From assembly GCA_026075535.2 (NCBI GenBank), contig AP026538.1, forward strand, positions 2,108,001 to 2,172,000: a stretch of 64,000 bases of DNA, given 5' to 3'. Position 1 is the stretch's first letter. Each line of letters begins with the position of its first letter. Positions 1 through 64,000 of this stretch are shown here, piece after piece. A model generated the notes under the pieces. The model made no database searches and was not told the DNA's origin. It saw nothing but the letters and a program-made list of their open reading frames with translations. Source of the stretch: Tricholoma matsutake (taxonomy: Eukaryota > Basidiomycota > Agaricomycetes > Agaricales > Tricholomataceae). The position numbers were made by a program, and so were the translations under genes.

Positions 1-133
1 TTTGTCGAGCGGAGGGTGATTGACATGTTTATCACATTGATGTTGGTCTTGTGGTATGTACTCTCAACTTACTGTGAACTTGGTTGGTTGTACCTGAGTA
101 ACACATCATAGGACTTCTGCCACCAACTGTGCC

Positions 134-1483
134 TGACTCTACAATCTCACACTCTCAAAGGGACATCAAGCTCTGCCTGATTGGGCATTTAATTTTGAGC
201 TCTCATCAGATAATGTATATGATGGATTTGTCATTCTTTCTCTCTTGGAGGACCATGAGAGACGTAACGATACCCTCAAGGTCCCTCATACTGGCTTGCA
301 AAAGGATCGTCTCCGGGATGCCATGAAAGGACGAAACCAATGCATGCAGCTCTACAGCCAGCCAGAGGTCCATCATCACTGCAAAGGGTGTTGTCGGTTT
401 TATGCTAATTCTGAGGGTAAAGGTGATGGGTCTTATTATCTTGTTGAATGCGACACAGCTCACAGGCATGTATACTCTGCAGTCACTCACAAATGCTGGG
501 TAGTGGTTATTGATGGGGTCACCATTGGCTGCTGTTGTTGCGGTATCCACAACTGTCATGTACCCTTATCCAGCAACCACGATCGCTTCTGCCCTGAGCA
601 CAAGGGGCATAATTTTGTGTGTGCCATTGTTGGCTGTGAGCAGCCTGTGGTGGAGGGGAAACTGGCATGTGCTGAGGACAAACATCAAGCAGTGGAGCGT
701 GTTCACAGGGAGCATGGCCAGGCCCAATTTCAGTTGAAGGAACACTTACAATGTGCCTGTGTTGCTCACCCAACTAATTCTGATGTGGTCGACTCAGGAA
801 TGGTTGATGAGGATGATGGTGAAGAAGAGGAGTTTATTGTTGAGGGGGTTCTGCTCAGTCAGTGGAGGCCTCGCAAGTGAAGGATGGAAAGGTGCGTGCT
901 CAGTTTGGCCGCAAAAGAACCCACAACGAGCAGATCATTGTGGCCCCTTGTGGGATGATTATCGCATGTGAGACGTTCTATGGTGCTGAGGCAGTCACTA
1001 GTGTTATTGTAAGTGGTCAAACCAGTTCTCGTGAACAAGTTGTCAATATTCACTTGTGCCTAGGAGATGGTAAAGAGGACCTTCCGCATGCCAGGATCAA
1101 TACCCGATCACATCTTCTTTGACAACAACTTTCAGCTTGCTCAGATTGTGAAAAAGGAGGATATCTTTAAGAATGTTGGACTCTCAGTTGATGTTTTCCA
1201 CTTCAACTGCAAGCATTCAGAGAAGGACACATACTGCCAGGAGAACTGCAACCCAGTAAGCTTTCCTGAACTTTTGGGGGAAAATGGCAAAGGATGGTAC
1301 TTCAACTCGTCGATTGCGGAACAAACTAATGTCTGGCTGGGAGGGTATCATTCAATATGCCGGGAGATGGTGGTAGATAAGTACCATTTCTTTCTAGATG
1401 AGATGGTCATGCGTAGGAACAGGATGACAAAGATGAAGCTGGAGAAGGAGGGAAAGCAGCTGACAAACTGGTCATTAAATTAA
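134..1483 (+). CDS. CxC5/CxC6-type cysteine-cluster protein (KDZ transposon-associated), partial, one frameshift
   Basis: The product resembles the Agaricomycete proteins that carry CxC5 and CxC6 cysteine clusters and accompany KDZ transposons; function beyond that is unknown. An open frame runs from about 134. It contains a zinc-binding-like cluster (CKGCC), a segment around WVVVIDGVTIG followed by Cys/His pairs, then a second cluster (FCPEH, VCAIVGCE, LACAEDKH). The frame shifts at the G run 843-847: reading reaches TGA at 878, but one extra base would carry it into the next frame. That frame continues through VRAQFGRKRTHNEQ to a 55-bp intron (1009-1063, GTAAGT...CCTAG). The last exon has DHIFFDNN, FHFNCKH, NTSIAEQTN-like (NSSIAEQTN) and a RRNRM end, with stop at 1483. 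The N terminus is uncertain; an upstream exon may lie left of 134 or outside the window. It converges with the GRF gene at 1651. Confidence 0.7.
1009..1063 (+). other. Spliceosomal intron in CxC5/CxC6 gene
   Basis: GTAAGT donor at 1009 and TAG acceptor at 1063. Removal joins ...TSVI to EMVKRTF in frame. The 55-nt length is typical of basidiomycete introns and matches the other introns in this window (51-65 nt). Confidence 0.75.
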
Positions 1484-2787
1484 GATGTTCCCATTATACA
1501 GCCTTACTGGAATTCCATCACATTCATGTACATGACAATTAAGGAAGGTACAAAACAAATGAGCTATGAGAATACATGTGGCATACAAAACGAATAATAG
1601 TAGACAAGGTATAGATGATATGTAATAACGTGAATGAGAACAGAAATTGCCTAGTCCAAGATACTGGCTGCACGCTTGAGCCTCCGCAATGTAGTCTTCC
1701 GATCAGCATCCTTTGCGGGGTTGTCACGCATGAAAGCAGACCACAGTCCAGCAGGAGTTCTTCAAGCAGTAAGCACAGCATCCTTTGATGATTGAGGTAC
1801 TGACTTCCAGTGTACAAGATGGTCGGAGTAGGTAGAGCTGCAGAACGGAAGCCCAAACTGTTGCTGAAAAAAGGCTGCTGCAGGAATAGCCCTCGGCCAT
1901 GCCTTATGAGCCTGGAAATATTTCACCACGTCAATCGCATAGAAATTGGCCGGCCAGCTCTTCGTGTCCTCAGCATCATCCCAGTCTTCCTCCTCACTAT
2001 CTAGAATGATTGGATCCCATAGTGATCCTGGTGATCCAGCATTCATAGGTACGAGAATAGCTGCTGGCTCTTTTTTAATCAATAGACCTGGTGATGGTGA
2101 AGCTGGACCTGGTGATAGTGATGCTGTATAGCGAGAACCAAGTGAAGGCGACCGAGCTGACAGTAGCTGAGGTGAGGCACGTCATTGGCAGGCCTGGTTA
2201 TCATTGAGGCACACAGGCTGGTTTGATGATTTTTGCTTGCATGACCAAATAGTCATTGGCAGCGATGGGGGCAGAGAGGGAGAACACTTGTGTGTCACAG
2301 CAGTTGACAGTGGGGACCACTGGGGTAAAGGAGACCGAGAGCTGGCCAGTTGCTGGGCATCCAACAGTTTGCTCTTCCTCGGCTTGCTGGCTCCTCATTC
2401 TTGGTCTGATTCATCTGTTAGCTCAAGAACCTGGGGCTGATCCTTGAGACTCTGGTCCTTCCATCGCAGGGCTTCTCTTCGCAGATATGCACACTCACCC
2501 ACAAGGTTATGACGCAGATGCACAACAGTTGATGCCATGCCTGCCTCAAGATGCTCATCAAAGTCCTGGTAGCTCTTCACATTGTGTGCCTTCAGAAAGA
2601 TGCAATCATGCTCTTTTACAGTGATCTGGTGCCCCACCTTGATATTCAACCAGGTACCTAGATCCTGTCGGTAGAGTTGGACATGAAGACCATCGAGTCT
2701 GAGATCAGACAAGACATCGCCACTGAGCACCAGATATGGCCACATGAATCCCTCTTGCAGTTCTTGAACAGTCGGCAGCTCGTTATC

Positions 2788-2852
2788 CTATACACAATAG
2801 CATATAATCAACTTAGATTAGATATAAACCATCATACTGAACAAAAACACAC
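2788..2852 (-). other. Spliceosomal intron in GRF gene
   Basis: Minus-strand GTGTGT donor and TATAG acceptor. Splicing joins VVYAWTE to DNELPTV in frame and links the cysteine-rich exon to the FMWPYLVL exon. Confidence 0.7.
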
Positions 2853-3854
2853 CTCAGTCCATGCATATACAACAATTCCCTGCTTGGATAGTTTTGCACG
2901 CCGCTGACGCTCTGCCTCAATGACACGATTCTTCTTGTGCAGCTCCTGCTCACGACAATACTGGTCTGTGAAGATAGGTGGCATATGCAACACATACCAT
3001 GGGTTTGGTCTTGGGTCGACGATGGGCGCATTGCTTTGCATTTCAGGTGCAGCAAGTGGGGCTGAACTTGTAGATGGGATAGAGCCTGAGTTTGAGTCAC
3101 CCAACAATAAATGAACCATTTCTTTGAGCTGTGGTGGTGTGGCAGCAATGTCCATGGGCTGTGAGGGTACAAATTGCCCAGACACTGCATGCAACTTGAG
3201 AGCGCAGCAGCCAGCTGCAAGGCAGTGCCTGCAACAAACATGGTGAGGGCAGTCGACATGGATGCATGTTTGATTGCACCCAGCGGTGGGGTAAACATTG
3301 GACATCCTCCCTGACACGACAGGGTGGAGCTGCTGAGATGATTGGTGGGGAGTGTCGATGATGACAGGATGGGATGGAGGGGGAGTAGCATGGAGGACTG
3401 GGGTATTTGGTGGAGCAGGCGAGGTCTTTACACTCCCCCCCCCAATCCAAGCGGACTCCACTCAGACACTTGGACTGTCCGAGTACTGTCTGAGGACCTT
3501 GCTCAGACTTTGCTCAGACTTCTTTGGAGGTCTTTACACTCCCCCCTGTATTCCTATAGGAATCCAATGATTCCGATGATTCCAATTGGACTCCAATTGG
3601 AATCCAACCATATTCTGATGTCATTTTCACCAGCCAAATTGACATGAAATGGCACATTTAGTCCTAGTCCAGTCCGATGTAGTCCAATCAGACTAGTCCT
3701 ATGTGATTTCTATGATCGGAATTTCCTAGGAATTTCCGATCATAGAAATCACATAGGACTAGTCTGAAGTTATGCTAAGACATCAGACAACATAGGATTC
3801 CAATAGGAATGAAAGCAGCCTTGCTTAGTAATATAGTATGAAAAATTAAATGCA

Positions 3855-3938
3855 CAGATGAGAATTGAACACTTGACTACAGAGGATTATGTAAGCATAA
3901 ACCGACAACAATACCATTAGGCTAAACAATCATTACAG
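3855..3938 (-). other. tRNA-like pol III module, faces left
   Basis: On the minus strand an A-box-like TAGCCTAATGGTA (3912-3924) precedes a B-box-like GTGTTCAATTC (3862-3872). Not a functional tRNA: I see no acceptor stem pairing. Lies near the left end of the nested element. Confidence 0.6.
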
Positions 3939-5049
3939 GTAAGTGATCATACTACACTACATACCATTCCCGCGGGTGTGATGACAAAGCACATAGCTGC
4001 GTCATCACACCTGCCAGCTCATCAACTCCCACCACCACCACCAACGACGACAAGCATGCCACCTCCATCCCCCCCACCTCAACCACCTCAACCCAGCAAC
4101 TCCCACCACTCCCACTTCACCCCCATCTCTAGACAAGCCCCCAAGACCGGAAACGACTGGTTTCGACGCCGAACGATGCCCAAACAATGCAATTGTTGTT
4201 TGGGCTGTAGTAAGTTTTTTTTTTCATTTGTTTTTTACTTTTGTAGACTAACTAATTCATTTGTTTTGTTTCTAGGTTCTAATCTACATGAGTAACGATG
4301 GACTGACGCGAGCCAAACCCACACCCAACAATGCCCCTGGCAACCCCCCTCCTCCCCATCAAAACAGGATGTGAGGGTATCAATCATGGTCAGGAGCACG
4401 GGGAGTAACACCAGGAGACCCCAGAAGGGGAATACCTGCCCAGTAAGCACCACCCAACCCCTCCCCTTGTGCCACGTCACTGATGAACTGACAATGCACC
4501 CACCCCACGCCTACGAGCTGCTGCTTGTAGGGTGGTTCATGGGTGCAGACGACAAGGAGGATGAACAACAAGGGTGACAAAACAACAAGGGGAAAGGGAA
4601 ATGACGACCAGAAGGGGAGACGATGGCGACACCTGCCCCATGCATGCCTACAAGCATCTGCTCGTAGGGTGTTTAAGGGGAGGGGGAGGGAGGGAGGGGA
4701 CGATGGACAAACACCGCCACCAACATATGACGCACCACCCACCACCAGCCTCACGAGCAACTGCTTGTGGGGTGGAATGACGAGGGAGGGGAGATGAGGG
4801 AGGCAAGGTGAGGGAGGCGAGACACGATGGAGACAAGAGGGAGGGGAAATGACAGGACAGGGCTGACGAGACAGCCAACGCGATGCACCACCTCCCCCTC
4901 CCCCCTGTTTTGCGGGGGGGTGGGTTTTTTTTGTAGAATTTAAAATAGTATAATTAAATAGTATAATTAATTCTCCCCCTCGCGTTTGTGTGGGGGGTTT
5001 TAAAAAAATCTATATTAGTTATCTACTCCCTCGCGAAGATGTGAGGGCT

Positions 5050-5240
5050 CAACGACAGCCAACGCGATGCACCACCTCCCCCTCCCCCCTGTTTTGTGGG
5101 GGGGGTGGGTTTTTTTTGTAGAATTTAAAATAGTATAATTAAATAGTATAATTAATTCTCCCCCTCGCGTTTGCGTGGGGGGTTTTAAAAAAATCTATAT
5201 TAGTTATCTACTCCCTTGCGAAGATGTGAGGGCTCAACAA
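5050..5240 (+). repeat. Tandem duplicate of a GC-clamp hairpin block
   Basis: The block starting GACAGCCAACGCGATGCACC occurs at about 4869 and again at about 5053, nearly identical over about 180 bp. It contains CCCCCTCGCGTTTG hairpins separated by AT-rich sequence. The duplication is inside the nested MULE-like element. Confidence 0.7.
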
Positions 5241-5329
5241 TTTTTTTTCGAGCTCTTGTGAGAGAGGTTAAAAATAAGTGAACTAATCCTAAGTGCTTTA
5301 AGTGGACTTTATATTACATATTTATTAAT

Positions 5330-5412
5330 GCTCCTGTGGCTCAACTGGTTGAGCACTTGTTTGGTAGTCATGTGACTTATATCCCAAGGTCTAGAGTTCA
5401 ATTCCTGCTCTC
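5330..5412 (+). other. tRNA-like pol III module, faces right
   Basis: A-box-like TGGCTCAACTGGTTGAGC (5337-5354) and B-box-like GAGTTCAATTCC (5394-5405), 40 bp apart, as in a tRNA gene with a degenerate anticodon region. Confidence 0.65.
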
Positions 5413-5797
5413 CCCATTTATTTTGTAAGCACTTCCATCAAGTTAAGTCTGCTGAAATGGTGTGGTATTCCAACTACTACCTGTTGGAATTGCATAGGAC
5501 TTTACTCGGAATTTACTAGGAACTTCTTGGAAATAAAAGTACATGGTCATCAAGATACATTCCGATCGGATTCCTATTGGACTCCTAGGACTAGTGTCAG
5601 ACTAGTAAGACTCCTATTGGAAAACTTGGACTCCTAGGACTCCGATAGGAATATGGGGGGGAGTGCAAAGTTTACCTTCTTTGGCTGAAAGTCCTGCCAA
5701 ACTAAATGTCCAGTCCGAGCTGAGTCCGAGTGGACCAGGACTCATACAGTCCTAGGACTGTCTGAGTTGCTTATATAATTGACTGAAAAATCAGTGG

Positions 5798-5880
5798 CTA
5801 CCACAGGGATTGAACCCTCATAGTCACATGATAAAGTACCTTTAAGGCAACAATATAACCGTTAGACTAAAGTATCATTA
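5798..5880 (-). other. tRNA-like pol III module, faces left
   Basis: Minus-strand A-box-like TAGTCTAACGGTT (5857-5869) and B-box GGGTTCAATCCC (5806-5817). The same type recurs near 27961, 41371 and 46571, always at the AGGTC end of an element. Confidence 0.65.
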
Positions 5881-6105
5881 CAGGTAGATAGTTTTATCTC
5901 TCTATGTACCGCCCTGGCTGTGATGACAAATCAACACAGCCATGTCACCAACGATGATGCCAGCTCATCATCGATCATCATCGTTCACCACCAACCACCA
6001 CCACCACCACCACTCAACAACGACACCTCCCTCCTGCATCCCGCTGCTGCCACTGCCCCCTGAACACCCCACAGCCACAGGCCCCATGCCAGCACACGAC
6101 GAAAT

Positions 6106-6206
6106 GGGCCCAAACAATGGTAGAGTCGATTGGGCCCCAGGTGAGTTTTTTCTTTTTTCTTTTCTCATGTTTTCTTTAAGCTGACACATTTTTTCATTAA
6201 TTATAG
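6106..6206 (+). other. Hairpin-intron cassette (type i)
   Basis: GGGCCCAA (6106-6113) pairs with TTGGGCCC (6130-6137). The donor CAG|GTGAGT follows three bases after the stem. The intron-like segment 6141-6206 is T-rich and ends in TATAG (66 nt). Confidence 0.65.
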
Positions 6207-6356
6207 GTTATATCTATACTGTAGCAGCACAATGACCCCAAAACCACCAAACAAGGAACAACGATGAGACCACGACCCAGCAGCTGCCCCCGCCAGTGCG
6301 AGCAGCTGCTAACAATGACGACGATGACAGGGAACGATGACACCACCCGCTCCAGC

Positions 6357-6876
6357 CCTATGAGCCACTGCTTGTAGGGTGGACAATGGGTGGAACGACA
6401 ATGATTAGGGGAGACCCAAGAGATGTCAACGTCTCTTGGGTCCTAGGTAATCTTTTTTTCTTTTCTCATTTCATTTTTTGATGCTAACTAACTTTTTATA
6501 GGTTCAAACTACTACTGGCAACAACGACAACGGGGGGACACCACCACCACCACTGCTGCGAGCCCCTGCTCGCAGGGTGGAAGGTGAGGGTGAAGAGACG
6601 AGGGGGAAGGGAGATGAGGGGGAAGGGAGACAAGAGGGAAGGGAGATGAGAGGGAAGAGAGACAAGGGGGAAGGGAGACAAGAGGGAAGGGAGACAAGAG
6701 GGAATGGAGACGACGACGATGAGTGGGGACACCCACAATGACACCCGCTTCACGCCTACGAGCATCTGCTCATGGGGTGGTTCAGGGGGGAGAAGAATGG
6801 GGACAGGAGAGCAAGACGGCCAGGGGATGACCCGGGGAGAGACGAATGCCACCACGAGCAACAGTTGCTCGTGGTG
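6357..6876 (+). repeat. Array of GAGC-loop-GCTC hairpins with GGGTGG tail
   Basis: Hairpins at 6357-6376, 6557-6574, 6756-6774 and 6850-6876 share a GAGC/GCTC core and usually a GGGTGG tail, but have different outer stem bases (CTATGAGC, TGCGAGC, CTACGAGC, CCACGAGC) matched on the other arm. Similar units occur throughout the family, e.g. 52711-52728 (GATGAGCA/TGCTCATC). Confidence 0.7.
6413..6501 (+). other. Hairpin-intron cassette (type ii)
   Basis: Near-perfect palindrome 6413-6442 (GACCCAAGAGA arms), then CTAG|GTAATC. The intron-like segment 6447-6501 contains a CTAAC branch-point-like motif and ends in TATAG (55 nt). The same stem with paired base changes occurs near 40683, 45885, 25590 and 33966. 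Confidence 0.65.
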
Positions 6877-7076
6877 GGTGTTTTTAATTTATTTGTATTA
6901 TTGATAGTTATGGCCCCCTCCCCTCGAGCTTGTGAGGGGAGGGCTTAGTATTATTTTAATTACCCATATTAATTACCCCTCGCACAGATGTGAGGGGGTC
7001 AATTTAATAATCTATGCATGATATATATAAAAATTAGATTTCAGTAATAAATAGATATGATGTATGTCACTTGAAA

Positions 7077-7165
7077 TGACTACTTGGCTTAAGTGGTAGA
7101 GTGTGCATGTTTCGTTGTCATGTGATTGCTAGTCCAGAAGGCTGTTGGTTCAATTCCTGCTGTGC
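7077..7165 (+). other. tRNA-like pol III module, faces right
   Basis: A-box-like TTGGCTTAAGTGGTAGAG (7084-7101) and B-box TGGTTCAATTCC (7146-7157). The same type is at 39755 and 45226 on the minus strand, always at the GTACTG end. Confidence 0.65.
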
Positions 7166-7551
7166 ACACATTATTTTGTGAGACTTATAAGACTTTCTCT
7201 AAGACTGGAACTTGGACTTTACTTGGACAGTACTTTAGAAGGTGTAAATAAATGCACAATTGATATTGTCCAAGCAAAGTCCGAGTGCAGTCCAAGTGTC
7301 TGAGCAAAGTCTGAGCAGAGTCTGAGCAGAGTCTGAGTGAAGTCCTCGGACAGTCCGAGTGAAGTCCTCAGACAGTCTGAGTGTCCAAGTGTCCGAGCAG
7401 AGTCCAAGCAGAGTCTGCTTGGACTGGGGGGGGAGTGTAAAGTACTGGGAGCAGGCGCAGAAGGTAGAATGGGCAATGATGTGGGTGACCGTGTCGAGCC
7501 TCGTTTCCACTGGAAGAAGGTGCACCTCTTCCCATCCTTCACATGCCTACA

Positions 7552-7604
7552 CTAGAAAGAGGTTGAGCTGCGAATGAAAGAAGAGTTTCGCTGCATATAC
7601 ATAC
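7552..7604 (-). other. Spliceosomal intron in GRF zinc finger
   Basis: Minus-strand GTATGT donor and TTCTAG acceptor, 53 nt. Removal joins GRLMVA to CRHVKDGKR and so restores the metal-binding spacing of the GRF finger. Confidence 0.75.
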
Positions 7605-7754
7605 TGCGACCATGAGGCGGCCTTGGTTGCCCTTCTCATTACTCAGCACAACACAATACTCGCAGAATGCACCACATCCAGTGCAAAAGAGACCCTTGCC
7701 AGGTACTAAAACATCGCCCATGGTTATCGGCTCCAGCAGAAATGTAGAAGGCAT

Positions 7755-8043
7755 TGCGCAGCAGGCAAGAAAGAATGGATGTAATACTACAGAGACAGTC
7801 AGTAATATACTGTAACTTACTGTAATGAACATATATGTGTGCTTACCTGCGAACAATTAGCAGCTGCCCAGAGGAGGTCCCAGCACCGTTACAAACAGCG
7901 AGCCTGTTGATATTGATAAGTACTGACATCAACGTCGATGACAGTGTTGGCTTGTTTGGCTGTATGGTTGCTTGGCAGGCTCGGACTGTCAGATGTTCGG
8001 ACACACCCGGATGTTTGGGGATTCCAAAATTGAGATTTTCTGG
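7755..8043. other. Upstream region of GRF gene, no gene seen
   Basis: Upstream of the inferred start of the GRF gene. I see no coding region. A short GGACTGTC-like stretch near 8000 may be a leftover end of the truncated element that follows. Confidence 0.4.
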
Positions 8044-8101
8044 AGCTCAAAGGACTTCAGACTTGGTGAATTTCATAGAGTACCCACAAAATAAATTTGT
8101 G

Positions 8102-8190
8102 TACTGCAGGAATTGAACTCAAGACCTCACCATAAGGAGTCACATGACAAACCAAACAAGTGTGCTCAACCACTTGAGCCACAGGAAACT
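8102..8190 (-). other. tRNA-like pol III module, faces left
   Basis: Minus-strand A-box-like TGTGGCTCAAGTGGTTGAGC (8164-8183) and B-box GAGTTCAATTCC (8109-8120). Confidence 0.65.
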
Positions 8191-9550
8191 TATTAGAGAT
8201 CAATATAAGGTTTATTTATGACTCAACTTTTCATATTCTTCGAGCAGGCATTTTTCAAACAATTAAGATCAAAAAATTTTAATTAACCACATTCCTCGTG
8301 TAGGACACGAGGGAGTGGGTATAATATAATAATAAACAAAAAAAAAACCCTCTCGCATCTTGTGAGAGGGGGGGGGATTACTACTATGTACATAAAAAAC
8401 TAAACCCCTCATGTTCAGCGCGAGGGGGGGATTTGTAAGTACTACAATATATATATCCCTTGCATTTGGTGCGAGGGGGGGGCAGAGATATATTAAAAAT
8501 AATAAAGACCCCTCCCCTTGCAAAATGCGGGGGAGGGGGGGTTGGGGGATGCAGTCTGGGGTGGGTGTCGTCGCCCACCCCTCCTCGCACACATCTGTCA
8601 CCATAGCAAGCCACACCCATCATCCACCCTATGAGCAGAGGCTTGTAGGCATGGGGATGGGTGCCGTGGTTGTTGTAGCCCTGGTCTACCCGCCATCCAC
8701 CCGACGAGCAGGTGCTCGTCAGTGTGGGGTGGGTGTGTTGTTGGTTTTGCAGGTCTCCTAGTTCGGAGGGGTTGGGGGGAGGGGTCAGTGATGTGGCATG
8801 CGAGGGAGGGGGTAGGTGGGTGCTTACCAGGTGGGTATCCTGCTCCACAGGTCTCCTGGTACCCCTCTGCTGTCTCCTACCCTTTATCAACACCCTCACA
8901 TCCCATTTGGACGGGGAGGAGGGGGCTGGCACAGATGTCGTCGGGTCTGGGTTGATCCCCATCGTTCCATGTTGGTGTCAGTGTTGCCCTGTCATTGTTT
9001 GCTGTCATCACCTCCATTCCACCCGTGATCCACCCCCGAGCAGTTGCTGAAGGGGCTGGAGGTGGGTGGTGTGTTGTTGCCCCCATTGCTTCGCATTCTG
9101 GGGGTCCTGGTGACACTCACGATCCACCCTACAAGCAGGGGCTTGCAGGCATGGGGTGGGTGTGTGGGGTTGTCTCATGTCTGGCTGTCGGTCATTACCA
9201 GTAGAGTAGAACCTACAAAACAAAAGAAATGAGTTAGTTTATAAAAACAAAAAGCAAACGAAAAAAAACTTACCTAGGGCCCAAATGATGCGATCTGCGT
9301 TGTTTGGGCCCATGTTCCTTCCATTCGGCTCATTTGTGGGTGGTGGTCATGGCAAATAGGGCATGGGAGCAGTGGCAGTGGGTGTCCACACAGTGGTGGT
9401 GGTGGTAGAGAGAGGAGGGAGGGAGGCGGCATCGACGGTGGTGGTGGTGGTGGTGAGTGATGAACTGGCACATTTGATGATGCGGCAATATGCTTTGTCA
9501 TACACAGCCGCACCACGGTACCTAATGCAAGTAGATGATGCCTTACACAA

Positions 9551-9640
9551 GGTACTGTGGTGTAACGGTTATATTGTACATTATGATTGATTACATAAGC
9601 AACCTACAGGGATCTGGGTTTGATTCCTTTTCTTACACAC
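9551..9640 (+). other. tRNA-like pol III module, faces right
   Basis: A-box-like TGTGGTGTAACGGTTATA (9556-9573) and B-box GGGTTTGATTCC (9616-9627). Confidence 0.65.
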
Positions 9641-9843
9641 TTTTTCAGCGGAATCCAACTGGACTCCAACTGGACTCCACTGGACCAGTCCGAGTGGAAT
9701 CCGGTGTTTGAGTGGATTCCACTTGGAGTCCGGTTGGACTGGACTGGGACTGGACTGGCAACTTTGCAGGCAGTTGGCTGGTGACCAGTCCCAGTGGACT
9801 CCAGTCAGAGTCCACTAGAAAAGGTGGGGGAGTGTAAAGACCT

Positions 9844-11130
9844 CATTCCCATGTCCATTCCTGATGGCGATGCCCTGGCCATCCTGTGGCTGTGGCTGCA
9901 TCTATGCCCATTGCATTTCAAGTGTTACTAATGTCTGTATTACAATCCCAATGCATGTCTATTGTAAGGTATAATAATCAGAGAAACCTGAGTGGACAGA
10001 GAAATGGGAGTGGCCAGGATATGGCAGCAGCCAGAGACACGACAGTGGCCTTTGTTCAATGGCATACATTGAAACAGATATACAAGGCCATTTCCATGTC
10101 CATCCCCATGTCTGTGGCCATCCCTGTAGCCATGTCTGTACCCATTGCATTTCAAATGTCTGTATTACATTCTTAATGCATGTCAATTGTAAGGTATAAT
10201 AATCAGACAAACAGGAGCAGACAGAGAAATGGGACCAGACATGAGAGTGGCCAGAGGCATGGGAGTGGCATAGTTTGATGGCATACATTGAAACAGATAT
10301 ACAATGCCATCCCCATGTCCATCCCCATGTCCGTGTCTGTGTCCGTGGCTGTGTCTGTGCCCATTGCAATTCAAATGTTACTAATGTCTGTATTACACTC
10401 CTAATGCATATTGATTGTAAGGTACAATAATAAGAGAAATGGGAGAGGCCAGAGAAATGGGAGCAGCACAGACACTGGAGCAGCCAGAGACATGGGAGCA
10501 GCTGTAGTTCGATGGCATACATCAAAACAGATATACAAGGCCATCCCCATGTCAGTGGCTGTGTCAGTGGCTGTGTCCATGGCCATGTCTGTGCCCATTG
10601 CATTTCAAATGTTACTAATGTCTGTATTACATTCCTAATGCATGTCTATAGTTAGTTCAACAGCATACATCAAAACAGATATACAAGGCCATCCCCATGT
10701 CCGTCCCCATGTCTGTGGCCATGTCTGTGTCTGTGTCCATGGCTGTGTCCATGGCTGTGTCCATGTCTGTGCCCATTGCAATTCAAATGTTACTAATGTC
10801 TGTATTACATTCCTAATGCATCCCCATGTCCGTCCCCATGTCTGTGGCCATGTCTGTGTCTGTGTCCATGGCTGTGTCCATGTCTGTGCCCATGTCTGTG
10901 CCCATTGCAATTCAAATGTTACTAATGTCTGTATTACATTCCTAATGCATCTCTAATGTAAGGTATAATAATCAGTGTACAATGTAGTCATTGGTTAACA
11001 TAGCATGTACATGGCGTGTCCATCCCCATATCCATCCCCATGTCCATATGTGTGCCTGTTGCATTTCAAATGTTACTAATGTCTGTATTACATTCCTAAT
11101 GCATGTCTATTGTAAGGTATAGTAATCAGT
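9844..11130. repeat. Tandem array of about 100-240-bp units
   Basis: A core containing GTTACTAATGTCTGTATTAC, followed by a TCCTAATGCAT-like and a TGTAAGGTATAATAATCAG-like stretch, recurs near 9930, 10160, 10375, 10615, 10785, 10915 and 11070. Units differ by insertion of CCATGTCTGTGTC-type 6-bp repeats and ACATACATTGAAACAGATATA stretches of varied length. Coding potential is absent. The array begins exactly at the end of the truncated MULE-like element. Confidence 0.75.
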
Positions 11131-12233
11131 GTACAGTGTAGTCATTGGTGAATATAGTATGTACATGACTTTATATAGTGAGTTCAACAGCGTCCATAGA
11201 AACTGTATCATTCAATACAATGTATGTGTTTGATAGGCCATATCATTCAATACAATGTACCTTATCTATGTGAGCTTATGGAATTTACTCCTCATGGTTG
11301 GATATGCTTGTAAAATGCAATTTATCATGCTGCATCTATCTGGTCCATGCAGAGCCTATTTGTTTTGCGGACATGGTATTCTTGGCTAACAAATGACACC
11401 AAAAACCCTTCATCTCAGGACCTATTTCCTAGCTCATTAAGCCACCAATTCAACTGTACACCCCCATCTTTGTGAGAAATTTTGTGGAACATGCTTTATG
11501 CTGCTCATCTGCATAAACAGAAGTCCCTAGCAACACAAATCTATCTACATTGGGCATCAAAAAGTCAAGCATAAGGTACACATTTGTATTCATCTTTGTT
11601 GCCTTTCAGTATTGACAAGTATTTGTAGACCAATGGACTGGCATGGGGAAAGTGGTGCTGCAAAGGCTGGTGGCCACATTGTTGTTAATTTTTACTGATC
11701 GAACAATAAATACATTATGACCCACTGTAAGTCTGGGCCCACAGACTCACGACATTACGACAAGTTAATTTATCTACACCACCATTCCACACTTCCATGG
11801 TGCCGGCACACCACACACATTGCCGACACAGCCACCGGCAATAGCACAGCCACCTATGGCGCATGAACAACTCACCAACACCAGATATACCAATGTCTGT
11901 GTTACAGTGAGTTATGGCCACCCTATGCCACCAACACACTCCCATGACACCGACACAGCCACACACATTGCCAACACAATCACCCTCACTGCCAGCACAG
12001 CCACCAGCAAATATGACAACAATACACTGGCAACATGCATCCTGGCAACGGCACCATACATCCTTATTACCCTTCTACCCACATCCAGCAGTGCTGATGT
12101 TATCCTATTGATGCTGTACCCTCCTATTATGTGACTATGCCTGATGTGGCCTTCCCAAATCACACACTATGCTTGATGCAGCCTTTTACTTACACGGTCA
12201 ATCTTTTTCTTATATATTACTTATTTTTTGTTC
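11131..12233. other. Intergenic, no gene recognised
   Basis: 11131-11800 shows nothing recognisable. At 11810-12060 there is a low-complexity stretch rich in CCAACAC/CAGCCAC repeats that opens long spurious reading frames on both strands. Confidence 0.5.
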
Positions 12234-12396
12234 CTTGACCTTCATTCCTACTTCCATGCAATGAAGGTATAGTAACTTCCTATTCTTTTATTTGCAGTAA
12301 CTTATGGTTCCTACTTCCATGCAATGAAGATAATTTGATCCTGTCTCTTAGTAAACCTAAGTCTAGTGTAGGCTGCCAAACTCAGCATCCTTCCAC
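12234..12396 (+). repeat. Putative 5' LTR portion of plus-strand Ty3 element
   Basis: About 160 bp ending ...CTCAGCATCCTTCCAC is repeated in direct orientation at 21451-21588 with small differences. The pair brackets the Ty3 coding region, which suggests LTR remnants. Clear TG...CA termini and a target duplication were not found, so the LTR call is an inference. Confidence 0.5.
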
Positions 12397-12736
12397 TGTT
12401 TTTTTTTTGACACTGACAATGTTCATCACCTACTGAACCAACCCTGTCTCAGCAACCTTCCACCCTCATCCCACTCCTCACCAGGAGCAAGAGAAGAAGT
12501 TTACAGGATTCTGGCCAACCAGCCAAATTTGAGACACTACCAACCACATGATGAAAGCGCCAGCACATCCACCGATCACCGCCACCATCACCACCAAACA
12601 CTGATACTGACTCATCCACCGACAAAAGTACACCAACCATCACAATTGACCATCCCAACTACTGGGCCACACCACCTGCTGCTTGAACCAACATGTTGCC
12701 CTCCACACAACCCCTCGCTGAAGTGAAGGTCACAAG

Positions 12737-15700
12737 ATGAAGGAATGCCCAATGCTCACCGCTGGCAAAATCACCCCTCTCATCATGCAACTGTGGGCCC
12801 TTACATGCAAATGCTACAAGAAGCATAAGCATGGTGGGAAGACAGATGATGAAATTGTCAGCTATGTCACTAAGGGCATGTTTGAACCTCACCTTGTGGC
12901 ATGGTACCAAGCTGACCAAACTCAGATTGATTCCCTCTCCCTGAATGGATACCTTGGTGAGCTCTCCCAACTCATCCTGGAGAAGAACTGGGCCCATGGC
13001 ATCCTCAAAACCATCCTCTCCTCATTGCAAGGTGACCAGGTCTTCATTGACTGGAAAATTGAGATTGTGAACCTGAATGCCATCCTCGCCACCTCTGCAC
13101 CGGCCAATGCCCTGACCAAGGCCAAACTCAAAAACCAACTCCAAACCAACCTCCACCCTGACTTGAGACTCAACATCAGTCTCAAGCCTGTCCTGGCCAC
13201 CAAAATTGCCCCCTGGGCCCTCAAGGTGAAGGAACATGATGACCGCATGCATGCAGAAGATGCATGCACCCAAAAACTCATTGATGCCTCCACCACTCCA
13301 TGTGCCACATGCTGTGGCAAGAAGAAAGACCTACTTTCTTGACTTGCTGACCCACCAGTGAAGGGAAACTCTCCCACCACCGGCCCCAGCAAAACAAAAC
13401 AGGTTGAGAAGAAGCACCTCCCTGCCCTCACACTTGAAGAATGGGCAATCCTCAAAAAACATGCTGGCTGCACACAATGCTGGAAATTGTATGCTGGCCA
13501 CAAGAACCCTGATTGTCCCATGAAGGCAGACAACACCTGGCCTAATGCCAAGACATATGTCACACTCATGGCACCGGCAGTGGCAACAACGGCGGCGGTG
13601 GAGGACAATGAAACTGACTCATATGTCCCTCCCCTTGCTGATGTCCCCTTTACTGTATCACACCTATTTCCTACCCTCTATGCCACTGGCCCCCTCATCA
13701 CCAAATTCCCCATTAAAATCTATCCACTGATGGACATTGGTTGCCCCTGTACAGTGATTAGCCTTGAACTCTGCGAGCATCTCCAATGTTATCCTCTCCC
13801 AACAAAGGAAAATAACATGTCATCATTGACCCAGCAGAAAATCAACTGTGAGGAGTATGTCAAATTAGAGCTGCAATCAGACCAGGGGATATGGAAATTG
13901 GGAGTCCACAGGATGAAAGTAAATAAGGGATTATCACTCCCCATTATATTAGGAATGCCATTTCTTTCATCAGAACAGATTGTGATTGATACCCATGAGC
14001 AAACTGCCATTGACAAATGCTCCAGTTTTGACCTCCTAAATCCACCCTCTCAAACACCCCTGGCCCCAGGGCAAACAATGGGTTACACCTCCACCAATGC
14101 TGAAGAAAATTTGGACTCCAAAACCACCTACACTGGAAAACTCTGGAGCACCAGCACTTGCTGGACACCTTCTCCCTGGACCCATCATGGCTGCTGTGCG
14201 AGACTACATTGAAGGCCTAGCATTCCAAGAACTCCTCAAAGAGAAAAATGCAAAAATGAAATTCACGCCTCCCACTTTGTCTCCCTGATAGCACTGAAGA
14301 TATCCCTGGCTACATGTTCCACCGCATCCAACTCAAAGACCCCACCAAGGTCAACAATGGCAAAGGATATGCAGCTCCCAAGAAATTCCAAGAACCTTGG
14401 AAGAGACTGCTGGATGACCACCTCAAGGCTGGCCACATTTGGCCATCCTCCTCAGAATTTGTCTCACCAGCATTCTGCATGCCAAAATAGATTGCCAGGG
14501 TACATGACTTAACAGTTGACCCTCAGTGGGTGAATGACTACTGAGCAGTCAACAGTAACACTGTACAAGACAACTTCCCCCTACCTCACATAGACAATAT
14601 ACTCGCCGACTGCAGGAAGGGAAAAGTATTTGGCAAGATGGACATGACAAGCTCCTTCTTCCAGACATGAGTACACCCTGATGACATTAACCTCACCACC
14701 GTAAGAATGCCGTGGGAACTTTATGAGTGGACCATCATGCCACAGGGTGGATGCAACACTCCAGCCACACATCAGCACTGGATGACTGATGCACTATGAG
14801 AACTCATCAGCAAGATTTGCCATGTGCACCTTGATGATATCATCATATGGTCACAAACTCTGGAGGAACACAAATGAAACTGCACTGCCATTCTTGAAGC
14901 CCTCCAAAAAGCCAGTATCTACTGCAATCAGGCAAAATCCAACCTCTTCACCACCGAATTATGTTTCCTCAGTCATATCATCTCGGGGACAGGTATCAAA
15001 CCTGACCCCCACAAAACTGACCGAATTGCATTGTGGCCACAACCAACCACTGCCACCAACATCAGGGGATTACTGGGACTCACCAGATACATTGCCACCT
15101 TCCTTCTGGCACTCACCGAATATACAAGTGTACTCACACTGCTAGGGCATGACTCGGGTAACCCCCGGGTATAATTTCATGTACCCATATGCATACCTAT
15201 AAACACCATACCCATTATGGTTACAGGTGCAGTTTTACCATGGGTATGGGGGGGTTTTGGTCAAAACTCATGGGTTTCAATGAGTATGACATTAATAATT
15301 TATTATAATTCTAAATATATCTAAATACAATGGGGAACCACCCCCAACTCATGATTGTGAGTGAAGGGGGGTGGTGGAGGTGATGTGGCAGCCATTGCAA
15401 GAGAAACAGACCAAGAACCACCCCCACCTTGCATTTGCAAGCGAGATGGGGTGGTAGTCATGATGTGGCAGCTGTTGCAAGAGAAACAGACCAAGAACCA
15501 CCCCCACCTTGTGTTTGTGAGTGAGAGGGGGTGGTAGTCATGATGTGGTGGTGCTCCCAAGTGAAACGAACCCAGAAAGGCCCCCGACTCACATTTGCGA
15601 GTGAGAGGGGGTGGTGGCAGTGATGCTGCAGCCATTGTCGACTAGAGGGGGCCATTGTTGATGAGAGGGGGCCATTGTCATCATTGTTGCATAGTAGAGA

Positions 15701-18160
15701 AAACACCCCCCACTCGCATTTAGAATGAGGGGGGCATATTGGTTGTAGTTGTCATCATTGTTGCCTAGTAGAAAAAACACCCCCCACTTGCATTTAGTAT
15801 GAGGGGGGGGCATGTCATTGTTGTCTAGTAGAAAAAACACCCCCCACTCACATTTAGAATGAGGGGGGCATGTTGGTAGTGGTTGTCATTGTTGTTGCCT
15901 AGTAGAAAAAACACCCCCCACTCATATTTAGAATGAGGGGGGCGTGTCATCATTGTCTAGTAGAAAAAACACCCCCCACTCGCATTTAGAATGAGGGGGG
16001 TGTGTTGGTAGCAGTTGTCATTGTTGTTGCCTAGTAGAAAAAACACCCTCCACTCACATTTAGAACGAGGGGGGCATGTCATCATTGCCTAGTAGAAAAA
16101 ACACCCCCCACTTGCATTTAGAACGAGGGGGGTGTCTTGGTAGCAGTTGTCATCATTGTTGAGCCATTGCTGTTGCTGTTGATGTTGATCAACAAAGTCA
16201 TTTGATAAAACATGTGACCATTGGACTGGTACCATGATACACATAACACCGTGGGTATGGGTATGGTTTTGCCTCAGGTACAGAAATCCAAACCCATACC
16301 CATACCCGAGCATACCCATAAGCAGAAACACACAGTGTTACCCATACCCAAGTCATGCCTTACACACTGCTCACCACCAAGGAATGTGACCCAGAATTCC
16401 CCCCATGGACTGCAGAACACCAGGCCACCTTTGAACACATCAAAGACCTGGTTCTCGGTGCCAACTGTCTCACCGTAATTAATTACGAAGACAAGGCATC
16501 AAACATCTATGTCACCACCAATGCCAGCGACCACTGCACTGGTGCCATGTTGAGTTTTGGTGCAACTTGGGAAACTGTGAGACCAGTCACCTATGACTCC
16601 TACCAACTCAACAACACTGAGAAGACCCTGTTCATGAGAAGGAACTCCTTGCCATCATCAACGCATTTAAGAAATCGAGATCCTACCTCCTTGGTGCCCA
16701 TTTCAAGGTCTTCACTGACCACCAAACACTCAAATACTTCCAATGACAGAAGGAGATGTTGAGACAAGAAATGAGATGGTCAATGTACATGGCCGATTTC
16801 GACTACAACATTACCTATATCTGTGGCAAAGAAAACACTGCCACAGATGCATGCCTCGCTGCCTGTGTGATCACCTACACATGCAATGCACTGGCTACAC
16901 ACACTGCTGGCATACTAAACATTGCTGCAGACCAGTCATTTCTCAATGCTATCATCACCGCCTATGAGACTGATTCCTTTGCCAAACAACTTAAGAAGGA
17001 TATCAACATGAGGAGCATCAAAGGGGCAACCCTCACCGATCAACTCCTCTATGTTGGCTGCCAACTTGTGATCCCACAAGATCTCAAGGCATGCAAACTA
17101 CTCTACAACCTTGCACATGATACCTTGGGTCATTTTGGCTTTGACAAAAGCTACAAATCCCTCCATGACTCTTATTACTGGCCAAACATGTGCCAGGACT
17201 TGGAAAATGCATACATCCCATCATGCAATGAGTGCCAGCAAAACAAAAACTGGACCACAAAACCCACTGGTCCCTTGCACCCACTACCAGTACCTGATGA
17301 CTGCTTCAACACCATCACCCTGGATTTCATTGGCCCACTACCAGAGGAGAATGGAAAGGACACCATCCTGACCATGACAGACCTCCTCAGTGCTGACATA
17401 CACATCGCCAGCATTCACTCCTCATACACCACTGCCCAGGTCACCATTGTGCTCTTTGATGAATGGTACTGTGAAAATGGCCTCATGCTACACCTCATCT
17501 CTGACAGAGATGCACATTTTACCACCGACCTTTGGACTGCACTCCACAAGCTCACCGGCGTTAAACTAAAAATGTCCACATCCTATCACCCCAAAACTGA
17601 TGGCAGCAGTGAATGGACAAACAAAACTGTGAACCAAGCCATTCGGTACCATGTTGACAACAACCAGAAGGGCTGGCTAGCTAAACTCCCCCATGTATGG
17701 TTTGCCATCATGAACACCATGAATGCATCCACCGGCTTCTCTGGTTTCCAACTCAAAACTGGCTGATCTCCATGCATCATCCTGCCTATTGTGCCCCTCA
17801 CTGAAAGCGCCACCACTGAGCAGATCACTGCACACAACATCATTACACATGTCCACCTCAATGTTCGGGAAGCACAGGACAACCTCCTTGCTGCCAAAAT
17901 TTGCCAGGCATATCATGCCAACAAGCACCAGGCACAGGAGGATGTATATGAGGTTGGCGACCTTGTCATGCTCTCCACCAAAAATTGCCACCATGATTAC
18001 AAACACACAAAGGCAAAACATGAGTTGCCAAATTCATGCCGCAACATGATGGCCTCTACATGGTCACACATACCTTCCCTGAACACTCTGAATACACTCT
18101 CAAACTTCCCAACAACCCCAACAAAGCCACTGGTCATGCCATTTGCCATGTCTCCCTGAA
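12737..18160 (+). pseudogene. Ty3/gypsy gag-pol, degenerate
   Basis: Order: gag (12737-13440, LTAGKITPLIMQLW, FIDWKIEIVNLN), zinc knuckle CTQCWKLYAGHKNPDC near 13470, protease (MDIGCPCTVI near 13730; DIG where DSG or DTG is usual), reverse transcriptase 14290-15134 with active-site motif HLDD, RNase H 16371-16860 (TNASDH), zinc HHCC region and integrase 16860-17766 (TLDFIGPL, ISDRDAHF, SYHPKTDGSSE). A degraded tail continues to about 18160. TGA codons break the frame at 13340, 14542, 14668, 14797, 14875 and 17764, each where arginine is expected; a TAG and frameshifts are also present. A hAT-like element (15143-16362) splits RT from RNase H; without it and one duplication the frame joins (TSVLTLL to TTKECDP). 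No functional protein is possible. Confidence 0.85.
15143..16362 (+). mobile_element. hAT-like non-autonomous element made of GC-clamp hairpins
   Basis: Terminal inverted repeats TAGGGCATGACTCGGGTA and, inverted from the right, TAAGGCATGACTTGGGTA. A perfect 8-bp duplication CACACTGC flanks it (15135-15142, 16363-16370). Duplication length and TAGGG start fit hAT. The interior has about eleven hairpins of the form CCCCCC-ACTCGCA-TTTAGAATGA-GGGGGG at 60-80-bp spacing (about 15338-16130) and no transposase. A GGGTATGGGTATGG stretch lies next to each end. Confidence 0.85.
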
Positions 18161-18184
18161 GGAGAGTGTAGCTCCAGCCTGGTA

Positions 18185-20863
18185 ATCACTGGCATCTGTT
18201 GTCACAAAGATACTGCAAGCGGGCATCAGAGCGAAGTCAATTGTTGTTAGGCACTCTATGCTGACAACTGCTTTCTTGATACCTTTGAATGCCCATTTAA
18301 TATTTATCTTCCCACTCTGGAGATGACTTGTTGCACTCTTTTAACATTAGTTCCATTAGCACTTGGGTGTGCTCAGTGATATGAGGCAAGAAAGATGAGA
18401 CGTATTGAATGAGACCTAGAAATTGTCAAACTTCCTTTGCTGTATGAGGCTGTGGCCAATTTGAGATATGTTCCATCTTACTTGAGTCTGCTTCAATACC
18501 CTGCACTGATAGTGGTGACCTAGAAAATCAATCTCCATTTGAAAGAGGTGAGTCTTATGTGGGTTGCAGTAGAGTCCTGCCACCCACAATGCCTCGAGGA
18601 TGGCACCACCTTGGGGATTATGAAGATGGGAGACGCGTTAGGGGAAGCAGAAGGCCTAATTTGCACCACATCCAAGTGTTGCTGAATAAGAGTTTAATCC
18701 TAGCTGTTACATCTCAGGGTAGTTTATCCATGTGAGGTAGTGGTTTGAACACGTCTATGAATTTGGCAATCATTTTATCCTCCATATCTTGTACCATTTG
18801 CTTAAATTCCAGTAACCCAATCTGGTTCTTTATCATGCCAGCCACATTCAATGACTTTACTTCCTCAGGAATCATCTTTCCTTCCCCCAAGCATTGTTTG
18901 CACACCTCCACCAATTCTTGCAGCATCAATTTCTTTTTTGTTTTAGTTTCTGCCGTTGTTATCTTTGGTGTCACCCAAGCTTTCTGTTTCTTAGTTACAA
19001 GGGGTTTCATTAAGTTGAAGGTATTCTCTTTATCAATTGCAGTTTGTGCAATTACAGCTTTAATGGTCCATGATGTCCATGCAGAATTTGGAGAAAAAGG
19101 CATGATTTTTACATATTCATGCAGTTCTGTTTTGGATGTGGCAGCATTATTCAAGGCGATGGAAATGGGCACTGGTTTGTGGAGACAGAAATGATGCAGT
19201 CCCAGCTTCTCCACCAACGAGTTGTCAATGAGGACGACATGTGCACTGGAGTCTAGCATGCTACTCACTGTAAGTGGTTCGTCAGCTCCTGGCCCTATTA
19301 AGGTGCATTCCCAGCATAGATGCAGCACGCTGAGAGGGCTCACCTCCTCATCAGTTTCTGAGCCGGAACCTAACACTGAAGATGGCATTACCGCTCCTGC
19401 CACACAAGAATCCTGGTCTTCCATTACTTCCTCTATTTGTGCTGAACTAGTCACTGCCCCCACTTGTTTGCTCCTGCTCGCGATGCTTGTTTGACATTTC
19501 TGGCTCAAAAGCACTTCTTCCATTATTCCTTTGTACTGAAGCCATCAGGGAAGTCATTAGGGCAATCCATCGCATGGTGATTTTGATAACCACAGTGACA
19601 TTTCAAGCACCCCTGATGTTTGAAGAGTAAGGTACGCTCATTTTCAGTCAGACAGGGAGGTTTTTGGGATGATGCATTGGAACCTGTGTTAGACAAAGAT
19701 GCAGTAGAACTTCATGGTTTGTAGCCACCAACAGTGTTAGTGTTTTGTGTGGGATTCACCAATGCTTGCCTCTTTGGTCCACACTGCAAGTCCTCAGCCA
19801 CTTCAAGGTAACACTTTGTGTCGTTCATGCATTCCTCTGCCAATTTTTGCACTTCGGTGATCCAACATGTCAACCTAGCTTTGTCTGTTTGTTCTGGGGT
19901 CCCTTTCATGACTTTATCCACAATCTCCTTCATGTTTCTGTTCTTGCAACAGCTCTGTAAATCGGCATCTAAAAGACTATCAAGCTGGAGCCAGAGATTT
20001 GACTCTGAGAAGTGGTATTCTGTGTTGTGCAAAATGATGTTTAAGTGCCGGATGTCATTTACCCAGGTAGGGAACAAATTGGACACTTTCAACTGCAAGC
20101 TTTGAATCTTTGCATGTAGTTCATCGTCCCAACCATCAGGCAGAAACTCCTTCTGCATCTCTTTCACAAAATCAGTGAATGACATCTCTGCAAGCTGGTC
20201 ACCATGCATGGCAACCCAATCTTGGGCTCGCATATCCTTCAGCCCAGGTAATATTGCAGCCATGCAATCCTCTAACAGTATCTTTTTATTCACCCTAAAA
20301 AAATCCATGCATGCCATTTCCCACTGATGCATTACCATTGGAGACACCACTCCTGGTGTTAGCAGTGGTATCCTCTTTGGTTCTGCATGGACACATTTGG
20401 CAGCCGAGTTTGGAGACATGTCACTGGTAGGTCTGCAGAATGAGTCATATGCATCTGAGGAAGAAGAATCTGAATGCAGAGAACTGGAGTTATCGTCGGA
20501 ACCCAAAGTATAGAGAGAACTATCTGAGTAATGGCTGGACACAGGCAGTGGCATATGTGGTTCTCTCAGTGCAGTAGCAGCTGTATGCGTGTCTAGTGGT
20601 ATATTAGGTACTTCTGTGGGTGTATGCGCATCTAAAGGCACTGCAGGCATTTGAGGGCATCCTCCATGATCGTCATCAACAGTTGGATTCTTCAATGATT
20701 CAGAACGTCTATCAGAATGTCTATCAGAAGGGGTCAGTGATGGGAGTGACAGTGACAACAGGCCCTCTGGGGCATTCAGCGCAGTGAGCACTTGCTTGCA
20801 CATTATCAGCAGTTTGGATGGTGAGGTCTTTCGACCTGATGAACAGCAGTACCAGCTCAGCAA
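18185..20863 (-). pseudogene. Second Ty3/gypsy gag-pol remnant, truncated in RT/RNase H
   Basis: Gag 20863-19712 (GVVSPMVMHQWEMACMDFF, EFLPDGWDDELHAKIQSLQ), zinc knuckle near 19590 (CLKCHCGYQNHHAMDC), protease region 19523-18714 (MLDSSAHVVLIDN where D-S/T-G is usual), then a jump: most of RT is missing and only its end remains (MEIDFLGHH near 18530), followed by the RNase H start VTTDASD at about 18190. The remnant abuts the tail of the plus-strand Ty3 element. It is closely related to the remnant at 54297-57526. The cause could be insertion into the plus element followed by deletion, or unequal recombination. Confidence 0.8.
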
Positions 20864-21039
20864 TCAAAAAGTTCAGCAAACCTCATTCAGCCTTGTTAAA
20901 AAAAGTGTAAGCATGCACTTGGTAGGAGCATGCACTTCACTGGGAATGTTGTTCAGATATAACAAGCAAAAGAGGTGGTTTTTTTTATAAGGAAAAGAGC
21001 TCTAGACTGAGTCTGATGATGATGGTAAGTGTTTTGAGA

Positions 21040-21375
21040 TAGTGTTGCCATGGCTCGAGCCATGTTTGGGAAATAAATTATGTAAAATCACTAAAATATT
21101 TGAGGAGCTAGATCCCATCAAAAGCCGAGGGGTCTCCTGCCAACTCTAAGTGATTGGAGAAGTGGTTCCTGAGATATTCCAGTGGCTTTGAAACAGCTTG
21201 GCTTGAGCCATTTCAAAGCCACCAGAATATGTCAGGAACTGCTTCTCTGATTGCTTAGAGTTGGCAGGAGACCCCTTGGCTTTTGATGGGATCTAGCTCC
21301 TCAAATATTTTAGTGATTTTACATAATTTATTTCCCAAGATAGCAAAAAACACGGCTCGAGCCATGGCAACACTA
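21040..21375. mobile_element. hAT-like foldback MITE (long palindrome)
   Basis: The whole 336 bp folds on itself; the ends are TAGTGTTGCCATGGCTCGAG and its inverse. A perfect 8-bp duplication TTTTGAGA is at 21032-21039 and 21376-21383. No coding capacity. Confidence 0.85.
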
Positions 21376-21450
21376 TTTTGAGATCATCATCCCTTCTGTG
21401 TGGCCAATGATGTAATCCAAGGCCAATGGTAAATAAGTAACAGCATTACA

Positions 21451-21588
21451 CTTAACCTTCATTCCTACTTCCATGCAACGAAGGTATAGTAACTTATGGT
21501 TCCTACTTCCATGAAACAAAGATAATTTGATCCTGTCTTTTAGTAAACCTAAGTCTAGCGTAGGCTGCCAAACTCAGCATTCTTCCAC
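21451..21588 (+). repeat. Putative 3' LTR portion of plus-strand Ty3 element
   Basis: Direct repeat of 12234-12396 lacking an internal stretch of about 25 bp. See that entry for the reasoning and its limits. Confidence 0.5.
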
Positions 21589-22031
21589 CCACCACATTTA
21601 TCAAACGGGCAATGCATATTGCAGTGGGCACAACCTTCTATATGTACTTGTCATTTGCCTATCAACATTTTCCTCTGTCATGCAGGATTGATGCAGTGAA
21701 GATCTCAAAAGTGATTTTTTATAGTTTTTGCTTGTACCCTTTATGCTGTGCTTACCCAACACCCCTTTATATAACTTCTTTCATCCTTTTGAACCATAAA
21801 CAGCTGACACAACTTCATACTTGTTGTGTCTGTACAGTGTACTACCACATACATATGGTTTTCCTAACAAAATCCTAAGGGCCCTATGGTTGTCTACTAT
21901 AGCTATGATATCTACAGGTTTGCTACCAAATACCTATGGAATCACTATGGCATCTATAACATCTATGATGTCTACAAGCATTTCCAGAGTTTGCTGATGA
22001 AGGCATGGAGAGAATCCAATGGTGTTGTGGT

Positions 22032-23213
22032 TAGGGCTGCACACTGTACTGTCTGATGGGTATGGCCATACAATTTATGGTCAGGTGATGGGTATGGTTC
22101 AACCGTCCACCATCCATCTAGCCTGCTCAGCAGATCTCCAATGGCTATGGGACAGGTACGGAGACAGCTGTAGTACAATAGATGGAAGTAGATGGCTCAT
22201 ATATACAGATATTTTTGTATTCTAACCACCATGTTATAGTAGTAGTTATGTACAACTAATTTCAACTACAGCATTGACAATAACACTCATTTGCATGATG
22301 GAGCTATAATACAAGTATTGAAAAAATAATTAGATTAATCTCGTGACATTAAATACATCATGGTGGACTAGGAGGGGGGAAACTAATAAAAAGAAAAACC
22401 TCCCTCAACAAGATGCGAAGGAGTCTGGACAAGGGAGCACACTGGCCTCCCCATGGTCATCCACGGACCATGTTATCCCACTGTTATCGGCCCATCACCC
22501 TCATCCTGTGGGTTTCCTGGTCATCATCCATGTCATTATCAACACCCAGGCTATTCCATATGCATGAGTAGCATCCCCCATTCGCTATGGAGAGGGCTGT
22601 GTTGTCATCATGGGTGCGTCCTTGGGAGTTGGTGGTTGTAATGCCTGTTTTTCGCATCCCGTGGCCCTGGGTAACCCTCTTCCCCATCCCTCTGTGAACA
22701 GCTGTGGTGCTTACAGCAGTGGTGGGCACTGAGTCATTGTCTAGAGGTGTGGCAGTCAGTGGTGATTGTAGAGTGGGCAGATGGGTGGTGCATACCTCAC
22801 GGGCCTCCCTCTTCCCACTGTTGTCTCTGCTTCCATCAAGCCCTTATGTCAGGCATGTTGGGCATTGGTGGACCATCATGGGTGGGCACTGGGGAACAGG
22901 TTATGTCCTAAAAAAAGCATTTTAATTAGTTAAAAGAATAAGAATAAAATTGTACCAACATGGGCAAAGGCATAAACATGTGTGACATGGCAGATGGTGA
23001 TCATGTGGTCACAAAAATAGTGTTTGTTTGCAGGTTCCTGTCTAATGCCATCTAACACCGTTGATGGCTGTACTTTGGATGGTATTGGATGGGTAATGTC
23101 CGTCCCATCTACCATCCATCTGGCTGGTAGAGCAGAGCCTTGACGGCACAGGTACAGTAACCATACTATGGGACCATCCATTCTGTACTGTACAGTTACA
23201 GTGTGCAGCCCTA
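22032..23213. mobile_element. hAT-like non-autonomous element
   Basis: Ends TAGGGCTGCACACTGTACTG and, inverted, TAGGGCTGCACACTGTAACT. A perfect 8-bp duplication GTTGTGGT lies at 22024-22031 and 23214-23221. Subterminal sequence rich in GATGGGTATGG and CCATCCATCTGGC is partly mirrored at the two ends. No transposase frame was recognised. Confidence 0.85.
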
Positions 23214-23221
23214 GTTGTGGT

Positions 23222-24545
23222 TATCAGAAAATTAATGTGTGAACAAGTTCTGCGTGAGACACTTATAAGGTAGAGGAGCTCCATAATCATCAAATGTCAT
23301 GTGCTGTGACCGAGTTGTGATGAGGGGCTTAGCAAAATCATGTGATCTGACTCACACTGGATTGGATCCAACTTTCCAAGTTTGTTATGACTGTAATCTT
23401 TCTCTTTTTGTATGCTGGCATGGGTGAGGCCTGACGTGGACACTTGGATGCAACACGTGCTGGCAACGTGTTCTTGAGATTGAATCACATGTACATAATT
23501 TATCTTCCATAAACCCGTAACTATTCAATCATAAATGCATACACCTCATTATACATACTTCTGTCTCCCAAGGAAATTTGGGAGACTAGAAATATAAATT
23601 TATAGGGAAGCACATTTTTGACAAGAGCCCTCTCTTGTTTTGTGATTCAATTTCTATCATTTCGTCATGTAAAATCATGCCAGGTCATATGACATTGGAT
23701 GATTATGGAGTTCCTCTTAGAGACCTTATAATTTGAGGTCAATTTTTTTAACAACCTACACAATCCCCCCAACATGATGTCCAGCATTTGGGTGCCGACA
23801 ACCCCTTGAATTGGCTTAGCCAGCTCAGAGCCGCTCAGCGCCATTGATTGGCTGAAGTGCCTGAGCCACGCCAAAGCCGAGCTGTGGCCTAGTTGTTTGG
23901 CTGTTAGTTGTTCTTTCGTGCTTGCTCTTCTTGATATTTTTTTTCATCGAGCTCTGCCTTCTTGTATTTCTTGACCCCAAGCTTGCAGAGCACTCTTTAT
24001 TCTCATCTCAATATTTCTCAGGAGTCATGAATCATGATATTTAGAGACCATGACTTGACCATGACACCTCCGAAATATTGGACTCGTGGCGCTTGACCTA
24101 GGTATGGGTTGGGTCATTCTTTGGGAAGATCAATGTGATGCTGGGTGTCTGAAAGGCATTGTCTTCCTGCTTTGCTATATTTTCCTTTATTGTTTGTTAT
24201 CTCTGCTCATTTGTTTCATTAGTTCTGTCACCGTTGTCTGTTTTGTTTTGGTCAGTTCAGATTTTCGGATCTGCTTCACATGGAGATTTGATCAGGTGCT
24301 GACAGAAGAAATATGATATTGATCCAGGCATGTATGGTTGACTGTAGAGTTGACCGCCCTACATACAGTAGACATCTTTAATGAATATACATTCTTGAGT
24401 CTCGACAGCTGAATAATGAAATGAATGAATGGAAAAATGTGAGATCATTCAAAACTAGTAGGCAAATGATTAATGAATGAGCAATTAAAGGAGTTGGAAG
24501 ACTTGTACCCCAACAATACCCATTTATATCCTCTCCCCTGATGAT
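23222..24545. other. Intergenic with a MITE fragment, no gene recognised
   Basis: At about 23785-23890 sequence such as AGTGCCTGAGCCAC matches the right part of the hAT MITE at 59737-60296, so a truncated relative is present. The rest shows no coding region I can support. Confidence 0.45.
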
Positions 24546-24794
24546 TTAAGAACAAAAGATTGCATAGCTCTGGTACTGAGCAGGGTTGGTGAAAATACAA
24601 GTTCCAGTGGTATCAGTATCGAGGCTCTGGACAATGCCCCCTTGCTGGTTGTTCTCAGGGTACAAGTTGACATGGCAATTGCCAAGAGCCTCAGTGATGA
24701 TGATGGAGGCTTGGATCGGGTTGAAGTTGCCACTGCAGGATTGGCCAGGGGATAGGTTGCAGGAGATGGTCGTTCCTGATCCGCATGCTGTCAT
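24546..24794 (-). CDS. Small cysteine-rich secreted-type protein, last exon only
   Basis: The frame gives about 80 residues with six cysteines (TACGSG, ISCNL, QSCSGN, GNCHV, GTCIF, and a C-terminal FCS). Just upstream on the minus strand is TTCTATGACAG, a good 3' splice site, so the ATG at 24794 probably lies in an intron/exon junction and the real start, with any signal peptide, was in an upstream exon. I could not find that exon; the hairpin-rich repeat block from about 25060 may have displaced it. Size and cysteine count suggest a small secreted protein, but this is inference. Confidence 0.4.
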   Translation of the reverse strand: MTACGSGTTISCNLSPGQSCSGNFNPIQASIIITEALGNCHVNLYPENNQQGGIVQSLDTDTTGTCIFTNPAQYQSYAIFCS

Positions 24795-25059
24795 AGAACA
24801 ACGAAAAAAGATAGAATTTACTTAGATTTTAAGCTAGTACATCAGCAAAATCAAAGGTTGACTTATTTAGCTTATTTAGCTTAGAGTCCAATTAAGGAAA
24901 TTAAGCCATATTAAGGAGAATAAGTACAATTTTTTCTTTAAAATTGATGACCAGTCAAGCAGATATAATCTATTAAGCGGATAAGTGACATTTCAGCAAA
25001 TAAAGGCTGTAAGAAGCTTGTAAGTCCTTAAGGCCCTAAGGACTGCTTGACTTATGTTC

Positions 25060-26240
25060 GAAATTTCTTCCAAGTCCCTCGGCATTTCCTGAAAATGGAA
25101 ATTCACGTGTTCATCATGCAACCACGACATGTCATCATCAACCATGTCTGCCAGGTCATCACCACCTGTTGATGCCACCAATGCCATCGCTGCTGTCCTC
25201 CCTCTCTCCTCCCTCCACTACCACCACCGGTTTGTAAACATCCACACCCAATGCACCCATAGCTGCCACCTCGCCAGCAAATGATGGAAATGGGCCGCAT
25301 CGCACACAAAACAGGCACAGATGACGTTTTCTTTTTCCTGCTTTTTTTTTTGGGCTTCAACTAACATATAATAATTTATAGGTTCTAACAGTATTATAAT
25401 GACAATGAAAAAAAGAAGCACCCACGCCTGACAAACAATGATGAGAAGACAGGAACAGCAAAACCACGCCACCATGACCACCACAGCACCCCCAACCAGT
25501 GCCGAAAGCAAGTGCTCACAGGGTGGAAATGGGGAGCAGCCTGGACAGATGGAGAAGACAGGGAGACAACAATGAGGGAGAACAAAAAAGGGCCCAAGTG
25601 ACATCATTGATGTCTCTTGGGCTATAGGTATCTTTTCTGTTCTTTTCCCATTTTGTTTTCTTGTTAACAAATATTTTTAGGTACAAACCTGTGATTTTGA
25701 CTATGACAATGACTACCGGCCCCACCTGCCCCCCCACCACTTTTGTGGGGGGGTGGCCGGGAGGTAGCAAGGACCAGCGATGACAATGACCAGGAGGGCT
25801 AGCACCCACAATGAGGATGCCAACAACGGACAACCCAACAACAGGGATGCAAATAGGTGCAGGCAGCAGGGGAAGGGTGATGAGGGGCACAAACAATGTC
25901 TATTGTTGTTTGAGCCCCAGGTAATTTTTTTCCATGTTTGCTTCTTTTTTTTTCATTCCACTTATCAACTCTTTAACTTCTAGGTTTTACTGTGCTGTAT
26001 CTACAGAAAACCGCCACCACCACCCTGCACCACCTCCACAAGCCACTGCTCATGGGGAACAGGAATGGGACAACAATGACGGGGATGGGACAATGACAAG
26101 GATGACGAAACAAGGCCGGGGACATGAGGAGTGCAGGACGGAGACAGCAGGGGTCACCACGACATGCTGACGACAGGATCTGAATCGTTTTTTTATCTAT
26201 GTTGTATGCCCACCCCCCTCGCATCTTGCATGAGGAGGGT
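25060..26240 (+). repeat. Hairpin-intron repeat block, ends not found
   Basis: Contains the same modules as the MULE-like family: CAC/CCACCACC-rich stretch, two hairpin-intron cassettes (25590-25680 and about 25877-25983), GAGC-type hairpins and a GC-clamp hairpin near 26210-26240. Neither inverted-repeat end nor tRNA-like module was found, so the carrier element is unknown. Confidence 0.6.
25590..25680 (+). other. Hairpin-intron cassette (type ii)
   Basis: GGCCCAAG...CTTGGGC stem at about 25590-25622, TATAG, then a GTATCT donor at 25628 and TTTTTAG acceptor at 25680 (53 nt). Confidence 0.6.
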
Positions 26241-27167
26241 TAGTTAGCGGTGATGATGTATGTATGTAGTATACTCTATTTCAATAGCCAAATATATATT
26301 CTTTATGATTCAAATGTCTCCTTAAATGTCTTCTTAATTTCCTTATTGACATGGCTAGGCAGCCCCCTGAGAGCTGATACTTGCAGAAAAGCAGTTTAAG
26401 CAGCAATATAAGGATAAATTATTGCCATTTGCAACAAAGTTGGCGGTCGCATGATTTCATTGAATTTTCACACATATGAGCCGCAAATCTTCTGCGAGCC
26501 ATATCTCAACAATGAGCCCACATTTCTGCAAGATCTTGGTGTCTATTTTGCACTACTAAGCTAGCTCTAGAGCACCCCGCAATTCGCTTATTTTTTAGTT
26601 GAGTTTTACAAATTCTAGTTTGAGTCCAGCCAAAAATACATGTGCAACCAATATCTCAAGAACCAATAGTCAGAAAAATAGGCCGACAGTGGGAGACTGT
26701 CATGGATAGTGTAGTCTAAGGTGCCCCATATGAAAATATGGGATTATACAGTGTTGTGGCCACTTTCAAGAGGTCTGTTTGCCAATATCACCCAAACAGG
26801 AACTTCTGCACCCGGTCCATTCTCTACTGCTCATTTTCATACCACTCACTCCATTTACAACACTCATTTCCACTCCTTATATATTTATTCTACTCTACTT
26901 TATGGGAAGTCAAAAAACAGCCATGTGGCACAGGGGATCCTTGACCTCGGTGATTTGTTATCACTCACAGCAGACAAGGTCTTAGAGCTATCTGGTCCTC
27001 CAATGAACTATGGCACAACCAACCGTCTCATGATGTTTGCACAGGAGGACCACAGTGAACTTCGGAGTCAGGCAAAAAAAGTACGTTTGAATTGAATCAG
27101 GTTATTATTTTGGAACTATAATTTGGAAATTTTAATGCATAATACATTTATTAGTTAATGTCGTATT
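26241..27167. other. Mostly featureless; weak plus-strand reading frame
   Basis: A plus-strand frame at 26721-27092 ends in a plausible coding stretch (GILDLGDLLSLTADKVLELSG in part) next to a GTACGT that could be a donor. I do not recognise it and no flanking exon is visible. Confidence 0.25.
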
Positions 27168-27470
27168 TTATATATACCCACAATGATGAAAAAACCCTTG
27201 AGCATCATCAGAAGTCACAGAAAATGCTGCCTCAAAGAGATGGACATAAACATAAGTGTCATCAAAGTTCTGATCAACATCTCAACAACCAAGGACTCCA
27301 TGATGTCGAACATAGGCCTTGATTACAGAAAAGGCAAGCTCAATAGGGTTATAATCAGGGGAATATGGGGGAAGAAATAGAACATGCATCCCACTAGTAG
27401 AAAAGATTAGAAAAGATATTGAGAATCAGAGCATTTGAACATACCGCTCCTCAATCAGTTCAACAATATG
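27168..27470 (-). pseudogene. Tc1/mariner-type transposase, C-terminal fragment
   Basis: Minus-strand frame with the DDE_3 signature [20 protein letters not shown], ending at TAA 27168. A 51-bp intron (27394-27444, GTATGT...CTACTAG) separates it from IVELIEER, so the catalytic-domain end spans two exons. The upstream part is missing: the truncated MULE-like element begins at about 27471. Only the last third of the catalytic domain remains. Confidence 0.75.
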
Positions 27471-28281
27471 TGGGTGGGCTGGTGGTGTTGTCATTCCCTG
27501 CCATCATCGTCGCCATTAGCAGCAACTCTCCCCCATGTGAGCAATTGCTTGCACTGGTGGGAGTGGGTGCTGGGTTGTGGTCTTGTCATTGTTCTTCATC
27601 TGGTGGTTTGGGGGTCATTGTGCTGCTACAGTATAGATATAACCTATAATTGATGAAAAAATGTGTTAGCTTAAAGAAAACATGAGAAAAGAAAAAAGAA
27701 AAAACTCACCTGGGGCCCAATCAACTCTATTGTCATTTGGGCCCATTTCATCATGTGCTGGCATGGGACCCATGGCTGTGGGGTGTTCAGGGGGCAGTGG
27801 TGGCAGCGGGATGCAGGAGGGAGGTGGTGGCATTGAGTGGTGGTGGTGGTGGTTGGTGATGATCAATGATGAGCTGGGATCATTGTTGGTGACACAGCTG
27901 TGTTGATTTGTCATCACAGCTGGGGCGGTACATAGAGAGATAAAACTATTTACCTGTAATGATACTTTAGTCTAACGGTTATATTGTTGCCTTCATTGTA
28001 CTTTATCATGTGACTACAAGGGTTCAATCCCTGCAGTAGCCACTGATTTTTCAGTCAATTATATAAGCAACTTGGACAGTCCTAGGACTGTACAAGTGCT
28101 GGTCCACTCGTACTCTGCTCAGATGCTTGGACAGTCCAGGGACCCAGCTTGGACTGGACATCTAGTTTGGCAGGACTTTCAGCCAACAAAATCTGAGCAA
28201 AGTCCTAGGACTGTCCTCGGTATGTCCGAGTGTCTGAGCAGAGTCCACTTGGATTGGGGGGGGGGGGGAGTGTAAAGACCT
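27471..28281 (-). mobile_element. MULE-like element fragment (AGGTC half)
   Basis: The right end GGGGAGTGTAAAGACCT is intact at 28281. The left boundary is abrupt at about 27471 inside sequence matching 40885-40935. It carries a minus-strand hairpin-intron cassette near 27640-27750, a CAC-repeat stretch and one tRNA-like module (27961-28041). The CCAACATTG after 28281 has no matching duplication on the left. Confidence 0.7.
27961..28041 (+). other. tRNA-like pol III module, faces right
   Basis: A-box-like TAGTCTAACGGTTA (27968-27981) and B-box GGGTTCAATCCC (28020-28031). Confidence 0.65.
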
Positions 28282-31200
28282 CCAACATTGCCATCCACAA
28301 ACTAGCACAGGCAATGATCCTACTTGCTGCAATGCCACAGAAGTATGATTCATTATCCACCATGGTCCTTAACATGGTTGCTACTAGTGCCTTGACATTC
28401 AAACATGTCAAGGACTCCATTGTCGCTGAAGCCTCTAGGCACACAGCAGTTGGAAAGCCGACTGGCCCACTTCAGGCCAATAAGCTTTCTGCTGTCAAAC
28501 GCAAGGGCAAGAACCCCAAGTGGCAGCCCAAAGAAGAGCAAGACAACAATGGAGAGTCATCCCAAAAGCATGGATGACACGGGGACAGAAAGACTAAGGA
28601 GGATAAGCCCAAAGAGAAGCATACCTACTGCCTCCAGTGCCTTTACCATCATAAATGGTAATGGCACCATCATACCACTGATGCTGCTCATTCAGTGCAT
28701 TGAACAGTGTGACCACACTCCCACAAGGGACCCTTGCCGCTGACTGCCTGCACAGGGATATATGGGTGCAGCTTCTACCTCTCATTTGGTTTACGCCGAA
28801 TATCAGCATGCTTGAGACACCCTTGAGCAAATGCAACTTCTGTGCAGTGGGAAAATCTGCAACTGCTGGAAGAGCACCTGACAGTGTGAGAAGGTAAGAG
28901 AAGGAGGATCAAACCGGAAGAACCAGAAGAGCCTAGAATCATGGAGGTCGAAGACAATACTGTCTCCCTCATTTCAGAGCCTCCAGTCTCTGATGAAGAA
29001 GTGTGGAAGGCCATCGACGAGATGCTCATCAATGAACCACTTGACATTGGTGGATATGATGACAGGTCAGTCTTTTTCCCTGCCACAAGCACTAAGATTA
29101 ATATTCCAATGAATACAGCAAACTTTTCATGTGAAATTTTACTGCTGTTAAATGTATCATGGAATTACCTAGATCTTAATATATGTGTTTTGTGTGCAAA
29201 TGGAAATTGTAAGAAAGGTGCCAACTGAATCATTGATTCAGGTGCATCAAAGCACTTCACTGGTGAAATGAAAGATTTCGCTTCCTATGAACCTTTACTG
29301 AGAAAGGACTCTACCTTGGTTCAAACAGCCACAGGTACTACTCATATAGTAGGAAAGGGAGCAGTCTTCATTAGACATCAGGTAGTATGTCATGGGAAGT
29401 CAGAGACACACAAAACACAATTATACCATGTCTACTACATACCTGAATGTAGTACTCAACTACTTTCAATGGGCATCTTTTTACAAGATGGAAGTGATGT
29501 GCATGGTTCCTCCACACACATTTCTTTTTTTGAGACAGGAAACCCAATAATGGATTGTGTCCCTCTTAGGAGACATGACACAATCTATTGGGCTCAGACT
29601 CATATATTGAGCACCAAGAGGATGAAGGTCATGATGATGTACGTTGCTGATGACTTGACTTGGCATAGGCAACTTGGACACCCATCCAAAGAGGCGCTAG
29701 GGAAAATGCCTAACAGCACCATAAAATTCCCAAGGAATTTAATTATTCCTAAAGACAACATTATATGTCCAGGGTGCGCTGAAGGGAAAATGATGTCAAA
29801 ATCTTTTCCTGAATCAAATTCACAGGCAGAGAAAACCTTTGAATTAATACATTCTGATCTAAAGGAACTCCTGGTACTTTTGTACCACAAACATAAATAC
29901 TTCATTGTATTTCTGGATGACAAAATGTCACATATCTGGACCCAGTGCCTTAGAAAGAAGTCTGACACCACTGCAGTGATCAAACAATTTCTGGCAATGG
30001 CTTTGACCCAGTATGGCACTACAATTGAGTGCTGGTGTGTTGATCCAGGGGGGGAGTTCAAAGATCATGAGCTACAAAATGTGCTCAAGGATTTCAGCAT
30101 CAAAATAGAGATGGCCACACCCACATTCACCAACAGAATGGGCAGGCAGAGTGCACCATAAGGACAATAATGGAAAAGTTGCAAACCCTGTGATTTATTG
30201 CCTATCTACCACAATCATGGTAGGAATGTTGCATTAAACATACAACATACTTATACAACCAAACCCCAATAAGGCACCTGAAATGGCTGACACCTTTTAA
30301 GGACCTGAAACAGGTCCACCCAGATCTAAATCATCTGAAGGTTTTTGGTTGTGGTGCATATGTCTATCTACCCAAGGAAAAATGTCCAACCACATTATCT
30401 CCTTGATCGGAGTTAATGACATACCTTGGATTGAAAGATGGCATTAAAGCATACCATTTCATGTGATGCAATGGCACAATATTCATTGGTGCTGTGGCAC
30501 TATTTGATGAAACATTGTTCCCATGCTGTCCCGGAGCTAAAACTCCTGCCAAGACAGACCTTGGTGATTTTCCACCTCCAGAACCAGAAGATGACGACCA
30601 CTCATCTGGAATGGATGGCGATGATCCTATACTGCCACAAAACCTGCCCCTTCCTCTGTCATCAGAAGATGATGATGATGATGTACCAAGTGAGCAAAAG
30701 GTGCATGAAGATGCAACTGATGCTCCTCCTCTGCTGCCTCCAGTAACCACTGAGAACTTTTGTCCAAGACATGATGATCAACAGGAATGGCAGCAATTGC
30801 CCCACTGATCAGGCAGGCAGAGGAACATCCCAAACCATCCCAGCAATACCTATGGAGAAAAGCAACTCCCCTCTGACATAGAGAGAGACATTGCACATGA
30901 TCAATATTGGAAGAGATCTGTGGGTCAAGATTTGGATCATAACCAAACATGGCCACAATCTCAACAGCAAGAACCAGTTGCTGGACTGAGTTTGGCACCC
31001 CACAAGAGTGTTCCCAATTCCAATAATCAAGAACATGACCCAATGGGGGAACCAGATGAAGCAGGTTAAATCAAAAAGATAACCAAGGAAGGAGGAGATA
31101 AGCTTATTTGCTGGCTGTTATCAAGAGCAGTCACACCATCAAGCGAAATAAGCCAAGTTCCAAACCAATTTCACAATATTGCACACCTACCACAGCAGCA

Positions 31201-31630
31201 GCAACGTGAGTGGAAAGAGGCTTGTTGTGAAGAATTAGAGGCTCTTTGCAAGTGACAAGTCTATGATGTCATTGATCTTCCACATGATCAAAAAATGATC
31301 AAAAATAGATGGGTTTTCTCCATCAAATCGGGTGGAAGAAAACGAGCCAGACTCATGGCCAAAGGCTTTTCACAAGTTGAAGGCATGTATATGACCGGTC
31401 TAGATGTAAAAACTGCATTTTTATACAGCAAACTAGATGAGGAGATCGATATGGATCAATCTGAGAATTTCAGACTCGAGGGAAAAGAGTGCAAAGTAAT
31501 GTGCTTATGCCGAGTATTGTATGGCCTTAAACAGACCTCACTAGCATGGTGGAAAGAGCTAGAGGCATTTATGCGCACCATTGGGTTCATGCATGCCAGC
31601 TCTGATGCCAGCATTTTCATACACAAGGAT
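28282..31630 (+). pseudogene. Ty1/copia gag-pol, 5' part
   Basis: Gag C-terminal part 28284-28577 (LAQAMILLAAMPQKYDSLS), a degraded CLQC zinc knuckle near 28630, protease motif DSGASKH near 29240, gag-pre-integrase domain (WHRQLGHPS, CPGCAEGK), integrase core (HSDLKE, DPGGEF) to a frameshift near 30135, an acidic-proline linker 30540-30800, and the reverse transcriptase start 31290-31630 (NRWVFSIKSGG, LDVKTAFLYSKLDEEI, LYGLKQTSLAW). An internal RT deletion joins GFSQVEG directly to MYMTGLDVKTAF, removing the stretch normally containing the DEIFSPV-like motif. The frame stops at the Ty3 insertion at 31631 and resumes at 43366. The 5' end and 5' LTR are missing. Confidence 0.85.
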
Positions 31631-32306
31631 TGTTAAGACTATTGGTCTTAACTCAAACTTGTCTTCGTTTATTGCACTAGGAGGCTTTCCTAGTGTTTTA
31701 GGCTTTCAGCCTTCACTTGGGTGCTTCCTCAAGTAGTCATGGCTATCCGTACTCAGAGGCTTTCTGAGTAGACCATTCATTTGTGTATCACAGTTGGAGG
31801 CTTTCCAACTGTTAAGTTCGAGTCTATCACAGCTAGGGATTTCCTAGGCTGTTGAGTGTTTGGATTGAGTCTAAGACTGTTGATTGAATTAGGTCAAGCT
31901 AAGGAATACAGGCAGTATTACTGTAGCTTATATATGGTTTCAGAGATGTCTATCATCCAATCGGAATGTGAGATCCTTGTCAAGTAATAATAGAGAGAAC
32001 AATAGAACAACAAGCCTCATGCCTAGCATTAGGCATCTGATGTCATGGAGTGCTGCAGTGCAGCATGTCAAAGAACAATAGAAGATAAGCCTCATGCCAA
32101 GCATGAGGTGTCCAATGTCACAGATCTGATGTCAAGGGTCCGATGTCATGGAATGTTGCGGTGCAGCATGTCAGTTGACAGCAGTCAGATCAGGGAGTGG
32201 GTCTCCATCGGAGTGAGTCGTGTTGAGTCAGAAAGGAAAAATGAAGTACCCGGCCTTGCCAGCGTACGTCTGGTCATCCTGGGTTACAAAAACAAAAATT
32301 GTAACA
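31631..32306 (-). repeat. 3' LTR of chromovirus
   Basis: 676 bp, same length as the partner at 42690-43365 and about 95 percent identical by eye, mostly C/T and G/A differences. Contains a minus-strand TATATAAG promoter-like box near 31928 and a series of hairpins at 31632-31860 with GGCTT in the loops. Confidence 0.9.
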
Positions 32307-32763
32307 TCACCCTCTCTCTATCTTTGAAGTCACTGACTTCGATCAAAATCTTTTCCTCTTCACTAATCAGGAGGTGGGGCAGGGTCGTGGGGCATGATGG
32401 AGGAATAAATCATGTCCAAACTCAGACCATAATTGGATTCTTCTTGTTTGTGCTGCCTCGGGCAGTGGCGTCAACGAGTCGGTGGTGTCATTAGAAAGGG
32501 GGTTCTCCATAGGGCGTTGTAAAATGGAGAATTTGATGTGTGTAATTGGGGGTTCAGGTCTTGGTCAAAAGATTGCATAAAGGCAGAATGCAAAGGTAAG
32601 GGCTGTTGCAACAGCTAGGATCGTGCCAACGACGATGGCGAGAATCTCTATTCCAGTGAGCATGGTTCATCTTGTCATGCCATCATGGGTTCATCTTTTT
32701 CTTTTCTAGAGGTGGTTTCTCTGTAGTCAGTTTGGTGGGTGTTTTGGTCTTGGTTTCTACAGG

Positions 32764-33076
32764 TCATCGCTGTTTATATGCCCCTAGGATTGTCTTGGCA
32801 TGTTTCAGGTTTCCCTCGGGCTCCCATGAGTTCTCTGAGGTTGGGTATCCAACCCACTTCACTAAGAAGTGCATGGTCTTTCCTTTCTTCTTGTGTCCGA
32901 TGATCGCTTCCACCTCGTACTCCAATTCGCCTTCTATCAGGTTGGGCGGTGGTTCTGGGAAGTTTGGCCCATGTGTCTCAGTTTCTTTGTATGGGGAAAG
33001 AAGTGCCGCGTGGAATACAGGGTGTATTTTCCACTGTTCTGGCAACTTCAGTCGATAGGAGAGTGGGCTCAGGACC
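32764..33076 (-). pseudogene. Chromovirus integrase end and chromodomain
   Basis: The frame from IEKVLSPLSYRLKLP (integrase GPY/F-like module) through HPVFHAALLSPYKE to a chromodomain (YEVEAIIGHKK, FLVKWVGYP, NSWEPEGNL), ending at TAG/TGA near 32764. Chromodomains of this element type bind modified histones and direct integration to heterochromatin. The upstream integrase lies beyond the hAT-like element at 33085-34699. Confidence 0.85.
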
Positions 33077-33084
33077 TTCTCAAT

Positions 33085-34699
33085 TATGGTGTAGCATGGG
33101 TATGGGTAAACCCGCAGTAAACAGCCCACAGGTTGGACAGGTATGGGTACGGTTGCCAAAATGCTGGACCTGTGACATACCATACCCATTTTGGCAGTGT
33201 GATGGGTATTGATGGGTTGCTTGAGTTGCCAGATCCGGCAGTTGCCAAACTACCGATCAACTTCAGATTTCCGGTTCCTCTTCACCCATGGGCATTGCCC
33301 ATTGTAATAGTAAGTTTTTTGTTTCTTTCAACTAACTAAATGTGCTCTTTTCTAGGGTACAGTGTCAGCTCAACAACAGTAAGTTGTTTATTTCTTTCAA
33401 TTAACTAACTGTTTCTTTTTTCTAAAGGTTCTATCTATGTTGTAACAATGAGATGGTGCCAAGATGCCTAGGACAACAACCCAGGACGGGACCAGGAGAA
33501 CCCACTGCTGCAAGCCCCTGCTCGCAGGGTGGATGAGTTATGAAGGAAGCAATGACAAATGGCCCAGCACCCGCCCTAGCCCTGTGAGCCACTGCTCGTG
33601 GGGTGGGTCACAGGTGCTAGCAGCTGATGACAAGGGACAATGGGAAGGGGAACAATGAACGACGAATGGGAGACGGGGACACAAGGGACGAAGGGAGGAG
33701 AACGATGAAGACAATGACAAACCATGCAGGGCAGAGGATGATGATGAGGATGACAAGCGATGAGTGATGAACCACCACCACCACCACCACAGCACCCCCA
33801 TCCGCCGCCGAGAACGACTGTTCACAGGGTGGAAACGGGGAGCAATGAGATGGGACAACAATGCCAGGGGACAGGGAGAGAGAGGGGGATGAACGACCAT
33901 GACATGGGCAGCAATGATGACGATGGCAACGAGGAAGAGGATGGTGATGGGGCGAAACAAAAAAAAAGGCCCAAGAGACGCTGCCATCTCTTGAGCCATA
34001 GGTAAGTTGGTTTTTCCTTTCTCATTTCATTTTCTTGTTACTAACAACAAAGGTTTTAGGTAGTAATTTTACTATTGATGATGACGAGGGGGGAGGGGAC
34101 AAGAATGGTCAAGAACAACAGGGAGAACAAAAATGAAGGGGGGGGGACAAGGGGGGGACAAGAACAGGGAGGACAAGAATGATGGGAGATGAGAATGATG
34201 ACAACAAACTGCCAACGAGTGGGAAGGGCACCACCATGACGACCTCTTGCCCCTTGCCATCTTGCTGCAAGCGAGACGGCGGTTTTTTCTTTTTGTAGTA
34301 TTGTATAGAATTATTAAGTAAATAAATCCCTCCATCACTCGAGACGAGGGACAAGGTGTATTTTTTTGCATGTGGATGATAAGCATGATTAAATAAAATT
34401 CCATTGCTCATGTTATTCAAATTTAAAAAAGTATCTATAGCTTAGGTATTATGTACAGGGTGTAGTTAAGTTAGTTAAGGGCTTATACCATACAAACACA
34501 GGATGTTTAATAGCATAGAACATCAAATTTGAGGCAAACATCCATGGTGTATATATGTGGTGTCACACCTGCAGTGTTTCATGACAGACCATGGTAAAAA
34601 CCTGTCACCGTGGTTGTGGTGTTAGAATGGGTGTGGTGTTGGCAGGTGCGGGTGCAGTGTGTGAAATCTTACCTGTGGTGTGACCCATGCTACACCCTA
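33085..34699. mobile_element. hAT-like element carrying hairpin-intron modules
   Basis: Ends TATGGTGTAGCATGGGT and, inverted from the right, TAGGGTGTAGCATGGGT. An 8-bp duplication with one difference (TTCTCAAT 33077-33084, TTCTCGAT 34700-34707) flanks it. Removal of the element and one duplication restores GPFSIEKVLSP in the integrase frame, which confirms the boundaries. The interior has intron-like segments (near 33312, 33380 and 34002), GAGC-type hairpins (33507-33526) and a type ii hairpin near 33967, as in the MULE-like family, but no tRNA-like modules. Confidence 0.85.
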
Positions 34700-35146
34700 T
34701 TCTCGATAGAGAATGGTCCTTCTCTTTTCGGTGCGAGCTTCTTTGTTGCATGAGTCGTTCTGAGGTTCTTCGCTTCTAGCCATGCTCTGTCTCCTTCTGT
34801 TATGATTTGTCTACAGGAACCCGCAAGTACGGGCAGTTCATTTTTTCTTATTTGACTGGACTCTCTTCTGACGGAAGACACCTTGACGCATGGTGACTCC
34901 ATGCACCTGAACCCACTCTTACACGCACCGTGGTACGACACCCCCTCTACACGAGGTCTGTGACATCGGACCCTCACGATTGACATGCTGCGCTGCAACA
35001 TGTCCTTGACACCGGATCCTTGACATCGGATCCGTGACATCGGACGCCTCATGCGAGGCATGAGGCCTATTGTCTCTATTGTTCTTGTCTATATTTACCT
35101 GATAAGCATCTCACTTTCTGATTGGACAATAGATAGTCCTGGAACA

Positions 35147-35155
35147 GTATATAAG
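35147..35155 (+). promoter_or_regulatory. TATA box of solo LTR
   Basis: GTATATAAG about 75 bp upstream of the hairpin ladder. Initiation about 30 bp downstream would place all hairpins in the transcribed leader. The corresponding minus-strand boxes are near 31928-31935 and 42986-42993. Confidence 0.55.
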
Positions 35156-35230
35156 CTGTAGCTACACTCTGTGTATTCTCCAGCTTGACCTAATTCAACC
35201 AACAGTCTTAGACTCAACCTGAACACTCGA

Positions 35231-35478
35231 CAACTAAGGAAGTCCCTTAGTTGTGATACACTCGAACTCGACAGCTTAGGAAGCCCCTAGCTGTGATAAC
35301 CCAAACTCGACAGTTGGAAAGCCTCCAACTGTGATACACAAACAAATGGTCTACTCAGAAAGCCTCTGAGTACGGATAGCCGTGACTACTTGAGGAAGTA
35401 CCCAAGTGAAGGCAGGAAGCCCAATACACTAGGAAAGTCTCCTAGTGCAATATGAGACAGTTGGAAAGCCTCCAACTG
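35231..35478 (+). repeat. Ladder of LTR hairpins with a shared loop
   Basis: Stems CAACTAAGG/CCTTAGTTG (35231-35253), CAGCTTAGG/CCTAGCTG (35272-35293), CAGTTGGA/TCCAACTG (35311-35331), TACTCAGA/TCTGAGTA (35352-35372), ACTTGAGG/CCCAAGT (35387-35407), CACTAGGA/TCCTAGTG (35427-35447) and CAGTTGGA/TCCAACTG (35458-35478). Loops are AAGYC or AAGCC-like although the stems differ. Confidence 0.8.
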
Positions 35479-35523
35479 TAACACACGAAGCCGAGGCTGA
35501 GTTAAGGACCTATAGTCTTAACA

Positions 35524-36362
35524 CCTTCTTTGAACGGGGTGAAGTGCCTTGTCATTCTTTCCGCCATCATTTGTCTGGCTAACTCGTGAGTTGCCTTTGC
35601 TTCATCTCGGGCCCATTGCAGTGCGATGATTTGCTTCTCTATGGCCAGTATGTTCGTTTTCAGGTAGGGGAGTGGGATCGCCTTGGGCTCATAGCCCATC
35701 ATGAGGTAGAATGGGGAGTTCTTCTGTATGGAGTGCGTTCTCTGGTTGTGCATGAACTCCGCAGTCGGGAGGAGGTGCTTCCAATTCTCCTGATTGTTCG
35801 AGCAGAAGATCTGCAGGTACACTTCCACTTCTTGATTCACCCATTCTGTCTCCCTGTTGGTCTGGGGATGGTATGCCGTGCTCACCGCCAGCTTGATTCC
35901 AAGCAATCTTCCTAGCTCCTGGAAGAGCTGCGAGGCGAATCTGGGATCTCTGTCAGAGATGATCTTGTCTGGGAGGCCGAATTGTTTGTAGACATTGTCT
36001 AGGTAGAGGGTGGCCACTCCCAATGCATCTACAGTTTTCCTGCAAGGGATAAAAATTACCCCCTTTGTAAGTCCATGGTCTACCACGACCATGAGTGCAT
36101 CATAGCCATTGGACTCTGGTAGGTCGGTTATGAAATCTGTTGTCACCATTGCGAATGGTCTTGTCACTTCAGATTTGATCAGTTGTAGCAGGGGGGTCGT
36201 CGGGTGCATGTTGACCTTCATCTGCTGGCATATTGCGCATCCAGCAATGTAGTTCTTGATGTACGTCATCATTCCCAGCCACCAGTAGTCTCTTCTGACC
36301 ATTTCGGTCATTTGCCATTGTCCCAGGTGTCTGCTGGTTACTCCTTCATGGTATTTTTGCAC
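35524..36362 (-). pseudogene. Chromovirus integrase
   Basis: Starts near 36362 with the zinc-binding HHCC region (CAICQQMK) and the core: DFITDLPES, SDRDPRF, YHPQTNRETEWVNQ, in which the three acidic positions (D, D, E) are visible. The C-terminal part is cut by the solo LTR at 35523 and continues at 34708-34797 (DRAWLEAKNL, KLAPKREGPF). Catalyses strand transfer of element DNA in intact relatives. Confidence 0.85.
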
Positions 36363-36407
36363 CAGCTTCTTCCATAGATCTCCATTGTCAGGAATGTAGC
36401 ACCTGTC

Positions 36408-37914
36408 TCAGAAGAATAAGAGGCCATCTTCTATCTTCCAGTCTTCCAATGCCGATTTTATCGGCAGTGTTCCTTTGGTCTTTAGCGCCTCAATTGCACT
36501 TTTCACCAGGTCGTCTTTCATGATACTCCCTGCGAGTAAATCATGCATTTCTGCATCAATGAATTTCACAAATACTGTTTCTGGCAGCATTGTGACGTCT
36601 TCATTATCGTTGTCTTCTGCCAGTATGTGGTCCGCTCTCCGTGATAACACATCGCTCTGTACCATCTGTGATCCAGGCACATGGACAATTTGCAAGTTGA
36701 ATTCCAATAGGAATAAGCTCCATCTTGCCTGTCATCTGTTCAGTTTCTGTGCTGTTCAGAAGTACGGCAAGTTCTTGTGGTCCAACAGGATTACCATTGG
36801 GTGTCCTGAACCCAGTAGGTAGTGTCTCCAGGTCTCTAGCAATCATATTATCGCTAGTAGCTCCCTGTCGTAAATCTTGTAGTTCCATTCCATTGGTGTT
36901 AGCGCATCCACATGGATGCCAGTCCCCATTCATATCCCTTTGTCTCAGCACTCCTCCTGTCGCATGTTTTGAGGCATCTGATTCAATCGTGAATGGCTTT
37001 GTCAGGTCTGGCATTAGCAGTACCAGTGCTTCTGCAAACTTCCTTTTCAATGTTTGAAAGGCCTGTTCGCATTCTGTTGTCCAGTTGAATGTCTTGTCCT
37101 TTTTTGTCAGTTCATTAAGCAGTCTGCTTGTCTCCACAAAATGTCCAATAAACTTCCTGTAGAAGTTCCCAAATCCCAGGAAGGATCTGACTGCCTTTAT
37201 GTTTGTCGGGGTTGGCCAATCCTGTATACCTGCCAGTTTCGTGTTGTCCATGGCAATTTCATTGGGTTGGATGATCAGACCCAAGAATTCCACTTTGTGG
37301 ACGTCAAATTTGCATTTCTCTGGTTTCAAGTATAAGTCATTCTCTGCCAGTCTTTGCAGTACCCTCTTTGTCCTTTCCTGGTGTTCATTCTAATTCTTGG
37401 AGAATATCAGGATGTTGTCCATGTAAATCACGAGCCATCCCTCTCCGATCATGTCATGGAATATCTTGTTCATCATTGCCTGGAAGGTCGCTGGTGAGTT
37501 GCATAATCCAAAGAACATCACCGTTGGTTCAAACAGCCCTTGGTTTGTCTTGAAGGCTGCTTTCCATTGATCTCCATCCTTGATTCTGACATTGTGATAC
37601 CCCCATCGGATGTCCAATTTTGTAAACCATTTTTCCCCTCTCAGTTTATCCAACAGGTCTCCTACCAGCAGCAGTGGGTAGGTGTTCTTGATCGTTCTGT
37701 TATTCAAGTACCTGTAGTCCTGACATGGTCTTAGGGCATCTGAGTCCTTCTTCGCAATGAAGAAGAATGGTGATGCCATGGGCAATTTTGATGGTTGGAT
37801 GTATCCTTTTTCTAGGCTTTCATTGAGAAACTCATTGAGTTTCTTCTGTTCCGCTGGTGATAATGGGTAGACCCTGCAATCCTTTGCCATAAAGTCCGGT
37901 TTCAGTTCAATCAC
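36408..37914 (-). pseudogene. Chromovirus reverse transcriptase and RNase H
   Basis: RT from about 37914: MIELKPDF, KKDSDALRPCQDYRYLN, KWFTKLDIRWGYHNVRIK, LCNSPATFQAMMN, and the catalytic box YMDN where YxDD is required, so it is likely inactive. A stop near 37390 and a continuing frame (37329) give the thumb/connection (FLGFGNFYRKFI) and RNase H start (IESDASKHATGGVL). Frameshifts near 36900 and 36700 break RNase H before LNLQIVHVPG-like (FNLQIVHVPGSQM) tail. Confidence 0.85.
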
Positions 37915-38771
37915 ATGATCCCAGGGTCTTGATTCTGGGAATTGTTCCGATGCTTCCTTTTCAAATATCCATCGGTACTCCTTGTATTGTTCGGGGAGTA
38001 GTTCATCCAGGGTCTTTTGTTTGGGGTCTCCTTCCTTCTTGTGTGTCAGGTGCTGTGAGACCGATGTTTTTGCCCTAATCCAGATATTCTGTCCATATGT
38101 GTATCATGGTGATCCTTTTGCCTTCACAATCTGAGAGATAGTCTTCATCATCTGAGAATATGAGTACCTGGGTTCATTGTACTCCTCTGTCAGTGGTGTT
38201 TTAGCCAGTTTGAATATTCCAATGATGGGTTCTCCTTGGATGTAGGCGATCAGTAGTTCATCGTCTGTGATTTCTTGTTTGGGTGTCCCTTCCATTCGTT
38301 CCGTTGCCTGTTCTGTTGCCTGTTCATGGTTTGCCAGTGCTGGGTTTTCCTTCCCAGTGTCTTCTTTGTCTTGTGGCCCTATGGGCTCCACATCTTGAAG
38401 GGTTGTGATCGTGATCTCTTCATCATCAATTTCTTCGATCATTGCTTTTCTTGTCTCAATGGGCATCTTGCTTCTTCTTGGTTCTTTGTGGAGGACTCCT
38501 CCCATCAGTTTTGCCTTGGTGACAACTCTTCGGCATTGCTCTCAGTGTTCTTCTTTTGCCAGTTCTCCTTTCTTGCTTTTCAGGGCTATCTTTTCCTTGC
38601 TTTCGCGACTATCTGGGCCACTGCCAGTCGTCCTTCTTCTTTTTTGGTGGCCAGCTTCTCCAGTTCTTGGGTGGCCACCTTTCTCCATTGTGCCCATTCT
38701 TCCTCAGCAGCTTTCTTCTTGAGGGTGAGCTTCTCTTGGTCTCTAGCAATGATGCCTCGGCACCATGCCTG
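37915..38771 (-). pseudogene. Chromovirus protease-RT linker
   Basis: Charged sequence between protease and RT: an acidic stretch (IDDEEITITTL near 38430) and a Lys/Arg/Glu-rich stretch near 38550-38750 that is broken by stops. No catalytic motif. A linker of this kind is known in long chromovirus polyproteins. Confidence 0.55.
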
Positions 38772-39344
38772 TCATTCTTCTTTTGTCATGTCTAGAGGGT
38801 TCTTCTTCTTTTTGGTTCCCCTCTGGCACCATGACAAGTGTTCGTCATCGGTTTTCTTGGTCTGTACCCTACTGATAAGGGTTCTTCCTCTTCCATATGA
38901 GAATTCAGGATGGGTCTTGTCATACATCCTGAATTGGAAGGTTCCAATTCTCCAGTCAATTACTGGATTGATTCTTCTGAGCCATGGCAGGCCCAAGATG
39001 ACCAATTCCTTTCCCAATCCTGCAATGAGGAAGGTTGTTGGGAAAGTTCTCCCATTGATCATCAAGAGTCCCCTGGTGTAATGGGAAATCTCCCCCTTCT
39101 TGATTGGGGTTCCATCCACGTTCTTGACCTTGATCACCTTTTCCAGGGGGTGCAGCTCGAATCTGCTGCTCTCTGCGAATTTGTGACTCATGAATATCCC
39201 TCCCACTCCAGAGTCGAGTAGGGCTTCAGTTTCGATGGCTTTTCCTCTGCCTGTCCCTACCACTTTGACATCTAAATGCATAGATTGATTTTTCAAAGTG
39301 GCTAGTAGTACAGACCAGACAGAAAGTTCAGTGGTACCTGGCAT
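38772..39344 (-). pseudogene. Chromovirus aspartic protease
   Basis: Catalytic-type motif ALLDSGVGG followed by FMSHKFA, and the flap-distal ILGLPWLRRINPVIDW typical of Ty3 chromoviruses. Processes Gag-Pol in intact elements. The frame is open over 190 codons, but the flanking gag and RT frames are broken. Confidence 0.8.
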
Positions 39345-39361
39345 TGAGGCAGGCCACCCCT

Positions 39362-39563
39362 TTAAAAACCCTCATCCCCAATGGCAGCGACAGCTGTTGC
39401 CTTCTCTTCTCCATCGAGGTCATTCAAGATCACTCGGATCTTCAAGTAGGCTTCTCTGCCTTTGTTCTTTGGGAAAGGCCAGTCCTCGGTCCTCATCTCC
39501 CATTTCTTGTGTTCAGTTGCTCTGTGTCCGGGTTGGTGGCACACAAAGCACAATCCCTTTTTT
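39362..39563 (-). pseudogene. Chromovirus Gag zinc knuckle, 3' half of split gag
   Basis: CCHC knuckle CFVCHQPGHRATEH. The preceding gag codons (ERIEHIKKG) lie at 41723-41735 on the other side of the MULE-like insertion, which carries the duplication CCCTTTTTT. Confidence 0.8.
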
Positions 39564-39754
39564 CAGTACTTTACACTCCCCCCCCCCAGTCCAAGTGGAC
39601 TCCGCTTGGACTCTGCTTGGACACTCAGACTGCACTCGGACTTTGCTCGGACAACATCAATTGTGCATTTATTTACGCCTTCTAAAGTACTGTCCAAGTA
39701 AAGTCTGAGTTCCAGTCTTAGAGAAAGTCTTATAAGTCTCACAAAATAATGTGT

Positions 39755-39842
39755 GCACAGCAGGAATTGAACCAACAGCCTTCTGGACTAGCAATCACAT
39801 GACAACAAAACATGCACACTCTACCACTTAAGCCAAGTAGTC
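39755..39842 (-). other. tRNA-like pol III module, faces left
   Basis: Minus-strand A-box-like CTTGGCTTAAGTGGTAGAG (39820-39838) and B-box TGGTTCAATTCC (39763-39774). Confidence 0.65.
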
Positions 39843-41370
39843 ATTTAAAGTTACATACATCATATCTATTTATTACTGAAATCTAATTTTTTATATATTA
39901 TATTTCACAAAGAATTTCTAACTATATTTCAGAAAGGAGGAATTATGAGGCTGGCCTTGTGTTGTGTGCCAACCTATGACCCATGTGAAGCTCAGATTGG
40001 ACACATTGGAGGCTTTTGTGATGGGCCACCCTCATAATTTCTCCTTTCTGAAATATAGTTAGAAATTTAGTCTCAAATGTAATATTTCACAAAGAATTTC
40101 TAAATATATTTCAGAAAGGAGGAATTATGAGGCTGGCCTTGTGTCATGAATAGATTATTAAATTGACCCCCTCGCATCTGTGCGAGGGGTAATTAATATG
40201 GGTAATTAAATAATACTAAGCCCTCCCCTCGCGAGCTCGAGGGGAGGGGGCTGTAACTATCAATAATAAAAATAAATTAAAAACACCCACCATGAGCAAC
40301 TGTTGCTTGTGGCGGCATTCGTCTCTCCCCAGGTTGTCCCCTGGCTGTCTCACTCTCCTGTCCCCATTCTTCTCCCCCCCAAACCACACCACGAGCAGAT
40401 GCTCATAGGCATGGGGCAGGTGTCGTCATGGGTGTCCCCGCTCATCGTCATCTCCCTTCCCCCTTGTCTCTCTTCCCTCTCATCTCCCTTCCCTCTCGTC
40501 TCCCTTCCCCCTCGTCTCTTCACCCTCACCTTCCACCCTGCAAGCAGGGCCTTGCAGCAGTGGTGGTGGTGGTGTCCCCCCATTGTCGTCGTCGCCAGTA
40601 GTAGTTTGTACCTAAAAAAAGTTGGTTAGCATCAAAAAATGAAATGAGAAAAGGGAAAAAAAACTTATCTAGAACCCAAGAGACGTCAACGTCTCTTGGG
40701 CCTTTTTTTTCTCCCTGTCAGTACCTGCACTCTTGCACCCCCCATCCACCCCACGAGCAGTTGCCTGCGGCGGTTATGGGGGGTGCTGGCTGTCATTGGG
40801 GTCTCCCCTAATTGTCATCGTTCCACCTGTTGTCCACCCTATGAGCAGTGGCCCGTAGGGCTGGGGCAGGTGGTGTCATCCTTCCCTGTCATTGTTGTCA
40901 TTGTTAGCAGCCACTCTCCCCCATGCGAGCAGTTGCTCGCACTGGCGGGGGTGGGTGCTGGGTTGTGGTCTCATCATTGTTCCTTGTTTGGTGGTTTTGG
41001 GGTCATTGTGCTGCTACAGTATAGATATAACCTATAATTAATGAAAAAATGTGTTAGCTTAAAGAAAACATGAGAAAAGAAGAAAACATGAGAAAAGAAA
41101 AAAGAAAAAACTCACCTGGGGCCCAAACAACTCTATCGTTGTTTGTGCCCATTTCATCGTGTGCTGGCACGAGGCTGTGGCTGTGGGGTGTTCAGGGGGC
41201 AGTGGCAGCAGTGGGACATGGGAGGGAGGCATCACCATCGAGTGGTGGTGGTGGTAGTGGTGGTTGGTGATGATTAATGATGAGCTGGCATCATCGTTGG
41301 TGATGCGGCTGTGTTGATTTGTCATCACAGCTGGGGCACTACATAGAGAGATAAAACTATCTACCTGTAA

Positions 41371-41452
41371 TGATACTTTAGTCTAACAGTTATATTGTTG
41401 CCTTAAATGTACTTTATCATGTGACTATGAGGGTTCAATCCCTGCGGTAGCC
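41371..41452 (+). other. tRNA-like pol III module, faces right
   Basis: A-box-like TAGTCTAACAGTTA (41379-41392) and B-box GGGTTCAATCCC (41431-41442). Confidence 0.65.
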
Positions 41453-41722
41453 ACTGATTTTTCAGTCAATTATACAAGCAACTCGGACAGTCCTAGGACT
41501 GTACAAGTGCTGGTCCACTCAGACTCTGCTCAGATGCTTGGACAGTCTGAGGACTCAGCTTGGACTCAGCTCGGACTGGACATTTAGTTTGGCAGGACTT
41601 TCAGCCAAAGAAGTCCAAGCAAAGTCCGAGCAAAGTCCTCAGACAGTACTTGGACAGGACTCGGACAGTCCAAGTGTCTGAGCAGAGTTTGCTCAGATTG
41701 GGGGGGGGGAGTGTAAAGACCT

Positions 41723-42546
41723 CCCTTTTTTATGTGTTCGATTCTCTCCTGGTAGGAGAGGCAGTTGATCTCAAGTGGGGTTTCTTTTGCCTTAGAGGTG
41801 GGGAGCTTCTTTGTAAAAGTCTCTTGTAGCCTCCCTGGTATGGCCTTTGCTCTTCTCCACTGTCCGTCGTACTTGGAGGCAGCATTGATCATTCCCTCCA
41901 AGGTCATAGGGATTGTTTCCATATTGAATACTCTTTTGAGGAGCTTGGGGTTCAACCCATCCATAAAGAGTTCAATGAGGGTGGTGTTGTCATTGATTCC
42001 CGCCTTCTCTCACAGGATTCAGAACTGTGCTATGTAGTCCTCCAGGTCCTGTCCCTTCTTCAATGTTTTCATCTCTGTCCTGGCTCTGCCAGCTTCATCA
42101 ATTGGTGTGAACACTGTCTTGCGTGCCGATTCAAAGGCTGACCATATTCCTAGGTCTTCCTTTTCTGCCCATGTCTGTGCCCAGGGCAAGGCAGTTCCTC
42201 CATTCATGAACGACAATGTGAAGATGATCTTCTTCTCATCGGTGTCATAGATTCCATGGTTCACTCTCAGATAGAGTTTCACTTCTTGTAAGAACTTCAC
42301 AGTTCTAGTTTGGTCCCCTGTGAAGTTGGAGGGGGTTTGTATCCTGATCTCCTTGGTCGATCCGGTGGGTTCGGTAGACATGTTGGGATTGTCGTCGGAT
42401 AGGGAGAATGGATCTTGTTCTGGGGTTTCTTTTTTATCAAAAGATCTGAAATCCTCTTCATCGAGGTATCGGGGTTCTTCATCACTGGTTCTCCTTGAGA
42501 ACCACTTCCCCTGGTTCTCCTTGAGAACCACTTCCCCTGGTTCCAA
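41723..42546 (-). pseudogene. Chromovirus Gag, 5' part
   Basis: From ATG 42546: acidic N terminus, then the Ty3 retro-gag fold signature (SNFTGDQTRTVKFLQEVKLYL, FMNGGTALPWAQTW, LEDYIAQF). A stop near 42019 is followed by a continuing frame (FMDGLNPKLLKRVF, SKYDGQWRRAK) to the MULE-like insertion at 41723. Forms the particle shell in intact elements. Confidence 0.8.
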
Positions 42547-42689
42547 GTATCATACTAGTCGACCCTGGTATCTATACCATGGGGTTCTTCCTGATGATGA
42601 TGCACCGGTTGGAGGTCTGTCTGGGCTTTGTCTGAAAGACATTGTGTCTGCACCTAGGTAGGTGGACTTTGTAGATCAGCTTGACCTTT

Positions 42690-43365
42690 TGTTAAGACTA
42701 TTGGTCTTAACTCAAACTTGTCTTTGTTTATCGCACTCGGAGGCTTTCCTAGTGTTTCAGGCTTTTGGCCTTCACTTGGGTGCTTCCTCAAGTAGTCATG
42801 GCTATCTGTACTCAGAGGCTTTCTGAGTAAACCATTTGTTCATGTATCACAGTTGGAGGCTTTCCAACTGTCGAGTTTGAGTCTATCATGGCTAGGGATT
42901 TCCTAGGCTGTTGAGTGTTTGGATTGAGTCTAAGACTGTTGATTGAATTAGGTCAAGCTAAGGAATACAGGCAGTATTACTGTAGCTTATATACGGTTTC
43001 AGAGATGTCTATTGTCCAATCAGAATGCAAGATCCTTGTCAAGTAATAATAGAGAGAACAATAGAACAACAAGCCTCATGCCTAGCATTAGGCATCTGAT
43101 GTCATGGAGTGCTGCAGTGCAGCATGTCAAAGAACAATAGAAGATAAGCCTCATGCCAAGCATGAGGTGTCCAACGTCACAGATCCGATGTCAAGGGTCC
43201 GATGTCATGGAATGCTGCGGCGCAGCATGTCAGTTGACAGCAGTCAGATCAGGGAGTAGGTCTCCATCGGAGTGAGTTGTTTCGAGTCAGAAAGGAAAAA
43301 TGAAGTACCTGGCCTTGCCAGCGTACATCTGGTCATCCTGGGTTATGATAACAAAAATCGTAACA
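42690..43365 (-). repeat. 5' LTR of chromovirus
   Basis: 676 bp partner of 31631-32306, with the same TATATAAG box (42986-42993, minus strand) and hairpin ladder (about 42691-42920). Confidence 0.9.
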
Positions 43366-43563
43366 AGGATCCTAAGACAGGCAGCATTGTTATAGTCTAT
43401 GTTGATGATGGCTTGTTCATGGGGAAGAACAAGAAACTTGTGGATGAAAAGAAAGATGCCTGTCTAAAGCATTGGGAGTGCTGTCATACTGAAAAAGTCA
43501 TGGAATTCTTAGGCATGCATGTCACCCAGACCACAAATGAAGTCAAACTTGATCAAACCGATG
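43366..43563 (+). pseudogene. Copia reverse transcriptase, catalytic part
   Basis: Continues the copia RT frame after the chromovirus: KDPKTGSIVIVYVDDGLF with the YVDD active site, then MEFLGMHVTQT and LDQTD. Broken at about 43564 by the next insertion. Confidence 0.85.
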
Positions 43564-44890
43564 ATAGGTCCACCTTGTCATTCAAGCTCAGAAAACACAT
43601 CTACAATCATTGTCAAAGCTCTATGAAGTTATATGAACCCCTCTGAAGCTCTATGAACCCATACAAACCCCTCCAAAGTTCTGCAAACCTCTACAAAACT
43701 CTACAAAGTCATGAACATGCTTTGAAATTCTTTGCAACACCTCAAAATTCTTTGCATGCCTTCAGCCACCATAATACAACTCCCCCGACCTTTGGACAGC
43801 TCAGAATATACACTTGGAACATCGTTGATGAGTTCCAAACCAGTCTCGAGCAATATCACACCAATTTCGGGCCATGAACAAAGTCCGAAGAAACTTCAAA
43901 AATCTTCAAAAAACCTCAAACCTCAAAAAACATCTTTGGACACAGTATTTCCTATTTGAACAATCTTTGGATGCATGCTGGACACATGGGACACTATCTC
44001 GAGTATATTGAACACATTTCCACTGCATGTGCATGCATACAATCCACTCGAAGCAGTTTCCGATGTTTTATGCAATTTATACCAAGGACAGTCTGCTTTT
44101 AACTATTCATCATGTGTTATATTCACCCTTTCTAGTCTCGCTTTATTGTTCTGATATACTTCTATTCTCTTTTGCCTTGAGTTTTCCACATATTTGCCTC
44201 ATGTTCTCTAGCCCTTTTAGGTAGTTTCTTTATTTTATATAAAAAGATGTACTAGATACAAAGAACAACAAGAAAGTCGTCATCTTCCTCCCAGATCACA
44301 GTGATTTGAGAGTACAGTTTAGTCTTATTCAGTCTGAAGTTTGGTGTTTTACACTAAACTTCTTTGAAAATCTTTGAAAATCTTTGCATTATGCTATTTT
44401 CGCTCTCGTTTCCCTTGATTCACCTTTGCTTTGCTTCTATTACTTGTCTAGTCCCCCGATCTTGTGTCCGAACATATTTGTGCACTCCGAATTCATTGCA
44501 ACATCTCGAAAAATATCGCAATGTCTCGAAATATATCGCAATGTCTCGAAAAACATTGTGACATCTCAAAAATCCTCGCATTATGCTATTTCCACCCTCG
44601 TTTCCCTCAATTTGCCTTTGCTTCTCCTATACTACTCGTCTAGTCCCCCGATCTTGTGTCCAAACATATTTGCGCACTCCGAATTTGCTGATCTAGCCAT
44701 GAAATTCCTTGAAAGTCCTTGAAAGTCCTCAAAACACATTCTTTTAGCTTCGAATTGCTTCAACAAGCAGTCCTTTTATGACTATTTGACAGTCAATCTG
44801 ACAGGTGACATCTAGAGGGACTCGCATCCTTCCTCTGACATGTGTTATACCATCCGAAGCCATTTAGTAGGTTTTGTTTGGGTTTCTGGG
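43564..44890 (-). mobile_element. Unclassified repeat inserted in copia RT (GATGATA family)
   Basis: Interrupts copia RT between LDQTD and IITKYLAKVL. The left end begins TGATAGGTCCACCTTGTC; the right end, inverted, begins GATGATGCTCAACCCAG. The same two ends bound 49613-51070 in opposite orientation, and a third GATGATACTCAACCCAGG end is at 48729. The interior is AT-rich with CTTTGAAAATCTTTG- and AATATCGCAATGTCTCG-type short repeats. Boundaries are good to about 10 bp; no clear target duplication and no coding capacity. Confidence 0.6.
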
Positions 44891-45008
44891 TTGAGCATCA
44901 TCACCAAATATCTTGCCAAAGTGCTCAAGAGGTTCAAGATGACAAATGCCAAAGTTTCCCCCACTCTGCTCCCAACTGGTTACAGACCATTGGAAAACAC
45001 AGAGATGC
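44891..45008 (+). pseudogene. Copia RT C-terminal segment
   Basis: IITKYLAKVLKRFKMTNAK then TGYRPLENTEMP, the usual end of copia RT. Continues after the MULE-like insertion at 46910. Confidence 0.8.
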
Positions 45009-45225
45009 CAGTACTTTACACTCCCCCCCCAGTCCAAACAGACTCCGCTCGGACACACTCGGACACTTGGACTCTGCTCAGACTCTGCTCAGACTCTGCT
45101 CGGACACTCAGACTTTGCTTGGACTTTGCTCGGACAACATCAATTGTGCATTTACTTACACCTTTAAAGTACTGTCCAAGTTCCAGACTTACAGAAATTC
45201 TTATAAGTCTCACAAAATGATGTGT

Positions 45226-45312
45226 GCACAGCAGGAATTGAACCAACAGAGTTCTGGACTAGCAATCACATGATGACCAAACATGCACACTCTACCACTT
45301 AAGCCAAGTAGT
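45226..45312 (-). other. tRNA-like pol III module, faces left
   Basis: Minus-strand A-box-like CTTGGCTTAAGTGGTAGAG (45290-45308) and B-box TGGTTCAATTCC (45234-45245). Confidence 0.65.
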
Positions 45313-46247
45313 CATCTAAAGTCACATACATTATATCTATTTATTACTGAAATCTAATTTTTATATATATCATGAATAAATTATTAAATTGACCCCCTCG
45401 CATCTGTGCAAGGGGTAATTAATATGTGTAATACTAGGCCCTCCCCTTGCAAGCTCAAGGGGAGGGGGCCATAACTATCAATACTAAAAAAACACCCACC
45501 ATGAGCAACTGTTGCTCATGGCGGTGTTCGTCTCTCCCTGGGTCATCCCCTGGCCATCTCACTCTCCTGTCCCCATTCTTCTCCCCCCCAAACCACCCCA
45601 CGAGCAGATGCTTGTAGGCATGGGGCAGGTATCATCATGGATGTCCCCACTCGTCATCATCTCCCTTCCCTCTTGTCTCCCTTCCCTCTCATCTCCCTTC
45701 CCCCTTGTCTCCTTTCCCCCTCATCTCTTCACCCTCACCTTCCACCCTGTGAGCAGGGGCTTGCAGCAGTGGTGGTGGTGGTGTCCCCCTGTCGTCATTG
45801 TCACCAGTAGTAGTTTGTACCTAAAAAAAGCTGGTTAGCATCGAAAAATGAAATGAGAAAAGGAAAAAAAACTTACCTAGGACCCATGAGACATTGACAT
45901 CTCTTGGGCCTTTTTTTTCTCCCTGTCAGTACCTGCACTCTTGCACCCCCCATCCACCCCGCAAGCAGTTGCCTGTGGCAGTTATGTGGGGTGCTGGCTG
46001 TTGTTGGGGTCTCCCCTAATTGTCGTCGTTCCACCTGTTGTCCACCCTACAAGCAGTGGCTCGTAGGGCTGGGGTGGGTGGTGTCATCCTTCCCTGTTGT
46101 TGTTGTCATTGTTGTTAGCAGCTGCTCTCCCCCATGCGAGCAGTTGCTCGCACTGGCAGGGGTGGGTGCTGGGTCATGGTCTCATCATTGTTCCTTGTTT
46201 GGTGGTTTTGGGGTCATTGTGCTACTACAGTATATTGTATATATAAC

Positions 46248-46346
46248 CTATAATTAATAAAAAAATGTGTTAGCTTAAAGAAAACATGAGAAAAGAAAAA
46301 AGAAAAAACTCACCTGGGGCCCAAATGACAATAGAGTCATTTGGGC
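46248..46346 (-). other. Hairpin-intron cassette (type i)
   Basis: Minus strand: GGGCCCAAATGAC pairs with GTCATTTGGGCCC, followed by CAG|GTGAG. The intron-like segment 46248-46313 (66 nt) ends in TATAG. Compared with 51964-51998 the stem has AATGAC/GTCATT instead of AACGAC/GTCGTT, a compensated change. Confidence 0.65.
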
Positions 46347-46570
46347 CCATTTCATCATGTGCTGGCATGGGGCCCATGGCTGTGGGGTGTTCAGGGGGCA
46401 GTGGTGGCAGCGGGACATGGGAGGGAGGCGTTGTCATCCAGTGGTGGTGGTGGTGGTGGTGGTTGGTGATGATCAATGATGAGCTGGCATCATTGTTGGT
46501 GATGCAGCTGTGTTGATTTGTCATCACAGCCAGGGCAGTATATAGAGAGACAAAACTATCTACCTGTAAT

Positions 46571-46651
46571 GATACTTTAGTCTAACAGTTATATTGTTGC
46601 CTTAAATGTACTTTATCATGTGACTACAAGGGTTCAATCCCTGCAGTAGCG
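46571..46651 (+). other. tRNA-like pol III module, faces right
   Basis: A-box-like TAGTCTAACAGTTA (46578-46591) and B-box GGGTTCAATCCC (46630-46641). Confidence 0.65.
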
Positions 46652-46909
46652 ACTGATTTTTCAGTCAATTATATAAGCAACTCAGACAGTCCTAGGACTG
46701 TACAAGTGCTGGTCCACTCAGACTCTGCTCGGATGCTCGGATAGTCCAAGGACTCAGCTCGGACTGGACATCTAGTTTGGCAGGAATTTCAGCCAAAGAA
46801 GTCCAAGCAAAGTCTGAGCAAAGTCCTCAGACAGTCCGAGTACAGTCCAAGTACAGTCCGAGTGTCTGAGCAGACTCTGCTTGGATTGGGGGGGGGAGTG
46901 TAAAGACCT

Positions 46910-47634
46910 CAGAGATGCCAAACACAGCTCTTAGATCAAAATATCAGTCTGTGATTGGATGTATCTGATGCTTGGATCGTGACCTGATATCACTTATGCA
47001 GTAATCAAGATGTTGCAATTCTTGGCTAATCCCAGCCAAGGACATCTAGACAAAGTGATGTACATCATGCGCTATCTGGTGGGAACCCAGAATATGATAT
47101 TGTCTACAATGGAGAGAAATCTGAAGGACTACAAGCCTTCACAGATTCTGATTGGTCAGCTGACATAGTCAAGCACCAATCTACAATGGGTTACTTTGCT
47201 GCTCTAGCGAGTGGCATTGTGTGCTGGCAGTCCCATTTACAAAAAACTGTAGCACTTTCATCCACAGAAGCTGAATACATGGCTCTCTCCAACATTTGTC
47301 AGCAGATAGCATGGATAGAGTCCTTATTTGAGGAACTTGGATATATATACTGAAGCGCATACCAATCTGCACTGATAATCAGGGATCCATCTTTATCAGA
47401 TCAAATCCAGTTCAAGAAAGAAGGACTAAACACATAGACATTCACTACCACTATACCCATGAATGCATAGAAAATGACAAAGTCACAGTTGTTTTCATTC
47501 CTGGAAGTGATAATCCAGCTGACATGTTCACAAAGAACCTTGGTGCTATCCTATTCAGGAAATTTAGAGACTCTCCTGGAATTACTTTCAAGATTCAAAC
47601 CTAGCTGCTTAGAGTGGTACAGTTTGAGGGGGGG
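46910..47634 (+). pseudogene. Copia RNase H and 3' end
   Basis: SKYQSVIG junction, then copia RNase H: DSDWSAD, STMGYFAAL, VALSSTEAEYMAL, a frameshift near 47352, TDNQGSI and PADMFTKNLG. The D, E and D catalytic positions are visible. A purine tract TTTGAGGGGGGG precedes the LTR at 47635. Confidence 0.85.
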
Positions 47635-47908
47635 TGTTGAAATTAAACCCCAAGATACATGCTGCATGCATGAGGCAATACATGCAGCATACACATGTTA
47701 CTGCACTCACTGTGCATACATGTGGTAAACACATTCCCAAGTCATGTGACATCCTTATTATTATGTATATAAGGAGAACCTGTACCATAGTAGGAATACA
47801 ATGTTCTTACCTCTGCTAACCCTAGCTGTAAGTCTAACTAAACCCCAGGTAGGTTGTAAGGAACATGTAGTCTCTTCCCCTGTGCAGCGTATATAGTCTG
47901 CTCCAACA
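47635..47908 (+). repeat. 3' LTR of copia element
   Basis: Begins TGTTGAAATT directly after the polypurine tract and ends CTCCAACA, about 274 bp, with a TATATAAGG box near 47767. The 5' LTR is missing from this window, so the right boundary is provisional. Confidence 0.65.
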
Positions 47909-48119
47909 TGTGGCACTCAAATGAGTGTCAAAACCTGTAAATACAACATGTAAATAGAAAATCAATTGTTCATGGGGTGTATCCCTACCCTGGCCCTGAC
48001 GATGCTGATGACAATGATGCCATGTTGTTGTTGTAATCAGCTCCTGTCCAAGTAAGTAAAGTAAATCAATGGTTTGCAGCACTCATCTGAGTGCTGAAAC
48101 CTGTAAATAGAACTGTAGG
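47909..48119. repeat. Direct repeat pair next to copia LTR
   Basis: A motif with GCACTCAAATGAGTGTC then AAACCTGTAAATA (about 47912-47943) recurs at 48076-48108 with small changes. No gene. Confidence 0.45.
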
Positions 48120-48728
48120 TAGGAGATTGGTGGTGAGTATGGGTGTGGGTGTTCACTCACAACACTTCATGACCACCATCATAGCACCCCCAACCACTGC
48201 CATGAGCAACTGCTTGCAGGGTAGAAACAGGGAGCAAGGACTAGTAAGCAACCACAATGGCCGCATCATGGCCTAAATGACATCTATCATTGTTTGGGCC
48301 CTAGGTAATTTTTTATATCTTTTGTTCTTGTTTTTTCTAACTAAATAATGTTTTTATTCGACTTTTAGATTCTAATAGTGCGATAACAGTGAGATGACAC
48401 CATTAACAGTACCGCTCCACCACCATTGTGAGCCTCTGCTTGCAAGGTGGATAACAACAGGGATGGGACCATTGATGAACAAGAAGCAACACACAACAAC
48501 ACACCATCTGCCCCCAGCCTCACGAACAACTGCTCGTGGGGTGGATTGTGGGTGGAATGACGATGAGGGGAGGGGGGGACATGACAACAGGGGAATGACA
48601 ACAGCAGAATGACAATGGGATGACACGATGATGGGAACAACAACAATGGGACAACAACAACAATGGGACAACAACAACAATGGGATGACAATGATGGGAG
48701 GTCCACAATGGGTAGGAGGACCATCATG
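48120..48728 (+). repeat. Hairpin-intron repeat block, ends not found
   Basis: Contains GAGC hairpins (near 48203, 48430, 48523), one cassette (48270-48368) and a run of ACAACAACAATGGGA repeats (48590-48690). No recognised terminal repeat or tRNA-like module. Confidence 0.55.
48270..48368 (+). other. Hairpin-intron cassette (type i, decayed stem)
   Basis: GGCCTAAATGAC pairs imperfectly with TTGTTTGGGCC, then CTAG|GTAATT; intron-like 48305-48368 with CTAAC and TTTTAG acceptor (64 nt). Confidence 0.55.
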
Positions 48729-49612
48729 GTGATGATACTCAACCCAGGAAAACCCCCAAAACTGCCAATGAGGCAATCAATGATATTTGCACAAGTCAGA
48801 GGAAGGGTGCGAGGTGTTCTGAATGTTCATGGTCAGACCAAAGGGAAGACAATTAGTTGATACTAGCTGTAAACATAGTTCTATGAGAGAGGAAGGTGTT
48901 TGGCATGGTCTGATGTAGTATCAATGGCAAATGATGTTTATCAACAAGAACGATAGTGAACAATGTTGATTGACAAGGGTCCATGTCTGAATTCTAAGGG
49001 CTTTTTGGTAGATTGATAGTATGCAAAGGTTATAGTTGATGGCTAGGAAGTGTTGGAGTGGTTATGAGTGCTAGCGATAATTTGATTGAAGGTCGATCAA
49101 GGACGATGATGGTCACAGAGGTTTCTTGTTGATTGAGAAAACTCATAGAAGTTTTAGATAGTTTAGAGGATAGATCAGATTCTTAGAACTTTATATGAGG
49201 CAATATGTGAAGATGATTTCCTCCCTTTCACAGTAGATACTACAGACTTGTATATGTTTGAAGAGAAACATCCTAAAATGGTATAAGAAACATGTGTAAG
49301 AACATGAGGCAAAAAGATATGAGACAAAACATGAGGCCAAAATGAGACTGGAATTCAAACAAGAAAGAGATATATCATATAATGAAGGAGTAATAAAGGG
49401 AAAGAACTAAAAGGAGACTGTCCTTTGTATAAACCACGCTAAGTGTCACAATAATCTGTCCAGCGGGTTCTGTATGTGATAGGGGCTTGGAACTACTATC
49501 AGCAGGTCTGAGCACAAGTTGGAATACTCCCTGGCACATGGTATTCCACCATTTAGATAATGAATGTGGCACCCGATGTCATTTGTAATTTCTCAATGTC
49601 AATCGATAACAC
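48729..49612 (+). mobile_element. GATGATA-family repeat, truncated
   Basis: Left end GATGATACTCAACCCAGG and a conserved internal GTCAGAGGAAGG-type motif match the other two copies. No matching opposite end before the next copy starts at about 49613. No coding region. Confidence 0.5.
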
Positions 49613-51072
49613 TGATGATACTCGACCAGGAAACCCAAACAAAACCCACAATAACACCTCGAATGGTATAACTGTAGTTAGAGGAAGGTTGCAAGGTGGT
49701 ACTAAATATCACCGCTGTTACCCAACATTAGGGAAACAACTTTAGAGAGGGTCCGATGATGTTCAATGAGGTTCAAGAGTGTACAAAGTGCTGTGAGAAA
49801 GTTGGAGGAAAGGTTGAGGAAGTTTGAGGAATTTCAAAGAAGTTCAAGAAAGTTCAGAGAGGTTCAAGGGGCTTATAGAGAATGAGGACAATTTCAACAA
49901 AGCCTGAGAATAGACTATAAGGATGTAGAAGGCCTTGCGAGGTGATAGACAATAGATGATTGTTTTGAGAAGCTAGTAGAAGAAGTTTGAAGAAGTTTGG
50001 CATAAAACACTGAACTTCAAGACTGAGAAGAGAGGCTTGGACTCAAGAGAATTGCTCTTAAGGTAGAGCAAATTCATAGTCATCCAATGTCACGTGTTTG
50101 GTCAGATAACTCAAAATTACAATGAAATGTGAGCATAGAAAACTTTTGAGAACAGTAATAAAAATTCTGCTTCCCACAAAAGTTTTATATGTTAGATTAG
50201 AAGCTTTTGAATCAGATAGATTTATTTTAGAGTGCTGTAAGGAAGTGGAGATTCCATGAGAGTTGTGCAAGAGGTTCAATGTGCACATGATGCTTGATGT
50301 AGAAAGGATTGAAACTTGTTGCAAAATCTCCACTTCCTCACAGCACTCTAAAATAAATCTATCTGATTCAAAAGCTTCTAATCTAACATATAAAACTTTT
50401 GTGGGAAGCAGAATTTTTATTACTGTTCTCAAAAGTTTTCTATGCTCACATTTCATTGTAATTTTGAGTTATCTGACCAAACATGTGACTATGGATTTGC
50501 TCTACCTTAAATCAGACAATTGATGTGAGAGGATGATCTATTCTGTCTTTCCAAGTAGCTAGTACAAGGCTATATATGTTTGGAAGAGATGGTACTTAAA
50601 AGGAAATAAAACATGAGGAATACATGAGGCAAGATATAAAACAATAAAGAACTTTGCAAATCATAAAATAAATGAAAGAAGATGAGAAGGGAAACATATA
50701 GAGTCACAATTTTATTATGGGTACCTGTCATATTGATCCAATATATCATCAAGACATCAAAGCATGACAATTGCATCCTAAAATCCCATCATCGTGTCTC
50801 CTTGTGTCCGGTGGTGCTCGATATGTGATGCACTAACTCATACAAGGTGTGCTGCATGTGTCTGAAGGGCGGTGCAATAGGTATATGGTGGCCAAAGATG
50901 TAAGTGTTGTGAAATCATTCAACGTCGTTCAAAATTGTTCAAAATAGTTTGAAATAGTTTCGGAGTGGTCTCATGGGGTTCGTAGGGGTTGGGAGCATGT
51001 GTGGTGATGTGTCAATGCATTTGGAGATGTTCCCAGAGCTTAGATCACAAGGTGGACCTATTATCCTCCCCC
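49613..51072 (+). mobile_element. GATGATA-family repeat, full copy
   Basis: Left end TGATGATACTCGACC, right end AAGGTGGACCTATTATC, the inverse of the ends of 43564-44890. Contains AAGTTTGAGGAA-type short repeats and a foldback MITE (50062-50506). Boundary duplication not found. Confidence 0.6.
50062..50506. mobile_element. Foldback MITE flanked by TTAA
   Basis: Arms of about 190 bp, nearly perfect inverse of each other, beginning GGTAGAGCAAATTCATAGTC. TTAA stands at both borders (50058-50061, 50507-50510), the target of piggyBac-type transposases. The loop of about 70 bp has no coding content. Confidence 0.75.
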
Positions 51073-51329
51073 TTACTAAAATCCTGACTGTCCCAGTCAG
51101 CCGATCGGAGTCACATGCAAAATGTGTGATCGTGTTGAAAATGTCAACAAAATTCGAAATACCTCTTGTTCTTCTTCATCACTCCTACACCTTTGATACT
51201 ACTTCTATCATGTCCCTCCTCACCAAACTCAACACCAAAGTCCCCGAGTACGCAAAATTGATCCCAGATCATGGTGTTGCCAAAGACCTCAACTTCGAAG
51301 TGTGGGGGAAAGGTTTTTGTGAGAAGATG

Positions 51330-51382
51330 GTAAGTTTCTGCTTCTTATTCAATATTCAAGGATTCTACCATGATATGTTCAG
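51330..51382 (+). other. Spliceosomal intron
   Basis: GTAAGT donor at 51330 and TTCAG acceptor at 51382, 53 nt. Joins GFCEKM to AEYDELV in frame. Confidence 0.65.
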
Positions 51383-51639
51383 GCAGAATATGACGAACTG
51401 GTGGGCAATTTGGGTGAAGAGCACAACTCAATCATGCAAAAGGTCATCAATGAAGTTTTCAAGCTTTTCAAACTGATGGAGGTCTTTACACTCCCCCACC
51501 TTTCCACTGGGACTGGTCACCAGCCAACTGCCTGCAAAGTTGCCAGTCCAGTCCCAGTCCAGTCTGACCGGACTCCACTCAGACTGGTCCAGTGGAGTCC
51601 AAGTGGAGTCCAGTTGGATTCTGCTGAAAAAGTGTTTAA

Positions 51640-51725
51640 GAAAAGGAATTGAACCCAGATCCCTGTAGGTTGCTTATGTAATCAATCATAATGTACAATA
51701 TAACCATTACACCACAGTACCTTGT
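51640..51725 (-). other. tRNA-like pol III module, faces left
   Basis: Minus-strand A-box-like TGTGGTGTAATGGTTATA (51700-51717) and B-box GGGTTCAATTCC (51645-51656). Confidence 0.65.
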
Positions 51726-51963
51726 GTAAGGCATCATCTACTAGCATTAGGTACTGTGGTGTGGCCATGTATGACAAAGCATATTGCCGCATCATCAAAT
51801 GTGCCAGCTCATCACTCACCACCACCACCACCACCACCGTCAACACTGCCTCCCTCCCTCCTCTCTCTACCACCACCACCACTGCATGGACACCCACTGC
51901 CGCCACTCCCATGCCCAATCCACCATCACCACCACCCACAAACAAGCCGAATGGATGGAACAT

Positions 51964-52066
51964 GGGCCCAAACGACACAGATCGCGTCGTTTGGGCCCTA
52001 GGTAAGTTTTTTTTCGTTTGCTTTTTGTTTTTATAAACTAACTAACCAGTTTCTTTAGTTTTCTAG
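51964..52066 (+). other. Hairpin-intron cassette (type i, best example)
   Basis: GGGCCCAAACGAC (51964-51976) pairs perfectly with GTCGTTTGGGCCC (51986-51998). TAG follows, then GTAAGT at 52002. The intron-like segment has CTAACTAAC near 52038 and ends TTCTAG at 52066 (65 nt). Confidence 0.7.
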
Positions 52067-53170
52067 GTTATAATCTACTGGTAATGACACCACCACCCAC
52101 AAACGAGCCAACTGGATGGAATGCAGATTCAAATGACACACGCGTCGTTTGGGCCCTACATAAGTTTTTTTTGTTTGCTTTTTGTTTTTATAAACTAACT
52201 AACTCATTTCTTTTGTTTTGTAGGTTCTACTCTACTGGTAACGACTGACAGCCAGATGCAAGACAACCCCACACACCCACCCCACACCTGTGAGCCCCTG
52301 CTCATAGGGTGGATTGTGAGTGTCACCAGGACCCCCAGAATGCGAAGCAATGGGGCCAATGACACACCACCCACCTCCAGCCCCTTCAGCAACTGCTCGG
52401 GGGGTGGATCATGGGTGGAATGGAGGTGATGACAGCAAACAATGACAGGGCAATGCCAATGCCAACACGGAACGATGGGGATCAACCCAGACCCGATGAC
52501 ACCCATGCCAGCCCCCTCCTCCCAATCCAAATGGGATGTGAGGGTGTTGATAAAGGGTAGGAGATGGCAGAGGGGTACCAGGAGACCTGCGGAGCAGGAT
52601 ACCCACCTGGTAAGCACCCCCCCTCCCTCGCATGCCACATCACTGACCCCTCCCCCCAACCCCTCCAAACTAGGAGACCCACAAAACCAACAACACACCC
52701 ACCCCATGCTGATGAGCACCTGCTCATCGGGTGGATGGCAGGTAGACCAGGGCTACAGCGACAGACACGTGCGAGGAGGGGTGGGCGATGACACCCACCC
52801 CAGACTGCATCCCCCAACCCCCCCTCCCCCGCATTTTGCAAGGGGAGGGGTCTTTATTATTTTTAATATATCTCTGCCCCCCCCTCGCACCAAATGCAAG
52901 GGATATATATATTGTAGTACTTACAAATCCCCCCCTCGCGCTGAACGCAAGGGGTTTAGTTTTTTATGTACATAGTAGTAATCCCCCCCCCTCTCGCATC
53001 TTGTGAGAGGGGTTTTTTTTTGTTTATTATTATATTATACCCACTCCCTCATGTCCTAGATGAGGGATGTGGTTAATTAAAATTTTTTGATCTTAATTGT
53101 TTGAAAAATGCCTGCTCGAAGAATATGAAAAGTTGAGTCATAAATAAACCTTATATAGATCTCTAATAAG

Positions 53171-53258
53171 TCTCCTGTGGCTCAAGTGGTTGAGCACACT
53201 TGTTTGGTTTGTCATGTGATTCCTTATGGTGAGGTCTTGAGTTCAATTCCTGCAGTAC
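53171..53258 (+). other. tRNA-like pol III module, faces right
   Basis: A-box-like TGGCTCAAGTGGTTGAGC (53178-53195) and B-box GAGTTCAATTCC (53239-53250). Confidence 0.65.
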
Positions 53259-54296
53259 ACAAATTTATTTTGTGGGTACTTTATGAAATTCACCAAGTCT
53301 GAAGTCCTTTGAGCTCATATCTAATTGACTTATCATTTGGTTGAAATGCATTCCACTCGGACTCCACTTGGACTCCAGTGGGGGATTAAACTCTACATGA
53401 CTTAATGTAGTTCAATTGGACTTCACTCGGACTCCAGTCAGTCTGGTTGGAGTCCACTAGGACAGGTGGGGGACTGTAAAGTACTGAACTGATGGCTCGA
53501 TGCAAATGGCTTTTGTGGGGGGGAGCTTTTGTTTATGGATCTGAGTGAGCAGGTAGAGTGGGAGCGACAGGAAGAGGAAGTGAAATGGGTTCGGGAGGAG
53601 GAGGAGGAGGCCCGCAGGGTGGAGGAACACATGAAGCGGGCAGAAATCGAGGCCCAAAGGGGGGCATTAGTGGATGCTTGGAACGTAGCTCTCACTGTGT
53701 TTCATGCTAAAACATTGTCAAAGGAAGAATTGCAGTGATGAAGCGCAGAGCTCGCAGTGGAGGCAAGAGCTATCAAGAGGCTGGAGGCTGGAGAGGAGGA
53801 AGGGGAGAGTGAGCTGCCTGTGGTGAGGGTGGCGAAATGAAAGGTAGTGGAGATCGAGGCAGGTGAAGATGGGGAGGAAGAAGTCGAGGACTCCATGGAG
53901 GCGAAGTGAGAAAAGTTTGCAATGAGTGGACTGCTCGATTTCGAGGGTCCAGTGAGTTTTCATTTTTACTTCTTCAAAGGTTTTTCAGACTGCTAACAAT
54001 TTTGTAGTGCAATCCATGTGCTGGGATGAAATCCCAGCCACGCTGCAGTAAGTTGACCCTCCACTTCTTCAGTGTGTGTACGATCGTGAGCATTTCCTGT
54101 TCATGCACAGGATAATTTTGCTCTGCTCCATTCAGTTGTCAACTTTCAAATGCCATGGGTCAAGAGGATTCCCATGTAGGACCAAATGCAAGTATGGCCC
54201 CCTCCTGCATTTGCTAGCATCACAAGTGACAAAAATTTTGTTGTCACTGGGATTCTCATGGTTGATCATGGTGAGGCAATCCCAGCTTACTACTAG

Positions 54297-57200
54297 TCAT
54301 TTGATACTATCAAACACATATTGGTGGATAGATGTCCATGCCAGAAAGCTGGTGTTACATTCTTTGCACATGAGGGGTGTGAGGATGGAGGTATGCTCTG
54401 TGAGAGTAGGTAGGAATGTTGAGATGTACCTCATTAATCCCAAGAACTGCCAGACATGTTTTGCCAATTTGGGTGCAGGCCAGTTCAGGGTTCTTTTGAT
54501 TTTTGTGTTGTCCACTTCGATATCTCGTGTGGAAATGTGGTGCCTGAGGAAGTCAATCTCCATGGCAGATAATGAGGATTTCTTTTGTGAACAATACAAC
54601 TTGGCTTTTTGCAGTGCTTTGAGAATCAGTGAGACATTGGTTTTGTGTTCTGCCAGTGAGTTTGACCAGATTATAATGTCATCCAGATATATGTGACAAA
54701 TCTTCCCAATGTAGTCTTTCAATGCAAGGGTGACCCGGCATTGGTGTGTTGCAGGTGAGTTGCACATGCCCATTGGCATGACCACCCATTCCCACAGTCC
54801 AAACAGTGTCAAGGTAGCTGTGTATTTGACATCGTCTGGATGGACTCGCATCTGAAAAAAGGAATTTGTCATGTTGATTTTCCCCCAGACCTTCACTTTG
54901 GCGCAATCTACCAGAATGTCATCCATACATGGAAGGGGGTAGTTGTTGGGGATCATCAAGTGGTTCAGGTGTCAGTAGTTGTTTACCCATCATGGTAGTA
55001 CTGTAGGATCTGCTTTCGGGATGATAAAAGATGGTGAAGCATACAGGGATGATGAAGGCTGAATCTGTCCCACTGCTACATGTTGGTTGATCAAGGTTTT
55101 CCACCCTGCATGGTATTTCCATGGACATGCATATGCCCTGGCGACCAAGATCGGTGCACCCAGGAGCAGGTTGATGTGGTGGAATACATCTTTCAGCAGG
55201 TCTTTCACATGTGGGATGTCGCTCGGAAATCGGTCCACAAATGTTTCTTTCATTTTCTTGTCCAATTTTAGTAATGTGGCTTCTCCAGTGAGTTGTTCAA
55301 TCCTGGTTTTGATGGATGTGATGATGTCAGGTGGACCTGTAGCGAATGCATCTATATTGAATTTCTCATAGTTTTCTTCAAATAACACAAGAGGCAGAGC
55401 AATGTATTACCCTGGAGAATATGTTGGGAATAATAGGGAAAAAAGACACTTTTTCCCTGGGGAAAAATAAAAGGAACCATCAGTCAAAAAATGTTGTTTT
55501 TCCCCCACTTTTCTCTTTGCTCTTACTCAGCAGAAATAACTCATCCATTCCTGGGAGAAAATCAGGTGAAAATGGAGGGGAAATATATATATTTTTTCCA
55601 CATTTTCTCTATATCTGGTGAAAATAACATTTTTTCTCTTGACTTCCACAATTTTTTCACCTAGAAACAGATTAGTTATTTTTCCACAGAGAAAAAACTG
55701 GGAATATGTGGGAAAATGACCTTCTTCCCCCTAATGTTCACAAGTTTTTCTCCTGGAAACAGATTAGTTATTTTCCTGCAGCAACCAAAAGGACAAAGTG
55801 TGGGAAAATAACATATTTTTACTGATGGTTCCTTTTATTTTTCCCCAGTGAAAAAGTGTCTTTTTCTCCCATTATTCCCAACATTTTCTCCAGGGTAATA
55901 TATTGCTCTGCCTCTTGTGTAAGGAGATAAGTTCTATGTGAATGAGCATTTGCATTTTGCATGTTGTTGCTTGTCCTCCTTTGATCTGTTCCTTTTCACG
56001 CTTGCGTCATTGGAACGGTGAGCTCGCAATCTTCTTTAGGTGTTTCAGTGAGTTGGGAGGGTTTGATTGATTGTAACCAGATTCTTTTGCCCCTGCCATT
56101 CACAGATGTGCATCAACAACAATTTTATTTTTCACCAGAAAGTCGAGACCTAGAATAAGGTCCAAATGCAAGTTTGGACAGATGACAGTGTTGAGAGTGC
56201 ACAATTTCCAGATGGTGTCCATTGATTGGACATATAATCTACAGTAATGAGTTAAAATGAGAGGTGCTGAAATGAATGTTTGATCTTTGTTGAAAGCACT
56301 GGAAACTGATAAAGGTTTGAATAGCAGTCAGGGTGTAAGGCAAAGAATGTCTGCAAGGTCACTGGAAATCAAGACTGGTGGTGAACCATGGTCAATAAGT
56401 GCATTGATTGGAGTAGGAGTGCAGGTGGCAGGTGCATCGATGGAACATGTCTAAATGAGGTGTGGAGGGAGAGAAAGGGTATGAGGCATGTACTCTTTAG
56501 CTTCATTCACATCCATGTACTAGTCTAATCCCTTATCACTGATGTCTTCCTCAATGACTGAAGCACCTTCAAAAATGGCTGCAATGGTGGTTGTGCCATG
56601 TTTCTTCTTCTCATAGGCCAGCTTAGCCTTACCAGTGTACACTGCCATTACCTTTTACAGTCCTCAGCCATGGTGTGAGGGTTTGTGCAGTTACGACTGA
56701 AATGTTCTGCATAAAAGGTGCAGCACTTGAAGCACCCTTGATGGAGTCTCAGCAAATCCTTCTCAGCATCTGTGAGAGGAGGGAGGGCGGAGGCAGCATT
56801 GTAAGCAGTGGTGGAAGTGGAGCTAGTGTATGCAGGGGTGGGATTTGCTGTGTTAGCAGTGCTCATGACATTTGAGTTCTGTAAGACGTTCCCTGCTTTG
56901 GTCGCTTGTGCAACACAGTTTGAGCCATGCTGAGCCTGTAAGTCCATTTATAAAAGCTCCAGATGTTCCAGCCACTCGTCGAAATCAGTGGTGGCATCAA
57001 GTGTTCCCCTTGTCATGCCTGGTGCAGTCCAGTTGTTGGCTTTGTAGAGATGCTTCATCCCATCAGAGAGTTGGGGGAGGTGGAGTTGGAAACAGTTGTC
57101 AGGGATGTGGTAGGGAGACTTCGCAGCTTTCAGTTTGTCATTAGCATTCCTGACTTTATTCACCCAGGTCAGGAGATTCATGGAACCTTGGGTCACGATC

Positions 57201-57526
57201 TGTTCTTGCACAAGATCATCTTCCCAAGTGTGAGGTAAGAATTTCTTCTGCAATGCTACCAAGAATTTGGGGAATTGCATAGCAATAAGCTGGGCTTCTT
57301 GGGCCAAGATCTATGACTGAATTGTGGTTGATTCAAAGTTGTAGATCACTTTGCCTACACAATCAGTAGTGTCGACATCCTTGACAGAGAAGTACCATTG
57401 ACACGTGTTATCAAATTGTTGGACGACATTGATGGTCAGGTGGCCAGCAGAAAGGATGGGACCTGCAGATGGGGAGACTTGGCATACTTCTGCAACTGCA
57501 TATAAGGGGTCAATGACAGGGGTCAT
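54297..57526 (-). pseudogene. Third Ty3/gypsy gag-pol remnant
   Basis: Minus-strand order: gag N-terminal piece 57526-57311, gag core 57307-56948 (FPKFLVALQKKFLP, NLLTWVNKVRN), stop TAA, gag C-terminal with zinc knuckle CFKCCTFYAEHFSRNC (near 56730), protease near 56420-56360 (ALIDHGSPPVLISS; DHG where DSG is usual), RT start 55388-54990 and RT core 54959-54297 (NYPLPCMDDILVD, CHIYLDDIIIWS, IDFLRHHIS). It ends before RNase H. YLDD is intact but the frame is broken in several places and by a MITE at 55386-55919. Closest relative in the window is 18185-20863. Confidence 0.8.
55386..55919. mobile_element. PIF/Harbinger-type MITE
   Basis: Ends CACAAGAGGCAGAGCAAT and inverse, with long imperfect arms (TTACCCTGGAGAA shared). 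TAA stands at both borders (55383-55385, 55920-55922), consistent with the TWA target of PIF/Harbinger. Inserted in the Ty3 RT leader region. Confidence 0.75.
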
Positions 57527-58368
57527 GGTGTCAATTGGTTCAATGGGTTCTGAATCTGAATCTGATGAGGGTAATCAATGGAGCATTGCAGTTTGGGTAT
57601 GAACAGCAGTTGGTGCAGGGGATGGACTAAGTGATGTAAGGGGCAATAATGCAGCAGTTGCAGGGTGGGGATTGACACATCAAGCATGGCTCCCAGCAGT
57701 GTAGGAATGGAAGGAAGCTGAGACAGGTTGCAGTTACTGGGTGAGGGTCAAGTGTACGGTGTTGGTGAGGAAGACAGAGCAGAAACTGGTGTGTTGATTC
57801 TCAATGCATCTTTAAAGACAGATTCTTCTCAGTACTTTGGGGTTTAGGGTTCATGAATTGGGAGGTTGGGGATGATAAACAGAGAGATTTGGAAGGGTGA
57901 TAGTGGTTGAATTCCCTGTTGAGTGCTATCCATGTGCTTCTCACCTGGAACAGATAGATTTTGCTCAGAAAGGCAAAAACGTCTGGTGGGTCTTTGATGG
58001 TTGGGGTGATTGCAGTTTGAATCTATGTGTATCTTTTCTGTGACTGCAGTGTTTGTCTTCACGTGGAGATAAGAGAGATGGGGGGTTCTTTTGATCAAAG
58101 TGAGGGTTTTCTGATTGAAATTGCTGGGCTGCTGTGTGTCCAGGCCAGGTTCAAGTTTAAAAAAAAGTGTAACAGAAATACCCTGGTACTTCTGGCACTC
58201 AAGGAATGGGGACGATGTAAACTGGAAGTTGGTGTGGATTCAAGAGAGAATGCTCACCTAAGACATTGTACACTACCAATCAACCTATCTACACGTGATC
58301 GTGTGTATTAGTCATCATAGTATGTAGTAGGGAGAGAAACTGGTAAGAGAATAGGGAATTCTCTTACA
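57527..58368. other. No gene recognised
   Basis: Probably the 5' flank of the Ty3 remnant; I found no LTR pair and no supported reading frame. Confidence 0.35.
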
Positions 58369-59435
58369 CAAACTACCACTCCCCAATCATATTTCAGGAA
58401 CAGGCAATGGATTGATCGACAGGAAGAACCCAGGATATGAAAGGATTTATTGTAGTGGGGGGGCACAACAATATGGCAAGTGGGAATGCACCCAACCAGC
58501 AAGGGGCCACCAGGAACTGTGCACCATAATCTGAACATCACATGGATTTGTTATATATCACACAGACCTGTAATTACCATCCTACATGTACCACACTATA
58601 ACCTGTCACTACAGTACTTTGATGTATGAAATGGATGTAATTGCCTGTTTTCATATGACATTGGTTTTTTTTTCACAGCTCTCGAGACCCTCCCCCCTCC
58701 TGTCATATATGGTATGTTTTGATCACATGCACATGTTATTTTTGCGAAAATATTACTATCAAACAGCAGGCTGTTGGCCACATAAGAGTCTCAGATGAAA
58801 AGTGCATGTCTGTGAGTGATTAATGGCACTACCTGTTGTTATACATTTTTAGTAGGTCCAGCTGCTGAGACTTTGTCCAAAATGTTGGGAAGCAGTTGAT
58901 ATACATTTTACATTTTTATTCACAATGTTGTTGCACACAGTGAATTTCTTCTGGCAGGTACTCCCAAGTTGAGCAAAACCAGTAAGTCAGCCAGGTGTGG
59001 GAAACTATACCCATACAACACATCATTGAGAGGTGTAAATGTATGCAAATGGATATTTAAACTCATTTAAAATAGTTTTATGGCTGACTCAGAGCATGCA
59101 ACCCTTTGTGCTACTGTACAGTGACTTAGGCAGAGCATGTGACACTTTGAAACCTCAGGCAATTATGTCCATTTCATACATCAAAGTACTGTAGTGACAG
59201 GTTATAGTGTGGTACATGTAGGATGGTAATTACAGGTCTGCATGATATATAACAAATCCACATGATGTTCAGATTATGGTGCACAGTTCCTGGTGACTCC
59301 TTGCTGGTTGGGTGCATTCCCACTTGCCATATTGTTGTGCCCCTCCACTACAATGAATCCTTTCATATCTGGGGTTCTTCCTGTCGATCAATCCATTGCC
59401 TGTTCCTGAAATATGATTGGGGAGCAGTAGTTTGT
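58369..59435. mobile_element. Large inverted-repeat element
   Basis: Arms 58369-58647 and 59158-59435 (about 280 bp) are inverse copies with few differences and enclose about 510 bp of unrelated sequence. Arm ends begin AACTACCACTCCCCAATC and AACTACTGCTCCCCAATC. A target duplication is not clear (TTCTCTTA versus TGTTCTTA at best). No coding region in arms or spacer. Confidence 0.65.
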
Positions 59436-59736
59436 CTGTTCTTAAAATAGACATTACCATGTGATGAATGATCGAGTGTTCTGTTCTTCATTGACAGTTC
59501 TTCTATATTCTGTCTTCCATCAATTGGGCAGTTGTTATGTTTGCCATAGAATATGTTTCTCAAATTTCATGGAAATATATTTTTATTTTATTTTTTATTT
59601 ATTTCATTTTCCTTTCCCTTTTTTCACGTTGCATCATTATCGCAGCCCTCAACTCAGCAAATTGATATGTAAGGATCAAAAAACATATTTTGGTGAGATG
59701 TGTTCAAGTACATGACCTTTCAACTATGGTCTAGTT

Positions 59737-60296
59737 TAGTGTTGCCAATGGTGCAGCTCAGAGCCGCAAGCTGTTAAGCTGAGCCACTATTTTGGGCCAG
59801 CTGCGTTGATAAATCGGCAGCAGCTTATTGCCTTGCAGCTCAGAGCCACCCAGAGCCACTCAAGCCATGCCCTAATTCAGAGTGACTGGAGGGCTTTAAA
59901 TGTTCTTAAAAACACTATAAAACACTCTGTAGGAGTCCCTACTGCCATTTTGAATACATGTTGTTATACTCTACTCCCCAGAGCCATCTCTCGAGCATGT
60001 TTTGTAATAGGTATGAGGAGATAAACATAGCCAAATAATCTCATCAAAGATACCAATCTGTGCAAAACTCAATAGTATGACTTGTTTCTTTTGTAATAAT
60101 AGTCTACACAACCTATTTGACTGTTAAAATACATAACTGAAGCATAAATACAACTTGGATTGCAAGCCCACAACTTTGGGCAATCTCAATCAGCTTAGCT
60201 GGCTTGGAGCTGCTCAGGGTGACTCAGTGCCATTTTGATCAGCTCAAGTGCCTGAGCCACACTGCGGGCGAGCTGAGCTGAGCCATGGCATCACTA
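59737..60296. mobile_element. hAT-like MITE
   Basis: Ends TAGTGTTGCCAATGG and, inverted, TAGTGATGCCATGG, with 8-bp flanks GTCTAGTT and GTCTGGTT (7 of 8). Rich in CAGCTCAGAGCC-like motifs. The TIR resembles that of 21040-21375. Confidence 0.75.
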
Positions 60297-60754
60297 GTCT
60301 GGTTACAAGGTATCTGGGTCAAATCTGGGTTTGCAAAATTTTGTGAACTCCTCCCCTTTCTAAAATAGGTACTGTCCATAGCATATATCCACCTTGGGCA
60401 ACCACTGCTGTAGCTAAAAATATGCTGCCCCTTGTGCTGATTGCTCCACAAATGTTGATCACTGTCCATCAATGGATTTCCTTATTGAGTTATCATGTCA
60501 TCATGATGGACAATTTGTCTCCCTCCTGCAATGATATCAAAGAAATTGAGTAGTTTGGGCTCGAGGCGATTGTTTCACCCTAAAGGTACATTGTGTTAAA
60601 TATCATCTCTTTTTTCTTTCTTTCACAAAACAGGACAGGAATGAATTCATGACGTTGGCCCATATTCAGGAAGAATGAGATGTAGCAGATAAAACTATTT
60701 ATTCCATCGCATTCAATTATTTCCTCCCCCCCTCTATCTCTGAGTCCTCCAACA
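60297..60754. other. No gene recognised
   Basis: AT-rich intergenic sequence; no supported reading frame or repeat. Confidence 0.35.
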
Positions 60755-60840
60755 GGCAGGGTATTCGAACTGAGGAGCTCGACACGGTGTCTGTCATCTA
60801 GGTGCCCCTTTCCATTACACCAACAATGTGTATTGTCATT
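60755..60840 (-). other. tRNA-like module, isolated
   Basis: Minus-strand A-box-like TTGGTGTAATGG (60812-60823) and B-box CAGTTCGAATAC (60761-60772). No acceptor stem pairing and no partner module or element end nearby, so a SINE-type remnant is more likely than a tRNA gene. Confidence 0.45.
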
Positions 60841-60864
60841 CCTCAAGACATACCAGAGATCATT

Positions 60865-61490
60865 ACAAAATGACAGATAATATCATTTCTTCCACCTGAA
60901 CAACTCTCTGTTAGGATATACAAAAATCATATGTTGCAATTCTGTTAGCACAAGCATCAGTTCCTGTATATCTCCTGCAAGTATCTGAGTATCTTATCAG
61001 CAAGTGGTAGCTGCCAGGAAGAATGGGATATAGAGGAAATGCCAGATAAAATCATTTCTTCCACTCAAATAATTCCATATTGGGATATACAAAAATCATA
61101 CATTCCAATTCTGTTAGTCCAAATGTCAGTTCCTGAACATCTCCTGCAAGTATCTGAGTATCTTACCAGCAAGTGGTAGGATCCAGGAAGAATGAGATAT
61201 AGAGGAAATGGCAGATATAATCATTTCTTCCACTTGAACAATTGCATGTTGGGATATACAAAAATCATACATTCCAATTCTGGGAGTACAAGCATCAGTT
61301 CCTGGACCTTTCCTGAAAGTATCTGAGTATCTGGTCAGCAAACTACAAACTCTAGGAAGGATGATAGCACATTTTAAGGTCTGGATAATCTCTAGAAAGG
61401 ATGTTGTTCCAAGGAAATGATAGCTAAAATCATTTCTTGTGCTTGAACAATTGTATGCTATGATATAACAATATCGTACAGCACAATCCT
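60865..61490. repeat. 169-bp tandem repeat, about 3.5 units
   Basis: The anchor ATCATTTCTTCCAC-like stretch starts at 60882, 61051 and 61220 (exactly 169 bp apart) and a diverged unit at 61429. Units contain GGATATACAAAAATCATA and GCAAGTATCTGAGTATCTT. Confidence 0.8.
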
Positions 61491-61530
61491 GTTAAAGTGT
61501 CTGACCCCTCTTCATATTTGTTTGACCATC

Positions 61531-61765
61531 TTTTAAGGCCTGCCCAAATTTTATCTATTGATTGCGGAGTGTTAATTGTTGATCAAATCTGTCTGGTCAT
61601 ACCAGATCCCTGTCATTCACTGCAATTCTGTCAGAAAAAGTGTCAGCAGCTGACCCATTGTCATCTGTGTTGGATAATGTTTTAAGGCTAGATTAAATCT
61701 TATCTACTGATGGCAGAGTGTTAATCATTGATCAAATCTGTCTAGTCATACTGGACCCCTGCCAA
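61531..61765. repeat. Tandem duplication of about 148 bp
   Basis: TTTTAAGGC...GTTGATCAAATCTGTCT at 61531 recurs at 61679 with about 85 percent identity by eye. Confidence 0.65.
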
Positions 61766-61811
61766 TTTCCAGATGGCAAGGGTAGGGTTCCATTTTACAT
61801 TCATTTTACAT

Positions 61812-62143
61812 TAGGGTTGTTCATGGTAGCCATTCTTGGGCCATTTTCAGCTCATTTTCATGTATTTGGCAGAGGAACAAACAAAAGGGAACAAAAAATG
61901 GAATGGAAAATTTAGAAAAATGGAGCAGAAATGCATCTTTCTTGCCAGGCACAGTGCTAAAAAGATGAAAAATGATCATTTTTTGGTTCCCTTTTTACAA
62001 AAGCAAGGGTAGGGTTCCATTTTACATTGATTTTACATTCATTCTCAGTTCTATTCTTGAGAAAAATGGAATAAAAATGAAATAAAAAATGATTGAAAAA
62101 TGAGTGAAAAATGAACCAAAAATGCCAACTGTAAACAACCCTA
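61812..62143. mobile_element. MITE with TAGGGTTGTT ends
   Basis: Ends TAGGGTTGTTCATGGTAGCC and, inverted, TAGGGTTGTTTACAGTTGGC; very rich in GAAAAATG repeats. The TAGGG start suggests hAT, but the flanks do not show a matching 8-bp duplication. Confidence 0.5.
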
Positions 62144-62337
62144 CTGTACTACTCACATGCAACACAACATGGCAATAGAGACAGAGCTACATCTAAGGGA
62201 GATGAAAGTTATTATATGCCCAGCAATTGCTGGGGCTAATAACATTATCAGACACCCAGCAGAGTGATCAGTAAGCCTTCACAGTAGCCATTTTTTGCTT
62301 CATTTTTTGCTTCATTTTTCGGTCCATTCTGTTCATT

Positions 62338-62717
62338 AGCGTTGTTTATGGTTGGCATATTTACGTTCATTTTTCACTCATTTTTCAATCATTTTCTATT
62401 TCATTTTGATTCCATTTTTCTCAGGAATAGAGCTGAGAATGAATGTAAAATGAATGTAAAGTGGAACTCTACCCTTGCTTTTGTAAAAAAGGAACTGAAA
62501 AATGATCATTTTTTATCTTTTTGGCACTGTGCCTGGCAAGAAAAATGCATTTTTTCTCCATTTTTCTAAAATTTCCTTCCCAGGGTGTTCACGGTAACCA
62601 TTTTTCATGTCATTTTCCATTCTATTTTTTGTTCCCTTTTGTTTGTTTCTCTGCCAAATACACAAAAATGAGCTGAAAATGAGTTTGAAAATGAGCTGAA
62701 ATTTGCTACCGTGAACA
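62338..62717. mobile_element. Inverted, rearranged copy of the 61812-62143 MITE
   Basis: The same sequence in reverse orientation (TAGCGTTGTTTATGG at left, ...ACCGTGAACAACA at right), with its last 135 bp (62582-62717) forming a palindrome of its own. Confidence 0.5.
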
Positions 62718-62966
62718 ACAAGGGGGTGGTGGGATGGGAATCCCAGACCAGACATAGGTGGGTCCTGCCACAGGCTGAATTTTTTCCAAGTATGGCAAAA
62801 AGTCACTAGTAGGCATCATCAAGTGACAATTTGTCATTGATGGCACTTTTCAGTGCTTTGATATATTGGTTAATGTTTATGGCACCTCCATATGATGTAT
62901 TAAATGACTTCAAAGTTCAATCCTGGCTTCAATAAAAAATTTCTTGCTGGAGAAATGCCATATATT

Positions 62967-63898
62967 CAGTGCTGGGTCTGAATCACATTTGGCATGGTAT
63001 GATATGTCAGTGCAGAATAGTGCTGGCATATTGTAAGTACCATAGGTATTTTTTGTTTTATACAGACCCACAGGGCTGAAAGGTTTTGTGTATAATACCA
63101 TATTATACACTGTATGATATGTATGTATGTATAATTGGTACAAAACACTACTAAGACTACCAGGTCATATCATTTGAGTTTTTCTGTCATTCCTGTTGCT
63201 CCACTTCATGATTGGCTGCTGCAGATTGAAGGACTTGCATTGAGAGCTGAAGTTGACTGCCAGTGGACACCATTTCTTGACTCAGTGCATTGATATCCAT
63301 CTGACATGAGTCAGTTGAAGGGTCAGGTGGTAACTGCATTAATCATTAGCATGTCACCAAAAGGAAATACATATACTTTAATGCACCTCTGGAGCCCAAC
63401 CAGCACCATCCATTAACTGCTCCTCATACACTGTAACAGCAGTCCAATATTGTGACCATTTCATCATGTTGTCTCTATCTCATTGCAAACCAAACACATT
63501 CAACATGATATCTTTGACTTGCACATGGAAGAAGCCTGGGTCTTGCAGGAATTGTCTAGCAGTGTCCTTGAGAGTGAAATGGTGATCTTTGTTGATCATG
63601 GCTGTAACTTTGATGTGACATCTTGACAGAGAAGGCTTGGAGAAGGCTCCAAGACAGGAAAAACGAAACCTATCAAAACCATCAGAGCAACACAAAGCCA
63701 TTCCAATGTTGGCAACTCAATTTCCACATTAGTGACACCAATAGAGTGCTATGACACCAGTAGACAGCTTATCCATTTTATTCCAAATTTTTGGCAGTTT
63801 TTAGGTCTTTAATACCACTTATACTGAGGTTCTGGGACCTCAGATGTATAATACCTATGATACCAGTATAATACAGCCAAGTTCTAGACCCAGCACTA
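62967..63898. mobile_element. hAT-like element carrying a gene fragment
   Basis: Ends CAGTGCTGGGTCTGAATC and, inverted, TAGTGCTGGGTCTAGAAC, with a perfect 8-bp duplication CATATATT (62959-62966, 63899-63906). Between subterminal sequences that share CATAGGTATT lies a spliced gene fragment on the minus strand. No transposase. Confidence 0.8.
63187..63701 (-). pseudogene. Unrecognised gene fragment inside hAT-like element
   Basis: Frame from ATG 63701: INKDHHFTLKDTARQFLQDP, HVQVKDIMLNVFGLQ, a TGA at 63480-63482 (likely former CGA), then in the same frame DNMMKWSQYWTAVTVYEEQL and GWAPE. A 53-bp intron follows (63334-63386, GTGCAT...TGCAG), then LPPDPSTDSCQMDINALS to the stop at 63187. The intron shows it was copied as DNA, not from mRNA. 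Family not recognised. Confidence 0.6.
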
Positions 63899-63906
63899 CA
63901 TATATT

Positions 63907-64000
63907 ATGAGATGAAGTATATATACAGTTTACTCTGGCTCAAAGCAGCTATAAGCATTCTACCTCCCACAAAGTCATGATTGCATACAGATGTTTGGTC
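63907..64000. other. Window edge, nothing recognised
   Basis: Unique-looking sequence after the target duplication; no supported feature. Confidence 0.3.

What the first reader, a model, noticed from the sequence alone, without database searches (positions are those of the whole stretch)
3855..53258. Two different tRNA-like modules per element, always facing outward
Every complete copy has one module near each end with A-box and B-box spaced about as in a tRNA gene. The one near the AGGTC end is of TAAYGGTTA type, the one near the GTACTG end of GGCTYAAGTGGTWGAG type, so they derive from different tRNAs. In each of three subfamilies both types are present and both point to the nearest terminus (pairs 3855/5330, 5798/7077, 8102/9551, 39755/41371, 45226/46571, 51640/53171). 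Pol III starting there would transcribe across the terminal arrays and out into flanking DNA. Outward promoters could silence, insulate or mark boundaries, as tRNA genes do, or help recruit insertion.
Basis: partly seen in the sequence, partly recalled or inferred. Interest (0 to 1): 0.82.

Follow-up and report, generated by a model that had tools for sequence, protein, structure and literature searches.

The report
Mushroom transposons with paired tRNA-like promoters
A family of non-coding jumping DNA elements in the matsutake mushroom carries near each end a small tRNA-gene-like promoter unit that points outward but also has its own stop signal, so it more likely makes a short RNA or binds the tRNA transcription machinery than transcribes the neighbouring DNA.

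Summary
All 13 tRNA-like modules in the window's seven copies are real, well above chance, and point to their own terminus. The genome is Tricholoma matsutake TMA_r1.1. The elements are non-coding TIR DNA transposons with 8-bp target-site duplications and 963 exact GAGGTC ends genome-wide. Between three diverged subfamilies the module at the CAGTAC end (type 2) is a sharp island of conservation. The one at the GAGGTC end (type 1) is conserved, but less than its interior flank. The modules resemble tRNA genes as promoters (A box, B box, T4-T5 run), not as tRNAs.

A T-run follows nearly every module within 45 nt of the B box, inside the element, so transcription out into flanking DNA is not expected. 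Six of ten sampled ends with the same terminus had no module, so mobility does not seem to need one. Best reading: self-terminating pol III units, or TFIIIC platforms, bracketing an interior with intron-like units and covarying hairpins; occupancy and function are untested. This looks like a TIR-transposon counterpart of TRIMp3/Helenus retroelements. Three literature searches listed no such element. The autonomous partner was not found.

The parts
3421..7447 (+). Element B (subfamily B), interrupted by element A; GAGGTC end at 3421, CAGTAC end at 7447
   Evidence: Exact ends; 8-bp duplication GAGCAGGC at 3413-3420 and 7449-7456 (one base after the end) read by eye
3527..5675 (+). Element A (subfamily A), nested in the left array of B; duplication CTTCTTTG at 3519-3526 and 5676-5683
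   Evidence: by eye; the same ends in the fetched A copies
8043..9844 (-). Element C (subfamily C), CAGTAC terminus missing, GAGGTC end at 9844
27476..28282 (-). Half element D (subfamily B, GAGGTC half only)
39564..41723 (-). Element E (subfamily B); 8-bp duplication CCTTTTTT on both sides
45009..46910 (-). Element F (subfamily B); 8-bp duplication AGAGATGC (+ strand)
51479..53486 (+). Element G (subfamily C); 8-bp duplication AACTGATG
3841..3925 (-). Type-1 module of A: A box, B box, T5
5337..5424 (+). Type-2 module of A: A box, B box, T4
5786..5869 (-). Type-1 module of B: A box, B box, T5
7085..7177 (+). Type-2 module of B: A box, B box, T4; only module listed by lax Rfam tRNA search (18 bits)
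8088..8181 (-). Type-2 module of C: A box, B box, T4
9558..9646 (+). Type-1 module of C: A box, B box, T4 at once and T5 further on
27968..28051 (+). Type-1 module of D: A box, B box, T5
39743..39835 (-). Type-2 module of E
41379..41462 (+). Type-1 module of E
45214..45306 (-). Type-2 module of F
46578..46661 (+). Type-1 module of F
51627..51714 (-). Type-1 module of G
53178..53271 (+). Type-2 module of G

Best explanation
These are non-autonomous, non-coding TIR DNA transposons of Tricholoma matsutake, moved in trans by an unidentified transposase that leaves 8-bp duplications. One lineage of them (subfamilies A, B, C and at least one more, L098) carries near each end a tRNA-derived pol III unit (A box, B box, T-run) turned away from the interior. 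Likely action (inferred): TFIIIC binds the boxes, and pol III may make an RNA of roughly 80-115 nt that stops at the T-run inside the element. The two units bracket an interior that looks like a spliced, hairpin-rich non-coding transcript and may keep it open or separated from surrounding heterochromatin. Shown here: anatomy, orientation, duplications, conservation of type 2 between subfamilies, T-runs, lack of a long reading frame. Inferred: TFIIIC or pol III occupancy, the RNA, the interior transcript, any boundary role.
For: TIRs and 8-bp duplications: 35 of 39 B/C copies match at 7 or more of 8 bases, mismatched pairings 2 of 1482, and 7 of 7 fetched A copies. Modules above chance in the window and in 43 and 47 of 47 copies. 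Orientation genome-wide 43 outward, 0 inward, 28 without an exact end nearby. Type-2 island between subfamilies. T-runs, as after native tRNAs. No fold beyond shuffles in 6 module RNAs, so promoter function is likelier than a structured RNA product. L093 carries a different A+B+T4 module at the same end of a hairpin-bearing element.
Against: No occupancy or RNA data were available. Six of 10 sampled CAGTAC ends have no module. Type 1 is less conserved than its interior flank, and 4 of 47 copies fail the type-1 motif. L098 aligns with B over about 180 bp, wider than the module. Flank replacement instead of constraint could make the type-2 island. CpG decay in the modules is as elsewhere.
Confidence: 0.6

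Rival explanations
1. Outward promoters: pol III starts at the modules and reads through the terminal arrays into flanking DNA, altering neighbours.
For: Outward orientation in every paired copy scored and in 43 of 71 genome-wide motifs, none inward. 3 of 45 scored type-2 modules lack a T-run within 45 nt. T4 can be leaky (recalled).
Against: T-run of 4 or more within 45 nt in 43 of 43 type-1 and 42 of 45 type-2 modules scored, far before the terminus; native tRNA loci end in T4-T5.
Confidence: 0.08
2. Relics: tRNA or SINE sequences captured long ago and carried along without function; the type-2 island reflects exchange of flanks between elements.
For: Modules have lost the tRNA fold. Families without modules move as well, judging by shared termini. 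Type 1 is not an island. Subfamilies share only patches.
Against: Boxes and T-run keep their places in three or four diverged subfamilies while flanks fall to the null; a different module fills the same place in L093.
Confidence: 0.22
3. Subterminal protein-binding site: the conserved thing is the octamer TCATGTGA (bound by a transposase or a host bHLH factor), and the tRNA likeness is secondary.
For: The octamer occurs 15 times in the window against 2.3 expected from base composition, 10 of them inside the 13 modules, and recurs in the subterminal tandem repeats of the module-free family L095/L096/L099.
Against: Absent from type-1 modules of A and C, from all but one of 8 A copies, and from L093, L094, L097, L102; does not explain box pair plus T-run.
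Confidence: 0.1

Closest known systems
TRIMp3 retroelements: Helenus (tRNA-like sequence in the LTR), Cassandra and Ajax (5S rRNA-like); PMC10886601, abstract, outline and passages seen
   Same: [quoted passage not shown] mostly not functional tRNAs; conservation around the promoter motifs
   Different: Those are LTR elements with 4- or 5-bp duplications; here TIRs, 8-bp duplications, two unlike modules in opposite directions, a T-run before the terminus
tRNA-derived SINEs (recalled)
   Same: A and B boxes of a tRNA-like head
   Different: SINEs move by reverse transcription and end in a tail; here TIRs and fixed 8-bp duplications
Extra-TFIIIC sites, and A/B-box loci without tRNA on Dictyostelium rDNA (PMC5391098, passages seen)
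   Same: A and B boxes at tRNA-like spacing without a tRNA; possible TFIIIC platforms
   Different: Here carried by a mobile element in hundreds of copies; occupancy not measured
KDZ (Zisupton/Dileera) and hAT transposons (PMC12730594, passages seen)
   Same: 8-bp duplications
   Different: No transposase of either group found between these termini; superfamily open

Membership tests
Non-autonomous TIR DNA transposon | Terminal inverted repeats | tested here: met
   Inverted ends
Non-autonomous TIR DNA transposon | Target-site duplication of fixed length | tested here: met
   8 bp; 35 of 39 B/C copies at 7 or more of 8 bases, 7 of 7 A copies
Non-autonomous TIR DNA transposon | No transposase inside | tested here: met
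   Longest ATG-started frame in the three consensus sequences 192 aa (C), spliced or not, rich in simple repeats; no family search was run on these frames
KDZ Zisupton/Dileera | 8-bp duplication | tested here: met
   rule from passages of PMC12730594
KDZ Zisupton/Dileera | Mobilised by a KDZ transposase | tested here: inconclusive
   KDZ hits abundant; 4 of 21 typed C1 hits have an exact end within 9 kb, none inside a matching pair
hAT | 8-bp duplication | tested here: met
   rule from passages of PMC12730594
hAT | Mobilised by a hAT transposase | tested here: inconclusive
   Hits compared with C1 ends by eye; none close
TRIMp3 / Helenus | Small-RNA-gene pol III promoter in the element's ends | tested here: met
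   A and B boxes and T-run; occupancy not testable
TRIMp3 / Helenus | LTRs in direct orientation with 4- or 5-bp duplications | tested here: not met
   Inverted ends, 8-bp duplications
SINE | No TIR, duplications of variable length | tested here: not met
tRNA gene | Cloverleaf recognised by tRNA models | tested here: not met
   ARAGORN 0, Rfam gathering 0, one lax hit at 18 bits
Pol III type-2 promoter / TFIIIC site | TFIIIC or pol III occupancy | not testable with these tools
   No ChIP or RNA data held

The most novel reading that the evidence does not exclude
A lineage of DNA transposons carries a matched pair of divergent tRNA-type TFIIIC platforms as portable boundaries around a spliced, hairpin-rich non-coding RNA unit, keeping it expressible in a methylated, repeat-dense genome: a mobile insulated RNA cassette in which different tRNA-like modules (type 1, type 2, the L093 kind) fill the same role.
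Probability: 0.18. Interest if true: 0.8.

Novelty: new variant of a known kind. Interest (0 to 1): 0.52.

Why it matters
Pol III promoters in mobile elements are known from SINEs and TRIMp3 retroelements, where an RNA of the element is needed to move. A TIR DNA transposon does not need one, so conserved pol III-type units at both ends ask for another role, such as boundary or chromatin opening. With hundreds of young copies in a finished genome, occupancy, short RNAs and effects on neighbours can be tested directly.

Tried and rejected
Rejected: a 9-bp duplication (first by eye); the G before AGGTC belongs to the element, so it is 8 bp. Modules as tRNA genes. Conservation inside one subfamily as a test, because copies differ mostly at CpG-like sites. 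Selected RNA fold of the modules (6 tested, z -1.26 to 0.69). Protein coding after splicing. L092 as autonomous element: a composite with an LTR-element frame inside. L090 and L091, fetched as candidate long elements, are abutting or nested elements.

5 of 17 Plavaka and 4 of 21 KDZ hits typed have an exact end within 9 kb; the one nominally bracketed case (C1:4590157-4600464) is accounted for by a 2.1-kb element at its left. Literature: the listings show no TIR element with pol III modules; only listings were seen. In PMC6980582 the terms DNA transposon, MITE, TIR, tRNA, SINE and unclassified do not occur. megB1 (passages of PMC10627285) is described there as a dimeric Alu-like retroelement; no sequence comparison was made.

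Rows dropped and sampling: L054, L055, L071, L077 (a terminus not found) left out of the duplication and copy counts. Copies were taken from the best-scoring hits (20 of 40 scored for C, 20 of 40 for B, 7 of 40 for A), so they lean to well-kept copies. Of the 57 listed CAGTAC ends without an exact type-2-B A box, 10 were read, all on C1.
Full report
Genome. The window lies at G000:C1:2108001-2172000. Contig lengths C12 9,912,917 and C13 9,869,253 and the total 161,040,721 equal the table of the telomere-to-telomere T. matsutake assembly in PMC10211490 (passages). That table gives 25.4% unclassified repeats and 13 SINE copies.

Elements. Seven copies or parts lie in the window: A nested in B, a truncated C, a half D, then E, F and G. 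The ends are GAGGTCTTTACACTCC and CAGTACTTTACACTCC; in A the second reads GTAAACTTTGCACTCC, and in C one base differs. The genome holds 963 exact GAGGTCTTTACACTCCCC and 360 exact CAGTACTTTACACTCCCCC, with 0 for the reversed control of each. Of 39 B/C copies with both ends, 35 show an 8-bp duplication at 7 or more of 8 bases (25 perfect); mismatched pairings do so in 2 of 1482. All 7 fetched A copies do too. In the window A sits inside B's left array with its own duplication CTTCTTTG (by eye). Within a subfamily, copies differ mostly at CpG-like sites (non-CpG identity A 0.984, B 0.954, C 0.984): young, and decaying as methylated DNA would (inference).

Modules. Type 1 (GAGGTC end) has A boxes such as TAGTCTAACGGT; type 2 (CAGTAC end) has TGGCTCAAGTGG or TGGCTTAAGTGG. 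The B box starts 52-62 bp after the A box starts. In the window the box-pair scan gives 16 hits, the 13 modules and 3 others; 40 shuffles give mean 3.15, maximum 8. In 47 copies with both ends, type 1 is found in 43 and type 2 in 47. A run of 4 or more T lies within 45 nt of the B box in 43 of 43 scored type-1 and 42 of 45 scored type-2 modules. Of 30 tRNA loci fetched from this genome, 29 have T4 or T5 just downstream. 21 of the 30 are copies of one repeat and 4 of another; the 5 others (L009-L012, L017) all have T4 or T5. The natural prediction is a short RNA ending inside the element.

Orientation genome-wide. Exact type-2-B A boxes number 267 and exact type-1-B/D A boxes 101, reversed controls 0. 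Of the 71 type-2 boxes in the stretch where CAGTAC ends were listed (C1 to C3:12.39 Mb), 43 point to an exact end within 600 bp, none points inward, 28 have no exact end nearby. The type-1 list was not tested in this way.

Conservation. The useful comparison is between subfamilies. For type 2 the 108-bp module aligns at 70, 73 and 70% (z 8.6, 9.6, 8.0 against shuffles), while 100-bp steps on either side give z -2.1 to 2.9 (six steps, three pairs). BLAST of the consensus sequences shows the same block. L098, from a further subfamily, aligns with B over 240-419 at 70%, wider than the module itself. For type 1 the module gives z 5.2, 2.2, 3.6; the 100 bp on its interior side give 6.5, 9.2, 6.6, and a further interior step 2.5, 8.4, 6.0: conserved, but not an island. 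Replacement of flanks rather than constraint cannot be excluded.

What the modules are not. ARAGORN finds no tRNA in the window and Rfam none at gathering score. With a lax threshold on 3300-10000 one module is listed, at 18 bits, against 41-61 bits for the 53 matches of the tRNA search of the genome. Six module RNAs fold no better than shuffles (z -1.26 to 0.69). Which tRNAs they came from cannot be said. CpG retention is like the rest on few sites (type 1: 4, 2 and 2 sites in A, B, C; type 2: one site in B, none in A and C).

Not universal. Of 100 listed exact CAGTAC ends, 43 have the exact type-2-B A box inside 600 bp. Ten of the other 57 were read. Two hold decayed B modules (L100, L101), one a diverged type-2 module (L098), one a different A+B+T4 module (L093), and six none (L094-L097, L099, L102). 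The six include families with subterminal tandem repeats. So sharing these termini, and presumably the transposase, does not require a module. L093 and L098 also show the hairpin units of the A/B/C interior; none of the other eight does in the 480 bp read, and that includes L100 and L101, which belong to B. The link between modules and hairpin interior therefore rests on a small sample.

Interior. The three consensus sequences contain intron-like units (GTAAGT or GTGAGT, CTAAC, TAG; 57-66 nt) preceded by inverted repeats of the GGGCCCAAACG kind. They also contain repeated hairpins: in 17 window units, 5 of 12 predicted pairs keep pairing through changes on both sides, with a covariation term of only -1.03 kcal/mol; the units come from related copies and no shuffle control was run. 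No long reading frame appears, spliced or not. The intron direction puts the type-1 module upstream and divergent, the type-2 module downstream.

Mechanism and neighbours. Best supported: non-autonomous TIR transposons, one lineage of which carries two outward, self-terminating pol III-type units around a structured interior. Whether they make RNA or only bind TFIIIC is open. The closest described analogues are TRIMp3 retroelements (PMC10886601: abstract, outline and passages), which are LTR elements; the term DNA transposon does not occur in that text. Searches for TIR elements with pol III modules (listings only) showed none.

Autonomous partner. Not found. KDZ, Plavaka and hAT transposases are abundant, but none was seen inside a matching pair of ends in the part of C1 compared. 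Zisupton/Dileera and usual hAT make 8-bp duplications, Kyakuja 7, Plavaka 2-3 (PMC12730594 passages), so the superfamily stays open.

Noticed in passing
L014-L016, L018, L022-L038 (e.g. G000 C1:7782788-7783157, C1:9170984-9171351): 21 of 30 fetched tRNA loci are a tRNA-Ile(TAT) near the 3' end of a ~223-bp repeat TGTTGGATTA...TTTAACA with 5-bp duplications (by eye in L026, L034): solo LTRs; two pairs 294-296 bp apart look like LTR-LTR elements. A Helenus-like TRIM, which may explain the 275 of 277 TAT among tRNA-Ile reported for T. bakamatsutake (PMC10627285 passage).
   Followed up: partly
window 4495-4789, 6342-6891, 8610-9168, 40273-40958, 45482-46169, 52272-52752: Repeated hairpin units (CACCCnCC..TACGAGCAnnTGCTCGTA GGGTGG..GGGTG) in the interior, with both-sided changes at 5 of 12 pairs.
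   Followed up: partly
window 4210-4275, 6141-6206, 6447-6501, 9213-9273 (- strand), 52002-52066: Intron-like units in the interior, same direction in all three subfamilies, each preceded by an inverted repeat.
   Followed up: partly
10 of the 13 modules in the window; L095, L096, L099: Octamer TCATGTGA/TCACATGA between A and B boxes and, in a module-free family, in subterminal tandem repeats: 15 in the window against 2.3 expected.
   Followed up: partly
about 100 bp interior to each type-1 module (subfamilies A, B, C): This stretch is more conserved between subfamilies than the type-1 module (z 6.5-9.2); in A it is an inverted repeat GGTGTGATGAC/GTCATCACACC. Unexplained; perhaps the promoter of the interior unit.
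   Followed up: no
window 3688-3767: Near-perfect 80-bp inverted repeat in the terminal array of A; sub-threshold matches to microRNA families (50.7 bits against a gathering score of 90).
   Followed up: no
G000 C1 about 4.92, 5.08 (inverted) and 5.32 Mb: Three copies of what looks like one larger duplicated block with like spacing of a Plavaka hit, element ends and three type-2 A boxes.
   Followed up: no
L090, L091: A C-type element next to further element pieces with a B-like GAGGTC end and a degraded type-2 module, in the same order in both loci: a possible composite.
   Followed up: partly
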